A stretch of 64,000 bases of DNA from Ashinkailepas kermadecensis (Eukaryota > Arthropoda > Thecostraca > Neolepadidae): assembly GCA_034440615.1 (NCBI GenBank), contig JAOTOM010005108.1, positions 558,001 to 622,000 on the forward strand, in the 5' to 3' direction. The first letter of the stretch is position 1. Every line of letters begins with the position of its first letter. The position numbers and the translations under genes are program-made. Under the pieces are notes generated by a model that saw nothing but the letters and a program-made list of their open reading frames with translations, did no database searches and was not told where the DNA came from. This document shows, one piece after another, positions 1 through 64,000 of the stretch.

Positions 1-1700
1 AATTCCCCACAGGGACCCTGCGGCACTGATTTGGGAGATCCTGCTATTTCTCATATTTGTACTGCTCGACTAACCCGCAGCCAGGTTCACATTAAAACAC
101 TGTGCTTACCCCACCGATTATCATGTACAAACCTAAGCACAGTGGTAAGCTAGCGGTGAAAGTTAGGAATTTTACAATCAAGCCATGTTATGCATCAAAC
201 AACTCTGAAATGGTGATCCCAGATTTTTTCTCGATATGTGACGCTTACTTTTCGAGCTTGAGATGCTGTTAAGTAGTTGTTACCATATTAGTAATCCCGA
301 TATGGTCTAAACGTGGACTGTTAGTTTTTTACTTATATATTCCTACAGGACTGAATTATCAGGGCTTACGTTTTCGGTTTTTCAGAGCGGCTAGGCCGCA
401 GCCAGATACGTGTGAAAATGTCAAGCTTACATTATCATTATCATCGCATTATCATTAACACCATCAAGCACAACATGAAGATAAGTTGCAAATTAATAAT
501 TTTGCAATTAAATAATGGGCACATGTAGGATTCTATGTAAACCCTAGGGGAATTTAAGACGTTGAGTGCATTGGTGAGCAGTGTTAATGTCAGGAATACC
601 AAGGTAGACAGCCTTTTACTTACATAAAAAATTAAATGAAAAGCTCAAAACAAAGCACATACGTTCGGGAATTCTTCAGGGTGCACACCTTTTGACTTTG
701 CACACACAAGCCTTTTGTACTCTGATGAAGGCCTGGAGAGGAAATACAGGTGTTTGTTTCGGATTTCGTCTTCTTTCCTTTGCCATTAGCTAAAGTCTAT
801 CAGTTTTATTATCCTTTTTAAAGCGTGTACACAAGATCGTGTGCACCGTAAAGAAGACGCGGTGCAGGTAGGTGTATCTTTCGGTGTTTCGATTTTCCTT
901 TGTAAGATGAATAAACGGCTATGGGTCTTTATGTTATGGGGAATTGAGCATAAGGTGAAAAACCACTTCAGAGCACCTCTAAGATGGAAATGAGGAGTCA
1001 CAGGTCGATGACATGCATATCTGGGATCGGCATTTCACAGCGAGCTGCTTGAAGTTGAATATGGCTTCATTGTAAAAAAAACTCATGTTCGTCTTTTACT
1101 TTACATTGTTCTGCTTGGTGGAAATGCTATTGTGATAGGTGAACTGTTTCCATAGGCACGTATGTGTTGACTAGCGGCGCTGAAAAATCAACCGAAATCC
1201 TGGGAGCCTCCGAAATCAGTTCTGTAGAGTCCCATCTTAAACTAGAGGGAGACTTAAGCGCTTGGTGACAAACCACTTAAGAGCACCTATAAATCAAAAT
1301 GCTAAGAATGCAGATACTTTGCAGGCAAACATTGAGAATGCAAGAACAGAGACGATCATTTCAAGGCATATTTTATATAGCTTCTCGGTAACTTCGTTCT
1401 TTCTATTGCATCTTGCGCTTCCTTTTACTTCTGCGCTCCTCTGAGCGACACAGTACTGTACGCGATTGAGTTCACGAAGTTGAAATTGAGCTGTTGAGTC
1501 AGGATCGATTACGTCGGATAGTTTCAACATTCTTGAAATGACCTCGTATCTGGGCTGAGCGTGGGCTGAGTGTGGGCGGAGCGCGTGGTATTTTGGCAAA
1601 TCTTGGCACACGTTGCAGTTCGTAGCGTCACGCGACCACAAGACCTTGTCGGTTTGGCATCATTTACGCCTGAACAATGTCATCAAGGCTAGTGCAGAAC
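1..1700. other. 3' flank / possible 3' UTR of PKN gene, no gene seen
   Basis: No coding region is recognised here. The stretch lies downstream of the minus-strand kinase gene, so its right part may be 3' UTR. The only open frames are short and have no recognisable content. It is AT-rich, ordinary non-coding sequence. Confidence 0.5.
805..810 (-). promoter_or_regulatory. candidate poly(A) signal AATAAA
   Basis: AATAAA reads on the minus strand (TTTATT on plus). It is the first clear canonical hexamer I see downstream of the kinase stop codon at 2,064, which would give a 3' UTR of about 1.25 kb. Such hexamers occur by chance in AT-rich DNA, so this is only a candidate. Confidence 0.25.
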
Positions 1701-1708
1701 CACCAAGC

Positions 1709-2087
1709 TGCTCACATCAGCATCAGTTGAGTCAGCATAAGCATCAGTTGAGTCAGCATCAGCATCAGTTGGTCTCAGTATCAGTTGGCCTCAGTCTCAG
1801 TTAGCCTCAGCATCAGTCAATATCAGTATCAGTTGGCCAGATACTGCAATTCCACAATGGACCACTGGACGGGTCGTTCCAGTCGGCCAAGAGCGACAAA
1901 GCCCCTGCAGTCAGCATCAGTGGAGCTCTGTTCGGTCAACATCAATCGAGCTCTGTTGGGTCAACATCAGTCGAGCCGCTGCATGGCCAGCACCAGTCGA
2001 GCCGCTGCAGGGTCAACATCAGCCGAGCCCCTGCAGGATCAGCACCAGTCGAGCTATCCAGGGTCAGCACCAGTCGGCGGTGTAGTC
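1709..2087. repeat. ~26-bp minisatellite seeded by the terminal codons of PKN
   Basis: Degenerate tandem repeats of CAGCATCAGTTG/CAGCACCAGTCG type run rightward into the terminal coding exon. The best-conserved part (about 1,935-2,087) has units of 25-26 bp beginning GGTCARCAYCAGTCGAGC. The last unit is the exon itself: read on the minus strand it encodes TADWC and the stop codon. Downstream units keep the tract GACTGGTGCTGA, the DWC-stop core, or a near variant. The array therefore copies the 3' end of the open reading frame into the 3' UTR. Confidence 0.75.
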
Positions 2088-2207
2088 GAACTCTCTGAAC
2101 AGGCTCTGCTGTCGGCCGGTGAGGGGCTGGCCGGCCGGAGATGGTGACAGCACCGCGCGCTCAGTAGTGAACTCCTCCTCGAAATTCGACAGGTCTTCCA
2201 TGCTCCG
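2064..2207 (-). CDS. PKN: PKN kinase, terminal exon (AGC C-tail, turn and hydrophobic motifs)
   Basis: This 144-bp exon holds 47 codons plus TGA. It encodes RSMEDLSNFEEEF, then the proline-containing turn-motif segment AVLSPSP, and ends FREFDYTADWC-stop. That is the usual PKN C-tail, whose family members end in similar FxxFxYxAxWC tails. The acceptor is TCCATAG|CGG, phase 0, matching the phase-0 donor of the preceding exon. In PKN kinases this tail packs on the kinase N-lobe and carries the turn motif phosphosite. Its 3' end is the seed of the 26-bp array that follows it. Confidence 0.93.
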   Translation of the reverse strand, partial: RSMEDLSNFEEEFTTERAVLSPSPAGQPLTGRQQSLFREFDYTADWC

Positions 2208-3204
2208 CTATGGAACAAATTTTCGGCATCATCAGTGACTTTTGCGTGGCACATTATGGCAAGGATGTTCGAGTCCAACATGAATACACACACATAGGCA
2301 CCGGCATAGGCGCAGGATAGGCATAGGTCTTGGTGCGACAGAAAAATGTGGATGCGAACGGCAAGACGAACGATACTGGGGAGGGGTAAACTTGTTGCTT
2401 TCTCGGATACTGTTTTTTTAAAATAAATCTTTTGAATTTTCGTCTCTTCTGATTTCATTGCTTTGCTGTTCCAATAATTGTTTTCTTCTAAATACATCAT
2501 TGCTCTGATATTGACAAGAATCGAGAGCTTGCAGCAAACAGTTGTGTTTTGACACCAACGCAAAGGACCAGCAAGTGGCTTGTTGGCCCGTACACTGGAT
2601 CCCTGATTGCGTTTATTTGCGCTGTGTGTGTGGATAGGGGGTGGGAGGCGGGGCACTTGTATTGAAACCAATTATTCAATACAACTTCATAGTGTTTAAG
2701 GTGTTCTTCTGAAAAGTGAGGAGCGGCGGCTGTTCACCCATTCCGACGTCATTTCTCCATTGCGTACCAACACAATGCGGGAAGATAAACTTGTAGTAAT
2801 TGTTATGCCTTTGGGTGACGGGAATGTACTACACAATTAAATGACAACAGGAAGATAATAGGAGCAACACCTATTTGGTTGGTGTGTGTTTTATCCAATG
2901 CGATGCTTTAGCAATTCCTGTGACTTTAGGCCGAAATGCAAATGGAAAATATTCGCATTAATTTGTTTTAAATATGATCTAGCAGATACATGCTTGGTTC
3001 CTGACGTAAGTGCAAGGCGAAGGTTAAAGTCGCCGAACCGGAGCGGATTCATCTTTCACCGCTCAAAACTATGTGGATTAATTATTATTTTAAAAGGCGT
3101 GGGAAATCTGGTACGCAGGTAGTACAGCCTCTGTTCGCCCCATGGGTCGCTACGCTCACATGTATGGGTGTAACAGCGGCCACGAAGGGCAGCACGCTCG
3201 AAAC
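2208..3204. other. intron, nothing recognised
   Basis: Non-coding sequence between the terminal exon and the 28-bp minisatellite. I see no exon, element or repeat that I can name. Open frames on both strands are short and mutually inconsistent. Confidence 0.5.
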
Positions 3205-3755
3205 CGTGCCTACGGTCCTGGCCAGGACCGTGGACACGGGACAGCCTGGCCAGGACCGTGGACACGGGACAGCCTGGTCAGATCCGTGGACACGGGACAG
3301 CCTGGTCAGGACCGTGGACACGGGACAGCCTGGCCAGGACCGTGGATACGGGACAGCCTGGTCAGGACCGTGGACACGGGACAGCCTGGCCAGGACCGTT
3401 GGCACGGGACAGCCTGGTCAGGACCGTTGACACGGGACAGCCCCTGGTCAGGACCGTGGACACGAGACAGCCTGGTCAGGACCGTGGACACGGGACAGCC
3501 TGGTCAGGACCGTGGACACGAGACAGCCTGGTCAGGACCGTGGACACGGGACAGCCTGGTCAGGACCGTGGACACGGGACAGCCTGGTCAGGACCGTGGA
3601 CACGGGACAGCCTGGCCAGGACCGTGGACACGGGACAGCCCCTGGTCAGGACCGTGGGCACGGGACAGCCTGGCCAGGACCGTGGACACGGGACAGCCTA
3701 GTCAGGACCGTGGACACGGGACAGCCCCTGGTCAGGACCGTGGACACGAGTAGCT
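3205..3755. repeat. 28-bp minisatellite (about 19 copies)
   Basis: Tandem units built on CAGGACCGTGGACACGGGAC, with a 28-bp period; a few units are 30 bp where CAGCCTGG is CAGCCCCTGG. Units differ at only one or two positions. Because 28 is not a multiple of three and the unit lacks stops, all plus-strand frames and some minus frames stay open, giving low-complexity reading frames that are not genes. It lies in the last intron of the kinase gene, next to the 69-bp exon-edge repeat. Confidence 0.92.
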
Positions 3756-3776
3756 CAAATATCAACTACGGTGGGC

Positions 3777-3945
3777 ACGAACTGCTCTGCCTGGTTCGTA
3801 CAGCATTGGCAGAACACGAGCCACGAGGAACGGGTGGCTCACCACAGTGGGCACGAAGGGCGGCGGTGGCCGTCTGGCCAGAGCACGAGCCACGAGGAAC
3901 GGGTGGCTCACCACAGTGGGCACGAAGGGCGGCGGTGTCCGTCTA
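3777..3945. repeat. 69-bp exon-edge repeat copying the FVPTV exon end and its splice donor
   Basis: Two full copies (CCACGAGGAACGGG at 3,821 and 3,890, spacing 69) and a decayed third toward 3,777. Each full copy carries, on the minus strand, codons for PPPFVPTV followed by GTGAGC, the 5' splice site. The copy attached to the exon is taken as real; the next one is a duplicate donor still preceded by an open PPPPFVPTV segment. Confidence 0.85.
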
Positions 3946-4052
3946 GCCAGCAGCTGCTCCCAGTCGACGCTGCGGAAGAAGGTCTGCCGACGCACCTCCC
4001 AGGCTCCTCGGCGGCCCGACCCGAGCCGCTCAGCCGCCGACTTACGCAGAAG
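3912..4052 (-). CDS. PKN: PKN kinase exon (end of C-lobe, FFR...PPFVPTV)
   Basis: A 141-bp, 47-codon, phase 0-0 exon. The acceptor is TCTTCAG|CTT and the donor is GTG|GTGAGC. The product runs LLRKSAAERLGSG, RRQTFFRSVDWEQLLARR, PPPFVPTV. This is the end of the kinase C-lobe (normally LLRKNPERRLG) and the start of the AGC C-tail. The first part is somewhat divergent: SAAE replaces the usual NPER. The exon end is tandemly duplicated, so use of an alternative donor 69 bp downstream would add 23 codons in frame. Confidence 0.93.
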
Positions 4053-4398
4053 CTGAAGATGGTGACAACGAAACGTGACCAATGTGTCCCGCAGGTCGGA
4101 GCCTCAAAGATGGGAGGCAACGACAGGAAGAGCAATTCAATCGAGCGATAATGCCATCTTGTCTTGATTCGTGTGCAATGCCATTGACATAATTAGTTAT
4201 TTTCGGCGACTCAGTAATCTTTCGCACTCCCTGGAACAGCATACTTCAGTTATATTTGCTGATGTAAATGCATGCTATTGTTTCTCTACAGCACTGGAGA
4301 TGTCCACAACCCATGGATCTCTGGCTTGCTGTCTTTGCAATGTTATGTAGCATCGTAGTTTCCACCATTCTATTATAATATACAAGGGGTATTCATCA

Positions 4399-4842
<444 letters not shown>

Positions 4843-4977
4843 TTAGTTGTGCATCGCGGTGTATACACACATGCATGCATAAGTGCATGTGCGCAAACAT
4901 GCGCGCATACATGCATGCATATACGTGTACACCTACACACATGGATGCACATATACCTACATACATATGTGCATGCA

Positions 4978-5078
4978 TATTCACACTCACACTCACACTC
5001 ACACTCACACTCACACACACACACACAAACACACACACACATCTACACATACACACACACACGCAACACACACATACG
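4978..5078. repeat. CA-type microsatellite
   Basis: CACTCA and CACA dinucleotide tracts, continuing from a CATGCA-rich segment at 4,860-4,977. Simple repeat within the intron between two kinase exons. Confidence 0.9.
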
Positions 5079-6917
5079 TGTTTACCGTGACTACCGAGGA
5101 CTATGTCCTGGCGGTCACTAACGAGGACACCCTTTAGTTACCACCGGAGAAGCATCGATTTTTTCTCGGTGATAGAGCAAGATCTGCTGAGTAAGATGGA
5201 GGGTCAATTTGGGAAGAAGCATCCAATTGTTGGCTCCCAGTGTGAATTGAATTACCGAGGACATCGGCAAAACCGAGGACAGTGTGTGTCCATGGTTTAT
5301 CGTGCTTTGGACGGGTTATGAGCGATGTTAGGAAACCTTAGAGGGTATAATTCATCCCTCCACTGCGAGGTCCAAGCTAATCTAAGATATTCATTAGTAA
5401 CTCGAAGTATGCAGATGGGGATCAATCGCGACAGCTGATCACATGCAGCACGCTGACCTTTCTTTTGCTTCGTTAGCAATCTCCGCTTGGAATTACTTGG
5501 AGAGGTAGCACACATTTGTCAGATTGCTGGCTAAGGTGGCAAAATGCAATGCAATGTAATGTAATGTAAGTATATCATAACCTCGATAACCTTCCGTCTC
5601 CTTCCATGTCAGGCCAGTCACATGACACCTGACCCTTCACTTTATTCAGGGACTATTCCGATGTGCCATAGCAATGGATGGACCGGACGCCTCTCCCCAA
5701 AGAACTCGAAATCTCCTCGTGTCATTGCGCGCCGGCGACTGACCCTGGAGGCGGGTAGCGACGAACACACCTTACAACGGTGGTCTATGCCGTGTTGTGT
5801 TCAGCTCTATTTACAAAGCACTAATTTAACCGAATCATCCGTCGAATTGGCCGCTGAACGTCACGTTGCATTCAGAAGGCGAATCAGCACTTTAAGGCTG
5901 GTTTTCTGAAAAAAAAACATGAACAGGGTGTTCAGGCATTCTTCCCAGCCATGGCCATTCTGTATAAAATGTGTGTACAACATTTTGACAGTGTCAGAGG
6001 TACTCCCGCTGTGTCCCCCTTCCTCCGGTTCTAGCATCCCTGACGACAGTGATGACATGCACTGGCCTGGCCAGGAGCATCATAAAGTGCATGACCCCAA
6101 CAACTGACAAGGAATCCTGATTGATACATTTGAACGTGCAGAACGTATTCATCATGTTGGCCCCAGGAATGCTATGGAAATCGGCACCACTGAGTCACGT
6201 TTCAGAAGTATATTTGTTAGTTTTTCGAGTAATTTCGCCTATGTTAGCAAAAGCCGTGATATGCTCAGTTGTGATCACGCTGCAAGAAATCGGAAGCTCA
6301 TTGTCAGCTACTGCAGCCCCACACCTCGTGGTGCTCCCTGTCACATCAGTCAATATCAATTGTATGGTTAAAGTTGATGGAACTGTATGAACAGATGCGG
6401 CTGCGCCTCCCACTTAATCAAAGTTAAAGACAGATAATGTGGTGACCGTCACGTGTTGCCATATGGTTATGATGGAGTTCAGTATTGAACTCATGCAGTG
6501 CGAAACTCCCAAAGTCCGAAAGCCCCGAAACCATCAATCTATCAAGCTCGGCCTAAAATCCGAATACCTCAGAAGCTGAAAAAGATCATCCGAGGTTCAG
6601 CTAGACCCGTATCCTTTAATCCACCTTTAATCACTTTGGAAAAAAAACCTATGTATGCACAGCTGGTTAGTTTCAGCAAGCGAGGAAGTACTGCCACTAC
6701 ACCAGAATCTGGTTTGCTTCCACCATGAATGAAGGTTGTCTCATCCCATCAATAGTCCCAAACTTTATCGTCTTCAAATTGGAGTGGGTGTCCTGCAACA
6801 ACCTAGTATGATGATGATGATCATTTTTGTTCAGGAATCTGAACAAAGTCCTTCGTTGTCAGCGCGACGTATTCCCCGGGTATTAAACGGTGGAACATTT
6901 AACTTAGAGGTAATACA
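5079..6917. other. intron, no gene seen
   Basis: Unremarkable intronic sequence. Short ACCGAGGAC-type motifs next to the CA tract (5,090-5,280) recur near the next CA tract at 8,200-8,350, suggesting a dispersed repeat associated with CA microsatellites. No exon is supported. Confidence 0.5.
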
Positions 6918-7742
6918 TTAGCCCTTCCCGTCATTCCGGTAAGATCCTCACACCCCGTCACGGGGGAGGGGTGGGGGCTCATTATTTTACCATCTAATCT
7001 CCAAACTAAGCGTCGCACGAAACCGGAACATGTGTCATCGGAAAGCGCTCGACGAATATGACTAGAAACCACCCGCAGCATTTTATCATCTCAAAGTGTG
7101 ACGTCAACAGGGGGTATATGTGGTCACGATTGACGTCAAGTTGTATGCTCTGGGGAGTTTATTGTGTATATTTTAAAACCAAAACTTGCTTGGAATCAGA
7201 AAAGGACGACGAAATGAACCGCGGTGCCAAAATTTTCGCGCACTCGAAAATACAACTTTTTTTATTTCCAAAATGTTGAGTTTTCGACTTAATTACTTTG
7301 TTTGTGTCTGATAGAACACACCGAGAAACTTTGTGTTAAGTAAGATTAGCCCCATAGAAATTGCTTAACTTAGCAAGAATCTTCGTTATTTATCCCTAAT
7401 AGCAAATATGCAAAATAAGTAAGTCATCAAAAACGTAAGATTTCAAAAATTTCCCTGGGGCACTTTGTTGCATCTCTAAAAGTAAGCAATCGCTGAAAAT
7501 TTCATTCAAATATCTTCACCCGTTAAAGCGTGACGACTGGTTGAACATTTTTGGCGGTGACCTCACTTGACCTTAATTAACTCGGACCGTGAACGACCTG
7601 ACCTTAAAATTTTCACGAAGCATGTCAAATTGATGTAGGAACAGGTATGCCAATATTCGGCCCGCTGTTCCACGCTATTTTTTTACCATCCGCGGAAAAC
7701 CTAACGGGGGTGTAAAAAGATCCCCGATACTGCGCGGGTTAA
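6918..7742. mobile_element. TTAA-flanked non-autonomous DNA transposon (825 bp)
   Basis: The left end starts TTAGCCCTTCCCGTCATTCC and the right end, reverse-complemented, starts TTAACCCGCGCAGTATCGGG. The two ends stay alignable for about 45 bp (shared ATC..., ACACCCC, GT blocks). The TTAA-like flank and CCC-initial inverted repeat resemble piggyBac-type elements. There is no transposase. One flank is TTAG, a probable point change. Confidence 0.55.
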
Positions 7743-8370
7743 GATGCAAACCCAAAGATGTTTTAAAACGTACTTCACCTAAATATGTATGTAGGGCATC
7801 AGATGTTCTCACCCTCGGTTGCCTAGTTCTCTACCCTCTAATGCCTAGTTACAAAGTGTGGCCCTACTAGCTGTCTTAACTCCTATCTCCAAAACGTAGT
7901 CCTATCCCATCTCATTAGAATTGTAGAAATATGTCTAACCGAAGCGCCAATCCCTTTGCAAGAACAGATTTTCCCGAACGCGTGTACCGGCCGCCCGCCG
8001 CAAGCCGAGTCGGCCGGGGCCAAGTGGCGCGGCCGCCTCACTCCGGCACCCTGCCGACCTTGCACCAAGTTGCAAACCTGAGTAGTGGTGTCAAGTTGCA
8101 AACATGAGCGCGTCACATCTGTACTGCAACTTTCGGCTTGCTCACACTTTATCTGCACAGTACACACATACACTCATGCTGGACACACACGGTCACATAT
8201 ATGGTGAAAACTGAGGATGTCGAGAAAATTCGTCAGGGTACTGGTAAGCATCTGACGATGCTCCAGACGGAATTTGAAAACCGAGGACGTCAAAAAAATT
8301 ATCGGTATTCACTTCATGTCCTCGGTTGTCAGGTGTGCAAACAGAAAATGGCCTCGGTATGCACGAAGTA
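7743..8370. other. intron, no gene seen
   Basis: Non-coding. It contains a GC-rich patch near 7,980-8,060 and the ACCGAGGAC-type dispersed motif, but nothing I can name. Confidence 0.45.
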
Positions 8371-8376
8371 CAAGTG

Positions 8377-8580
<204 letters not shown>

Positions 8581-8800
8581 CAATGATCGTGCTTCAAATA
8601 CAACGAACACTTCTCCCAATTTTGCGAATTGTATTTCACTGAAGCCTGCCACATAGCGAAATTACACTCGCACCTAGCTCATTTAACATGTCATCCCCTG
8701 CAGTAACCGGCTTCCTTCACACACATAGACTATTATGAGCTTCAGGTACACCACCATAGCTGGCGAGAGAGCTAAGGCCAGTAACTGCCGTGCTCCATCA

Positions 8801-9103
<303 letters not shown>

Positions 9104-9400
9104 ACCACAGTACGACTTTAGGTCACGTCAGGTGTTAGCCATGGTCATGATTAGCTATGGCAGGGTACCGGTGGCGTGGCCTGAGCAGGCATACACTCTA
9201 GCTGCTGTAGTTGCATTCTCAGTCTCGCGGGTTGCAGGATGCAATTCGATCAGCACCGATAGCTCAGCGTAACATGACTAAAGGAAATATGTTATCTTTT
9301 AAGTGATTTAGTCAAAGTTATCGATTTATAGAGCTGCCAATTGCTGCCTCCATGACTGATGTAATGAAACATTAACACACTCTGCTAATTCCCCGGTCCC
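9104..9400. other. intron, nothing recognised
   Basis: Short intronic stretch between the acceptor duplication and the 69-bp donor repeats. No feature seen. Confidence 0.5.
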
Positions 9401-9404
9401 CCAT

Positions 9405-9777
<373 letters not shown>

Positions 9778-10149
9778 CTACTGACTGACAATTGGGAACT
9801 TTGGGCTTTCTACTAAATAGGATCCATTCCACACCTATCTGCTGGAGTGTTTGTTTTTTTTTGTTTTTTTTTATCGGTCTGATTTATGCACACCTTCACA
9901 GAAAGTTAGTGCTACTTTTACTGAATCGTATGTTTGTCCTGTCCTTTTCATTCCTTTATTCAGCTATGAAAAACGGAGGATACCATTACAGCGTACCAAT
10001 ATTTGCTGGTCGCCACTACCTTGGCACGCCTAGCAGAGTGCTGGCAGGCTTGAGCACGTGCCACCAGCCGGATATTCCGTCAGTCGTCAGCTGTCCAGCA
10101 GACGGTGGACTGGCGGAGCGATGGGTATCGCTGACAGGTTATCACTCAC

Positions 10150-10227
10150 CTTACCGAAATGGCCGCGACCCAGCACGGCCACCGTCCTGAAGTTGTGCAG
10201 GCTGAGCCGAGGTGACCACGGGCTGGA
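10150..10227 (-). CDS. PKN: PKN kinase exon (glycine-rich loop)
   Basis: A small 78-bp, 26-codon exon, phase 0-0. It encodes SSPWSPRLSL then HNFRTVAVLGRGHFGK, the nucleotide-binding glycine loop GxGxFG of the kinase domain. The acceptor is CAGCTGAG|TCC and the donor is AAG|GTGAGT. This marks the start of the catalytic domain. Confidence 0.93.
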
Positions 10228-10498
10228 CTCAGCTGGCCTGTCTGCTGAAATCCACAGCTGAAATTGAGGAACGCCACTCTATTTTGATGCCACTAGCAGT
10301 AGCACTGCTACTGATGCATCCCGCTTAGCCATCAATCCAACGTCATAATTAATTCAATACATTTTCAAATCTCACATAATTGCAAATTCCCCAAAAGGGG
10401 AATTTGTAACCATGTGCTATTAGCAATGTTGCTACGCTTAGACAATTAACAATCATACATTGCCAATGAAAGAACAATGGTAATTTCGTACCATTATC

Positions 10499-11427
10499 TT
10501 AACACGCGCACTGGAAGGGGGGGGGGCGAAATCCGCCCACCCCTCCGATTTTTCGCAAATAACTGCAAATTTTACCGGTCGATATACGCCATTTTCGGTG
10601 TACCTGCTTAGAAATGAACGGCACGTCGTTTAAAGCAAGAAAAATGGAAATCGGCCGAAAATTGGCAAGTTAGGGGCCGCTAAAGTAAAAAAATGTTATA
10701 GCGCCAGACCACAAAAATCGGCGCTGATGCGCTTCCAGTATACTGACAAAAGGGAAGTGTTCTAGGCAACACTAGCGACTTATTTGATGCATATTGATAT
10801 CCTGTATAGTTTCAAGGTCATGTTAGGTCACAAAGGTCAAGTCAGGTCAAGTTCATGACAGGTTAATGGAACCAAACTTGATCAACTGGAATGTTGCCAT
10901 AAATGCACTGCTGGTTGTCATTTGTACTGTTTGTCATTGCGTTTCCATACTTTATTCATGTACTTCACTCCCTTCTACACGAAGCCGATTGCTCCGAGCT
11001 GCCCGACGGAGCAGTCGGGCGGGCGGCCGGTTCCGGTAACTGGAACAGGTAACTGACCTGATAAAGTGGTGCTATATAGGTGACCTGAGGTCAAATGTTG
11101 GGTCTAGCATCTGCATTGCATCATTAGTAATGTCTAAAACATCATTGATGCCCATTTTTGAGCATTTGAACACAATCACAGCGCTCCATAACGATGACAA
11201 GCCAAGCCACGCAAAACCGGAAAATTTTGCCAATCTGACCTCATTTGACCTTGAAGATATTGACCTAAGGTCACGAAAATTGCACACAATAGAGTTCACT
11301 ACCGTACCCATCCACCCTGCGAATTTCGTTCCTCCAGTTTTACTCAGAGCCGAGATCTTAGGGGGGGGGGCGGAATCCGCCCACCTCCAGTGCGCGTAAT
11401 TCTCAGGCCCTCCAGGGCGCGTGTTAA
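10499..11427 (+). mobile_element. TTAA-flanked MITE, copy 1 (929 bp)
   Basis: It starts TTAACACGCGCACTGGA and ends with the inverted counterpart GGGCGCGTGTTAA; the TTAA is probably the target duplication. Subterminal copies of TCCAGTGCGCGT and a G-run flank each end. Related copies lie at 27,222-27,971 (reverse) and 55,382-56,394 (same direction). There is no transposase, so it is non-autonomous. The interior (10,817-10,865) holds four AGGTCA half-sites in direct repeat, and TGACCTGAGGTCA lies at about 11,083. The superfamily is piggyBac- or Kolobok-like by TTAA only. Confidence 0.7.
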
Positions 11428-14400
11428 TGGACAAGTTTCATGTCGGGACAGGTCGTATTTTTTTTCAAGTTTCACAAGTGATTTTTTTATTTTACAAACG
11501 ATGTTGGCATTCATTCATGTCTTAAAAATCCCTAAACTACTTAAATAATTCGAAGAAGCACCTCAGAATGCCACGCCTCGTGATTGGTCAAAATATTTGT
11601 GACGTCACATCTGTAGAGCTCAGCGATGCTTGACTGCCGTCCATTATATCTTCCATTTGGGAAGCTGGCAGCTCGAAATAATCGCGACAGTTTTAGCTTG
11701 GATCACATCCGATCATCAGGGGCAAATGGATCGTAGAAAACGACGCTATTATTCTTGTTTGTGCCGATGTATACAAATGCAACTGCAAGTAAGCCAGAAG
11801 CAATGTTTATCGGCCTCCCGACGGCCGACAAGGTGAGGACGTTGTCGAGCGATAGTCCGCTGATCTCTGCTAGTGGCCCCGCTTGCTGCGACGAACATTT
11901 CTATGTATATGTACCACTGGTAGACAGGTGGACGAGTATTTTGATAGGCGTGGGCACGCCTAAGGATGAGGGGGGGGGGGGGACTGGAACCAGAGTACTT
12001 TCCTCAGAAGTGTAAACATTGACGTTTTTCACATCAAGGTTTAGCTTGAAAACGGTGATTTTATCTTCCATTTTTGTGAAACCTCCCACAAAATAGAAAT
12101 ATACTTTTTACAAAGATGGGAACTGTGACTTGTTAGTATCCATCTTGTCAGAAACATGGATGTCCACATCCCTTTCATATTATCATTAAGTGAGGATAAT
12201 TGGCATTTTCTAGCTGATTGCAGCATGCTGAATATTTCAAGACATTCGGCATATTTGTGCTATGTAATTTTTGAATTCTTGGAATTTATTTTTCTAGCGC
12301 AATGTTCATGAATGTGGTAAACATGATGTGGCTACTCGTTTTCTCTGCAAATGCATATCTTTCAGTTGGCTGAAAAAAATAACACCAAAAGTGGGCTTGG
12401 AAATGGGTAACATAGCAGAAAAATAATGGAAAAAAGACAAAGTGTACCATACCCTAATCTAGCATAACCTAACCTCCCATGGACAAAAATAATCGAAAAA
12501 AATGCACCAAATTCAGGGAATTTTTGCTCTAAAAAATATTACTCGAAAAACAAAACCTAATGTAACATGGCATACACATTCTTTAGGATTTTTTTTAACC
12601 ACTTTGCTTCATGCAGGTAAAATGTATGCAAAATTTGTCTCGTGAATACCTACACCTGCAGGTAGCTGACCATGTCTGCCTACACTGACTGATAATTGAT
12701 TGCATGAACTGCTACACATGCACAATGTATGTATCCCTGTAAGTAAGCTACTTAAAATTCCACAACATGCCTGACATTCCATGTAACGATCAACCTGAAA
12801 ACATGTGTACCTTGTCTAAAATCCACAGTGTATAGCAAAATCATCCCTACAATTTGTCAATTGATAGCAGTCCATTTTTGCACTATCTCCATGGACATCA
12901 TCAATATATTGCAGTAATTGGAGCAGGAATCTTACTCCCTCTGTTCCATCACATTACTGCTTGAAGGTATGCTATGACATCTGCCAAACTGTCACAATAT
13001 AGATGTGCATTTCAACTGCATCTCTATGTATTTGGCCATATATTTTACCAATCATGTGATGTGAGATGTGCAGTATTCACACCTTAAAATAAATTTGGCA
13101 TGCTATTCATTGATCACTTATCAAATACTTACATTGGGATGCAGCTTGCAGTTTACCCAACTATTGAATGCCAAATATGGAACTAGGTATAAACAGATTC
13201 TGTTTTGCTGAGGGGAAGCGATGGGGTTTGTTCAGCTAAGCCACACATAATTAATCTCATTGTATTTTCCATTATTTTACTCATTTTGCCCATAAACATG
13301 GTGCAAGCTTTTGCTGTTTGTGCGCACCGCATTGCACCGGATTTCAAACAAAAATGTTACTTGCTGTATTACCACCATAATAGATTACCTACCATTTCAA
13401 GCTTCATATTTTCGTTAAAATTAGTAACATTTCAGTATCACAAGCCCTCGCTTTAGTATCCATGACGCGAGTCGGTTGAAAAATTTCGCATGGAACAATC
13501 CAACGTATTCCCTGTGGTTCCCTGTATGTTTCGGGCTTGGTCGCTTTGAGGCCACCACATATGTGACGTCATTGATACGAGAAGGTTTTTAAATCGATAG
13601 CAACCCCTAAGTGAAATTATTAAATTATGCTGTAAATACTTCTCCTATGACAAACACATTTTAGTTTTGTTTATGAAGTATTATTACCGATTTTTGCAAC
13701 CCAAAACCCATTACGTGAAACTTGTCCATTCTGCAGCATTACTAGCTTCTTCACTTGTACTTCCGTATTATGGAGAGGGCGGTGGTATCGCTGCGCCTGA
13801 ACGCGTGCGCGTGCTCCAACGTTGTAACAGGCCTAGGGTACCTCGAACGAGTGACTCCTACGCTACCATAGCTAGAATGGATGAAAGTAGATAACGTGAT
13901 CATCATATAACGGAACCTGCATATCATTCACATACTAGTAAATGACGCTAATGCCCCTGAACCAATACGGAGACATGTCACCAGCCGCTTCGCAGTATCT
14001 AGCCAATACACTAGGGCCACAAGCGACGGCCAGCTTCGGATGCCGCGTGACAACACAGCGTTTGTGCGGCGCCCATTTTTGGGCTGCGCGTGCCGAGCAT
14101 GGAATGATCCACCAATCAGCGTGTGAATCTCAACTAGCTATTCATTATTCAAACAGAAGCTGGCTGAACACTTAAAATATTGGCATTGATTAAATACGAC
14201 TTAGACCGTTGGTAATAATGTGTACCATTGAGGAATTGTACGATGCATAATTGATGTGGATCGTTGAAAACCCATATGATATGAAGATTTGGAAATACAT
14301 GATTGATGATCGTTTGATATTCTCCATCTCATATAATTGAATATCCTATGACTGCTAATACCATGTCAGTGCCAATTTCATGAAACTATTATTGTCTTAC

Positions 14401-14496
14401 CATCATCGGCGTAGCACAATTATACATCTCATAATATTCCAAAATATTTCATTCCATTATTCATCGTGCACGAACGTCCCATCGCACACAGCTTAC
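11428..14496. other. long intron, no gene seen
   Basis: AT-rich intron of about 3 kb between the TTAA element and the V3 linker exon. Scattered short open frames show no recognisable product. A G-run at about 11,970 is the only compositional oddity. I see no exon with both splice sites. Confidence 0.5.
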
Positions 14497-14833
14497 CTCA
14501 TCGTCATCCGGCTCGTCCACCAGGGGCGCCCTGTCACTCCGGCCCGCAGACACGGATAGTCGGGCCGGTGTGCTGGGCGTGGAGTTCGCTGTCGACTCCT
14601 CCGTTATTTGGCGGACACGTGGGGTATGTGGCCCTCCACTCTCGGATCCCTCCATCGTTTGGCGGACGCGCGAAGTACGTGGCCTTCGGCTTTTTGATCC
14701 TCCAGTCATTCGGCAAACATGTTCAGTGCATGACGTTACACTGTCAGATTCGTCTGTCGTCTGGCGGAGACGTGGAGTGTGGGAGGTTTGATCCTCGGTC
14801 ATTTCTGTGATTTGGAGACATGTGCTGCAGTAC
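14497..14833 (-). CDS. PKN: PKN V3 linker exon with 17-residue repeats
   Basis: A 337-bp exon (1 + 112 codons) between the C2-like and kinase domains. The acceptor is CCCTCGCAG|G (an alternative 9 bp on, CTGCAG|C, keeps phase) and the donor is GAG|GTAAGC. The encoded linker is Ser/Thr/Arg-rich and contains four repeats of about 17 residues related to TPRVRQTTEES. It ends in an acidic DEPDDDE. Linkers here are poorly conserved in PKN, so identity rests on position and on phase agreement with both neighbours. TPR and RxxT-like sites suggest phosphorylation, an inference. Confidence 0.8.
14607..14770. repeat. 51-bp coding minisatellite (4 copies) inside the V3 exon
   Basis: TTTGGCGGACACG-type cores recur at about 14,607, 14,658, 14,709 and 14,760, an exact 51-bp spacing. 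The unit is a multiple of three and stays in frame, giving 17-residue protein repeats. Confidence 0.8.
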
Positions 14834-15129
14834 CTGCGAGGGAGACAAAGAAGTTGTCAACATGTGCTTGATGCGATGCATGTCGATCTACAGCTGCTCG
14901 GGGTCTTTCTCTGTTTTTTTTACCCTCCTCCTCCTCCTTCGCTTCCTTCACGAGGAAGCATGCATACATCCATGCTTCACAAACTACACCATGCATAGCA
15001 CACTCCATCTTTCTAGGCTTTCACTGCCATGTGCCTTCAACTCCTCCCTTTGTTGAGAACCCTTGGCTCGGAGCTTGTTGTTCTGTGATGCTATCGGGAA
15101 GCGAAATGTTTCCGTACTTGAAGTACGTA

Positions 15130-15161
15130 CAGGACTCAAGTACGGAAGTACTTGAGTCCTG
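15130..15161. repeat. perfect 14-bp hairpin with GGAA loop
   Basis: CAGGACTCAAGTAC and its exact reverse complement are separated by GGAA. As RNA on the plus strand this would be a stable stem with a GNRA-type tetraloop. It lies in an intron of the kinase gene; origin unknown (possible MITE core). Confidence 0.6.
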
Positions 15162-15710
15162 GTGGAGATCATCATTGGACCACAATCGATGTTGTCGAGC
15201 TTTCAAGGTTTCAACAAAACCACCCAAAACAAATGATGTGACTTCGCATCCAGCAAAAGGATTAAATATTCCGTAGTTGCAGGTCAAACAACTTCCGGAT
15301 AGCATCTCACCATCGCGCAATAGGCCAATGTGCGCTCCGTTGCGCCATACTTCTGTTTGTCATCGGCTCCGAGACATAAACAGTAGGATTTGCGCAAGAC
15401 GTAATCGGTTTGGTACAGCTGTGTGCAACGTTTTGACCAATGCACTTAAACAATCCTCGACCGTTTAAGGAATTGTTCTTCATCCAGTGATATAGACAAT
15501 GCATTAACCTAATGAGCTATTTGAAGATCTGACAGCAACGCACTGGTCGGTCTTCAGCTTCACCTTGACTCTGGATCGGCTTCAAGCCAGGGCAATTGCA
15601 TGCCACCGGGTCGGCGGGCCGGAAACGAATCGCCAACAGGCGGCTGTCTCTTCGTTCGACTGTGCGTTGGTGTGTGGGAGAGGTCTGGTGTAGAAGCTCC
15701 GACAGGGTGT
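15162..15710. other. intron, nothing recognised
   Basis: Non-coding stretch between the short hairpin and the homopolymer-rich block. No feature seen. Confidence 0.4.
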
Positions 15711-16244
15711 TTCCCCCCCCCCGGGTTTGGGCCCCCTTATCACGTCGTCCCCCCCGCCGGGGGCTGGGGACACCCCCCCCTAAAAAAAACCACAACAAAA
15801 TAAAAAATAAATTTGAGGCACCTCGCGACAACATTGCCATTGCTTTAAAAAAAACAGCGTAGGTAATGTACCAGAGCATGCAACCGAATCCATTCATCCC
15901 GCCTCGCCCCACACCATATCGTTCTCTGCACACTATTCTCTCTGCCTCCTTCATCCTATGGTCTCGAAATGACCAGAACAGACAGAAGAAACCTTCATTC
16001 AAAAAACAAACCGAACCATAGTATTCGCATTCACAGCCTTTAATTCCCCTAAACTTTTTAATTTTAAACTCGCGGTCACATGTGGGGGCCGTTTTTTAAA
16101 AATTTTTTTCAGAAAGGGGGAGGAGGGATATTTTTCTCCCATTTTTTTAAAACCCCCAAGGAATGGGAAAAAAAAAAAAAAAAAAAAAATTTTTAAATTT
16201 AAAAAAAAAATATCAAAAATGATAATATAATATAAAAAAAAAAA
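15711..16244. other. homopolymer-rich, possibly mis-assembled stretch
   Basis: Runs of C and G at 15,713-15,779, then A-rich tracts, and at 16,040-16,244 alternating blocks of T, G, C and A runs. This texture is unlike anything else in the window and resembles gap-filled or low-quality assembly. It abuts the truncated end of the 3' LTR, whose last ~50 bp and expected target duplication are missing. Confidence 0.5.
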
Positions 16245-16740
16245 TCGTCTCGATAACCCCTGTTGTGAAAGCACCAATGTCCTTTTAGCTGCCTGTATTT
16301 GCACTGCAGCACTCGTACGCACACACGAGACAGTTAGACGTAGTACAGAACTTTCTTCCCTATGAAGGAAAGCCGTGATATTGCCTTTATATGAATTTAG
16401 AGGCCGAATTTAGATGGAAAGTTAGCGCGCGCCGGACCGTCCAACACAGAGGTCCGCTCGCCTTGAGTGTCCAACCGCGACTCTCTGCCGGGCGCGCGGC
16501 CGCTGGCGACGTCCGAAGACCCCGGTCGCTTATTGGTTGAGACATCAGAAACGCCCATTTACGTGACATCCCTGTTCTAGAATGATCGAGTGCCTTCCAG
16601 ACCGGGAAAGTTGGCCTGCATTTAGTGACGGTAGCGATGTTACATTTACGGTATACTTTTACAATCTGTAGGTTTACGGGATTATTTCAATTACAGTTAC
16701 GGGATAGCCAAAGGTGTAATTTTATATGAACTCTGTTACA
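16245..16740 (-). repeat. 3' LTR, truncated at its outer end
   Basis: Colinear with 24,230-24,726. It begins TGTAACAGAG on the minus strand. It lacks the terminal ~47 bp present in the other LTR and runs into the A-rich low-complexity block, so no target duplication can be read. Confidence 0.9.
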
Positions 16741-18229
16741 TCACAACTGAGGTCCGAACAGATCGGATCAATTCACAGATTAATCCTGAGCTACCACTCA
16801 GACAAATCACGGCCTTTTACAATCACATACGAATCAACAAACAGTTACGATACGACAATAATTTAATACAAGTTCAGATTACACAGTTCTACGTAATTAG
16901 TCTAGGAGGTTTTAAGGGTTATCCAGTCTCTGATCCATGATAATGACTAAACAAGGTTCCTATTAACTAAACACAAATACAATTCTTCGCAAACAATTTT
17001 GGCGATCACTGTCGCGCACGCACTGTCCAAAGTTCAGTCCGGTTCGGGAAGGGGAGTATCTGAGCATGGCCGATCTTGCCATCTGCAGATCTTATGCCGC
17101 CCGGGGTGCGACACTCGACGTGGCCGCTCACTGTTCGACTCTGCGGCATTTACCGCATGTCACTCATCGGACTGAGTCACTGGTTAGGGTTACGACCCTG
17201 CCAACTGCGACGTTTCTCCATATACTTATGGAAGATCATGTCGCGTTCCATGATGTCCAGCTGCGAGAGCGGACGGTGATTCATCCATATCACCGCGGTG
17301 GCTTCCGGCCCACCGCTTGCTAGCTCGGCTGAGTCATCCATATGACCGCCCACTGCACCGGCAGTGGGGTGCTCAGGGACGGTGCTCGTCAGCACCGCTC
17401 CGTTGTGGCGCTCATCAGCGCCGCTACGTGGAGGCGCTGATCAGCGCCCGCAGCGGCGACGCTCGCATCCGCAGCGGGGCGCTGGCTTCCGCCGCGGCGA
17501 CGGTCAGGTTGCAGCGGGGCGTTTCCTCGGCGGCGCCCGCTGGCGCCGAGCCAACCGCCCAGTCGTCGAACTGGCCGGGTATAACGGCCGCTAGTGGGTC
17601 GTGTTGCAGACACTTCCTGTCTGGCTCTGCATGAGGTGGCCGCAGGTGGTCCACCTGCGGTGTCCTGTAGCAGCCGGTGTGACCGTCTCGTCACGTCCGG
17701 TCGTCAGCTCAGGTCCGTGCTATCAGCTGCGGGTGTCGGCGTGAGGCGGCGTGTTTACCGTCGGGTCCTGCGGGAACTGGCGTGACGGACTCGTCACGCC
17801 CGAGTGTCAAGTCGTGCTGATGCTGGCTCAGGACCAGGTCCAGGACGGATGATGATGATGTCTTCACCGAGCGGGAAGGGTTGGATGGTTTGGATTACAT
17901 TGTGGGTTCCAGGTACAAAACTCGGTTCAAAGATGCGGAAGCATAGGTCTGGGGTTGGATTTTGACCACAAATACACGTTACTAACAGTTGACAATATGT
18001 CACACAAGACATCAGGATAGGTGACGTCACAACGTAACATCAACATCATTACGCCCATATGGGGTTCCATCACAAGGTGCTGCACGCACCACGTCCATCA
18101 CATCGTCAATCAGGCCGGTAGGTGGCGTTATTCCGTCACCGGTTGTGGCGCCACTGCGTCAACAATACAGTTACATGTTCACATGAAGCGACTCACTGGT
18201 ACACTTCGACGACATATCTACTAGAGCCG
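16741..18229 (-). other. non-coding 3' internal region of the LTR element
   Basis: Between the integrase-tail reading frame and the 3' LTR. It is GC-rich at 17,390-17,690 with CGCTGATCAGCG-type palindromes, including a perfect 16-bp one at 17,433-17,448. No open frame is recognisable, and there is no obvious polypurine tract next to the LTR. Confidence 0.5.
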
Positions 18230-19744
18230 TTACGTAAGCAGCGATTGAAACATCATCATTTGTAATTTTAACTGCTTCATCATTGAATCATTTTGCATCT
18301 CCACAAAGCTTGCAAAGGCGTTAGCTTTATTAGGCGTGACGTCGACTTGGCCGACATCAGCTTCGTAATCAGTGGAAGTAGCGGAGTCATCGTGAATTTG
18401 AAGTTTACATGGAGGGCAATCCTCGTCAGATGATTCCACCAAAAGTCGTTTTTCAGGGATTGGCCTCACTGGGCTTTCAGTCGAGTCCTGCAGGCGTTTT
18501 GCTAATTCTGAAAGCGGAATTTCATCTTCCGATTCGCTGATTGGAGGTTTTGAACGTTTCGCTTATTGCGATTGTGAAGTTTCAGGGTCTGAATCACTGG
18601 ACACAGGTAAGGGTCGTTTTAAGCGTTCTGCTAATTCTGAAATGGGTCAATTGTCTTCTGAATCGCTCGAAGAGGGAAGTGGTCTTTTGTTTCGTTCCGC
18701 TGGTTCCGAAAATGGGGCGTCGTCGTCTGACTCACTAGTCGACGGCAACGGCCTTTTGTTTTTCTGGACTGGTTCAGACGGAGGAATGTCTGTCTCAGTA
18801 TCACTCGATACCGGTGGGGGCTCAGCTACATCTGCAGACTGGGTGAGAGGTGATCTCTCTGGCAGGTCAGACTCGAGCGGCAGTGGTTGCACCGAGCCAG
18901 GCACGGGCTCTGTCAACTCAGCGGTTTCATCATCCTTTGTTCTCTGTGGGCTGCATACGTCCATGGACCAATCCTCACAGGGACTGTAGTCAGGGCCGAC
19001 CTCGGCCCGTCTGGCTGACCTAAAAGGCTGCACTCGTTCAGGGACAGCACCATCTTTTGAAGTTTTCTCTAAATACTTCTGGTTCACCGGTTCGTCGTGG
19101 TCCTTGGTGTGTTCCCATGCTGTGTTCGGGTCGGCTAGCCGTAGTTTTTGTGCATGCACCAACCGGGTCTTACCGGAGGTCTGATTCCTGATCACATAAT
19201 TAACTGGGCTAGTTTGTTTGACAATCCGAAAGTATGGTTTGCACGGCAACGAGAACTTTGACGACGTGCCAGGTTGTACAGTTGTGTCATAATAATACAC
19301 GGGATCTCCAAGTTTGAAATTTCGCGGCTTGGCTTTTCGGTCTGCGTACTCACGGTTCCGTTCATGGCTCAACACAATGTGTGTCTTTACATGGCTGTAC
19401 GCTTCATGTAAATTAGACGGCATTTTTGGGACATAGTCTTCTCCGTAATATTTCATTTTGGGCTGGAGCAATTTGTCCAGGGGGAGAACGGGGTCTCTGC
19501 CGTACAGTGTGAAGAACGGCGAGATGGTTCCAGAGCTTCCAATGTTAGCGGTCCCATAGGCGGCAAGAGTAGCGGGAATCTTTGTGTGCCAATCATCTTG
19601 ATTTTTGTTGATTGTTTTTGCCAATATATCGTGTTGGCACCTATGGTACCTTTCGCAGCGTCGGTTACTTTGTGGCCGATATGCACTGGTGGTGATATGG
19701 CGAATTTTCCAGGTTTCCAGCTCGTCTACAACAGCATTTCTAAA
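18230..19744 (-). pseudogene. retrotransposon integrase, C-terminal part with acidic repeat tail
   Basis: It covers the end of the integrase core, including a CERYHR segment where the catalytic Glu is expected, and a GPY/F-like module (CKPYFRIV...). An unusual long tail follows, with about five repeats containing KRPLPSSSDS/ESDDD. A stop at about 18,647 interrupts the tail, which resumes and ends near 18,230. Frame breaks separate it from the N-terminal part. The tail has no obvious homologue; phosphorylatable Ser-acidic clusters suggest a chromatin- or targeting-related role, which is speculation. Confidence 0.8.
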
Positions 19745-20266
19745 TTATGTTCCTAAGTCCGAAAATATTACGCGTGGACATGAGTGGCGTGGGTTGATTT
19801 CTACCATAAGGATTTTCGCGACAGTATGGGCATCCTTTGGCTTAGTGCAAAAACTTTCCGGCCAAGAAGAAAACAAGTCGATGATTGTGATGACGTAACG
19901 GTAACCTTGTTGCGTTTCTGGGTACGGTCTACACTTGTCAATCGCAATCATTTCAAAGGGATAGTGAGGTACTGGCATCTCCTGCATCGGGGCTGGGGCT
20001 GCTTTGGCTTTGCGTCCTGTGCAAGGCACGCAAGCTTTGAGGTAGGCCACTATGTCTCTCCACATTCCGTTCCAATAATATCTGAATTTAAGGTTTTCGT
20101 ATGTTTTGGTGAGTCCCATGTGTCCTGCAAAGAAACCTTCGTGCATCTCCTTCAATACTTCCTGTCTCAGGGATTTTGGCACGCATAGTTGTAAGCCTGG
20201 AAATGGTCCACAGTGAGGTCCGTCGCTAATTTTGTAGATCAGTTTGTCCAATTCAATGTAATGCAA
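19745..20266 (-). pseudogene. retrotransposon integrase, zinc-binding and first core part
   Basis: 173 codons open. The HHCC zinc finger is present (H...H with HEGFFAGH, then CVPC). The core shows the first Asp (AIDKC) and second Asp (FSDLG), after which a stop occurs. Integrase joins element cDNA to the genome. The break makes this copy non-functional. Confidence 0.88.
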
Positions 20267-20399
20267 GACGATGTCCCGATAATCTGAGTGATTTTGTCAT
20301 TCATGATCTTCCGAATATTTGCTATTTCCTCATCTGTACTCTGCAGTTTCGCAATATCCTCCCATTTCACTAGTACATCCTTAAATTTTTCCTCTCTGC

Positions 20400-20756
20400 T
20401 CAGGTCTTCCTCTGGTTTGCCGAATTCGGTGTGACGAGATCACCCATTGGAACATGGTCTGAATCTATGATGTTCACGTCTTGGTCAGTTTCGTGCATTC
20501 TACTGAGGTGGTCGGCGACAATATTTTTGCTTCCTTTAATATAAATGATTTCGCAGTCGTGCTCTGAAAGCATGATAGCCCATCTCTGCAACATTGGATT
20601 TTTCATTTCTGACAGGTTCAGAAAGGTAAGTGGACGGTGATCGGTCAGAATGGTGAATTTCGATCCAAGCAAATATTGGCGTAATTTTTGCACACTTCAC
20701 ACGCACGCATAAGCCTCCTTCTGTACCACGGGCCATTTACGTTGTGTCTCATTCAA
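20400..20756 (-). pseudogene. retrotransposon RNase H, C-terminal part
   Basis: Contains LTDHRPL and ADHLSR, typical of Gypsy RNase H. It is split from the upstream YTDAS segment by a stop and frame change. RNase H removes the RNA strand during reverse transcription. Confidence 0.82.
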
Positions 20757-21770
20757 TTATTTCGACAGGTACTGTACTACTCTTTCACCTTCTCCGTGTT
20801 CCTGCACTAATACGGCTCCAACTGCTTCCTGGGAGGCATCCGTGTATAATTTGTACTCTTTCGTGAGGTCGGGATAAGCCAGCACGGGTGCGGAAGCTAA
20901 TTTTCGTTTCAAGGTTTCGAAAGCATGCTCACACTCGTCTGTCCATTTAAATCTTGCATGTTTCTTGGTGAGGTTTATTAGTGGCGTGGATATTTTGCTG
21001 AAGTTGGGAATGAAGCGACGGTAGTATGAACACATACCGATGAATGAGCGGACTCCCTTGACATTGGTCGGGGCGGCCATATGTTGAATCGCTTCAACTT
21101 TCTCGGAGTTCGGCTTGATGCCAGAGGCTGACACTAGGTGTCCCAAGTACTGTACTCTTTCTTTCAAGAAGTCACATTTCGACAGTTTTAGTTTCAATTT
21201 CGCTTTTCGCAGTCTGCGGAAAACTTCTTCAAGATGGGCCAAATGTTCGTCAAACGTTTTGGAGTATACTATTATGTCATCGATGTAGGCTGTTGCAAAC
21301 TGATTTTGAATGCCAGACAGTACTTTGTTCATCAGTTCTGCAAATTTTGATGGTGCATTGCAAATTCCGAATAGCATTTTGCGAAAGTTCCACAGGCCAA
21401 GAAAATAAGTGAATTCTGTTTTTGGAATACTCTCCTCGTACATCGGGATTTGCCAATAACCAGCTTTCAGGTCCAAGGACGAAAAGAAGTTCGCACCTCC
21501 CGGAGAGGCAAGAATGTCCTCAATTAGCGGGAGTTGGTAGCTATTTTTCTTGGTCACCTTGTTTAGTTTTCTGAAGGCAATCGCGAATCTGTTGCTTCCA
21601 TCCTTTTTGCGAACAATCACTATCGGGGCGGCCCAGGGACTGTCTGAGTCCTCAATGATACCGGCGTCTAGCATCACTTTAATTTGTTCCTCTACGTATT
21701 TTCGCTGAGAGAATGGGGTTTTGTAAGGTGCCTGTCGGATCGGCGGGTTGTCTCCAGTGTCAATGTCCAT
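20757..21770 (-). CDS. retrotransposon reverse transcriptase (open segment)
   Basis: 337 uninterrupted codons. Visible RT motifs are SSLDLKAGYWQIP (motif A Asp), FGICNAP (motif B), YIDD (motif C), and the connection to RNase H with YTDASQEAVGAVL. The catalytic Asp residues are intact. FAIAFRKLN replaces the common D-Y-RKLN motif, so one conserved residue is lost. It is the best preserved part of a broken pol. Confidence 0.92.
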   Translation of the reverse strand: MDIDTGDNPPIRQAPYKTPFSQRKYVEEQIKVMLDAGIIEDSDSPWAAPIVIVRKKDGSNRFAIAFRKLNKVTKKNSYQLPLIEDILASPGGANFFSSLDLKAGYWQIPMYEESIPKTEFTYFLGLWNFRKMLFGICNAPSKFAELMNKVLSGIQNQFATAYIDDIIVYSKTFDEHLAHLEEVFRRLRKAKLKLKLSKCDFLKERVQYLGHLVSASGIKPNSEKVEAIQHMAAPTNVKGVRSFIGMCSYYRRFIPNFSKISTPLINLTKKHARFKWTDECEHAFETLKRKLASAPVLAYPDLTKEYKLYTDASQEAVGAVLVQEHGEGERVVQYLSK

Positions 21771-21881
21771 TTTGATGACATCAGTCGTTCGAAGATCTGC
21801 ATCGGTCTCGGCAAATAAATCAATGTTTGCACGTAACAGCTGTTCTAGGCTGTCTTTGTCAGCACCAAGCGGTTGGCGTTG

Positions 21882-22758
21882 TCAGTTCAATGTCCGTGTC
21901 ATATCAATCAGGTTTTCCAAGTCAGAATCGTCTATTGTCTCAGCGAATGCAATCACCTGCTCTGGGTGCAAGGAGAAATCGCGAGTTGTAGTATTGACAA
22001 TTCGCACTGGTACGCGTTTGTGTTGGTCAGGTTTCGCTATTATTTCTGCTATGAACAAGCCAGGTTCCTCCGAGATCAGTGGCATGTTATCCAGCGAGTG
22101 TACATGACAGTTTTGATCTACTAGTTGGACACGGTTAATTAAGGCTGGGCATTCCACGACAGTGTTGGCGGGAATGTGAATTTTTCCTTGACTCGGACGA
22201 GTGAGCTGGTCGGTTCACTGTTCTGTTTTTGCGGTCTTATAGGAATCATGTTTCCTTCGATGCAGAGGGCTTTCTTCTCAAAATCTAACTTCACTCCAAA
22301 CTTCGTCAAAAAATCATTTCCCAACATGCACTCCTGTTTTAGGTCCTCCACAATTTGAAATTCGAACGGTTTTCGGAATTTGCTCATCTCCACCATGAAG
22401 GTTCCAACTCCAATGTTTTTCAGCCGTGGCCACTGGCGGATATCAGTGGTATGCAAACCCGTCGGTCCTGTGAGAAATTCATGATATTTTTCTCCGCGAT
22501 TTTATCAAATAATTTTTTTATCGAAATCAACGATATGTCGGCTCCGATGTCCACGAGCGTATATGCTCTTTGGTTGCTTATATGAAGCCAAGCCATGGGC
22601 GTGTTTGCCTTGATGTGAACTTGTTGGACGCGTGCAAACCTTTGTCTACGTTTTTCGGGGTTTGGCTTTTTCCTGATATTCTTACTCTGTTTTCTCGTTA
22701 TTTCCTCTGTCTGAATCTGCTCAGCTCCATCACGGTGGTCAGTCGCGACAGAGCTCAT
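21882..22758 (-). pseudogene. retrotransposon protease and pol N-terminus, broken
   Basis: The protease active site reads LVDIGADIS, with the usual D-S/T-G-A changed to D-I-G-A. LGNDFL follows in another frame, and at least two frame changes are needed to reach RT. Its start ATG overlaps the gag stop (ATGA), suggesting a pol start by frameshift or re-initiation in the intact ancestor. Confidence 0.8.
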
Positions 22759-23753
22759 TTTTTTTCTGACTGGCTAATAGGCTGAAAGCGGCATCGTCTT
22801 CCAATGTGACCAATTTTGGCACACTTGATACAGATGGGTCTACCATCGGGAGTCTACCAGCGGTAAGCTGGGTGCTGGGCGGTGTTGGGTGGTGCTCTCC
22901 ATACTCTGGGGCCCATAGGAGGTCGTGGCTGTGGTGGTCCATAGTGGGGTACTGACTGAGGTGGTGAATACTGCGGTCCTGACTGAGGTGGTCCATAGTG
23001 CGGTCCTGAGGGGTAGGTTCGTGGCGGACGAGGGTAACGTGGGTAAGATGGATGGAATACCCGTGGTCCAGGCTGAGGTTGGTTCTCCCTGGGTGGCTTC
23101 TCGGTTTCTAGCTTTGACGCTGCTAATTTTTCCACTGATTGGCCTATTGCCATTACGAGTTTTTCCAATTTCTCTACCTTGTCCTCTCCTGTGTCTGGCT
23201 GATTAGAGTCGACTTCCATTGGCTCATGCCTTTGCACTCCTCTGCAAACCTCAATGACTCTGTCTACCTTCTGTTTCTTCACTGCAAACTGGATGGCTTC
23301 CTCCAGGGTTCGGAAATTTTGTCTGTATAGCTTATTTGCTAATCAGCTACTTTGAACACCTTTATTAAAGATATCAATGAGTATTTGCTGAGTCGTGGGA
23401 TTTTCGACATCTGAGTAAGCTTCGCGTGCCAGAGCGATCAGTTTCTCCCCGAAGTTCTGAACAAGCTCATTGCGAATCTGGTGCATTTTTCGCAATCCTT
23501 CCTGTGCACATTTATTGTCCGAGAGGTCCGAATATCTTTCCCGTATGACTTGTTTTATTTGTGCCCAGGTCATCTGTGGTTGTTCCGTGAATACGCGCTG
23601 CATAAATTCGGCTGCTGGTCTCGTGAGCGTTTTGATGCAAATTATCTGCATCTGTTCGTAATCCATGCTGAAGTTAATTCGTTCAAGTTGCCGTATCAAT
23701 TCAATTAATCTATTATGTCCATCACCAGAAAAAGGTTTGAAATTTTGGGTCAT
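22755..23753 (-). pseudogene. retrotransposon gag, two internal stops
   Basis: The capsid-like part (23,346-23,753) is followed in the same frame, after a TGA at 23,343-23,345, by a Pro/Tyr-rich segment with YGPPQ repeats. After a TAG at 22,854-22,856 comes a zinc knuckle of C-x2-C-x4-H-x4-C spacing (CIKCAKIGHIGRRC). Gag packages the element RNA. The stops make it a pseudogene. Confidence 0.85.
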
Positions 23754-24163
23754 ACCCTATGCCCGCATCACTAAGCGAATTTTGTTGAAACACTCCGCCA
23801 ATTTATCCGAAGAAATCTCAGTCAGAATTATTTACGTTAAGTTACGCCATATTTTTCAAAATTATTCGCTCCCTTTGTGGAGATTTCTACGTTTCAAATT
23901 CGGCTCGAGGTTCACACAGTAGTTCCCACACACAGTATTCAAAACACGGTAGGTACACAGCACAATTATGCAATTTTAAAACAGTTCTAAGCGGTCAAAA
24001 TCCGGAAATGGTATTTTAAAAGGATGTTGGATTTTGCTCGGACTTACGTAAATGAAGCGGAAGACGTTTCCTTCCCCATCCGTGCTGAAACGGCGTGATT
24101 GAAGGTCCAGTTGGTGTTCATCTAGATGGGCTTGCAGAAAGTCGTAGAAATTCTCGCAGAAAG

Positions 24164-24180
24164 TCCGCGTCGAGGCACCA
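24164..24180 (-). other. primer-binding site of the LTR element
   Basis: TGGTGCCTCGACGCGGA on the minus strand, two bases after the end of the 5' LTR. It starts with TGG, the complement of a tRNA CCA end. I could not assign the tRNA. Confidence 0.7.
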
Positions 24181-24182
24181 CT

Positions 24183-24726
24183 TGTAGGAAAGTTCCTATA
24201 TCGGCTTGAGTGATAGTCTAATGAACTTCTCGTCTCGATAACCCCGGTTGTGAAAGCACCAATGTCCTTTTAGCTACCTGTATTTGCACTGCAGCACTCG
24301 TACGCACACACGAGACAGTTAGACGTAGTACAGAACTTTCTTCCCTATGAAGGAAAGCCGTGATATTGCCTTTATATGAATTTAGAGGCCGAATTTAGAT
24401 GGAAAGTTAGCGCGCGCCAGACCGTCCAACACAGAGGTCCGCTCGCCAAGAGTGTCCAACCGCGACTCTCTGCCGGGCGCGCGGCCGCTGGCGACGTCCG
24501 AAGACCACCGGTCGCTTATTGGTTGAGACTTCAGAAACGCCCATTTACGTCACATCCCTGTTCTGGAATGATCGAGTGCCTTCCAGACCGGGGAAGTTGG
24601 CCTGCATTTAGTGATGGTAGCGATGTCACATTTACGGTATACTTTTACAATCTGTAGGTTTACGGGATTATTTCAATTACAGTTACGGGATAGCCAAAAG
24701 TATAATTTGATATGAACTCTGTTACA
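24183..24726 (-). repeat. 5' LTR, complete, abutting a kinase exon
   Basis: On the minus strand it begins TGTAACAGAG and ends TTTCCTACA, a TGTA...TACA boundary. The first base after the host codon sequence CGG CGC A is the LTR T. The LTR then supplies GT AACA at the position of the exon's splice donor. Confidence 0.88.
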
Positions 24727-24868
24727 TGCGCCGCAATGGCCGCCACCAGGTGGCCAGCGCGATGTTGGTCCGATTGGGGTGCAGCACCACCTTGTTCCTG
24801 CACCTGTAGATCTTGCGCTGACGCTGCAGCCGGGACGACCGGGTGACCAGCGGATCCTCCAGCTTCAC
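24726..24868 (-). CDS. PKN: PKN C2-like domain exon (end), donor inside LTR
   Basis: A 143-bp exon (47 codons + 2). It encodes VKLEDPLVTRSSRLQRQRKIY and ends NIALATWWRPLRR. This matches the PKN C2-like C-terminal segment and the basic stretch after it (QRQKKIF ... NIATWGRLVRR). The acceptor is GTCGGCAG|GTG. The only phase-compatible donor I see is AT|GTAACA, where GT is bases 2-3 of the LTR; splicing to 14,833 restores frame as Met. Confidence 0.9.
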
Positions 24869-25361
24869 CTGCCGACGGAATGGTTGAAAAGAACGGCTGG
24901 AAAGCAGAGGCGCAGTCGAGGAGGGCAGGGGCCCTGGCGCGCACTTGCGACCGAAAATACACTAGATCAAACAAAAATGTTGAGATTTTCAACGCACAAA
25001 AACCGAATTTTCGGCGCGCTTTCATTGCGTTTTTTTTTGTTGGCAGCCATTCACCTTAGAAACATCCTGGCTGAGCCATTGTTGGAAGGGTTCAGTCGGC
25101 TGTGAAAACGTCAGTGTTCGTATCGAAGACTCCCATGTAAGTTGAATCACCTAATCTCAAAAGTTAAATGTATAATAATACAGCGAAGGGCCCTGTACCT
25201 GTATCAATGATAGTTGACATTGCACAGATTGCATGGTCTGAAACCGTGCGTGCAAATTATTCGAATTAAATACATGAGCAGGTTCACATCCAAGAAAGCA
25301 AAAAGCAGACTTCAAAGTTAGATATTGGGCACGCGTCCATTACGAAGTTGAATCGGGCGAC

Positions 25362-25490
25362 CTGCATAAATAGAAGTCCTCCGGGCTGCAGACGCAGAGT
25401 TAATTCTTCCGCCGTGAGCTCGATCAGCTCCTCCAGTTGCAGAACTTTGACCGCACACCGTCCCCGCCTGTCCCGCCAGAAGATATCCAC
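25362..25490 (-). CDS. PKN: PKN C2-like domain exon (middle, VDIFWRD)
   Basis: A 129-bp, 43-codon, phase 0-0 exon. The product is VDIFWRDRRGRCAVKVLQLE, then LTLRLQPGGLLFMQ. It aligns with the PKN C2 segment VxWRDxRxLCAVKxLRLE...LEPQGxLFAE. The acceptor is ACCCCAG|GTG and the donor CAG|GTCGCC is weak but lies at the conserved junction. The exon start seeds the 81-bp array that lies immediately upstream in the transcript direction. Confidence 0.92.
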
Positions 25491-26200
25491 CTGGGGTCAC
25501 AAAGCGTGAATAATATGTAACGCGAACAAGCTAGGTGCCATCCCACACCTCTCCGGCCAGAAGATGTTCACCTGGGGTCACAAAGCGTGAATAATATGTA
25601 ACGCGAACAAGCTAGGTGCCATCCCACACCTCTCCGGCCAGAAGATATCCACCTGGGGTCACAAAGCGTGAATAATATGTAGCGCGAACAAGCTAGGTGC
25701 CATCCCACACCTCTCCGGCCAGAAGATGTTCACCTGGGGTCACAAAGCGTGAATAATATGTAACGCGAACAAGCTAGGTGCCATCCCTCACCTCTCCGGC
25801 CAGAAGATATCCACCTGGGGTCACAAAGCGTGAATAATATGTAACGCGAACAAGCTAGGTGCCATCCCACACCTCTCCGGCCAGAAGATGTTCACCTGGG
25901 GTCACAAAGCGTGAATAATATGTAACGCGAACAAGCTAGGTGCCATCCCTCACCTCTCCGGCCAGAAGATGTCCACCTGGGGTCACAAAGCGTGAATAAT
26001 ATGTAACGCGAACAAGCTAAGTGCCATCCCTCACCTCTCCGGCCAGAAGATGTCCACCTGGGGTCACAAGGCGGGAATATTATGCAACGGGAACAAACTA
26101 GGTTCACAGCTCCCACCTCTCCCGCCAGACGATGTTCACCTGGGATCACAAGGCGTGAATATTATGTAACGCGAACAAGCTAGGTACAGATTCCCCATAG
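25470..26200. repeat. 81-bp exon-edge array (9 units) with decoy micro-exons
   Basis: CACCTGGGGTCAC recurs at 25,488, 25,569, 25,650, 25,731, 25,812, 25,893, 25,974, 26,055 and 26,137: 81-bp spacing (82 for the last). The first is the real exon acceptor. Every unit has, on the minus strand, CCAG|GTGGAYATCTTCTGG (or a variant), then GAGAG|GTGAGG or GTGTGG, i.e. a splice acceptor, about 23 nt of exon-like sequence and a potential donor. Units alternate GATATCC/GATGTTC, so the higher-order unit is 162 bp in the proximal part. Confidence 0.92.
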
Positions 26201-27221
26201 ATAGGCATAGGCGTAGGAACATGGGGGGGGAGGGGGGCAGGGGGGAAATGGTCCTCACACTTTTGAGACATTTAAATTTAATAAAAGGCAGCATGCACAC
26301 ATTTGAATATGTGAAAACGCTCGTGCAATCCATAACTAAATAGAAGTTGCACATATCACATGGTAGCACTTCATTTTTTAAGGCATACACACTTCGACAT
26401 GACTTTACGACAACGCAACTAATTCAGGAGTTGATGTAATGCAACAGATGTATGGATATTCACACCATATATTATGTTATGAAAGGACTATAAAACAGAT
26501 GATGTGCCAGCTAGTACCAAAATACATTCATACTAGAGTTTCACTGTGGTTCTTTTACTGTTAACATATTTAACATCGATTTCATTAATATTGCCTAGAG
26601 TAGAAAATTATAAAGGCTGAAGGCAGTAACGTAACACAATCAAGGTAAGACGTACACTTTGCAAGTGCAAGTTTCTTACCTTGATATTACATAGCCATGT
26701 ATTATATATAGCCTTACTCCTAGCTGCCATACACTTCAACATTTACATGTATTTTGAGCATTGAAGCATAAAATTACTGCCACGATGCATACATTGCGTG
26801 ACTGTAGTATAAAATAGAACGTAAACATTTCCACACTTCAATGGATTTTCACAGCTTAGCACAGCAGACCAATATCCAACCTTTTCAGTGAGATGCCTGG
26901 GTATTATCGGTGCTTGTATCCAACATAGCAAAATACTTATTTCCATCATTTATTATGGTAGCATAGAAAGAATAATGAGGTCCACAACCTATTATATTAA
27001 CTTCAAGTGTGAGAACGCCTGGCAGAATCCCAGAATCCCCGAGAGGATTAGGCGCTCGTGGTGCGACCTAACAAGGTCACACGAGGAGTGATATGAAGGG
27101 TGATGATGTGACGAGTAACGAGCGATGATTGTCATCTGACCTGAGAAGGCACATGACGAGCATGGCAACTGACCCGAATGGATCTTCAGCTGGGCAACTG
27201 CGTAGTGGCATTGACAGCACG
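26200..27221. other. intron, no gene seen
   Basis: A G-rich tract at 26,222-26,250 looks like a transposon end. The rest is ordinary AT-rich sequence. A near-palindrome of CTTGCAAG type occurs at 26,640-26,690. No exon seen. Confidence 0.45.
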
Positions 27222-27971
27222 TTAACACGCGCCCTGGGGGCTCTGGATTAGGGGGGGGCCCCTAAGTGGTCTGTAAGCTGGACATTGGGGTGGATGGGCA
27301 CGGTGTGAATCTTTGTGTGATTTTCGTGACCTTGGTATATCTCAGGTATGAGGTCGATTTGAAATTCCGGTTTTGGGGCGGCTTGTCATCGTTATGGATC
27401 GCTGTGATTGTGTTTAATGCTCAAAATGGGCATGATTGATGTCTTGGACATTACTAATGATGCAATGCGATGCTGACCCAAATTTGACCTCAGGTCCTTA
27501 TAGCACCACTTTATGTGTTACCTGTTTTACCGGAACCGGCCGCCCGCCCGACTGCTCCGTTGGGCAGCTCGAGCAATCGGCTTCGTGAAGAAGGGAGTGA
27601 AGACATGAATAAGTATGGAAACGCAATGACAAACAGTAAAAATGACAACCAACGTGCATTTATGGCACATCCGTTGATCGTTTGTCCATTAACCTGTCTG
27701 AACTTGACCTGACTTCCTTGGCCTACATGACCTTGAAACTATCGCATTCATATGCTCAACGTGTGTGTGCCTGAACACTCCTTTGTCGTATACTGGGCGC
27801 ATGGGTTTGTGGTCTGGCGCTGAAACATTTTTACTTTAGGGCCCCTAACTTGAAAATTTTCGGCCTTTCTTTTTTTGCTTTAAACGACGTGCCGTTCTTG
27901 GGTGGTATACCGAACATTGCGTTATCGACCGGTAAAATCTGGTTTTTGAAACGGGTGGGCCCCCCTGTTAA
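27222..27971 (-). mobile_element. TTAA-flanked MITE, copy 2 (reverse)
   Basis: It starts TTAACACGCGCCCTGG, the right end of copy 1 reversed, and ends at CCCCCCTGTTAA with a shortened terminal repeat. The interior is colinear in reverse with 10,499-11,427, including TTTGACCTCAGGTC at about 27,485 and a GCCGCCCGCCCGACTGCTCC block. Confidence 0.7.
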
Positions 27972-28343
27972 ACATTGCATTCAAATTATGTCGTTGAACA
28001 GAAATGGTTCGGTAAGATGGTGGTGCCATGGTATATGTAACAATCTCTGCTCAGCAAAGACACTGATCACAGAATCTATTCAATGAAGACATTTTGATTA
28101 AAAGTACCAAACACCGACTTACAACGGAGTCTACTACCAAGGCATTTCATCGTCTAGTGATGTGTACGTCCAGGCTGAGATTTAAGAACCCTGAAGATAT
28201 TAAGATGAATTTAGGCCAATTGCAGGGTGTATATTTCTGAACACTACTTCTGGTGCAAGCAGTTAAATGGGCATAGGAAAGTCGATTTTGTGCGATGTAC
28301 TCCATAGACGTCATGGTTAAGCTATACAATCATTGGGGCATGC
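27972..28343. other. intron, nothing recognised
   Basis: Short non-coding spacer between the TTAA element and the 21-bp satellite block. Confidence 0.45.
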
Positions 28344-30750
28344 GCATTGGCGTACCGAAGGGAGGGGGCATTGGAGCAGTCCCCCTCCCCATGAGAGGTT
28401 GTGGGCCCCAAACAATTGCGCCTGGGTTCGAAAAAATAGCGCCAGACTCCCTAAAAATCATGCTGGTGTCGCCAACAATCGCACCGGGGTCTATCAAAAT
28501 AACTTTGGAGCCGCCAAAAGTCGCGCAAGGATCCCTGAAAATGAGGCTGGGGCCTCCCAAAATCCCACCAAGGCCCCTGAAAATCACATTGAATGCCTAA
28601 AAAATCGTCCCGGGACCCTAAAGATGACGCTGATGGCTCCAAAATGTGGGATCGGGTCCCTGAAAATACAGTTGGACCTCAAAACGTCGCGCCGGGACCC
28701 CGATAAGTCGCGCCAGGGCCTCATGAAATCACGCTAAGGCCTTCAAGGGTTGGACCCTCCCCTGTAAATCACGCTGGGGGCCAAAAAGTTTCTCCGTACC
28801 CCCAGAAAATGACGCCAGGGCCCGAAAAAGACTGGCCAGGCTCTCAAAATCACGCTGGGTCCAAAAAGGTCGGGCCGGGACCCCTGATAATCGCGCTGGG
28901 GGCACAAAATGTTTGACCAGGGCACCTGAAAACAACGCTGGGAGCGGAAAATGTCGTGCCGTGGTCCTTGAAAATCACTATAGGGGCCGCAGAAAGACTG
29001 TCTAGACCGCAGAAAATCATGCTGGGGCTCAAAAGTTCACGCCTGGGCCCAGAAAATCACGCTAGAGGCCGAACAAAATCGTGCCGTGGTTCTTGAAAAT
29101 CACAACGGGGACTCAAAACGTTGGGCCGGGGCCACTGAAATTCACGCTGACCCTGAAGGTACCAAAACGTCGCAAATTCCCCTGAAAATCACGCCAGGGG
29201 CTTGACAGGTTGCACCGGGGCCTCAAAAGTCTCATCGGGAACACCCAATAAATGAAGCTGGGACAGTAATTGAAGCCGGGGAAAAAACAGTTTGGACATG
29301 GAAAATCACTCTGGGCTCCTAGCGGTCGATAAAGAAGACACCAGGTGTTGCGCCCCCAAAGACGTGTCGAGGCCACTAGAACTCTGGATAGGCATCCCAA
29401 CAAATGAAGACATGGTCCAAAAATCGCACTTGGACCCAAAAACGTCGCGCCGCTGCCATTGTAAATCACATTAGGGGCCCAAAAAGTCCCACCGGAGCCC
29501 CACAAGTCGCAGCTGGCCTGCCAAAAATCAATTCCTACCCGGAGTGTTACTATACGACCACAAATATTGCTTCAGACCCCAAAAACGCGCATGGCCCCGG
29601 AAAAGAAGCGCCTTGGAGCACGGAAAGAAATGCACCGGGAGACCGAAGAATCGTACCGGGGCCCAAAAATATCGCGCAAGTGGCTTACAAAAAATACAAG
29701 TCGATCGCCAAAAATCAAAAAAGGACTCCATCCAGTCGACCCGAGCACCGGAAAATCCAAAACAAGCCCCAAAAGAAAGTTCTCCAACGGGCCTTTTTAC
29801 TCTGAAGGGTGCCATCGGCTGAAAAAAAAACTCGTTGAGCAGCCGCAGTGGCATACCAATGGCAAATGCCCCCCCCCCCCCACATCCTGAAGAGGTAGAC
29901 ATCCAAGAACCCAAGAATCGCGTTTGGGCCACGAAAAATGGTTCTGGGGCCCCATAAATTTGCCTCGGGGCCCCAAGAATTAGGGATTATAAATAAATGC
30001 AACGGGCACTAATAAACTTGCACCGTACCCGAAAATTTGCGTCGGGGAACGCGAAACTCGCACTAGGGCCCAGATAAGTACAACACGCTCCTCGAACTAG
30101 CGCCAAGCCCACCAAATATCGCGCTTTGGACCCAACATTCCTGCCAGTAGTCCCATCAATCCTGGTCGGGGCATCAAAAATTGCCCACGGGGCTCCCGAA
30201 AATTGGCGTCGGTGGTCCCAGCTAAGCACAGCGTGGCCCCAAAATCGCATCTAAACCCGACAAAGATCAAGCCGGAGCCCTTCAAAATAGAGATTTCGAA
30301 AAATAAATGTCCGAGCCAGGAAGGTCGCTCCTTAGCTCAAACATAACACCAGATGCCTTAACAAATCGCATACGGCACCGAAAAACGTACCGGAGCTCGA
30401 AAAATCGCCGCGGGACACAAAAAGAAATGTCGCCAGGGGCCCGAAAAAATGAGGCCGTGGTTCGGACTTTACATAATTCAGAAGTCAACAAAAATTGCGT
30501 CGAGCCCCGAAAACTGGCGTCGGATCCCCCCGGAATCACGCGCCTGGGCCCGAAAGGTCGCGAAGGGACCCCGATAAATTATACCGGAGCCCCCAATATC
30601 GTGATGGGGTCCACAAATGTGAGTGAGGAACCCCAAATAAACACAGGGGGATCCTAAGAGCACAACTGGAGGACGGAAATGCACCTGGCCTTCCAAAGCG
30701 TACCGACTCTGGCAAAAAGCGGCAGGGCCTTAACATCCATACACATTTGT
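28344..30750. repeat. degenerate 21-bp satellite, left block
   Basis: About 110 diverged units of roughly 21 bp, with consensus close to AAAATCGCGCCGGGGCCCC. The left edge (28,344-28,390) has a CATTGGCGTACC end and C/G runs, like a transposon terminus. Because 21 is a multiple of three and the unit lacks stops, many frames on both strands remain open for over 100 codons and show 7-residue periodicity. The block is reverse-complementary in kind to 38,170-39,990. Confidence 0.8.
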
Positions 30751-30764
30751 TTAAAAAAGCACAC

Positions 30765-33700
30765 GAACGTGTCCATGATATTAGCAACGCATTTGCATTC
30801 GCATTCAGCATCCTATTCGCATACTCTCCGATTTCGTTCATTTTTCAGGATATGATCTTTGTCGCTTGCAAAAGTAAGGCAAACAACAATTATCCAGTAG
30901 GACGAGCAGTTCGATCTCCAGGGGTCAAGAAAGGTCATTCGGGTCAAAAACGGGGTACCGCATAAAATTCAATGTGATTCACTTGGCCGAATGATTCCAA
31001 CGCCTAGATGTCCGCTGTCCATCAAAGATGCAGCACATCGAATTACGTGACCTTCAATGTCACAGTTTGACCCCAGGTCACCAAGGTTGGCTTTACTCAT
31101 GTACTATATATATTTACGGGGTACCGAATACAATCATTTTGACACATTGGACATACCTGATATTTGCAGTGATAGTCTACATAGCACGTACATAGAGCAC
31201 ATCGATCAAAATCACCCATTATGGTCACGGATTCATCACTGTTCGCCAGAAAAAAATGTCCAAAAATTGCAAATATACCAAATTCTTGTGTACCCGATAA
31301 TATTGTGTATCGAATAATTCCTTCCTAAGTACATTAATCGGATGAGCATTAGCACCAAATAATCTCTCATCGCACAAGAAAGCAGCACATCCAAGCATGT
31401 CATCTTCACGGTCACCATTTGACCTCAGGGTAACGAAGACTTTAACATTACACCTTATGGGAAATTCACGGGGTACCGAATAACATTTTCCTGAATACAT
31501 TTATCGGATGGAAATTAGCGCCGGATAATCGCCCATCAAGCAAGGAAGTAGCACATCCGAACAAGTGACCTGAAAGATCAGCGTTTAACCTCAGGTCCGT
31601 TTTGATGAAATTCAGATAATGAAAGTGGTCCACTGGGATACCGTATGTGGGCCAAACGAAGCATTGAATGTAAACTATCTCAACACTGATGCATGCACTA
31701 TAAATACAAGAAGCAGCACACCGCGTGACCTGACCTCTATCTATGATGCATTTCATCAGGTAGCGCTATCATCCCATTGAGCAACGCATTCAGAAACGCA
31801 TTCACCAATATCATCCGATTCGTCTGAAAATTTGGCACAACCTTCGCAGGCATCACTAAACGATTTGTTTTGCTGCGACAAACCATGCCTTCAGAGGCGA
31901 AAAGGTCAGAGAGGTCAAATTTGGGTACCGCATAACTTGCCGGATAATTCACTTATTGGAATGATCCAAACGTTTGTGCCACCGCTATCACGGTGGCATG
32001 CAGCACACCAAGTCAACTGGTCACTCGAGGTCACCATTTGACCTCAGGTCAACGAAGACTTTAACATTACACCCTATGGGAATATCACGGGGTACCGAAT
32101 GACATTTTTCTGAATACATTTATCATACTAAATGGTTCGTCGTAGCAAAAAGCAACCTTAGCAACCTTAGCAACCAAACAAAAAAGCCTGCGAAGGTTGT
32201 GTCAAATTTTCAGACGAATCGGGTGATATTGGCGTATGCGTTTCTGAATGCGTTGCTCAATGGGATGCTAGCGCTACCTGATGAAATGCATCATCGATAG
32301 AGGCCAGGTCACACGGTGTGCTGCTTCTGGTATTGATAGTGCATGCATCAGTGATGAGATAGTCTACATTCAATGCTTCGTTTGGCACACATGCGGTACC
32401 CCAGTGGACCACTTTCATTATCTGAATTTCATCAAAACGGACCTGAGGTCAAACGCTGACCTTGCAGGTCACATGCTCGGATGTGCTGCTTCCTTGCTCG
32501 ATGGGCGATTATCCGGCGCTAATATCCATCCGATAAATGTATTCAGGAAAATGTTATTCGGTACCCCGTGATTTTCAAATAGGGTGTAATGTCAAAGTCT
32601 TTGTTGACCTGAGGTCAAATGGTGACTCGAGTGACAAGTTGACTTGGTGTGCTGCATGCCACCGTGATAGCGGTGGCACAAGCGTTTGAATCACTCCACT
32701 AAATTAATTATCCGGCAAGTTATGCGGTACCACAAATTTGACCTCGCTGACCTTTTCACCTCTGAAGGCTAAAGGGTTCGTCGTAGGACAAACAATCGTT
32801 TGGTGATGCATGCACGGGTATGCCTGCGAAGGTTGTGTCAAAATTTTCAGACGAATCGGAGGATATTTGTGAATGCGTTTCTGAATGCGTTGCTGAATGA
32901 CTGATCTTTTATGTCTTTTATGTCTTTATGAATGGGATGCTAGTGCTACCTGATGAAATGCGTCATCGATAGAGGTCAGGTCACGCGGTGTGCTGTTTTT
33001 TGCATTGATAGTGCATGCATCAGTGTTGAGATAGTCTACATTGAATGCTTCGTTTGCCCACATGTGTTACCCCAGTGACCACCTTCATTTTCTGAATTTC
33101 GTCAAACCTGACCAGAGGTCAAACGCTGACCTTGTAGGTCACATGCTCAGATGTGCTGCTTCCTTGCTCGGTGGGCGACTATTCGGCGCTAATATCCATC
33201 CGATAAATGTATTCAGGAAAATGTTATTCGGTGCCCCGCGATTTTCTCATTGGGTGTAAGGTTAAAATCTTCGTTGACCTGAGGTCAAATGGTGACCTCG
33301 AGTGACAAGTTGACTTGGTGTGCTGCATGCTACCGTGATACCGGTGCCACAAACGTTTGAATCATTTCAATAAGTGTGGTGACCGTGAAGGTGACATGCT
33401 TGGATGTGCTGCTTTCTTGTGCGATGGGAGATTATTTGGCGCTAATGCCCATCCGATCAATTTATTTAAGAAGGTATTATTCGGTACCCCGTAGATGGCA
33501 ATAGTGCACGGTCAAAACAATATACTGTGAACATAGGTCAAACTATGAGATTGTAGGTCTTACGCTTCAATGTGCTGCATCCATGAGCCATGCCCAATGT
33601 CTGGGTGTTATTTCGTTGTGCCAAGTAAAATTTTGCGGAAATCATCGGGTACACACGAATTTGGCATATGTGCCATTTTGGGGACTTTTTGGCGAACGGT

Positions 33701-34190
33701 GATGAATCCGTGTCTATAATGGGTGATTTTGATCGATGTGCTCTATGTACGTGCTACCTGCACTATCATCTGCAAAAATCAGGTATATCCAATGTGTCAC
33801 CATGATTTTATTCGGTACCCCGTAAATAGATATAGTACATGAGTAAAACCAACTTTGGTGACCAGGGGTCAAACTGTGACATTGAAGGTCACGTAATTAG
33901 ATGTGCTGCATCTTTGATGGACAGCGGACATCTAGGCATTTGAATCATTCGGCTAAGTGAAACACGTTGAATATTATGCGGTACCCCGCTTTTGACCCGA
34001 ATGACCTATCTTGACCCCTGGAGGTTGAACTGCTCGTTCTACTGGATAATTGTTGTTTGCCTTACTTTTGCAAGCGTTAAAAATCATATCCTGAAAAAAA
34101 TGAACGAAATCGGAGAGTATGCGAGTAGGATGCTGAATGCGAATGCGAATGCGAATGCGTTGCTAATATAATGGACATCACACGAACACC
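30765..34190. repeat. palindromic core of GGTACC / AGGTCA modules
   Basis: The left arm (30,765-32,150) and right arm (32,190-34,190) are inverted copies with a centre near 32,170. For example, the segments at 30,890 and 34,050, at 31,060 and 33,890, and at 31,650 and 32,380 match in reverse. The right arm also has an internal tandem duplication (32,190-32,800 and 32,818-33,370). Modules are punctuated by CGGGGTACCG or its complement about every 150-350 bp, and contain TGACCTSAGGTCA motifs. No coding content. Confidence 0.75.
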
Positions 34191-36569
34191 ATACAATTCT
34201 GTAAGCCTGCCAAGCTTGGTCTGCCGCACACCGGATCAAATAATTTTCAACCAGCGATCACCCGTCTTTTCTGTTTCTTATCCTTTCCAACATCAATCAT
34301 GAGACTTCTTTTGCCATGGGCCAGCAAGTAAGCTACGTTCTTGCTTATTCCTTCTCCTCACCAACATCGGTGACATTTACAACGGGGGACAGCTTACAGA
34401 CGTATAGTACTATATCATGGAAGCTAGAGCACACCACATACTCATTATTGAGGCTGTAATAAGCTTACCCCCCCCCTACACACATAGGGAAAGTTGAAGG
34501 AAATTTTGCTTGAACAGCAATAGGTAATAATGGTTTCACTTGCACCAGGAAGATAAACCTATTATTACAAAATAATCCATCAGTCGTGAATAGAGTTCGA
34601 AGTTCAGAGTGAAGTGTGAATTTGAAAGTACTTGTACGACGATGATAGTTCTTTTTCAGTACCACATGTTGTTGTTAGCCAGAGGCGCGTTCAGGGCGCC
34701 TGCCCCATCCCCCTTGGTGGTGAATGTTGTGTGTTCACTATTCAAATTATCGGGTTCTCTATCCAAAAGTGTTCAGCCATGTTACTTTGCGAAATCCCTG
34801 GATGCGCCCCTGCCCCCCCCCCACACACTTTTTCAGACATTCCTACGCTTATGTAGATAGGTACTAGATCTCTCTCCTGCCAAACGATGTCCACCTAGCG
34901 ACATAAGGCGTGAATATCATGTAACGCGAACAGAGTACGCAGCGGAGTGTTGTGATGCAAGTTATCAAAACATCTATGTTATGTAATCTAATGGTCGTCC
35001 TGACCATGCACCGCGCGCTTTAATTTGCAGTTGCATGAATAATGGCTCAAGGGTAACCGTGGTAATGCGTCCTAGTGGGATCGTGTGCTCATTATATTGA
35101 ACAAATAATAGCAGCATTCTTGCTGTATTGAATCAGTCAGCAATAAAATGTGAATATAACCTCCAACAAGCTATGAATGATCGTGGACGAATTTAGAAGT
35201 AGTAGGTGGTGTTTCCGCAAGCAGTCATATCTGGACCTAACAATCTGTACTGCGGTTACATCAGGAGGTAAAATTTACTCCACAGATAAAATCTACTTCA
35301 TGCTGGAGACCAGCTGTGGTGCAACGCTTACCGGGAGGGATGGAGCCTGGGGTGGAATAACAAAACTCGCTGAGACGATTGCTTCGTGGTATTAGTAGAC
35401 AAATGGACTGACGAAGTTAGCTATACGCACATAAATATATACTTGCACATATCGAAGGCTCAGGAAGGTAATGGTGGCGAAGGCGAGGCGGTAATGATCA
35501 CGGGGAAGGTGTCTGTTGTTGTATTAAAAATGTTGCTATCCGCGACGTTCGACTTATGTTATGTGGAGGTAAGATAAAACATATAAATAAAAATTTCATT
35601 TAAAAACCCACTGCTCAAGGTGTTGTCAAGCACTCAAAGATACCCGCGAGACATCTCAACAGGCCGTTCCCGCCCATAAGTGGTAAACTCTGTTACCCTG
35701 ACTTCCCAACGATGTGCACTGCCTGGTATATTCAGATTCACTTGACCAACCGGGGTTGGACCTCCCTACCCATCTGGCTATTTCCAGATCAAATCGCTCG
35801 ATCACAAGAGTTCAAATAGCAGTCAATAAAGTTCTAGTGAAAGGGTCATACCAAAGGGCACAACTCAGTGACCGGAAATTATTTTTACTTTTTTCCCTCT
35901 GTGGAAAATCATGTTGACATATTTTTAATTTGTAGGATAGAACTTGGCCCTTCGAGTTAAGCGAAAATAGAACCGAATCCAGTCCGTGTGCACAATATTT
36001 TATGCTGGTATCGCTTACAGGCATGGTTTTGAAATTAATTTGTTGTATCCAAAGGTACAGTCAACCCCTCACCCCTCACCCCCCACCCCTTAGCAACCAC
36101 AAATACACTGGAGTAAACAATTCCCAATCATCAGCATCGAAGGAAAATGAATCAAAAGGGCAAAAGAGAAATTTCTGAATGCCTTTTTGAAACAAATTTC
36201 TGGCAGCCGTTTCTTTATATGCAAATGGAAAAACATTGTCGCTAGCTTAGAGCACATCGCTATACTGGTTTCCTTTTGAAGAGAACTGAGCTTGATCCAT
36301 CTGTTATAAACGTGCTAAAGTAAATAGTGACATAGCTTCAAGAAAGATCCAGTCAAGCCTCCGTTCTCAAACCTAAGTTCGAAGTTTGGCGTTTTCATCC
36401 CTAGCTCACGGGTTATGTCAGATTCGCATGCTTGAACAAGACATGAACGATTCGGTTGTTTTTCTGCTATGAATATATACATATTTCCAGACATGCGATC
36501 ACTCAAACCCACGGTCTCTGCTAACAGCGCACCGGACTGTTGATCACGTCGCACGAGAGCACCACCACC
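34191..36569. other. intron segment, no gene seen
   Basis: Unremarkable sequence apart from a stray exon-edge repeat unit (34,873-34,935) and a possible 133-bp MITE (34,680-34,812) with CAGAGGCGC / CAGGGGCGC ends but no target duplication. Confidence 0.45.
34873..34935. repeat. dispersed single copy of the 81-bp exon-edge unit
   Basis: It carries CGATGTCCACCTAG, then GGCGTGAATATCATGTAACGCG, the same order as the last unit of the array at 26,120-26,190 but more diverged. It sits 8.7 kb from the array, in the same intron and the same orientation. Confidence 0.75.
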
Positions 36570-39500
36570 AGTGGCGTCGCCACGAAATTCTTCTAAGGGG
36601 AGGGGCAATGTTTGAAGGGGGTCTCCTGCTCACCAAAAAGGGCCTCCTATTGATTTTTTACGCTCTTGGTATGGTTCAAGAATGGGAAACATGATTTCAT
36701 ATTGATGTCTTGCTTGTGAACATATATTAAAGACATCTCCCATTGATCAACCCGCTTCTATGTCCACCAAGTCTAACTGAATATAGCTAGATTCATCACT
36801 TCTGTTAGTCATTCCCACCAGTTTGATGTCATAAGTAAGCTTAAACGATCATTTCTCAGTCCAAGGACGACAATTTTGCGAAGGTGACAACGAGAAGTGG
36901 ATTAAATTGGTTTTCTTATCGCCATCTTAAGAATTTATTTATTTTTATAACATTTGGTGCTGGCTGCAAGGCACCTGGCACACAAGCTAAAATAATAAAT
37001 CCTCAGCGAATAAATTCACGGCAAGAACAAGCATTGAACAACAGTGCATACATGATAATGCAACAATGGCAATGCATAAATAATGCAAAGCCTTCAAATT
37101 CCATGCCGTCACGCCCATGGTTTCCGCTATGCTGCACCGTTTTGTAAATTACGTCGTTGAGAAGGTATTGAAGCTGGGAAGCTCTAATCATGCAGGCTGT
37201 AATCACAGAACACAAGTTTGAAGGAAGAAAATGCATTTAAAAACATCATTCCTCCAAATTTGTATGGGGCATCGGTGTTGTTTTGTATGCTTGTGAGGGG
37301 GAATTTGCCCCCTCAATGTTGGCTTTGCCCCATTTTTCTGAAAATGTTTCGCAGACTAGTGGTGTACCTATATTTGCGTCAAGGGGGATGGTGGGAAACG
37401 TATTTGGAGGCGTCCACCTACCCCATTAAAAAAGTCCTCGGATTTCGACCACTATTTTGTCAAAGGGGACATTTTTTAATAAAATACTTAGTGATCAACT
37501 GAATTTTCCTATGGAAGGGGCCTAATCTACCACTATCGTTTCTGATTCGTCGGATTTCAACCCTAACTCCACCATCATGTTAGAATGTTTTCTTTTGGTA
37601 TCCCTTGATAAGTCACCTCACACTGCTGAAATTACACCTATACAAATCACCTTACAATGTTCGTGCACACTTTACAATGTACAACGTTCGTGCACATGCA
37701 CACCCATTTTGCGCATTCGGCGCATTCGCCACACTTCGTGCGATGCTACGGTTTCTGCTAGGCCTCCTACGTTTTGCTAATTGCTGCCACATGATAGACT
37801 TGCGCCATACGCCATTGTGATAGACTTGATATTGTGATAGACCACACATGATAGACTTGACGTGCTGGAATGCTTCGTATGGACGTTCGCTGCGAAAATT
37901 CGATTAATTAAACTCGATCATTAGTTCCCTTCTTCCAACATTTTATGGTGGTTAAGAAATGCGGATGAGCTTTGATGCACCTCATATCTTTAATTAAATA
38001 TGCTCTCAGATTGGCTACTGAACCGAGGCCCTGCCTCAGTGTTCTTTTTTGGACCCGTTTCGTCTTTCTTCGTCTGCGGATGTGTCTTATGGCTTCAATC
38101 CATTTTTGTTAGGAGCCCAGCACAAATTCGAAACTCCTGCTCGTTTTAGGTTTTTGTTGCTTTTCTGTGCACCGAGGATGTTTTTTTAGGTGTCGGGGCG
38201 CTTTGAAAGATCACGATGTGTTTATTTAGTGCTCGGTCTTTTTCTTCGTTTTGGGACCATGCTGCTTTTTGCGGCCCCAGCCTCTTGTGCAGTCCCTTGT
38301 GCGGTCGCATGACCCCTGTGTGCCTTGAGAGCTTCCGGTGTATCTTTTTAGAGCTCCCGGTATGTTTATTTAAGGCTGCAACGCATGTTTTAAGGCCCTG
38401 TCGCTTTTTGCGAGACTGCGCTTTGGAGGGCCAGTTGCACTTCCGGGCCCCGTTGTGCTCTTAGGGTCCCGCTGTGTTTATTTGGGGCTTCTGATGCACA
38501 TTTGTTGGGCCCAGTACAATTTTGGGGCTTCGGTGCGATTTGTCTGGTTCCCAGCGCGAATTATCGCGCCCAGGCGCGTGGTTCCGGGGATCTCTTTTCA
38601 ATTTTCTTTAAAGTCCGAATCCCAGCTTGATTTTTTCAAGCCCCTGGCGCCATGTTTTTATATTTCACCTTGATGTTTTTCGAGCTCCGGCATGTTTTTC
38701 TGGGCCGTACGCCATTTGTGAAGGCATCTGATGATATGTTCGGTGCTCCAGAGCCATTTTCTGACACGGACAGTTACTTTTTGGAATCCCTCCTTATTTT
38801 GGAAGGCTCCGGCTTGATTTTTTTTGGGGGATACCAATGCAATTTTTGGGGTCACACTGTGCTTATGTGGGGCCTTAGAGGCCAATTTTTGGGAGCCCCG
38901 ACGTGAATGTTTGATGCGCAGACCAAATTTTTGGGACTACCGATGGAAATTGTGGGTCCCGAACGCGATATTTGGGGAACCAGTTCGAGCTTGCGGGGTG
39001 CGTTGTACTTAGCTGTGACCCCAACGCGATCTTGGCGGTTCCTGTTGCAGATGTTCGGGCCTCGGAGCGAGTTTTCTGGGCCCGTCGTATTTGTCGGGTC
39101 AGCCCTCTGCGCGAATTCTGATGGACCGACGCCAATTTGTGTGACCCCAGCGCGACTTTTTGGGGCCACGGCACGATTCTTGGGAGCTTATAGGGATAAG
39201 CTCCCAAGCTTAGGAGGGAGGGGACATTTGCCCCCTTGATATGCCACTGCGGTCACCGAAGGAGTTTTTGTTTCAGCCGATGGGACCTTTCGGAGTGTAA
39301 AAGCCCTCCGGGCAATTGTTTCCGGACCTGTTCTTAATTTGCCGGTGCTGGGGGTCGATTAGATCGAGTCTCGGTGTGAACTTTTTGGACATCGAGTTCT
39401 ATCTTTTTAAAGGTCCTCATGTTATATTTTTGGGTCCCGGTACGATTCTTCGGTCTCCCGGTGCGATTTTTTATCGATGCCCTGACTCGTTTTGTCTGGT

Positions 39501-41810
39501 GCCCAACGGGTTTTTTGGGGACTGCCCCGATTTTTGAGGCCGTAGAGTGACATTCCGGTTGAGAATTGATTTGTTAGGGCAGCTGCAACTTTGGGGCCTA
39601 GCGCGACCTTTTGGGCCCCCAGTGTGATTTTCAAGGGCTGCGACGCGACTTTTTTGTGTCCAATATAATCTTTTGTGTCCCGACGTCAGTTGCTTGGATC
39701 CCTAGCGCGAGTTTTAGCGACCTCGTCACTTTTTGGGCGTCCAACACGTTTTGGAGCCTTTTGGCGTCATTGTTGGGCCCTAGAGTGATTATCCATGTCC
39801 GGATTGTCTTTCGTCGCCCCGGCTTCATTTGTGTTCCAATGAGACTGTCAGGGAACGGTACGACCTGTCGTGCCCCTAGCGTGATTTTCATGGTCCGGGC
39901 GTGACTTTTCGGTACCCCAGGCTCAGCGTGATTTTCAAGGTTGCCGGCCGGCTCATTTTGGGACCATGTAGCGATTTTCAAATACCCCGGCACGACTTCT
40001 ACAATTTCTTAAGGGCTTCTTGCAAATTATAGGCCTCCTCTCGTGCTTTAGGGGTCTCGACCCATTTCCTGCAGCCTCTTTACCGGTTTTGGATGTCTTC
40101 TCGTGTCCTACCCTGCTCCATATTCAATGGCCCCCTTTCCCGTCTTGGAGGGCCTCCTCCTACATCCTGGAGCCCCTTTAACATGGCATGGGGCTTCCTC
40201 TCATGTTCCAAGGGCATTCTCTGCCAAATTAGGGGCCTCCTGCCACGCTTCGTGGGCCTCCTCTTTTGTCCTGACAAAGCCTACACGTCTTGAGGGAGGG
40301 CATCTTCAATTTTGGAAACCTCACCTCCTTCCATACCTGCTACTACTCCCATCTTAAGGGCCTCCTCTCATTTCCTGGGAAATCCTTCCGGTCTTCTGGG
40401 CCTCATTCGGCCCTGGACACCTCCTATTCTGTATTGAGGGCTCTTCTCGAGTCCGGCAGAGGCCTCCTTTTCTCTTCTAGAGACCTTCTTTTTCAAATTA
40501 GGGGCCTCCACTCACGTCTTGGGGGTCTCCTGCTCTGTGTTTTGATTCGATCTTTTCCCATTTTAAGGGTGGCCTCTTATCTCCTGGTGGACTTCTCTTC
40601 TCTCCCAGGTGTCTCCTCTTCCAAATTACAAGCAACCTTTCCTATCTCAGTTCCCTTGTCATTTTCTTGGGACCTTCTTACCCGTCTTGGAGCCTTCTTT
40701 CTCGCCTGGGAACCATCCCTCTTATCTAATAGCCTTTCTCTCATATTTTAGGGGCCTCCTCGTTCATCATGGGGTCTCATTTTCAATCTTGTGTCGTCCT
40801 CTTCTGAATTAGTCTCCTGCCACGTTTCTGGATCATCCTTTTCTATCTTGGTGGAATCTTACCCGTTTTGGGGCCTGTTTTTGCGTCTCCGAAACCTCAT
40901 TTCATATACACTGGCTTTCTCTTTCGTCTTAGGGCCTCCTTTGCAATCCTGGGGACTTCCTTTGCAATCCTGGTGGCCTTCTTTGCAATCCTGGGGGCCT
41001 CCTGTGCAATCCTGTGGGCCTCATTTGCAATACTGGGGCCTCCTTTGCAATCCTGGGGCCTCATTTGCAATCCTGGGGGCATCCTTTGCAATCCTGGGGC
41101 CTCCTTTCAATATTGGGGGCCTCCGTGCCAATTGTCGGCACTCTCGTGATTTCTGGACCTCCTATCCTCTCGTAGGTGACTCCTTTTTCAAATTAGGGGC
41201 CTCCTCTCACGTCTCGGAGGCCTCCTCACCTGTGTTTGGATCCTCATTATCCTCTTAGGAAGGTGCTTTTGTGTCATAGTCCCAAATCTTCTCTCCTAGG
41301 GTCCTCCTCTTCCAAAATATGGGCCTCATCTGGCTGGTCTCAGTGGCCTTCTCTCATTCCTGCGAAAACCCATCTTGGGGCTCCCTCTTGCGTCCGGAAA
41401 AATATCTCCAATCATTCCTTAATTTTTTATTGTAGGGGCCTCCTCTTCCATCTTGGGGCCTCGTTTTCCAAATTAAGAATATCCTGCCACCCATCGGAAG
41501 CCTTCTTGTCTAACCTGGGTGGCTTCCTGCCAGTCTCGGTGGCATCCCTTTTCGTCCTGGGGCCTCCTCACAATCTCTGTCCTACGTCTCTTATTAGGAC
41601 CTGATTATATTTCGCGGGAGCCTCGTTGCCAGTCTTTGGGCCTCCTTGACAACATGATCTTCTGTCTCGTCGGCCTCCTTGCTCACCTTTTTTCCTGTGC
41701 ATTTCCGGATAGGGGTCTCCTCAAATTTCACGGGGCGGCGCCCCCCCCCAGTCCCACGGCAGGAGGGGCGACTGCCCCGTCTACCCCCCTCCTCGGTGGC
41801 GACGCCCCTG
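36570..41810. mobile_element. hAT-like DNA element with 21-bp satellite cargo (5.2 kb)
   Basis: The left end is CAGTGGCGTCGCCAC and the right end, reverse-complemented, is CAGGGGCGTCGCCAC: 15 bp with one mismatch. Each side is flanked by the same 8 bases ACCACCAC (36,562-36,569 and 41,811-41,818), as expected of hAT-type insertion. Inside are 1.6 kb of unique-looking sequence and about 3.6 kb of 21-bp satellite (38,170-41,740). No transposase was found. The duplication is low-complexity, so some risk of coincidence remains. Confidence 0.65.
38170..41740. repeat. degenerate 21-bp satellite, right block
   Basis: Two sub-families of the same 21-bp period. 38,170-39,990 is the reverse complement of the left block family (GGGGCCYNNGCGCGATTTT). 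40,000-41,740 is GGGGCCTCCTTTGCAATCCT-like. Units at 40,940-41,110 are most homogeneous. Open frames with 7-residue repeats such as FAILGAS are by-products. Confidence 0.82.
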
Positions 41811-42168
41811 ACCACCACTCACCAATCCGCAGAATATCTACACTCACCGGGGAGGGAGGGCTTCTCGAAACGCTCCTGACGGTGTACCTCACTGAGGACC
41901 TCGCGAGCTTCACTGAGGACCTCGTGATCCTCAACGAGGATCACGAGGAATGAACGCAGCTTCTTAACTGTTACAGGTATGTGATGATGTACTTATGAAA
42001 CGATTTAGCGGAGTAGTTAGATCGAATGATTATTTGATCCAGCGGACCACTGAGCGCGTGGCCTTCCACAGGTCACACGCTTAGTGAGAGGAAATAAAAT
42101 GGGGCCAGGTAAGCAGGGATGATATGTGAATCACAGAGAGTAGCCGATAACTGCCATGTTCTGGCTCT

Positions 42169-42195
42169 TACTTCTGGGTGAATCACCCAGAAGTA
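42169..42195. repeat. 27-bp perfect palindrome near a C2 exon
   Basis: TACTTCTGGGTGA, a central A, then its exact reverse complement. It lies about 45 bp downstream (transcript direction) of the donor of the next exon, so it would form a hairpin in the intron RNA close to the 5' splice site. Confidence 0.65.
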
Positions 42196-42244
42196 GACAG
42201 AGTAGCCAACAGTGTCACTGAAACGGCATTCATTCCAGGCTCAC

Positions 42245-42369
42245 CTCCAGCATCCTGGCGTGATTCAGCGCAGCGTTAAACATCTGCTTCCAACAGCTCG
42301 GAGAGAGCGGCTCCCAACTGGTCTCCCCGAGGACCATTCCATCTATCTTAATCACAGCCTTGACATCAC
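42245..42369 (-). CDS. PKN: PKN C2-like domain exon (DVKAVIKIDG)
   Basis: A 125-bp exon (2 + 41 codons). The product is DVKAVIKIDGMVLGETSW, then FNAALNHARMLE. It aligns with PKN C2 (VLKLDNxVVGQTSW...F.LELxRARELE). The acceptor is TTTCCAG|GT and the donor is GAG|GTGAGC. It joins VDIFWRD in the next exon to make the expected ARxLExxxFWRD. Confidence 0.93.
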
Positions 42370-42601
42370 CTGGAAATGTGCCAGCACTCTGATTGTGGTG
42401 AGCCATACAATATACAACACATCGAAACGAATTACATCGCTCACATGAAAAGCAGTTATAACAAGCCTTGTTCGAAACAAAATTATATCTTGCCAGAAAT
42501 ATACTGACAAACATTAGTGGACCAAAAATATACCGTAGCCAACGTTGTTCAAGAGAACATATACCGCCGTTTGACAAAGAGCAATGGTTTTAATCACTTA
42601 C

Positions 42602-42699
42602 CGTTCTGCCTGGCTTTGCTAATAGGTGCAGATCTTTCACCGGCGTCGCGGTATCGATAGCCGGGCACGCTCTCCAGAAGATCCTGACATCCCATTAAC
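42602..42699 (-). CDS. PKN: PKN C2-like domain exon (RLMGCQDLLE)
   Basis: A 98-bp exon (1 + 32 codons + 1). It encodes LMGCQDLLESVPGYR and ends SKARQN. The start is nearly identical to vertebrate PKN2 (RLMGCQDLLENVPGR), the first beta strands of the C2-like domain. The acceptor is GGCAG|G and the donor is AACG|GTAAGT, joining as Gly to the next exon. Confidence 0.94.
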
Positions 42700-43184
42700 C
42701 TGCCAAGCATAGTTATGCAAACATGTCATGCGTTATTCGTATATACATTGATGGAAGGACGCACCCAGAAAATAAGTAATCTTGGAGGAGCAAAGTGACA
42801 AAATAAGAATTATTTGGGCGTGGGTCAGTGTTCCCAACAGCACTATGAACCGATAACTCCCCCCCTCCCCGGTCGCTCCCAACGAAAACATAATTTACCA
42901 GTCTAACAACAACCAAAATGCAAACAAGTTCTTGATGAAAGGCAAGTTATTTTTCGCCCATAAAAACGCACCAAAGAGGTTTATTTCAAGTACTTGCCTT
43001 TTGCACTCCTGAGTGCGCTACTGACTCGGCGAAGTAACAATCATGCATAAAAATATTTCTTGAAAATAAGAGCGCAACCATGCATCTAACTATATCGATA
43101 TGTCGATTTATGTTCCAATCTTGAGTATATGCTCGTCCAAAGGCATATATTCGGATCCTAACAAAGACAAAGACTAGAAGAAAA

Positions 43185-44240
<1,056 letters not shown>

Positions 44241-46026
44241 CAGAGAAGGAGAGAGCTGGATTCAATCTAGTATTCGTAGGGAATATTCAAAATGGTTTCT
44301 TCGGGTTTCAAAATAGTCCAGAGCAAAATGGCATGTATTTTAGAAGATTGCCATCCTATATACATTTTCGGGCAAGTACATCGCATTCACTTTCATCTTC
44401 GCATGAATATTACTAACACCTGGTTATGGGGTTATGTATAATTTCCTGTTTCTCACAGACCGGGACGAGAAAAATTTCAAACAATAAACCTGATCACTTT
44501 TTTATTCTCAAATTGCTTTGGGTCCTGAACTGATCTTAACCCTCCCCGTCTTTCCGGTCATATCCTATTTATATTTGGTATAGTCTATTTGGTTCAGCTT
44601 ACGCCCATATAAGGACGAAATGATTAGACTATCACATTACCGTACAGCCAAAACATTCCTGCTAGTACGGAACCCACAAAGAAACAGAAAGCAGAGCCTC
44701 TGCAATCGTATTCTTCAACGTATTCAGTGTTTTCGTACTAGACGTGGATCCAGGATCCAAACTTCAAGAGTCACCAGAAAGATGATGTTTTGGGAATTTT
44801 TTGCATCTCAGCACATGGCAAGGCGTTATATTTTCTCAGATTTGGGAGGTGCCTCTACCTGGTTCCTCGCCTCAGTATGGTACGATGTTGGCAAAATAAG
44901 CAACCTTGAACGCACAGACACAGATACAGGCAAATATTTATGTTATTATTTCATTTTTCAATTATTTCAGGTTTATGTACCATAAATTCACTTTTGAAAT
45001 GCCCGTATTAACGTTCTTCAGTAGTATAAAGAGTTTCACAACCCAATTATGGTATATAAACCATACATATTTGCTTCCGTTACGTTCGTCTTTCTAAACG
45101 AACAAAAATTAGATATCTAATAGTACTGAAACAAGAAGAATGCTTACACTGATCCTGTTTTCTATGCAATATATTTACTTTCACGACGCCAATATTAGCG
45201 TACTTAACCCCTGCAAAGGCGCTTAAATAAATTATTGCGGTCAAAGTTCACAACTATGCTTTTGAATCCCTTTCATGAGGTAACTGTATGCAAAATATAT
45301 AAATATAAATCAATTGGATCGACGCCATTTTGAATCAACTGTCATTTGTGTTGACGGTCGCCTAGTGTTACGGTTGTTTTTAGCAACAACTGGAGAAAAA
45401 GCGTCAAGCACGGAGTAAAAATGAGTGCACTTTTTTCGTTACAGGGAAAGGAAGCATTGCATAATTAAACACTTGAAAAATAGGCACATGAGTAGCAGGA
45501 GCGGATCCAGGAATTTTATGCGGGCAGGGCTGGAGGTGCGCCATTTCATCGACAACTGACGCTGAAAATTCGCTTCATCGAAAACGTCACTGCCGAATTC
45601 CATGGAAGGGCATATTCGGCTGAAAATTCGCTCATGTGGCCAGTATTCAGGCGGTGGTGCATTCTGCATGATAAAGAAAAACACATTTTTGGTTTATTTG
45701 GAAGATGCCTCGTTGATGCTTCATTTCGCCGGCGCCGTGATAGAACGGTTCAGGGATATGGCGAATTTCTTGCGCGTGCTGAGAATGCGAAGCGCCTTTT
45801 GCAAAAACACTTGAACCAAATGCATTTGAACAACACCTCACCCGTGACGTGCGCTACCGTGGTGACGTGGGTACAGGGGAGCACTAAACATCGTGTAAAT
45901 ACACTCGAAAGAACCGGTAAATTAAGACTATGAATTGTTTGTTCTTGAGATTGAGCAGAAAACACCGAACATCGTGTAAATATTGTTCTGTGTGTATCTG
46001 CACCACGAATAAAACGCTAAACAAAC
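44241..46026. other. intron, no exon seen
   Basis: Contains a possible solo TTAA-type end (TTAACCCTCCCCGTCTTTCC at about 44,536) related to the element at 6,918, and two short copies of ACATCGTGTAAATA at about 45,888 and 45,970. No coding exon is supported. Confidence 0.4.
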
Positions 46027-46198
46027 CTGAGCTGCAGCTGACCGCTGATGACGGCTATTTCGCTCGAGGCAGAGCTGCACGAAGCGTCACTGTCTGAGGA
46101 GCATGACCTCACTTCGTCTCCAGGGAAAGTACCGAGAGTGGCGACGCGGACAGAATCTGGTGACTCTGGACACGATTCTTCCTCTTCTCGTGTGGACA
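46027..46198 (-). CDS. PKN: PKN exon before the C2-like domain (Ser/acid linker)
   Basis: A 172-bp exon (2 + 56 codons + 2). It begins STREEEESCPESPDS, has a Ser-rich segment, and ends AVISGQLQL + AG, which joins G TTA of the next exon to give SGQLQLRLMGCQDLLE, the PKN C2 start. The acceptor chosen is CTTCCGGCAG|TG; an upstream ATTAG|A is an alternative. The donor AG|GTTTGT is moderate. The join is strong evidence; the 5' boundary is less sure. Confidence 0.75.
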
Positions 46199-46264
46199 CT
46201 GCCGGAAGAGAGTAGTGTGCTGGCATTCTAATAGCTACCCAGGGATAGCTGAAACCTAGGGCTG

Positions 46265-46378
46265 GTTTTTACAATGAGATCAAACCCCTGTTTGGTATGA
46301 CTAACCCAGATCCTCCTTGTGCCAAGACCGGGAGACCTATGCAGGCCAGCGGTCTATCCACTGAGCTAGCCAGACGGA
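46265..46378 (-). mobile_element. tRNA-derived SINE remnant
   Basis: On the minus strand, GTCTGGCTAGCTCAGTGGATA contains a perfect Pol III A box (TAGCTCAGTGG) in tRNA-like context. A damaged B-box-like GGGTTAGTC follows about 60 bp later. The 3' half does not fold as a tRNA, so it is a SINE or tRNA relic, not a tRNA gene. It lies just upstream of the exon at 46,198. Confidence 0.5.
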
Positions 46379-46634
46379 AAATGAGCGAACTAGAAGGCTA
46401 GATAAAAATTGCCGCAGCACACCTGTTCAAGAACAACAAAAAGCCGAAAACTGCCAAATCAGCAGGAGGATAGACAGCTAAATATGTAAGCCAGTCGCCA
46501 TACATAGACCAAGGAGACACAGCAGCCCAGGCACACAATGGGGAAAGGAGTATTTGAGCACCACTGAGTGCACCAGCCAAGCGCAATGGAAAATAAATAT
46601 GCGCGAAATACAAACGATAAAATAACTAACATAT
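46379..46634. other. spacer, nothing recognised
   Basis: Non-coding spacer between the SINE remnant and the CA tract. Confidence 0.4.
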
Positions 46635-46855
46635 TTTACACGCATGCACACACATGTACACACCTACACACACAAACACACACACACATACACCTATACA
46701 CACACACCTATGCACACACACACACCTATATACACACACCTATGCACACACACACACACCTATACACACACACCTATGCACACACACCTATGCACACACA
46801 CACCTATACACACACACACCTATACACACACATACACACACACACACACACAAAC
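46635..46855. repeat. CA-type microsatellite with CACACCTATA units
   Basis: CACA tracts punctuated by CACCTATACA / CACCTATGCA. Simple repeat. Confidence 0.92.
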
Positions 46856-47639
46856 GTGTGCTCATGACGTAACGCAAATCATATGCACACATATAGGAGC
46901 CGCAACGCAAATTGACAGTCTTTGAAAACGAGCGAGAGAAAATGAAGAGGGAGAAGAACAAATATCATGATAACAGATACAAATTCACGTTAAAAATAAA
47001 GGCACATCGGAAGAAAAAGAGGGCGGTAGAAATGAGGCATGATAACTAGACCGAACACCAAAAGTGGTTAAGTCTGGAGAAGAAAGGCTGGAGAAAGAAA
47101 AACAAGAAACAAAGCAAGACAAATCATATGCCACGAATAGCATGGCATTTCAGCAGATCGCCGCATGTCGTAATGTAACTTCATACATTGTTTCTGATTA
47201 CGAGCCAGGGAGAAGCCCGCGCGAGACTACTCCGTGGTATGTACGAGAGTTCACTGGAGCCGCTCGGCCGGCCCGGCTGTTAACTTTCCGTTCTTGTTCG
47301 GATGTTTTAATATGGATTGTGTCAAGATTGAATGTTTTAAAGATTAATGGTTTATGTTCTTTTAATTAGAACAATAATCTTTGTTTTATCAATATTTTCC
47401 CAATAGTCTTCATGAAGTGTTCTTAACATTTTCTCAAATAAAGAGGGACTGGCGGCTTTTCTACCGGCCGTAAGCTTTTAATTACGTTCCACGGTGTAAT
47501 TTATCGTTTCATGTTCTACTTTTCCCATTCAGACCCAGATCTGCTCATTCAATTTTGTTTGTTACCAACTATTATCACAGTATTTCTTCTGAAGTAATCT
47601 CAATCGTTGTTCAAAAGAAGAAATTTACAGCGACATTCA
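46856..47639. other. non-coding, nothing recognised
   Basis: A 101-codon plus-strand frame at 47,064-47,369 has no recognisable content. I see no support for a gene. Confidence 0.4.
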
Positions 47640-47700
47640 TCCGCGCCGGCGCGCCGGCGCAGTGTGCAGAGTAAGCCTCGGCGGCGGCTTACTCTGCACG
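47640..47700. promoter_or_regulatory. CpG-rich segment with 14-bp hairpin, possible promoter
   Basis: CGCGCCGGCGCGCCGGCGC is followed by GTGCAGAGTAAGCC (47,664-47,677), an 8-base loop and its exact complement. It is the most CpG-dense segment in this part of the window and is followed by tandem E-boxes. Promoter function is an inference. Confidence 0.35.
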
Positions 47701-47734
47701 CCGAATCGCATCGGTCACCCTCCGTCCGTCCGTC

Positions 47735-48025
47735 ACCCACCGCCGACTTTGTGACGCCGTGTATCACGTGACATACACACCCCAGAGCCTGGCAGTCTCC
47801 CGTCCGTCAGCCACCGCCGACTTTGTGACGCCGTGTATCACGTGACATACACACCCCAGAGCCTGGCAGTCTCCCGTCCGTCAGCCACCGCCGACTTTGT
47901 GACGCCGTGTATCACGTGACATACACACCCCAGAGCCTGGCAGTCTCCCGTCAGTCAGCCACCGCCGACTTTGTGACGCCGTGTATCACGTGACATACAC
48001 ACCCCAGAGCCTGGCAGTCTCAGAT
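47735..48025. repeat. 74-bp tandem repeat, 4 copies, each with a CACGTG E-box
   Basis: CGCCGACTTTGTGACG recurs at 47,741, 47,815, 47,889 and 47,963 with exact 74-bp spacing and almost no divergence. Each unit has GTATCACGTGACATAC, an extended E-box of the TCACGTGA type bound by bHLH-Zip factors such as USF/MITF/TFE. A plus-strand reading frame and a strong donor (CAGCAGG|GTGAGT near 48,250) follow. Confidence 0.88.
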
Positions 48026-49734
48026 ATGGGTCGTCCCTCGTGTTGGAAGGTTATGTGCGGCATAGACGAGCGGAAAAGCTGTGAAAACTAAGGAAAGTGA
48101 CACAGTGTGGCAACTATTTTAACCCGACAATTTTGCACAGTGTATTAAGTCTGAGGTGTATGCTGCATGCTTTCACGGACCGTGAAGGAGTACAGCTGCG
48201 GTCGGTCCACCGATTCCCTCAGCCGGTTCCGTATCCGATCCTGTGCCTGCAGCAGGGTGAGTCCCACAGTACGCCGGCCTCTTGCCCTCGCTCGTCTGGC
48301 GCCCCGGTTGACGCCTGATACGGGTACATTAATTGTGCTAAGCTGAGATAGAACAGTTAACGCAAGAAAGATTGGCATTTTCAATTTGTCGTTCCGTAGT
48401 TCCTGAGGCAATTTTGGTCTACCTCATTTTGTTAATCCCTAGTCATGTGAAGGTCACTGTCGAGGGTGCCGTTTGTCGTCGATCGGCGCCCTGTGTTCAA
48501 ATGCTGTCGTAAAATAAGGCGATATCGTGCTCTTGTTCTCCAATATCGAGAATACTGAAGCTTTATTCTAACACTATGACACGTATAAACAACAAGGCCA
48601 CCGATTATTTCATAGGCATGCAATGTGCAAGCTGACAATTTCCCAAGCAGATTATGTTCCGAAATGTAATGAGTGACATCAATGCAATGCGAGGTGTTAT
48701 GCCGCTTTTTGAGAATACGAAACCAAACATTCACTGTTCTCAAAATGATCCAACGTTTTTTCATCCACAGATTTGACTTTAAATTTGCCGACACCGCTGC
48801 GATCAGATGCGAAATCGATGTTTAAAATTACCCTTGTCTACCCTGATGTAAGATTTTCGCTTCTCCATAGTCTGCATTTTATAGCCCACAAGGCGTCTTT
48901 CCGGACGTTTTGGTCATATCTCAGCAACATAACCTGATGTTAACTTGACGCCCGGAACGTTATAATACAATCCAGCTTCCATTATGTACTCCGGTTGAGC
49001 AGTGACGGCTTGATACACAATAGAGACATGTTTCCATGTAATATGTCCTTTTAATTTTCGACCCGTAATCACTTTATTTCAGCTTGGTATTTTTGTTTTA
49101 TCACTACCTTGCGCCTATAACTTTTTCTTTTCACCGTATTTTGAACTGTTTGTTCATGATAAATATTTCAATGTATGTCTAATAACCGCAGAATAACGAA
49201 GTTGCGACCACACCTTGACTTATACTAGCTCTGGGTCTTCCGACCATAACCGACCATAGCCGACCGGACGTCTATTTTTGTTTGTTGTAATCATTTATCG
49301 GAAAGGCTGCCACATTGCATAGCAACATCATGAGTGCTTATGAGTTACCCTGGAAGCACCTTATTTCAGAAAAATTGACCCTCCATCTATCGTACTAGGG
49401 AAATGTTCGGGAGCAAAGAAAACAAGCCGAAAAAAACGTAAGTTTTAATTAATAACTTGTTGCTGGGCCCCAGGTCATTCAACCGCAGCGTGAATGAAGG
49501 TCTAGGTTCAGACTTATGTATATACGGTTGCAGGTGATCAGCATATACTTTTCTATGTGATGTCTGAAGGTGAATTCCATGCCAAAAAAATGTGAATGAA
49601 AATATGTAAGCAGAAAAAGCTAAGTTATTGGCTATCAAGATTAACTTTACACGGAAACCAATTGAAGCAGAATAAGCTAAAACTAAACTAAATTAAATTA
49701 AACACTTGATAATTTCTTAATAATGAGTTTCAGG

Positions 49735-49736
<2 letters not shown>
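48026..49736. other. non-coding, no gene established
   Basis: Includes a possible plus-strand first exon ending at a GTGAGT donor near 48,255, and AT-rich sequence after it. No recognisable protein. Confidence 0.35.
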
Positions 49737-49821
<85 letters not shown>

Positions 49822-49900
49822 CAGAGAGAGAGAGAGAGAGAGAGACAGAGACAGAGAGAGAGACAGAGACAGAGACAGAGACAGAGACATAGACAGAGAC

Positions 49901-49933
<33 letters not shown>

Positions 49934-50779
49934 CAGAGACAGAGACAGAGACAGAGACAGAGACAGAGACAGAGACAGAGACAGAGACAGAGACAGAGAC
50001 AGAGACAGAGACAGAGACAGAGACAGGGACAGAGACAGAGACAGGGACAGAGACAGAGACAGAGACAGAGACAGAGACAGAGACAGAGACAGAGACAGAG
50101 AGACAGAGACAGAGACAGAGACAGAGACAGAGACAGAGACAGAGACAAGACAGAGACAGAGACAGAGAGAGACAGAGACAGAGACAGAGACAGAGACAGA
50201 GACAGAGACAGAGACAGAGACAGAGACAGAGACAGAGACAGAGACAGAGACAGAGACAGAGACAGAGAGACAGAGACAGAGACAGAGACAAGAGACAGAG
50301 ACAGAGACAGAGACAGAGCAAGACAGAGACAGAGACAGAGACAGAGACAGAGACAGAGACAGAGCAGAGACAGAGACAGAGACAGAGACAGAGACAGAGA
50401 CAGAGACAGAGACAGAGACAGAGACAGAGACAGAGACAGAGACAGAGACAGAGACAGAGACAGAGACAGAGACAGAGACAGAGACAGAGACAGAGACAGA
50501 GACAGAGACAGAGACAGAGACAGAGACAGAGACAGAGACAGAGACAGAGACAGAGACAGAGACAGAGACAGAGACAGAGACAGAGACAGAGACAGAGACA
50601 GAGACAGAGACAGAGACAGAGACAGAGACAGAGACAGAGACAGAGACAGAGACAGAGACAGAGACAGAGACAGAGACAGAGACAGAGACAGAGACAGAGA
50701 CAGAGACAGAGACAGAGACAGAGACAGAGACAGAGACAGAGACAGAGACAGAGACAGAGACAGAGACAGAGACAGAGAC

Positions 50780-50876
<97 letters not shown>

Positions 50877-50880
50877 GAGA
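49737..50880. repeat. GA and GACAGA microsatellite, about 1.1 kb
   Basis: (GA)n at both edges and a near-perfect (GACAGA)n hexanucleotide array between about 49,860 and 50,785, with a few single-base slips. All long frames here (R-Q, S-L, C-L repeats) are artefacts. Confidence 0.98.
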
Positions 50881-51281
50881 GGGGTTTCTCAAAATCTAAA
50901 AAGTGTTATGAAATAAATATTGCCTTGGACAGATCCGACGAATGTTAGCTGTCGAAATCCGACTGGTTTGTCGAAATCGGATATTACATTGCCTTCCTAA
51001 CCAGATTTTTTTATGGAAACGCCCCTCCTTGTCCTACTCAGAAGCTGATCACATAGCTGAAGTTATTTCAGCTTGATGGCGGCATTTTCACAATGATCAA
51101 AGCAGATGGGTTAGCTTGGCTGGCCTGACATGGGAGCGACCTGTGACAATATCAGCCTGGTATGGGGTTCATCTGATCTTACTTGATTGGAAAATCAATG
51201 TGCTAACGTACGTGGCTCTTGCTGTCTAAGGGGCAAGGAACGGAACTTTTCCTTCAGCGGGTTATATTTCGTCCCTTCTGG

Positions 51282-51548
51282 CACAGCCACAGCGCGCTAT
51301 ATTCCGTCACAGTCACAGAGCGCTATATTCCACCACAGCTACAGCGCTCTATATTCCGTCACAGTCACAGAGCGCTATATTCCACCACAGCTACAGCGCT
51401 CTATATTCCGTCACAGTCACAGAGCGCTATATTCCACCACAGCTACAGCGCTCTATATTCCGTCACAGTCACAGAGCGCTATATTCCACCACAGCTACAG
51501 CGCTCTATATTCCGGCACAGTCACAGAGCGCTGTATTCCGTCACAGCC
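51282..51548. repeat. 52-bp tandem repeat (about 5 copies)
   Basis: GCGCTCTATATTCCGTCACA recurs with 52-bp spacing (for example 51,344 and 51,396). Each unit has a CAGAGCGCTATATTCC half that is itself similar, so the basic period is about 26 bp. Confidence 0.88.
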
Positions 51549-51994
51549 ACCGTGGTGGCTTTTCGCTGCGCACGTTAAGCTGGCTCTGTGCGCTAGAAGG
51601 TACTTGCTTATGATATGATACGACCCCACGTGTATTGGAACGTAAACTGTTGCAATCGTGTGCAGTAGTAGCGAAAAGGTTGGTGGCTCGTCATAATACC
51701 ACGAGAGTGAGGAAATGAGGCATGGTGTTGAGCATGGCAGTGTCTGTTGTTCGATAACCCATGTCATCTAAACGCTGCAGATCACCATCACCGAACTCGA
51801 CTGTTACAGCTTCCGATGAGATGCATGCTCACCACATAAAAGATCGCATTCATTTGTTGCGCAATCAAAAACATCCCTTTAAACACCACTGAATATCTTT
51901 ATGAAAGCATTTGATATCCTTTCATACATTGGTGGTTTTTCGACCAGAATAATACCTGATGATCTGTCAGGATGAGCCTGGCCGATCACCTCAC

Positions 51995-52079
51995 CCTTAG
52001 CACAGCAGTCTTCAATCCGCTGTAATATACGCTCGGCTAGTTCGGGAGTGCGCGACGTTGACGAACCATTCAACCCAAG
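51995..52079 (-). CDS. candidate upstream PKN exon
   Basis: An 85-bp open segment with acceptor CGTCAG|CTT and donor AAGG|GTGAGG. It encodes LGLNGSSTSRTPELAERI and ends EDCCAK. Its phase fits both the candidate exon at 52,402-52,486 and the exon at 46,198. I do not recognise the sequence as an HR1 repeat. It could be the variable stretch between HR1c and C2, or a chance match. Confidence 0.33.
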
Positions 52080-52401
52080 CTGACGATATTCAGCTGGCTT
52101 TGGTGCCTAGTCATGGTCAGGGACGTTTCTTGTCATACTTCTGGTGCGGAATCACATGCCAACATTCCCAGACGTGTTTAGTGCTGCTATATCTCACTAT
52201 ATGTAAGCGAAATCGCTATATTCGTGTATCCATGCCAGCTTCCCCAGTCATTTGACCATTGTATTCCAACAATCCAAGGACAAGTATTATGAATGCTACA
52301 GCGGGCGCTGAGGCGTGGAATGTGTTTGGAGGAGACTAATCTAAGGCCTTTATACCTATCACAGCCGTTCCTGTTTCAGTGTTGTGACACTTTTCGCTTA
52401 C

Positions 52402-52486
52402 CTGATGATGGAGTATTCCCTTGCTGAACCAAGGACGGGGAGATACGTCCCGTCCTGTATTTAAACTCTGATAAATCCGACTGAGT
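52402..52486 (-). CDS. candidate upstream exon
   Basis: An 85-bp segment with a good acceptor (TTTTTGTTTCAG|A) and donor (CATCAG|GTAAGC). In the frame that joins the next candidate it encodes LSRIYQSLNTGRDVSPRPW and ends LHHQ. No family recognised; another frame is also open. Support is splice-site quality and phase only. Confidence 0.3.
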
Positions 52487-52778
52487 CTGAAACAAAAATA
52501 TACTCGTCGTATCCACATGAATAACAGCACTGGGGTCTGGAGCAGAGCGTCGTGGTCACATCAGGACGACGGGGAGGCAGTACAGCGTGGAGAGAAGAGT
52601 GAGACTAGCCACTATCTCATCCCACTCAAGTGAAACAAAACAGTTCATAGTGCACATGGGTTCTGCACTGAGGGCGGAACGACCATCCCGCCACCCTTTT
52701 CGTCACATGTTGTCGATTACACCACCACGAGCTACGCCACATAGTTCTTCGGTTTAAGCGAATGTATATTATATATAC

Positions 52779-52895
<117 letters not shown>

Positions 52896-53207
52896 CATTA
52901 TACATGCCAGTATGTTTATATGATATGCATTCATTCACAACAATGGCACCATCAGCCGGTCTGCTGGTGAGTGTACAATGCACATGTCCCGCAGTCTGGG
53001 ACTAACTTTACCTCCGTAGCACTATTACTATTTTCTTTAAGCATGCTCATAACATGTGTAACGTTTGTTACTGTAGACCTTCAATGCTGCAATAGCAGTG
53101 CTACGGTAAACCACAGGTTTTTCGATAGCGTCATGGGAGGTGGGGAGAGAAAACAGAGAGGGAAAATGTTACCAACCCTTTATCCTTTTCTTCTCCCCTT
53201 CAATCTC

Positions 53208-53421
53208 TCTCGGGTCTCGGGTCTCGGGTCTCGGGTCTCGGGTCTCGGGTCTCGGGTCTCGGGTCTCGGGTCTCGGGTCTCGGGTCTCGGGTCTCGGGTC
53301 TCGGGTCTCGGGTCTCGGGTCTCGGGTCTCGGGTCTCGGGTCTCGGGTCTCGGGTCTCGGTCCCGGTCTCGGTCCCGGTCTCGGTCCCGGTCCTGGTCCC
53401 GGTCTCGGGTCTCGGGTCTCG

Positions 53422-53455
<34 letters not shown>

Positions 53456-53460
53456 CACGG
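53208..53460. repeat. GGGTCTC 7-bp minisatellite
   Basis: About 25 copies of GGGTCTC, then GGTCCC/GGTCTC variants of 6 bp, then GGTCTC. It grades into the GC-rich segment that begins the next array. The unit contains GGTCTC. Confidence 0.95.
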
Positions 53461-53619
53461 TCGGCTCACCGGCCCGTGACAGTGGCGGCCACGGTCGGCT
53501 CGCCGGCACGGAGGGCGGATGATCGCACAGCGCGTGGGCCGACAACGGCGCCGGCCGACATCCGTGCCAGCACCGACGAGGCCACACCACAAACAAAGCC
53601 GGCCACCGGCGCACCCAAA

Positions 53620-54360
53620 CAGACCCCGGCCACACCGGCAGGTGGGAGGGGCGTGATGCTAGACCGAGGTATCACTCAAACAGACCCCGGCCACACTGGT
53701 AGGTGAGAGGGGCGTGATGCTGGACCGAGGTATCACCCAAACAGACTCCGGCCATACCACGCCGGCAGGTGGGAGGGGCGTGACGCCAGACCGAGGTATC
53801 TCCCAAACAGACCCCGGCCACACCGGTAGGTGGGAGGGGCGTGATGCTGGACCGAGGTATCACTCAAACAGACCCCGGCCACACCGGCAGGTGGGAGGGG
53901 CGTGATGCTGGACCGATGTATCTGTCAAACAGACCCCGGCCATACCACGCCGGCAGGTGGGAGGGGCGTGACGCCAGACCGAGGTATCTCCCAAACAGAC
54001 CCCGGCCACACCGGTAGGTGGGAGGGGCGTGACGCCAGACCGAGGTATCTCCCAAACAGACCCCGGCCACACCGGCAGGTGAGAGGGGCGTGATGCTGGA
54101 CCGAGGTATCACCCAAACAGACCCCGGCCATACCACGCCGGCAGGTGGGAGGGGCGTGACGCCAGACCGAGGTATCTCCCAAACAGACCCCGGCCATCAC
54201 CGGCAGGTGGGAGGGGCGTGACGCCAGACCGAGGTATCTCCCAAACAGACCCCGGCCATACCACGCCGGCAGGTGGGAGGAGCGTGACGCCAGACCGAGG
54301 TATCTCCCAAACAGACCCCGGCCATCACCGGCAGGTGGGAGGGGCGTGACGCCGGACCCG
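53620..54360. repeat. 61/66-bp minisatellite (about 12 copies)
   Basis: Units of 61 bp, or 66 bp where CACCGG is TACCACGCCGG, built on GGTGGGAGGGGCGTGAYGC, ACCGAGGTATC and CAAACAGACCCCGGCC. The two lengths partly alternate. It contains CGGCAG|GTGGGAGG in each unit. No exon was found at either edge that would explain it as an exon-edge repeat. Confidence 0.92.
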
Positions 54361-55381
54361 GTTATCGCTGACGGCAGGTGCGGCCGGGGTATCACTGACG
54401 GCGCATGGGAGGGCCGGGGTATCACTGACGGCGAGCTGTCACCGTGAGGAGACACTAGTGGTTTCCAGCTCCTCACACCACGACTACCACGACCATGGCA
54501 ACAGCACCAGCCAGCGGCGAAATGTTGCTGCACTAATTCCAGCGACTGGACAGTACTGCCTTCATCAGATTAGGGCAGCTTAGATGGATCCGGGCTGCTG
54601 GAAATCAATACGATAAAATGCGTATGAATTTGGGCATGGAGCAGGTACATTGTGATAGCACATTATTACGTATTGTGGCGGCTTCACACATGCTTTTCTT
54701 AGGTAGCAAATCAGACATAAAATTGGAAACATTCTGCTGCATCCGGATAGATGACATCAAGTACATGTACTTCAGCCCTATTCTATTAGTGCAATGACAT
54801 CAAACAGTTGTGTACCAGTATCGCATCACTAACATGGGCGTCGCCGCCGCTGAGGTCCCTGGGGTCCAGTGGGAGTCGCCACCACTGAGGTCCCTGGGGC
54901 AGGACTCCACTTGATTTTTTTCCACCACCATCTTAGACTTTTAACTTGAAAATTGATCCCGTACCTCAAGAATGGACCCTGCCTGGAAACTGAAGGAGGC
55001 GAAGCCTTTGATCACTAGTGTTAGGACACGTCTTTAGGTATTTCGAATGTGTACTTGTCACTTCGCAACTATAGAAGTATTTCATGCGGTATCACCTCGC
55101 AGAACATCGAGTCCATATAGCGGACCATTGTGACAGCTGGCCAGGGACGTGGGCTCGAGACCACAGGCTGTTTACTATTCCAACCGGCACGTCCAGCCAA
55201 CAGCTAGACAGATCGGGTCTCAGCCGCCTGGGACGCGTCCACACGTCGGCGGAACGCTCGACTCTCGGCTAAAAATATGCCTGTTGAACTAAAAATTCGG
55301 GATCGGGTTATGAGCTCACGTCTCGCGCCATTAATTCTGCTTGGTGTATATGACGTCAAAAGCCTGTCTCAGATAGCGAGC
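54361..55381. other. non-coding, nothing recognised
   Basis: Decayed edge of the minisatellite, then unremarkable sequence including a two-copy CCACTGAGGTCCCTGGGG motif at 54,845-54,900. Confidence 0.4.
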
Positions 55382-56394
55382 TTAACACGCGCACTGGAGG
55401 GGGGGGGGGGGGGGCGAAATCCGCCCACCCCTCCGGTTTTTCGTAAATAACTCCCGTTTTTACCGGTCGATATACGCCATTATTTGCGTACCTGCTTAGA
55501 AATGTCCGGCGCGTCGTGTAAAGCAAGAATAACGGATATCGGCCGACATTTTTTTTTTTTTTTTTCGAGTTAGAGGCCGTTAAATTCAAAACATTTCGTA
55601 GCGCCAGACCACAAAAATCGGAGTTGATGCGTTTCCCGTATATCGGCAAAAGGGAAGTGTTCTTGGCAACACTAGCGACTTGTTTGATGTATATTGTTAT
55701 GCTATATAGTTTCAAGGCCACATTAGGTCACCGAGGTCAAGTCAGGTCAAGTTCATGACAGGTCAATTGAACCAAACTTGGTCAACTGAAATGTTGTCAT
55801 AAATGCAAGTGACTGTCATGCGATTGATGTCATTTTGCATGTTACTCCCTACACATCCGGAAAACTACTGTTTGTCATTGTGTACCTAAGCGTTTCCACA
55901 CTTCATTCATGTACTTCACTCCTTTCTTCGCCAAGCCGATTGCGCCGAGCATCCTGACTGAGCAGTCGGGCGGGCGGCTCGGTTCCGGTAACTGGAACTG
56001 GCAACTGACCTGATAAAGGGCTGTTATATAGATGACCTGAGGTCAAATTCCTGGTCTAGCATCTGTATTGCATCATTAGCCATGTCCAAAACATCACTGA
56101 TGCCCATTTTGGAGAACTTAAGCACAATCACAGCGATCCATAACAATGACAAGCCAGACCACGCAAAACAAGCAAATTATGACATATGTGACTTTATTTG
56201 ACCTTGAAAATATTGATCTAAGGTCATCAAATTTTCACACAATAGACTTCACTACGGCACCCATCCACCCTCATAATTTCGTTACTCTAGCTTTAATAGC
56301 AGCCTAGATCTTAGTGGGGCGGAATCCGCCCACCCCCCTCCAGTGCGCGTAATTTTCAGAGGCCCTCCAGGGGGCCCTCCAGGGCGCGTGCTAA
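55382..56394 (+). mobile_element. TTAA-flanked MITE, copy 3 (1.0 kb)
   Basis: Colinear with copy 1 at 10,499-11,427: TTAACACGCGCACTGGA start, the G-run, GCGAAATCCGCCC, ATACGCCAT, the AGGTCA cluster (55,715-55,765), CCGGTAACTGGAAC, and TGACCTGAGGTCA at about 56,033. The right end reads GGGCGCGTGCTAA, with one change from TTAA and a duplicated GGCCCTCCAGGG. Confidence 0.7.
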
Positions 56395-57840
56395 TCTTCG
56401 CCAGGCTGGCCAAGTGGAGATCTCGAGACACTCCTCAGACTTTTTCCGGTATGGTGGTCGAATGAAACACGAAGTCTTTAGTGCACCTTCTTACCCATTA
56501 GCTTGACATATTTCGTGGAAACATTAGGCTCATGTTATCAAAAGTCATGACCCGAGACGGGTCAAAGAGTAATGTTCCAAATTGTTCAAAGTGTCGCCAT
56601 TGCGACATATCAACATCAAACTCAGATCATGGGCATGTTGTTTTTCCATCAAGACGAACAGCTCTGCTATCTCGAAAGACTACTTCGTGTCAAAGTTGCT
56701 GACCTGATGTTCGGTTAATGTCCGCGAATTTCCTTATTGCGTGGTGAAGGCTGAATGTGGCGTCACACAGATAATGATAGAGAGCATGCCGTAAACATTC
56801 TGGTTAAAAACATGCCACAAGTCAATTTCATCAGGTCAGATTAAATATCATGTATATTTTACACATTGCCATGTCATGCAGAATGTTGCTGTTCCTCGTC
56901 ATGGCATATTTGAATTCGGTTTCAGCGCCACCTAAGTCGTGCAACATGATATTGGGTGGAGAACGAATCATCTGAGGTGACCTGACCTCGTGTGATCTGA
57001 CCTTATTTGACCTGATTTGACCCTGCTATGGAACTACTTTCAAAACAGTGTGCACTTAGATAAACGCTGAAATTTCCGTTTTATCACTCTATACAGCTTC
57101 CCAACTTCACCATGGTCCAGTCACGAGGTCAGAAGCTGGCTGGTGTACACAGATATTTCAGTATCACATCATTTATTCTTGAGAATACAATTTGCACTCT
57201 TTAAAGGTGATGTACTGGGGTATTCAAGCTCGCACTTCCTCACCTGAGCATAAGCTTGACATGGCCAGACCTTGGTATTTTCGGATGCCAAACAGATGCA
57301 AACATTTTGCTTCAATAATTATCTTGAAAGGATCTGATACATATATTCACATTTACTAGGGCACTTCCCAAGATATAGGTCATGTCACTGGGTTGACCTA
57401 TTATGTCCCATATGCATCTCAGTATTGCCATAAATGGAGGAAATGTCTGTGACATGAGCTCTAGACTGCGTTGGCTTCCCAAATGACGTCTTACTTCCGT
57501 CCCTCGCATGCTTAGTTCGGAAGCTGGCTTTCAAGCCTGATTTTGCTCAGACTTGACCTACCCTGCCCTGACCTTTCTGTTTCACTATGATCAATATGAA
57601 TGTATTCATATATGTTAGTTATTGACCAAAATGCCAATTTATGGTATGCTTCGTCTCTCAATGACAAGGGCTTTCTAACGGAGCTTTACATTTTATCCTA
57701 GCTTACACAATCGGAAGTGAGTAGGGAGGCTTTCAGGCACCCTCCCCTTCGCCGGCCCGGTGAAGGGGAATTTGCATGCCCACCTGGTAAGGGGCGAGGC
57801 TAAGGTTCATAGGGCAAATCAAAACAAACACTTAGACACA
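56395..57840. other. non-coding, no gene seen
   Basis: A run of TGACCT/TGACCTG motifs at 56,975-57,030 resembles those in the MITEs. A CCCCTTC...GAAGGGG hairpin lies at about 57,745. No exon. Confidence 0.4.
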
Positions 57841-57867
57841 TACAGGTGTAAAGTCATGCATGCAGCA

Positions 57868-57962
57868 CACACATAAGCACACACACACACACCCACCTAC
57901 ACGCACACGCACACACACACGCACACACACACACACACCTACACACACACGCACATACACAT

Positions 57963-58004
<42 letters not shown>

Positions 58005-58007
58005 ACA

Positions 58008-58068
<61 letters not shown>
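57868..58068. repeat. CA microsatellite
   Basis: (CA)n with occasional CACACAG and CACGCA variants, about 200 bp. Confidence 0.97.
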
Positions 58069-58069
<1 letters not shown>

Positions 58070-61000
58070 GAAACAGGAGTGGGAAATATGTTTGTCAGCC
58101 GTTTCCGTAGACTGGCACCGTTGTCCAGCTTAGTTGGTGCCGGGTCGCAACTGGTCCGCCTTCAAGGAGACGGACGAGGCATATGGTCTGCCAGTAAGGA
58201 GACTGACGGGGAATCTGGTCCGCGTCAAGGAGACGAGATAGGAATATGGGCGCCGTAAGATCAGATTCACGCCATTAACAACGTTGTGTGTCTGATAACA
58301 TGGATCAAAACACGCACTTATAATGGTGAGCGTTCTCTGAATACTGGCCTACGAGACATTGGCATAAATCCTCCATCGTCATAATCAATGCGAGGTTTTC
58401 ACACATGTCCCACCAAAAACGGAAATGAGGATTATGTCGCTGAAAATTACGACGCCTATCAATGAAATAGCCTGAATCCACACCAGTTCTAAGGTGATGG
58501 TTGGATTTAGTTTCGTACTTCCCAAAGCCCCAGTGGCCGTTACGCTTCCTCCTCATTTATAGATGTAAATAGCACTTGAGGGCGTTGTTCAGAACAACGA
58601 AGGAAGACGGAAAGACGTGAAATCGGATATGTGCAACATTGTCAGTAGCTAAATATAACGCGAAAACAATATCTACCAACAAAGAAAGAGCGTGTTGCTA
58701 CTGCCAGCGGCACGGTTGGCTCTGAACGTTACATACACAACCTATATTCAGCAATGAGAGCTATATCATCGTGCTGATCGATGCGCTCTCAAGCCAAATA
58801 ACAAGCAACAACAAACAGCCTATATCCAGCACCTGGACGCCTGACTTCCGTGGTCAATGTGGTGGCTAACTAATGCCGCCACTATACCTGGCATGCGTGC
58901 TTCACACAGGTGGCAATGTTTGTTGACGTACGCATTAGCCGCCTTCCTTTCGAGACCTCTATTGGAGTCAAATCACCAAATAAATAACTGCATTGGTGCG
59001 CGGAGAGGATTTATCGCCGACAGGCCGGCACAATGGCCCACGTGACACGTTGGCTTTATTCTAACCCTATGCAGTGACAGGGGTTGGCTAAAATTATCAT
59101 GTTCGAATGGAAGTGTGATGTGTGAACTAATTCGTGACGCTAATATTATGTTCAACGCTATGCTCGGGAGAGGTTGCTTTCATGTATTCTATCCGTGCAT
59201 GTGCAAGATGAGCAGGTCAGAGTAGTTTAATTTATGTAATGCCATGCACATTAGCTATGCTGAATTATTTGGATGAGGATAAAGCTGTCTTATCGGTCGC
59301 CCACGTTGCGGCGGCCCGATGCACACCTGCCTACCATTGGTATGCACACCTCCCTGCCATTGGTATGCACACCTCCCTACCCAGAGAGAGTCATTTTCTC
59401 CGCGGCCACGGGAAAACTGCGTGCATTAGTAGGCCACCTCTTGGTGTGGCTGATAGGTCAACCGTCCCTTGCCGACGTCAAGGTATAACAATGGAAATAA
59501 GCGGCCACGGGAAAACAGCGTGCATTAGTAGGCCACCTTTTGGTGTGGCTGATAGGCTCTTGCCGACGTCATGGCGTAACACATGCAAACAAACAGACGT
59601 GGGAAAATTGCATGTCAAGTTTCTGACTAATAACGTCATAAGAGGGAGCATGTCAAACTGTGTTTCGAAAACAACGCGAATTATCTTTAATCGTCACCGA
59701 TCGCCCCGAATGGCCAGTGCTGGCTGTGGCAAGGTGAAAAGCAACTCAGCTAACTTGTTTACCTTGACCTTTCCAAGGCCATTAGAGGTGATTGACACGA
59801 CATAATCTCCGATAGTCTTTATCGACTTGAGTCGCTCTGGGGATGAGTTGGAAGCTAAAATTGCCTTTTGCGTGCATTTATGTGCCTCAGTGATACAAAT
59901 GAGTGTCCTAGGGTACTATTTCCGAAGCTTTCAAAACTAGGTGAACAATTGGACTTAATCCTACCCTTGGCCCATGAACCATAATGTCATGTCCAGATCG
60001 TACATCGCCAATATCCCAATGTACCAAGAGATACCATAATGAACATATCCGATATGTATCGGTTATATTTTTACACATGTAGTGACGGAACATGGAAATC
60101 CACTATTATGGCGAAATATTAACTTTTAATCTGGCCTGGAAGGTCAAGCAGTAAGCTACAAATGCCAGTCGCGAGATCTCGTCTAGTCATAGTATTCCGA
60201 GTCGTCTTTTTGTATGTCGCTAGTACCCTGGCTATGATTGCATCAACCCCCTGCACTGGATAAGGTGGCACGATGCTGATCACAACAGCTAATTACACCA
60301 CCGATTGTTTTGAGCTGGATGCTATATGGTGGGATTTTATCGAGTACTTCTCCCCGCACAATATAGATATGCGAAGCCAGATAAAATAGAACTCGGAGAA
60401 AAATCGGTGACTTACATATACATCGGCTTGCCTACTTCCCCCACCAGGTGTGTAGGATCGCAAGATTGGTTGAAGGGGCTCAGCCCTGGGTCGATCAACT
60501 TTGGATACCCCCAAATACCAATTTCTCCCCAGATTTGGCCACTTTATTTTGCCATTTTGAAGACAAAAAAATCAATTTCATAAACATGATTTCTCTTTTT
60601 CCAGTTTTTTGGGAGTGGTTAATCAGAAACTACTACCGAATATGGAGAACGTTATTGTTTTGATATTTTGATATGCTACTTCAAATTTCCATCGATTAAA
60701 ACGAATTTAAAACAGTACGAAAAGAAACAACATATAACCATCATAGCAAACTCGACATTGCGGTCAGTGCTAAATGACCAGTCTGATTATCGATGTGAGA
60801 AAACTTAAACCAGGATTGCTTGTACAATTTCAATTTGTCAAAGAGGACAGTCACTACCAATACTAAAAAAATACTGAGAAGATCCGCGAAAATGTTATTA
60901 CGACTCATTATAAATTTTGGTCCATCTTACAACTACCTATGTTGAACACGAGTAGTATGTCGTACTCGACATTTATGCAGCATTGCTTGATTTTTTTTCA

Positions 61001-61220
61001 TTTTTCATGGGTTTGACTTCCAAAGTTCCGGGGGAAGTTGAGCTGCCAAGTTGGGGGCGGGGGGGGAGGGGGTGAGCTGCAAGTTGAGGGACTGGAGCCC
61101 TTCCAACTGAATATAATCCTACACCCCTGTCCCCGCCTCTTCCTTTCTGACCATCCTCACTTTAAAATGAATGTTGTTACCGCCCATTGCTCGAATGAAG
61201 TCCAGACATTCCGGCACGAA
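58069..61220. other. non-coding, no gene seen
   Basis: It holds a short degenerate AAGGAGACGG repeat (58,160-58,240), a three-copy ATTGGTATGCACACCTCCCT repeat (about 59,315-59,380) and two copies of CGGCCACGGGAAAAC at 59,402 and 59,502. None forms a recognisable gene. Confidence 0.4.
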
Positions 61221-61223
61221 CAT

Positions 61224-61442
61224 GCACACAAGTAGAAGATGTGTACAGGCAAAAGATGTACACATGATGAAGATGTGTACAGGCAAAAGATGTACACAGG
61301 ATGAAGATGTGCACAGGTAGAAGATGAACACAGGTAGAAGATGTACACAGGTAGAAGATGCACACAGGTAGAAGATGTACACAGGTAGAAGATGCACACA
61401 GGTAGAAGATGTACACAGGTGGAAGATGTACACAGGCAGAAG
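61224..61442. repeat. 18-bp minisatellite, left part
   Basis: Units of ACACAGGTAGAAGATGYA, about 12 copies. It continues after the inserted hAT element at 62,109-62,166, so it was one array. Confidence 0.93.
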
Positions 61443-62108
61443 CACTAGCGGATCCATGGAGGGGGCCATTCCGGCCATGGCCCCCCGAAGCGCTTAAAAG
61501 GGGGGGGGGCATAGTGTCTTTTGGCCCCCCGAAACTAACAGAAGTAAACTGAATTAAAATGCAGTAACCTTTGCCGAGGCAAAAAAATATAGTCTGGATG
61601 AAAGAATCTCCAATTTTAAAGGTATTTTTATAATTGTTTGGAAGCCAATATGGCAGCATAGTACATTCTGACAAACATCGAGGGTTCTATGCTGCTCAAG
61701 TTCTGCTTACAGCAAGAGCTGACAAAATCGGATCTGCCAGTGTGTAAACGTGCACGAACATTGACGTGGTACAGGACGTTGAACGTGAACGTGGACGTCT
61801 TGGTAAACAAGAACAAAAATCCCGTAACTTAGAAGCGGTGGAGGTAGGCTGGGGCCACTACACAGGAAATTATGTTGTCATTATTTATTATTGTTAAAAA
61901 ATGGGTGGGTCCCTTTGACAAATAGTGGTAGAAATCCGATGCTTTTAACCAAAAATAGTGGGAGAATGGGCACCCTCCAAATCCCTTCCACCCCTCCCCT
62001 GATGCAATTCCTAAGTACGCTACTGGGGGATGGGGAGGGGGATTGCTGACGCCGAAATCCGAAAGTTGCCCCACCCCCCCCCAAACCGGTGGGCTAGATC
62101 CGCCAGTG
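61443..62108. mobile_element. hAT-type MITE (666 bp) inside the 18-bp array
   Basis: The ends are CACTAGCGGATC and, reverse-complemented, CACTGGCGGATC: a 12-bp inverted repeat with one mismatch. It is flanked by an exact 8-bp duplication GGCAGAAG (61,435-61,442 and 62,109-62,116). C/G runs lie just inside each end. No transposase. The 8-bp duplication fits hAT. Confidence 0.85.
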
Positions 62109-62166
62109 GGCAGAAGATGCACACAGGTGGAAGATGTACACAGGCAGAAGATGCACACAGGTGGAA
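62109..62166. repeat. 18-bp minisatellite, right part
   Basis: Three more units of the array interrupted by the MITE. Confidence 0.9.
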
Positions 62167-63830
62167 TGACACCGCAATGGCGCACTTCAGCTGCAACCTA
62201 TTATGGGTCTGTTCCCGTGGCTCCACTAACCTCCACAAACCTCCACTGGTCGTTCCCGTCGCAAATCCAGTGGAGATTTTTCCTCCACCAACCTCCACCA
62301 GTGGAGCAAAAGCTCCACCAGCCCAGGAGCAGGGTCCAATTGTGATTTTTCAGTTCAGCTCAATCACGGCGCACTTGCGCCATATATCTGCGCGTAAACA
62401 ACGTCCTCCAGAGGTATATGATTCAGGTTGGCGCGTAAACAACGTCCTCCATCATAGGGGACACGCAAAAGATTGCTCGGAGAGGAGGTGGGGTTTGACC
62501 GTGGTGTTGGGTGCTGAGCGGGAAATAGAGTTGTCTGAATGCGTTCGTGTTACTGCGATAAGGTAAAGTACGTAGTCTTAAGTGTAGTTGGTTTGTTTAG
62601 GTTAAGGTTTTCGGGTGACTTGCATTCAGAGTGGGAAACTTACTTTCTGGGTTGGGAGTCGGAGTGCATACCGATTTCTTCCGGAGTACATTTTCATGGA
62701 CATTATTTTTGTATACATGGAATCTGTTTACCAGAAACCGACCGGAAAAACCGAAATCAGTACCTACATAATATGCATAAGTAATATCATTATCATTTTT
62801 GGTCAAATCAAATGCCAAAACATACGAACAAAGAAGTGAACAATGGATGGCACCGCCCGGCAGAGACCCGTAATAATCAGCACTGTTTCGTTTCTTATGA
62901 CTCACAGGAGAAATGCGTTTTCCTTTCACTGTTGGTCTCAGTACAAGGCTAGCCATATGAAAAACAAACAAAAATACTTCACACAGAGCTACTTCACCCT
63001 CAGCTCAGAGCGCATACCTACCTATGCAGCCAATTTCCCACGTAATACGAACGCAACTCCGCTACCGCACACGCCACAGTTGGATGTGGTTGGATGTGAT
63101 CAAAGCAAAGATCAGTCAAGGTCTTGTGTTTACTGTTAACTTGTGTGGACACTGTTGACCATGTGTTCAAAGTTGCTAATGGTTATGACGTCATATACAA
63201 AATACCTTGCATTGATTGGTTGATAGACAGATTTCAGAACAGAAAACGCTAACGCAGCCATTTCTGATCGGTGGCCTCCGGGACTCCGGAGACGTCTCTT
63301 AAAACTGTCAAAGTTTCCCACTATAGGGTGGCAGAAACACAGGTATTCCGAGACGGGGCTCCAGAGCCGGAGAACAGGGTTCTCAGTGCGCATGCACATA
63401 ATCTTGCAAGTTGCTGTTGGCGCGTTGTTGTCGGCAATTCCAGTGGTTGAGATTGATGGAGTGTGTGAAGCTATGGTCTGGCTGCTGACTGCTACAAAAA
63501 GTGATTAGTTTGAGTTTTGACCATAAGTGGAATAACCAGCATTTTTTTGGGTGTCGTTCTGTGTTTGTTTTTATGATATCTTTGTTCCCACATTTGTGTC
63601 GGAGTACATGTGAAGCCCATCCTATCCAGTATGAACCCGGAGTGCAAAAATGTTTTCAGAGATAAAATCTCTTAAGAAGTGCCTTAATTCCCACCCTGCT
63701 TGCATTGTCTGAAGGGGCACCCCGTTGCTCCTTGCTCTGAGGGTTTTCTGCTCCCGTCGAGGGGATGATGTGTTTGCGAAGTGTGTGAAGGACCACCTTG
63801 CCATGCCTGGTTTTTCTCCCCTGCTGCGAC
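62167..63830. other. non-coding, no gene established
   Basis: Contains CCTCCAC-rich short repeats (62,220-62,330) and a TATGACGTCATAT element at about 63,185 with a perfect CRE core. No gene recognised. Confidence 0.4.
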
Positions 63831-63924
63831 ATAAGTAAGCAAGTTTTTTCTGTCCACTTTTTCTTCCCCTCAGCTACCTGGGCGGCTGCATTTTCGCGCG
63901 CTTCCCAGCGTGCCGCCAGCCGCT

Positions 63925-63937
63925 GTTGCTAGGCAAC
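63925..63937. promoter_or_regulatory. RFX X-box, GTTGCTAGGCAAC
   Basis: The reverse complement GTTGCCTAGCAAC fits the RFX consensus GTNRCC-N-RGYAAC with a one-base spacer. It lies in a GC-rich patch at the right end of the window, after a pyrimidine-rich tract. X-boxes mark ciliary and other RFX targets; the target gene would be outside the window. Confidence 0.45.
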
Positions 63938-64000
63938 CGATTGCATCACTCAGCAGTAGGCCACCGGTAGTGGGAGGAAGTCAACTGTGGTAGTTTTAGC

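Follow-up and report, generated by a model that had tools for sequence, protein, structure and literature searches.

Exons of a protein kinase N (PKN) gene are joined to tandem copies of their own edges, and such arrays are not private to this gene: they are also found in a canonical PKN paralogue and in myosin genes of the same genome. This occurrence in other sampled genes suggests that exon-edge minisatellites are a by-product of a minisatellite-rich genome rather than of a process directed at exon borders, a reading to which we assign a probability of about three in four. The arrays, their seeding by exons and their presence in other genes are observed, as is their frequency at exon edges, which lies below that in introns and above that in exon interiors.

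The window gene and its edge arrays

Eleven exons of a PKN gene, and not the twelve counted in an earlier sequence-only reading, were placed on the minus strand of the window (the whole stretch of 64,000 nucleotides analysed here) from their splice sites and open frames and from their similarity to PKN of other arthropods. Open frames run through ten homology-supported exons; the linker exon, without homology support, was placed solely by its splice sites and open frame.

2064..2207, minus: terminal exon with stop codon (FREFDYTADWC*); splice sites, frame, homology
3912..4052, minus: FVPTV exon; splice sites, frame, homology
4495..4822, minus: kin2, the catalytic-loop exon; without edge copies (blastn)
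8802..8953, minus: hinge exon (SHVCFVMEY...); splice sites, frame, homology
9568..9747, minus: QTS exon; splice sites, frame, homology
10150..10244, minus: glycine-loop exon; without edge copies in this gene (blastn)
14497..14833, minus: linker exon, with an internal 51-bp repeat; open frame and splice sites
24726..24868, minus: C2b exon, adjoined by a long terminal repeat (LTR)
25362..25490, minus: C2a (VDIFW) exon
42245..42369, minus: C2 exon; homology; without edge copies (blastn)
42602..42699, minus: preC2 exon; homology; without edge copies (blastn)

The predicted product is a PKN, with a C2-like domain before a PKC-like kinase domain and a Pkinase_C tail. The latter two are matched in Pfam (PF00069, E 4e-60; PF00433, E 5e-9), and the C2 exons upstream of the kinase exons are matched by tblastn, with Pfam's own C2 match falling under its cut-off. 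The best PDB matches are PKN2 and PKN1. HR1 exons, present in the canonical paralogue, were not seen among the matches listed for the window or among those listed, for 3 of 10 query proteins, in the next 80 kb upstream, and may sit further upstream. The open frames and a dN below dS in the kinase exons (0.19 and 0.63) only suggest that the gene gives a regular mRNA. Both PKN genes group with Daphnia (98/87) and away from Branchiostoma, the window gene on a very long branch, and the named proteins among 120 listed matches of a protein search are from arthropods. Amphioxus, considered as host on account of the literature on its 'mirages', is ruled out by these matches and this grouping; the host is an arthropod, probably a crustacean, with a barnacle or a member of another crustacean order as candidates.

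Arrays were called with TRF, and edge copies were sought by blastn of the 11 exons with 60 bp on either side against the window. Both bear out the proposal that five exons are joined to tandem copies of their own edges, copies being found at exactly five of the 11 exons (5/11, not 5/12). The following arrays were found by both methods:

1910..2076, minus: 26-bp array; final 13 coding bp with the stop codon, into the 3' UTR
3810..3950, minus: 69-bp x2 array over the FVPTV donor (GTG/GTGAGC); 39 bp exon and 30 bp intron
8903..9095, minus: 101-bp x1.9 array over the hinge acceptor (TTGGCAG/AGTCACG); 51 bp exon and 50 bp intron
9457..9625, minus: 69-bp x2.5 array over the QTS donor (ACATCG/GTAAGC); 58 bp exon and 11 bp intron
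25467..26185, minus: 81-bp x8.9 array over the C2a acceptor (CCCCAG/GTGGAT); 29 bp exon and 52 bp intron

Four of these lie at splice junctions as proposed, whereas the terminal one lies at the stop codon and 3' UTR. It is in the exonic copy that the conserved protein sequence is retained, and the exon must therefore be the source of each array. By eye, the junction of the QTS donor array has a 6-bp microhomology (GGCCAC). In the FVPTV array the frame stays open through copy 2, whose inclusion would lengthen the protein by 23 residues without a frameshift, while the upstream hinge or C2a acceptors, if used, would bring in stop codons. The distal units of the C2a array are more diverged than the proximal ones, and the intron that holds this array also has a degraded stray unit 8.7 kb farther upstream:

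34872..34932, minus: stray C2a acceptor unit; blastn 80% over 61 bp, E 1.35e-11

In the same blastn search of the window, the glycine-loop, C2 and preC2 exons gave no other match; further matches were confined to an internal palindrome for kin2, the retrotransposon LTR for C2b and the internal 51-bp repeat for the linker. A 28-bp x19 array at 3217-3748 was considered as a derivative of the FVPTV edge and rejected, as 176/2000 shuffles and 15/253 GC-matched 69-mers scored equally well.

Edge arrays against chance and in other genes

The excess of edge arrays in the window itself (5/22 edges) is marginal. When its 23 arrays were placed at random outside the retrotransposon (2000 placements), a mean of 1.70 spanned edges was expected in the whole window (P(>=5) = 0.046) and 1.30 in 1-36 kb alone (P 0.014), these P values being uncorrected for the selection of the window by the earlier reading. 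With the overlap between array and exon capped at 60 bp, a limit taken from the data, the means fell to 0.44 and 0.36 (P 0.0005 for the whole window; 0/2000 placements for 1-36 kb). Nearby intron points were flagged at 3, 1 and 3 of 22, and arrays cover more of the DNA in the 100 bp next to exons than farther out, a lean opposite to that of canonical PKN. Compared with myosin, the window edges differ at P 0.049 if 12/148 myosin edges are taken, a count that includes one donor later dropped (L083), and at P 0.15 against the 15/148 flagged by script.

Minisatellites make up 47% of the DNA at the canonical PKN locus. Edge copies occur at four of its 28 edges, a set that includes three HR1 exons with edges placed by eye, and mostly at edges other than those affected in the window gene: the preC2 acceptor, the glycine-loop acceptor, the C2a donor and, as a short match, the FVPTV donor. 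The last is the sole affected edge common to both paralogues, and its intronic repeat parts look different. The script used for myosin flags 7, 6 and 6 of 28 intron points and 0/14 exon middles here, and array coverage declines from 0.58 at 1-2 kb from an exon to 0.195 within 25 bp. TRF arrays span 3/22 edges against 10.0 expected under free placement (P(<=3) 0.003); with exon overlap limited, no edge enrichment is seen (1.56 expected, P 0.21). Near cases at this locus, in which an array lies next to the C2 acceptor or the C2b donor or an HR1 acceptor has a weak copy, were left uncounted.

The genes sampled were PKN and myosin; 125 kinesin exons were also located in the same genome. Among 77 myosin exons on 18 contigs, with edges called by a simple script, 15/148 edges were flagged, and 11 were kept after reading, on 10/18 contigs. 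The same script flags 34, 35 and 36 of 148 points lying 100-200 bp inside the introns and 0/77 exon middles. The difference between edges and intron points has P 0.002-0.005, the edges alone having been read by eye. In the first 60 myosin loci, array coverage climbs with distance from exons. At least three myosin edges were misplaced by the script (L040, L072 and L083). At L040 the array ends before the acceptor; at L083, a borderline case that was dropped, the script put the donor within the array, the real one lying upstream; at L072 the real acceptor was read by eye and counted. The L061 and L063 donors were dropped as weak, and at L101 the AG is mutated in the copy. Arrays that fall short of a nearby splice site (L035, L040, L049, L053 and L082) were left uncounted.

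Origin and persistence of the edge arrays

We propose that the genome makes short tandem duplications, mostly of about 20-100 bp, in non-coding DNA at a high rate, probably through microhomology or slippage at the junctions. A duplication inside an exon would be removed, whereas one straddling an exon edge would be tolerated by selection because one intact junction survives, and could then expand to an array via slippage or unequal exchange. Each copy would carry the exon edge, usually with a splice signal, so that the gene would have to keep choosing the exon-proximal copy; we infer that this choice is made correctly. Splice dinucleotides are intact in 54/57 aligned copies from the window, canonical PKN and myosin (the later-dropped L083 included), compared with 84.6% of 2653 other dinucleotides in the same set, and these decoys thus escape purging. 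Because AG and GT are kept in the copies, the splicing noise envisaged by the sequence-only reading is plausible on sequence grounds.

That reading had favoured a mechanism aimed at exon/intron junctions, in which R-loops or transcript-linked breaks, to which splicing-coupled damage can be added, would promote duplication at exon edges. The window lends this some support, with 5/22 edges against 1-3/22 intron points and an excess over placement both free (P 0.046) and limited to 60 bp of exon (P 0.0005). Outside the window the expectation reverses: myosin intron points are flagged more often than edges (34-36 against 15 of 148), the 3/22 spanned edges of canonical PKN lie below the 10.0 expected (P 0.003) or, with limited overlap, do not significantly exceed 1.56 (P 0.21), and array coverage declines toward exons. 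Targeting of this kind is thus improbable, even though a lower observed rate may be compatible with a raised birth rate at edges if selection removes most edge duplications. Somewhat less unlikely is relaxed constraint, whereby a fast, probably truncated PKN paralogue keeps duplications that would be purged in the canonical gene. The very long branch, the HR1 exons not seen among the listed matches and the marginal difference from myosin (P 0.049, or 0.15 against the script's count) fit this account; the open frames of ten exons, the low dN relative to dS and the edge arrays of conserved myosin exons speak against it. Wherever the window exceeds the genome rate, relaxed constraint would account for it, and it can add to genome-wide minisatellite birth.

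A selected role, in which copies act as alternative splice sites or contribute new exon sequence in frame, agrees with the open frame through FVPTV copy 2 and the intact dinucleotides, but the stop codons behind the upstream hinge and C2a acceptors, and the fact that the paralogues share only the FVPTV donor, with different-looking intronic repeats, make it very improbable. We give least credence of all to misassembly or collapsed haplotypes. Such errors could be hinted at by the presence in the assembly of at least one pair of nearly identical loci (L103 and L104, which align over 562 columns with one gap and no mismatch) and by sequence of poor appearance at 15.7-16.2 kb. Against them, substitutions distinguish the copies, divergence within the 81-bp array is greater distally, and the same kind of array recurs on 12 contigs (10 myosin, 2 PKN).

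Exon edges might, as we tentatively and with some doubt put forward, be a standing source of minisatellites (about 1 edge in 13 in the sampled myosin) that leaves a very large number of exact, unpurged decoy splice sites next to the real ones. Were the proximal copy always used, this would be a natural experiment in which position or exon definition, beyond local splice sequence, decides; were it not, it would be a live factory of new exon/intron boundaries. Such a genome would allow tests of splice-site choice among identical tandem copies and of whether junction-crossing tandem duplication supplies new introns and exons, and automated gene prediction in it may set exon ends wrongly.

Comparison with known systems

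A literature search on barnacle, genome, minisatellite and intron returned no papers. In the human IFI6 (6-16) gene, a single-gene case with a 12-bp unit, the repeats of a splice-donor minisatellite presumably offer many donor-like sites at the exon end, as here. The hinge duplication resembles intron gain by tandem duplication (the Rogers model) in crossing a boundary and carrying a 3' splice site with some exon; a new intron results there, whereas the duplication here is known from DNA. Human internal tandem repeats of minisatellite type, some at exon-intron boundaries, likewise have units (about 30 bp on average) able to alter exon/intron structure (PMC2812944); those lie in recent segmental duplicates and have transcripts as evidence, unlike the repeats in our sampled genes of one genome.

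The closest parallel is with the amphioxus mirages, which two reports describe as tandem, minisatellite-like duplications over exon-intron boundaries with units of 10-160 bp, in Adh3, the globins BflGb6/BflGb9, TnC and PGBD5 (PMC3087553, PMC3902484). The likeness drawn by the sequence-only reading holds in structure: acceptors and donors are both spanned, unit sizes fall within that range, and splice signals recur in many copies. It stops short at the stop codon array, as four of the five window arrays span a junction and the fifth, over the stop codon and 3' UTR, falls outside the definition. Mirages are further marked by array lengths that vary among haplotypes or somatic cells and by continued production of the regular mRNA; the arrays here are those of an assembly, whose near-identical locus pair L103/L104 holds no array. 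The host also differs, an arthropod and not a cephalochordate, although the structural definition names no host. The cited reports describe mirages in just a few lancelet genes, whereas the present sample takes in many exons of a single genome and yields a rate (11/148 edges kept, 15/148 by script). Their independent presence in another phylum, where about 7% of the myosin edges sampled are affected (10% by script) and two paralogues are hit mostly at different edges, suggests that mirages arise generally where minisatellites are born at a high rate.

Copied exon edges in the window PKN gene

The minus strand of the window carries a segment of a protein kinase N (PKN) gene, with eleven exons placed through splice sites and open frames. 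Arthropod PKN proteins support ten of these in tblastn, the linker exon being the one without such support. The joined protein contains Pkinase and Pkinase_C domains, and its best matches among solved structures are PKN2 and PKN1. HR1 exons are absent from the matches listed for the window and from those listed for the next 80 kb upstream, which cover three of ten queries.

The five arrays that the sequence-only reading reported at exon edges of this gene are confirmed by TRF and blastn. The repeated segments take in the following lengths of coding sequence:

Terminal exon, stop codon: 13 bp
FVPTV exon, donor: 39 bp
Hinge exon, acceptor: 51 bp
QTS exon, donor: 58 bp
C2a (VDIFW) exon, acceptor: 29 bp

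The residues that the exonic copy encodes are conserved among arthropods, so this copy must be the source of the arrays, and the intronic units must be derived copies. Within the C2a array, units near the exon look almost uniform by eye and those distant from it more diverged; a stray, decayed C2a unit lies in the same intron, 8.7 kb upstream. Read by eye, the QTS duplication joins exon to intron at a shared GGCCAC, and the hinge duplication carries a short filler resembling neighbouring exon sequence, a pattern that end joining with templated insertion would leave. The reading frame remains open in the 69-bp FVPTV duplicate; upstream hinge or C2a acceptors, if used, would bring in stop codons.

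We further note these features of the window:

15700-16240: homopolymer-rich stretch beside the LTR, looking like poor assembly
16245-24727, apparently PKN-sense strand: Ty3-like retrotransposon, LTRs 97% identical (483/498 columns); no clear target-site duplication found by eye
25467-26185: donor-like GAG|GTGAGG 23 nt past the acceptor in some C2a units
28400-30700 and 38000-41700: kilobases of degenerate ~20-bp GC-rich repeats, seen by eye, mostly below the TRF threshold
30700-34200: GGTACC-rich sequence, by eye two diverged inverted copies, between the C2a array and the stray C2a unit
43196-44193 and 49739-50880: GAGATA and AGAGAC microsatellites, kilobase-scale

The retrotransposon edge adjoins the C2b exon end, so the C2b donor would come at or from the LTR. 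Each C2a unit with the donor-like motif might, in principle, serve as a microexon. The GGTACC-rich pair is perhaps a palindromic mobile element, and ORFs around G000:C4611:664800-667300, in the same genome, resemble the degenerate ~20-bp repeats.

Edges, introns and exon interiors in other genes

The genome sampled comprises 907.7 Mb in 4689 contigs. Its canonical PKN gene, which has HR1 exons, sits on contig C3354 and has ten exons in common with the window gene, seven of equal length and three (glycine-loop, C2b and preC2) of differing length. Tandem or nearby copies occur at four of its 28 edges:

preC2 acceptor
glycine-loop acceptor
C2a donor
FVPTV donor (short match)

The FVPTV donor is the sole edge affected in both genes, and its repeat looks different in the window; the edge duplications of the two genes are therefore read as independent events. 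Minisatellites make up 47% of the 120 kb canonical locus (C3354:40001-160000, loci L003-L014; 61% GC), where a single 70-bp array (131546-141495) is ~10 kb long. In the kin2 (catalytic-loop) exon, a central stretch of about 110 bp is identical between the paralogues (window 4495-4822 versus locus L004), with flanks at ~76-83%, which suggests gene conversion.

A myosin-head search of the genome gave 78 exon matches; one intronless match was excluded, and 77 exons were fetched with 300 bp of flank on each side. A script identified 148 splice edges, 15 of which it flagged because a local copy spans them; 11 of the 15 were kept after reading, across 10 of 18 contigs. Two examples are:

L050, donor side: CCCAGCAG|GTGAGG x8
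L061, acceptor side: TTTACAG|CCATGTCGG x8

The same script flagged none of the 77 exon middles, and 34, 35 and 36 of 148 intron points at 100, 150 and 200 bp. The control counts stand as the script gave them, with no pruning by eye, so the fair comparison sets them against its 15/148 (Fisher P 0.005, 0.003 and 0.002). Myosin edges are thus hit less often than introns, but far more often than the interiors of exons. Counts for the canonical PKN gene are 4/28 at edges, 7, 6 and 6/28 at intron points and 0/14 at exon middles, and for the window 5/22, then 3, 1 and 3/22, and 0/11. In the canonical gene, as in the first 60 myosin loci, TRF coverage drops toward exons, whereas the window shows the opposite trend (0.23 within 100 bp of exons versus 0.10-0.16 farther out).

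At the spanned edges of all three sets, window, canonical PKN and myosin (locus L083 included), 57 copies were aligned, and AG or GT is intact in 54 of them, compared with 84.6% of 2653 other dinucleotides; as copies are non-independent and alignments must span the junction, biasing toward intact AG/GT, we claim only that decoy splice dinucleotides are not purged. The kinesin exon regions of loci L103 (contig C4390) and L104 (C325) are identical except for one gap, so the assembly may retain some haplotype pairs, which would permit comparing arrays between alleles.

Junction targeting or pervasive duplication

A mechanism aimed at exon/intron junctions, as proposed from the window, is unneeded for the sample. 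Duplication would be pervasive across the genome, with intron points free of selection, while selection would tolerate part of the edge duplications and purge those in exon interiors. Pervasive duplication with selection explains the sampled genes; an elevated birth rate of duplications at edges may nevertheless be masked by selection.

The window's excess of edge arrays over expectation is marginal. With free placement P is 0.046, for 1-36 kb by itself 0.014, and with exon overlap limited to <=60 bp, a limit derived from the data, 0.0005; 5/22 window edges versus 12/148 in myosin gives P 0.049, and versus the script's 15/148 P 0.15, all of these being unadjusted for the locus having been the sequence-only reading's pick. 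Relaxed constraint may also contribute to the excess, the paralogue being fast-evolving and perhaps truncated, although its kinase exons still have dN 0.19 versus dS 0.63.

Host lineage and known systems

The host is an arthropod, most likely a crustacean. This placement follows from the matches to the window gene, where the proteins with names in the best 120 of 6761 are arthropod; from the canonical paralogue, which shares 71% identity with a Daphnia protein over its whole length and 63-64% with Branchiostoma; and from a tree of 30 proteins that groups the window gene, on a very long branch, with its paralogue and Daphnia (support 98/87), far from Branchiostoma.

Judged by titles and abstract openings, the open-licence papers listed include no report of junction-spanning minisatellites in arthropods and no genome-wide rate for them. 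A potato gene is reported to have gained an intron via tandem duplication across an intron-exon boundary (PMC4974935), and in human, repeats at boundaries can reportedly change gene structure (PMC2812944). The nearest known kind is the mirages of amphioxus, described in the globin genes BflGb6 and BflGb9 and in Adh3, TnC and PGBD5, whose length is reported to differ between haplotypes in some cases and to leave regular splicing undisturbed (PMC3087553, PMC3902484); the exon-edge arrays described here occur in a different lineage, that of an arthropod.
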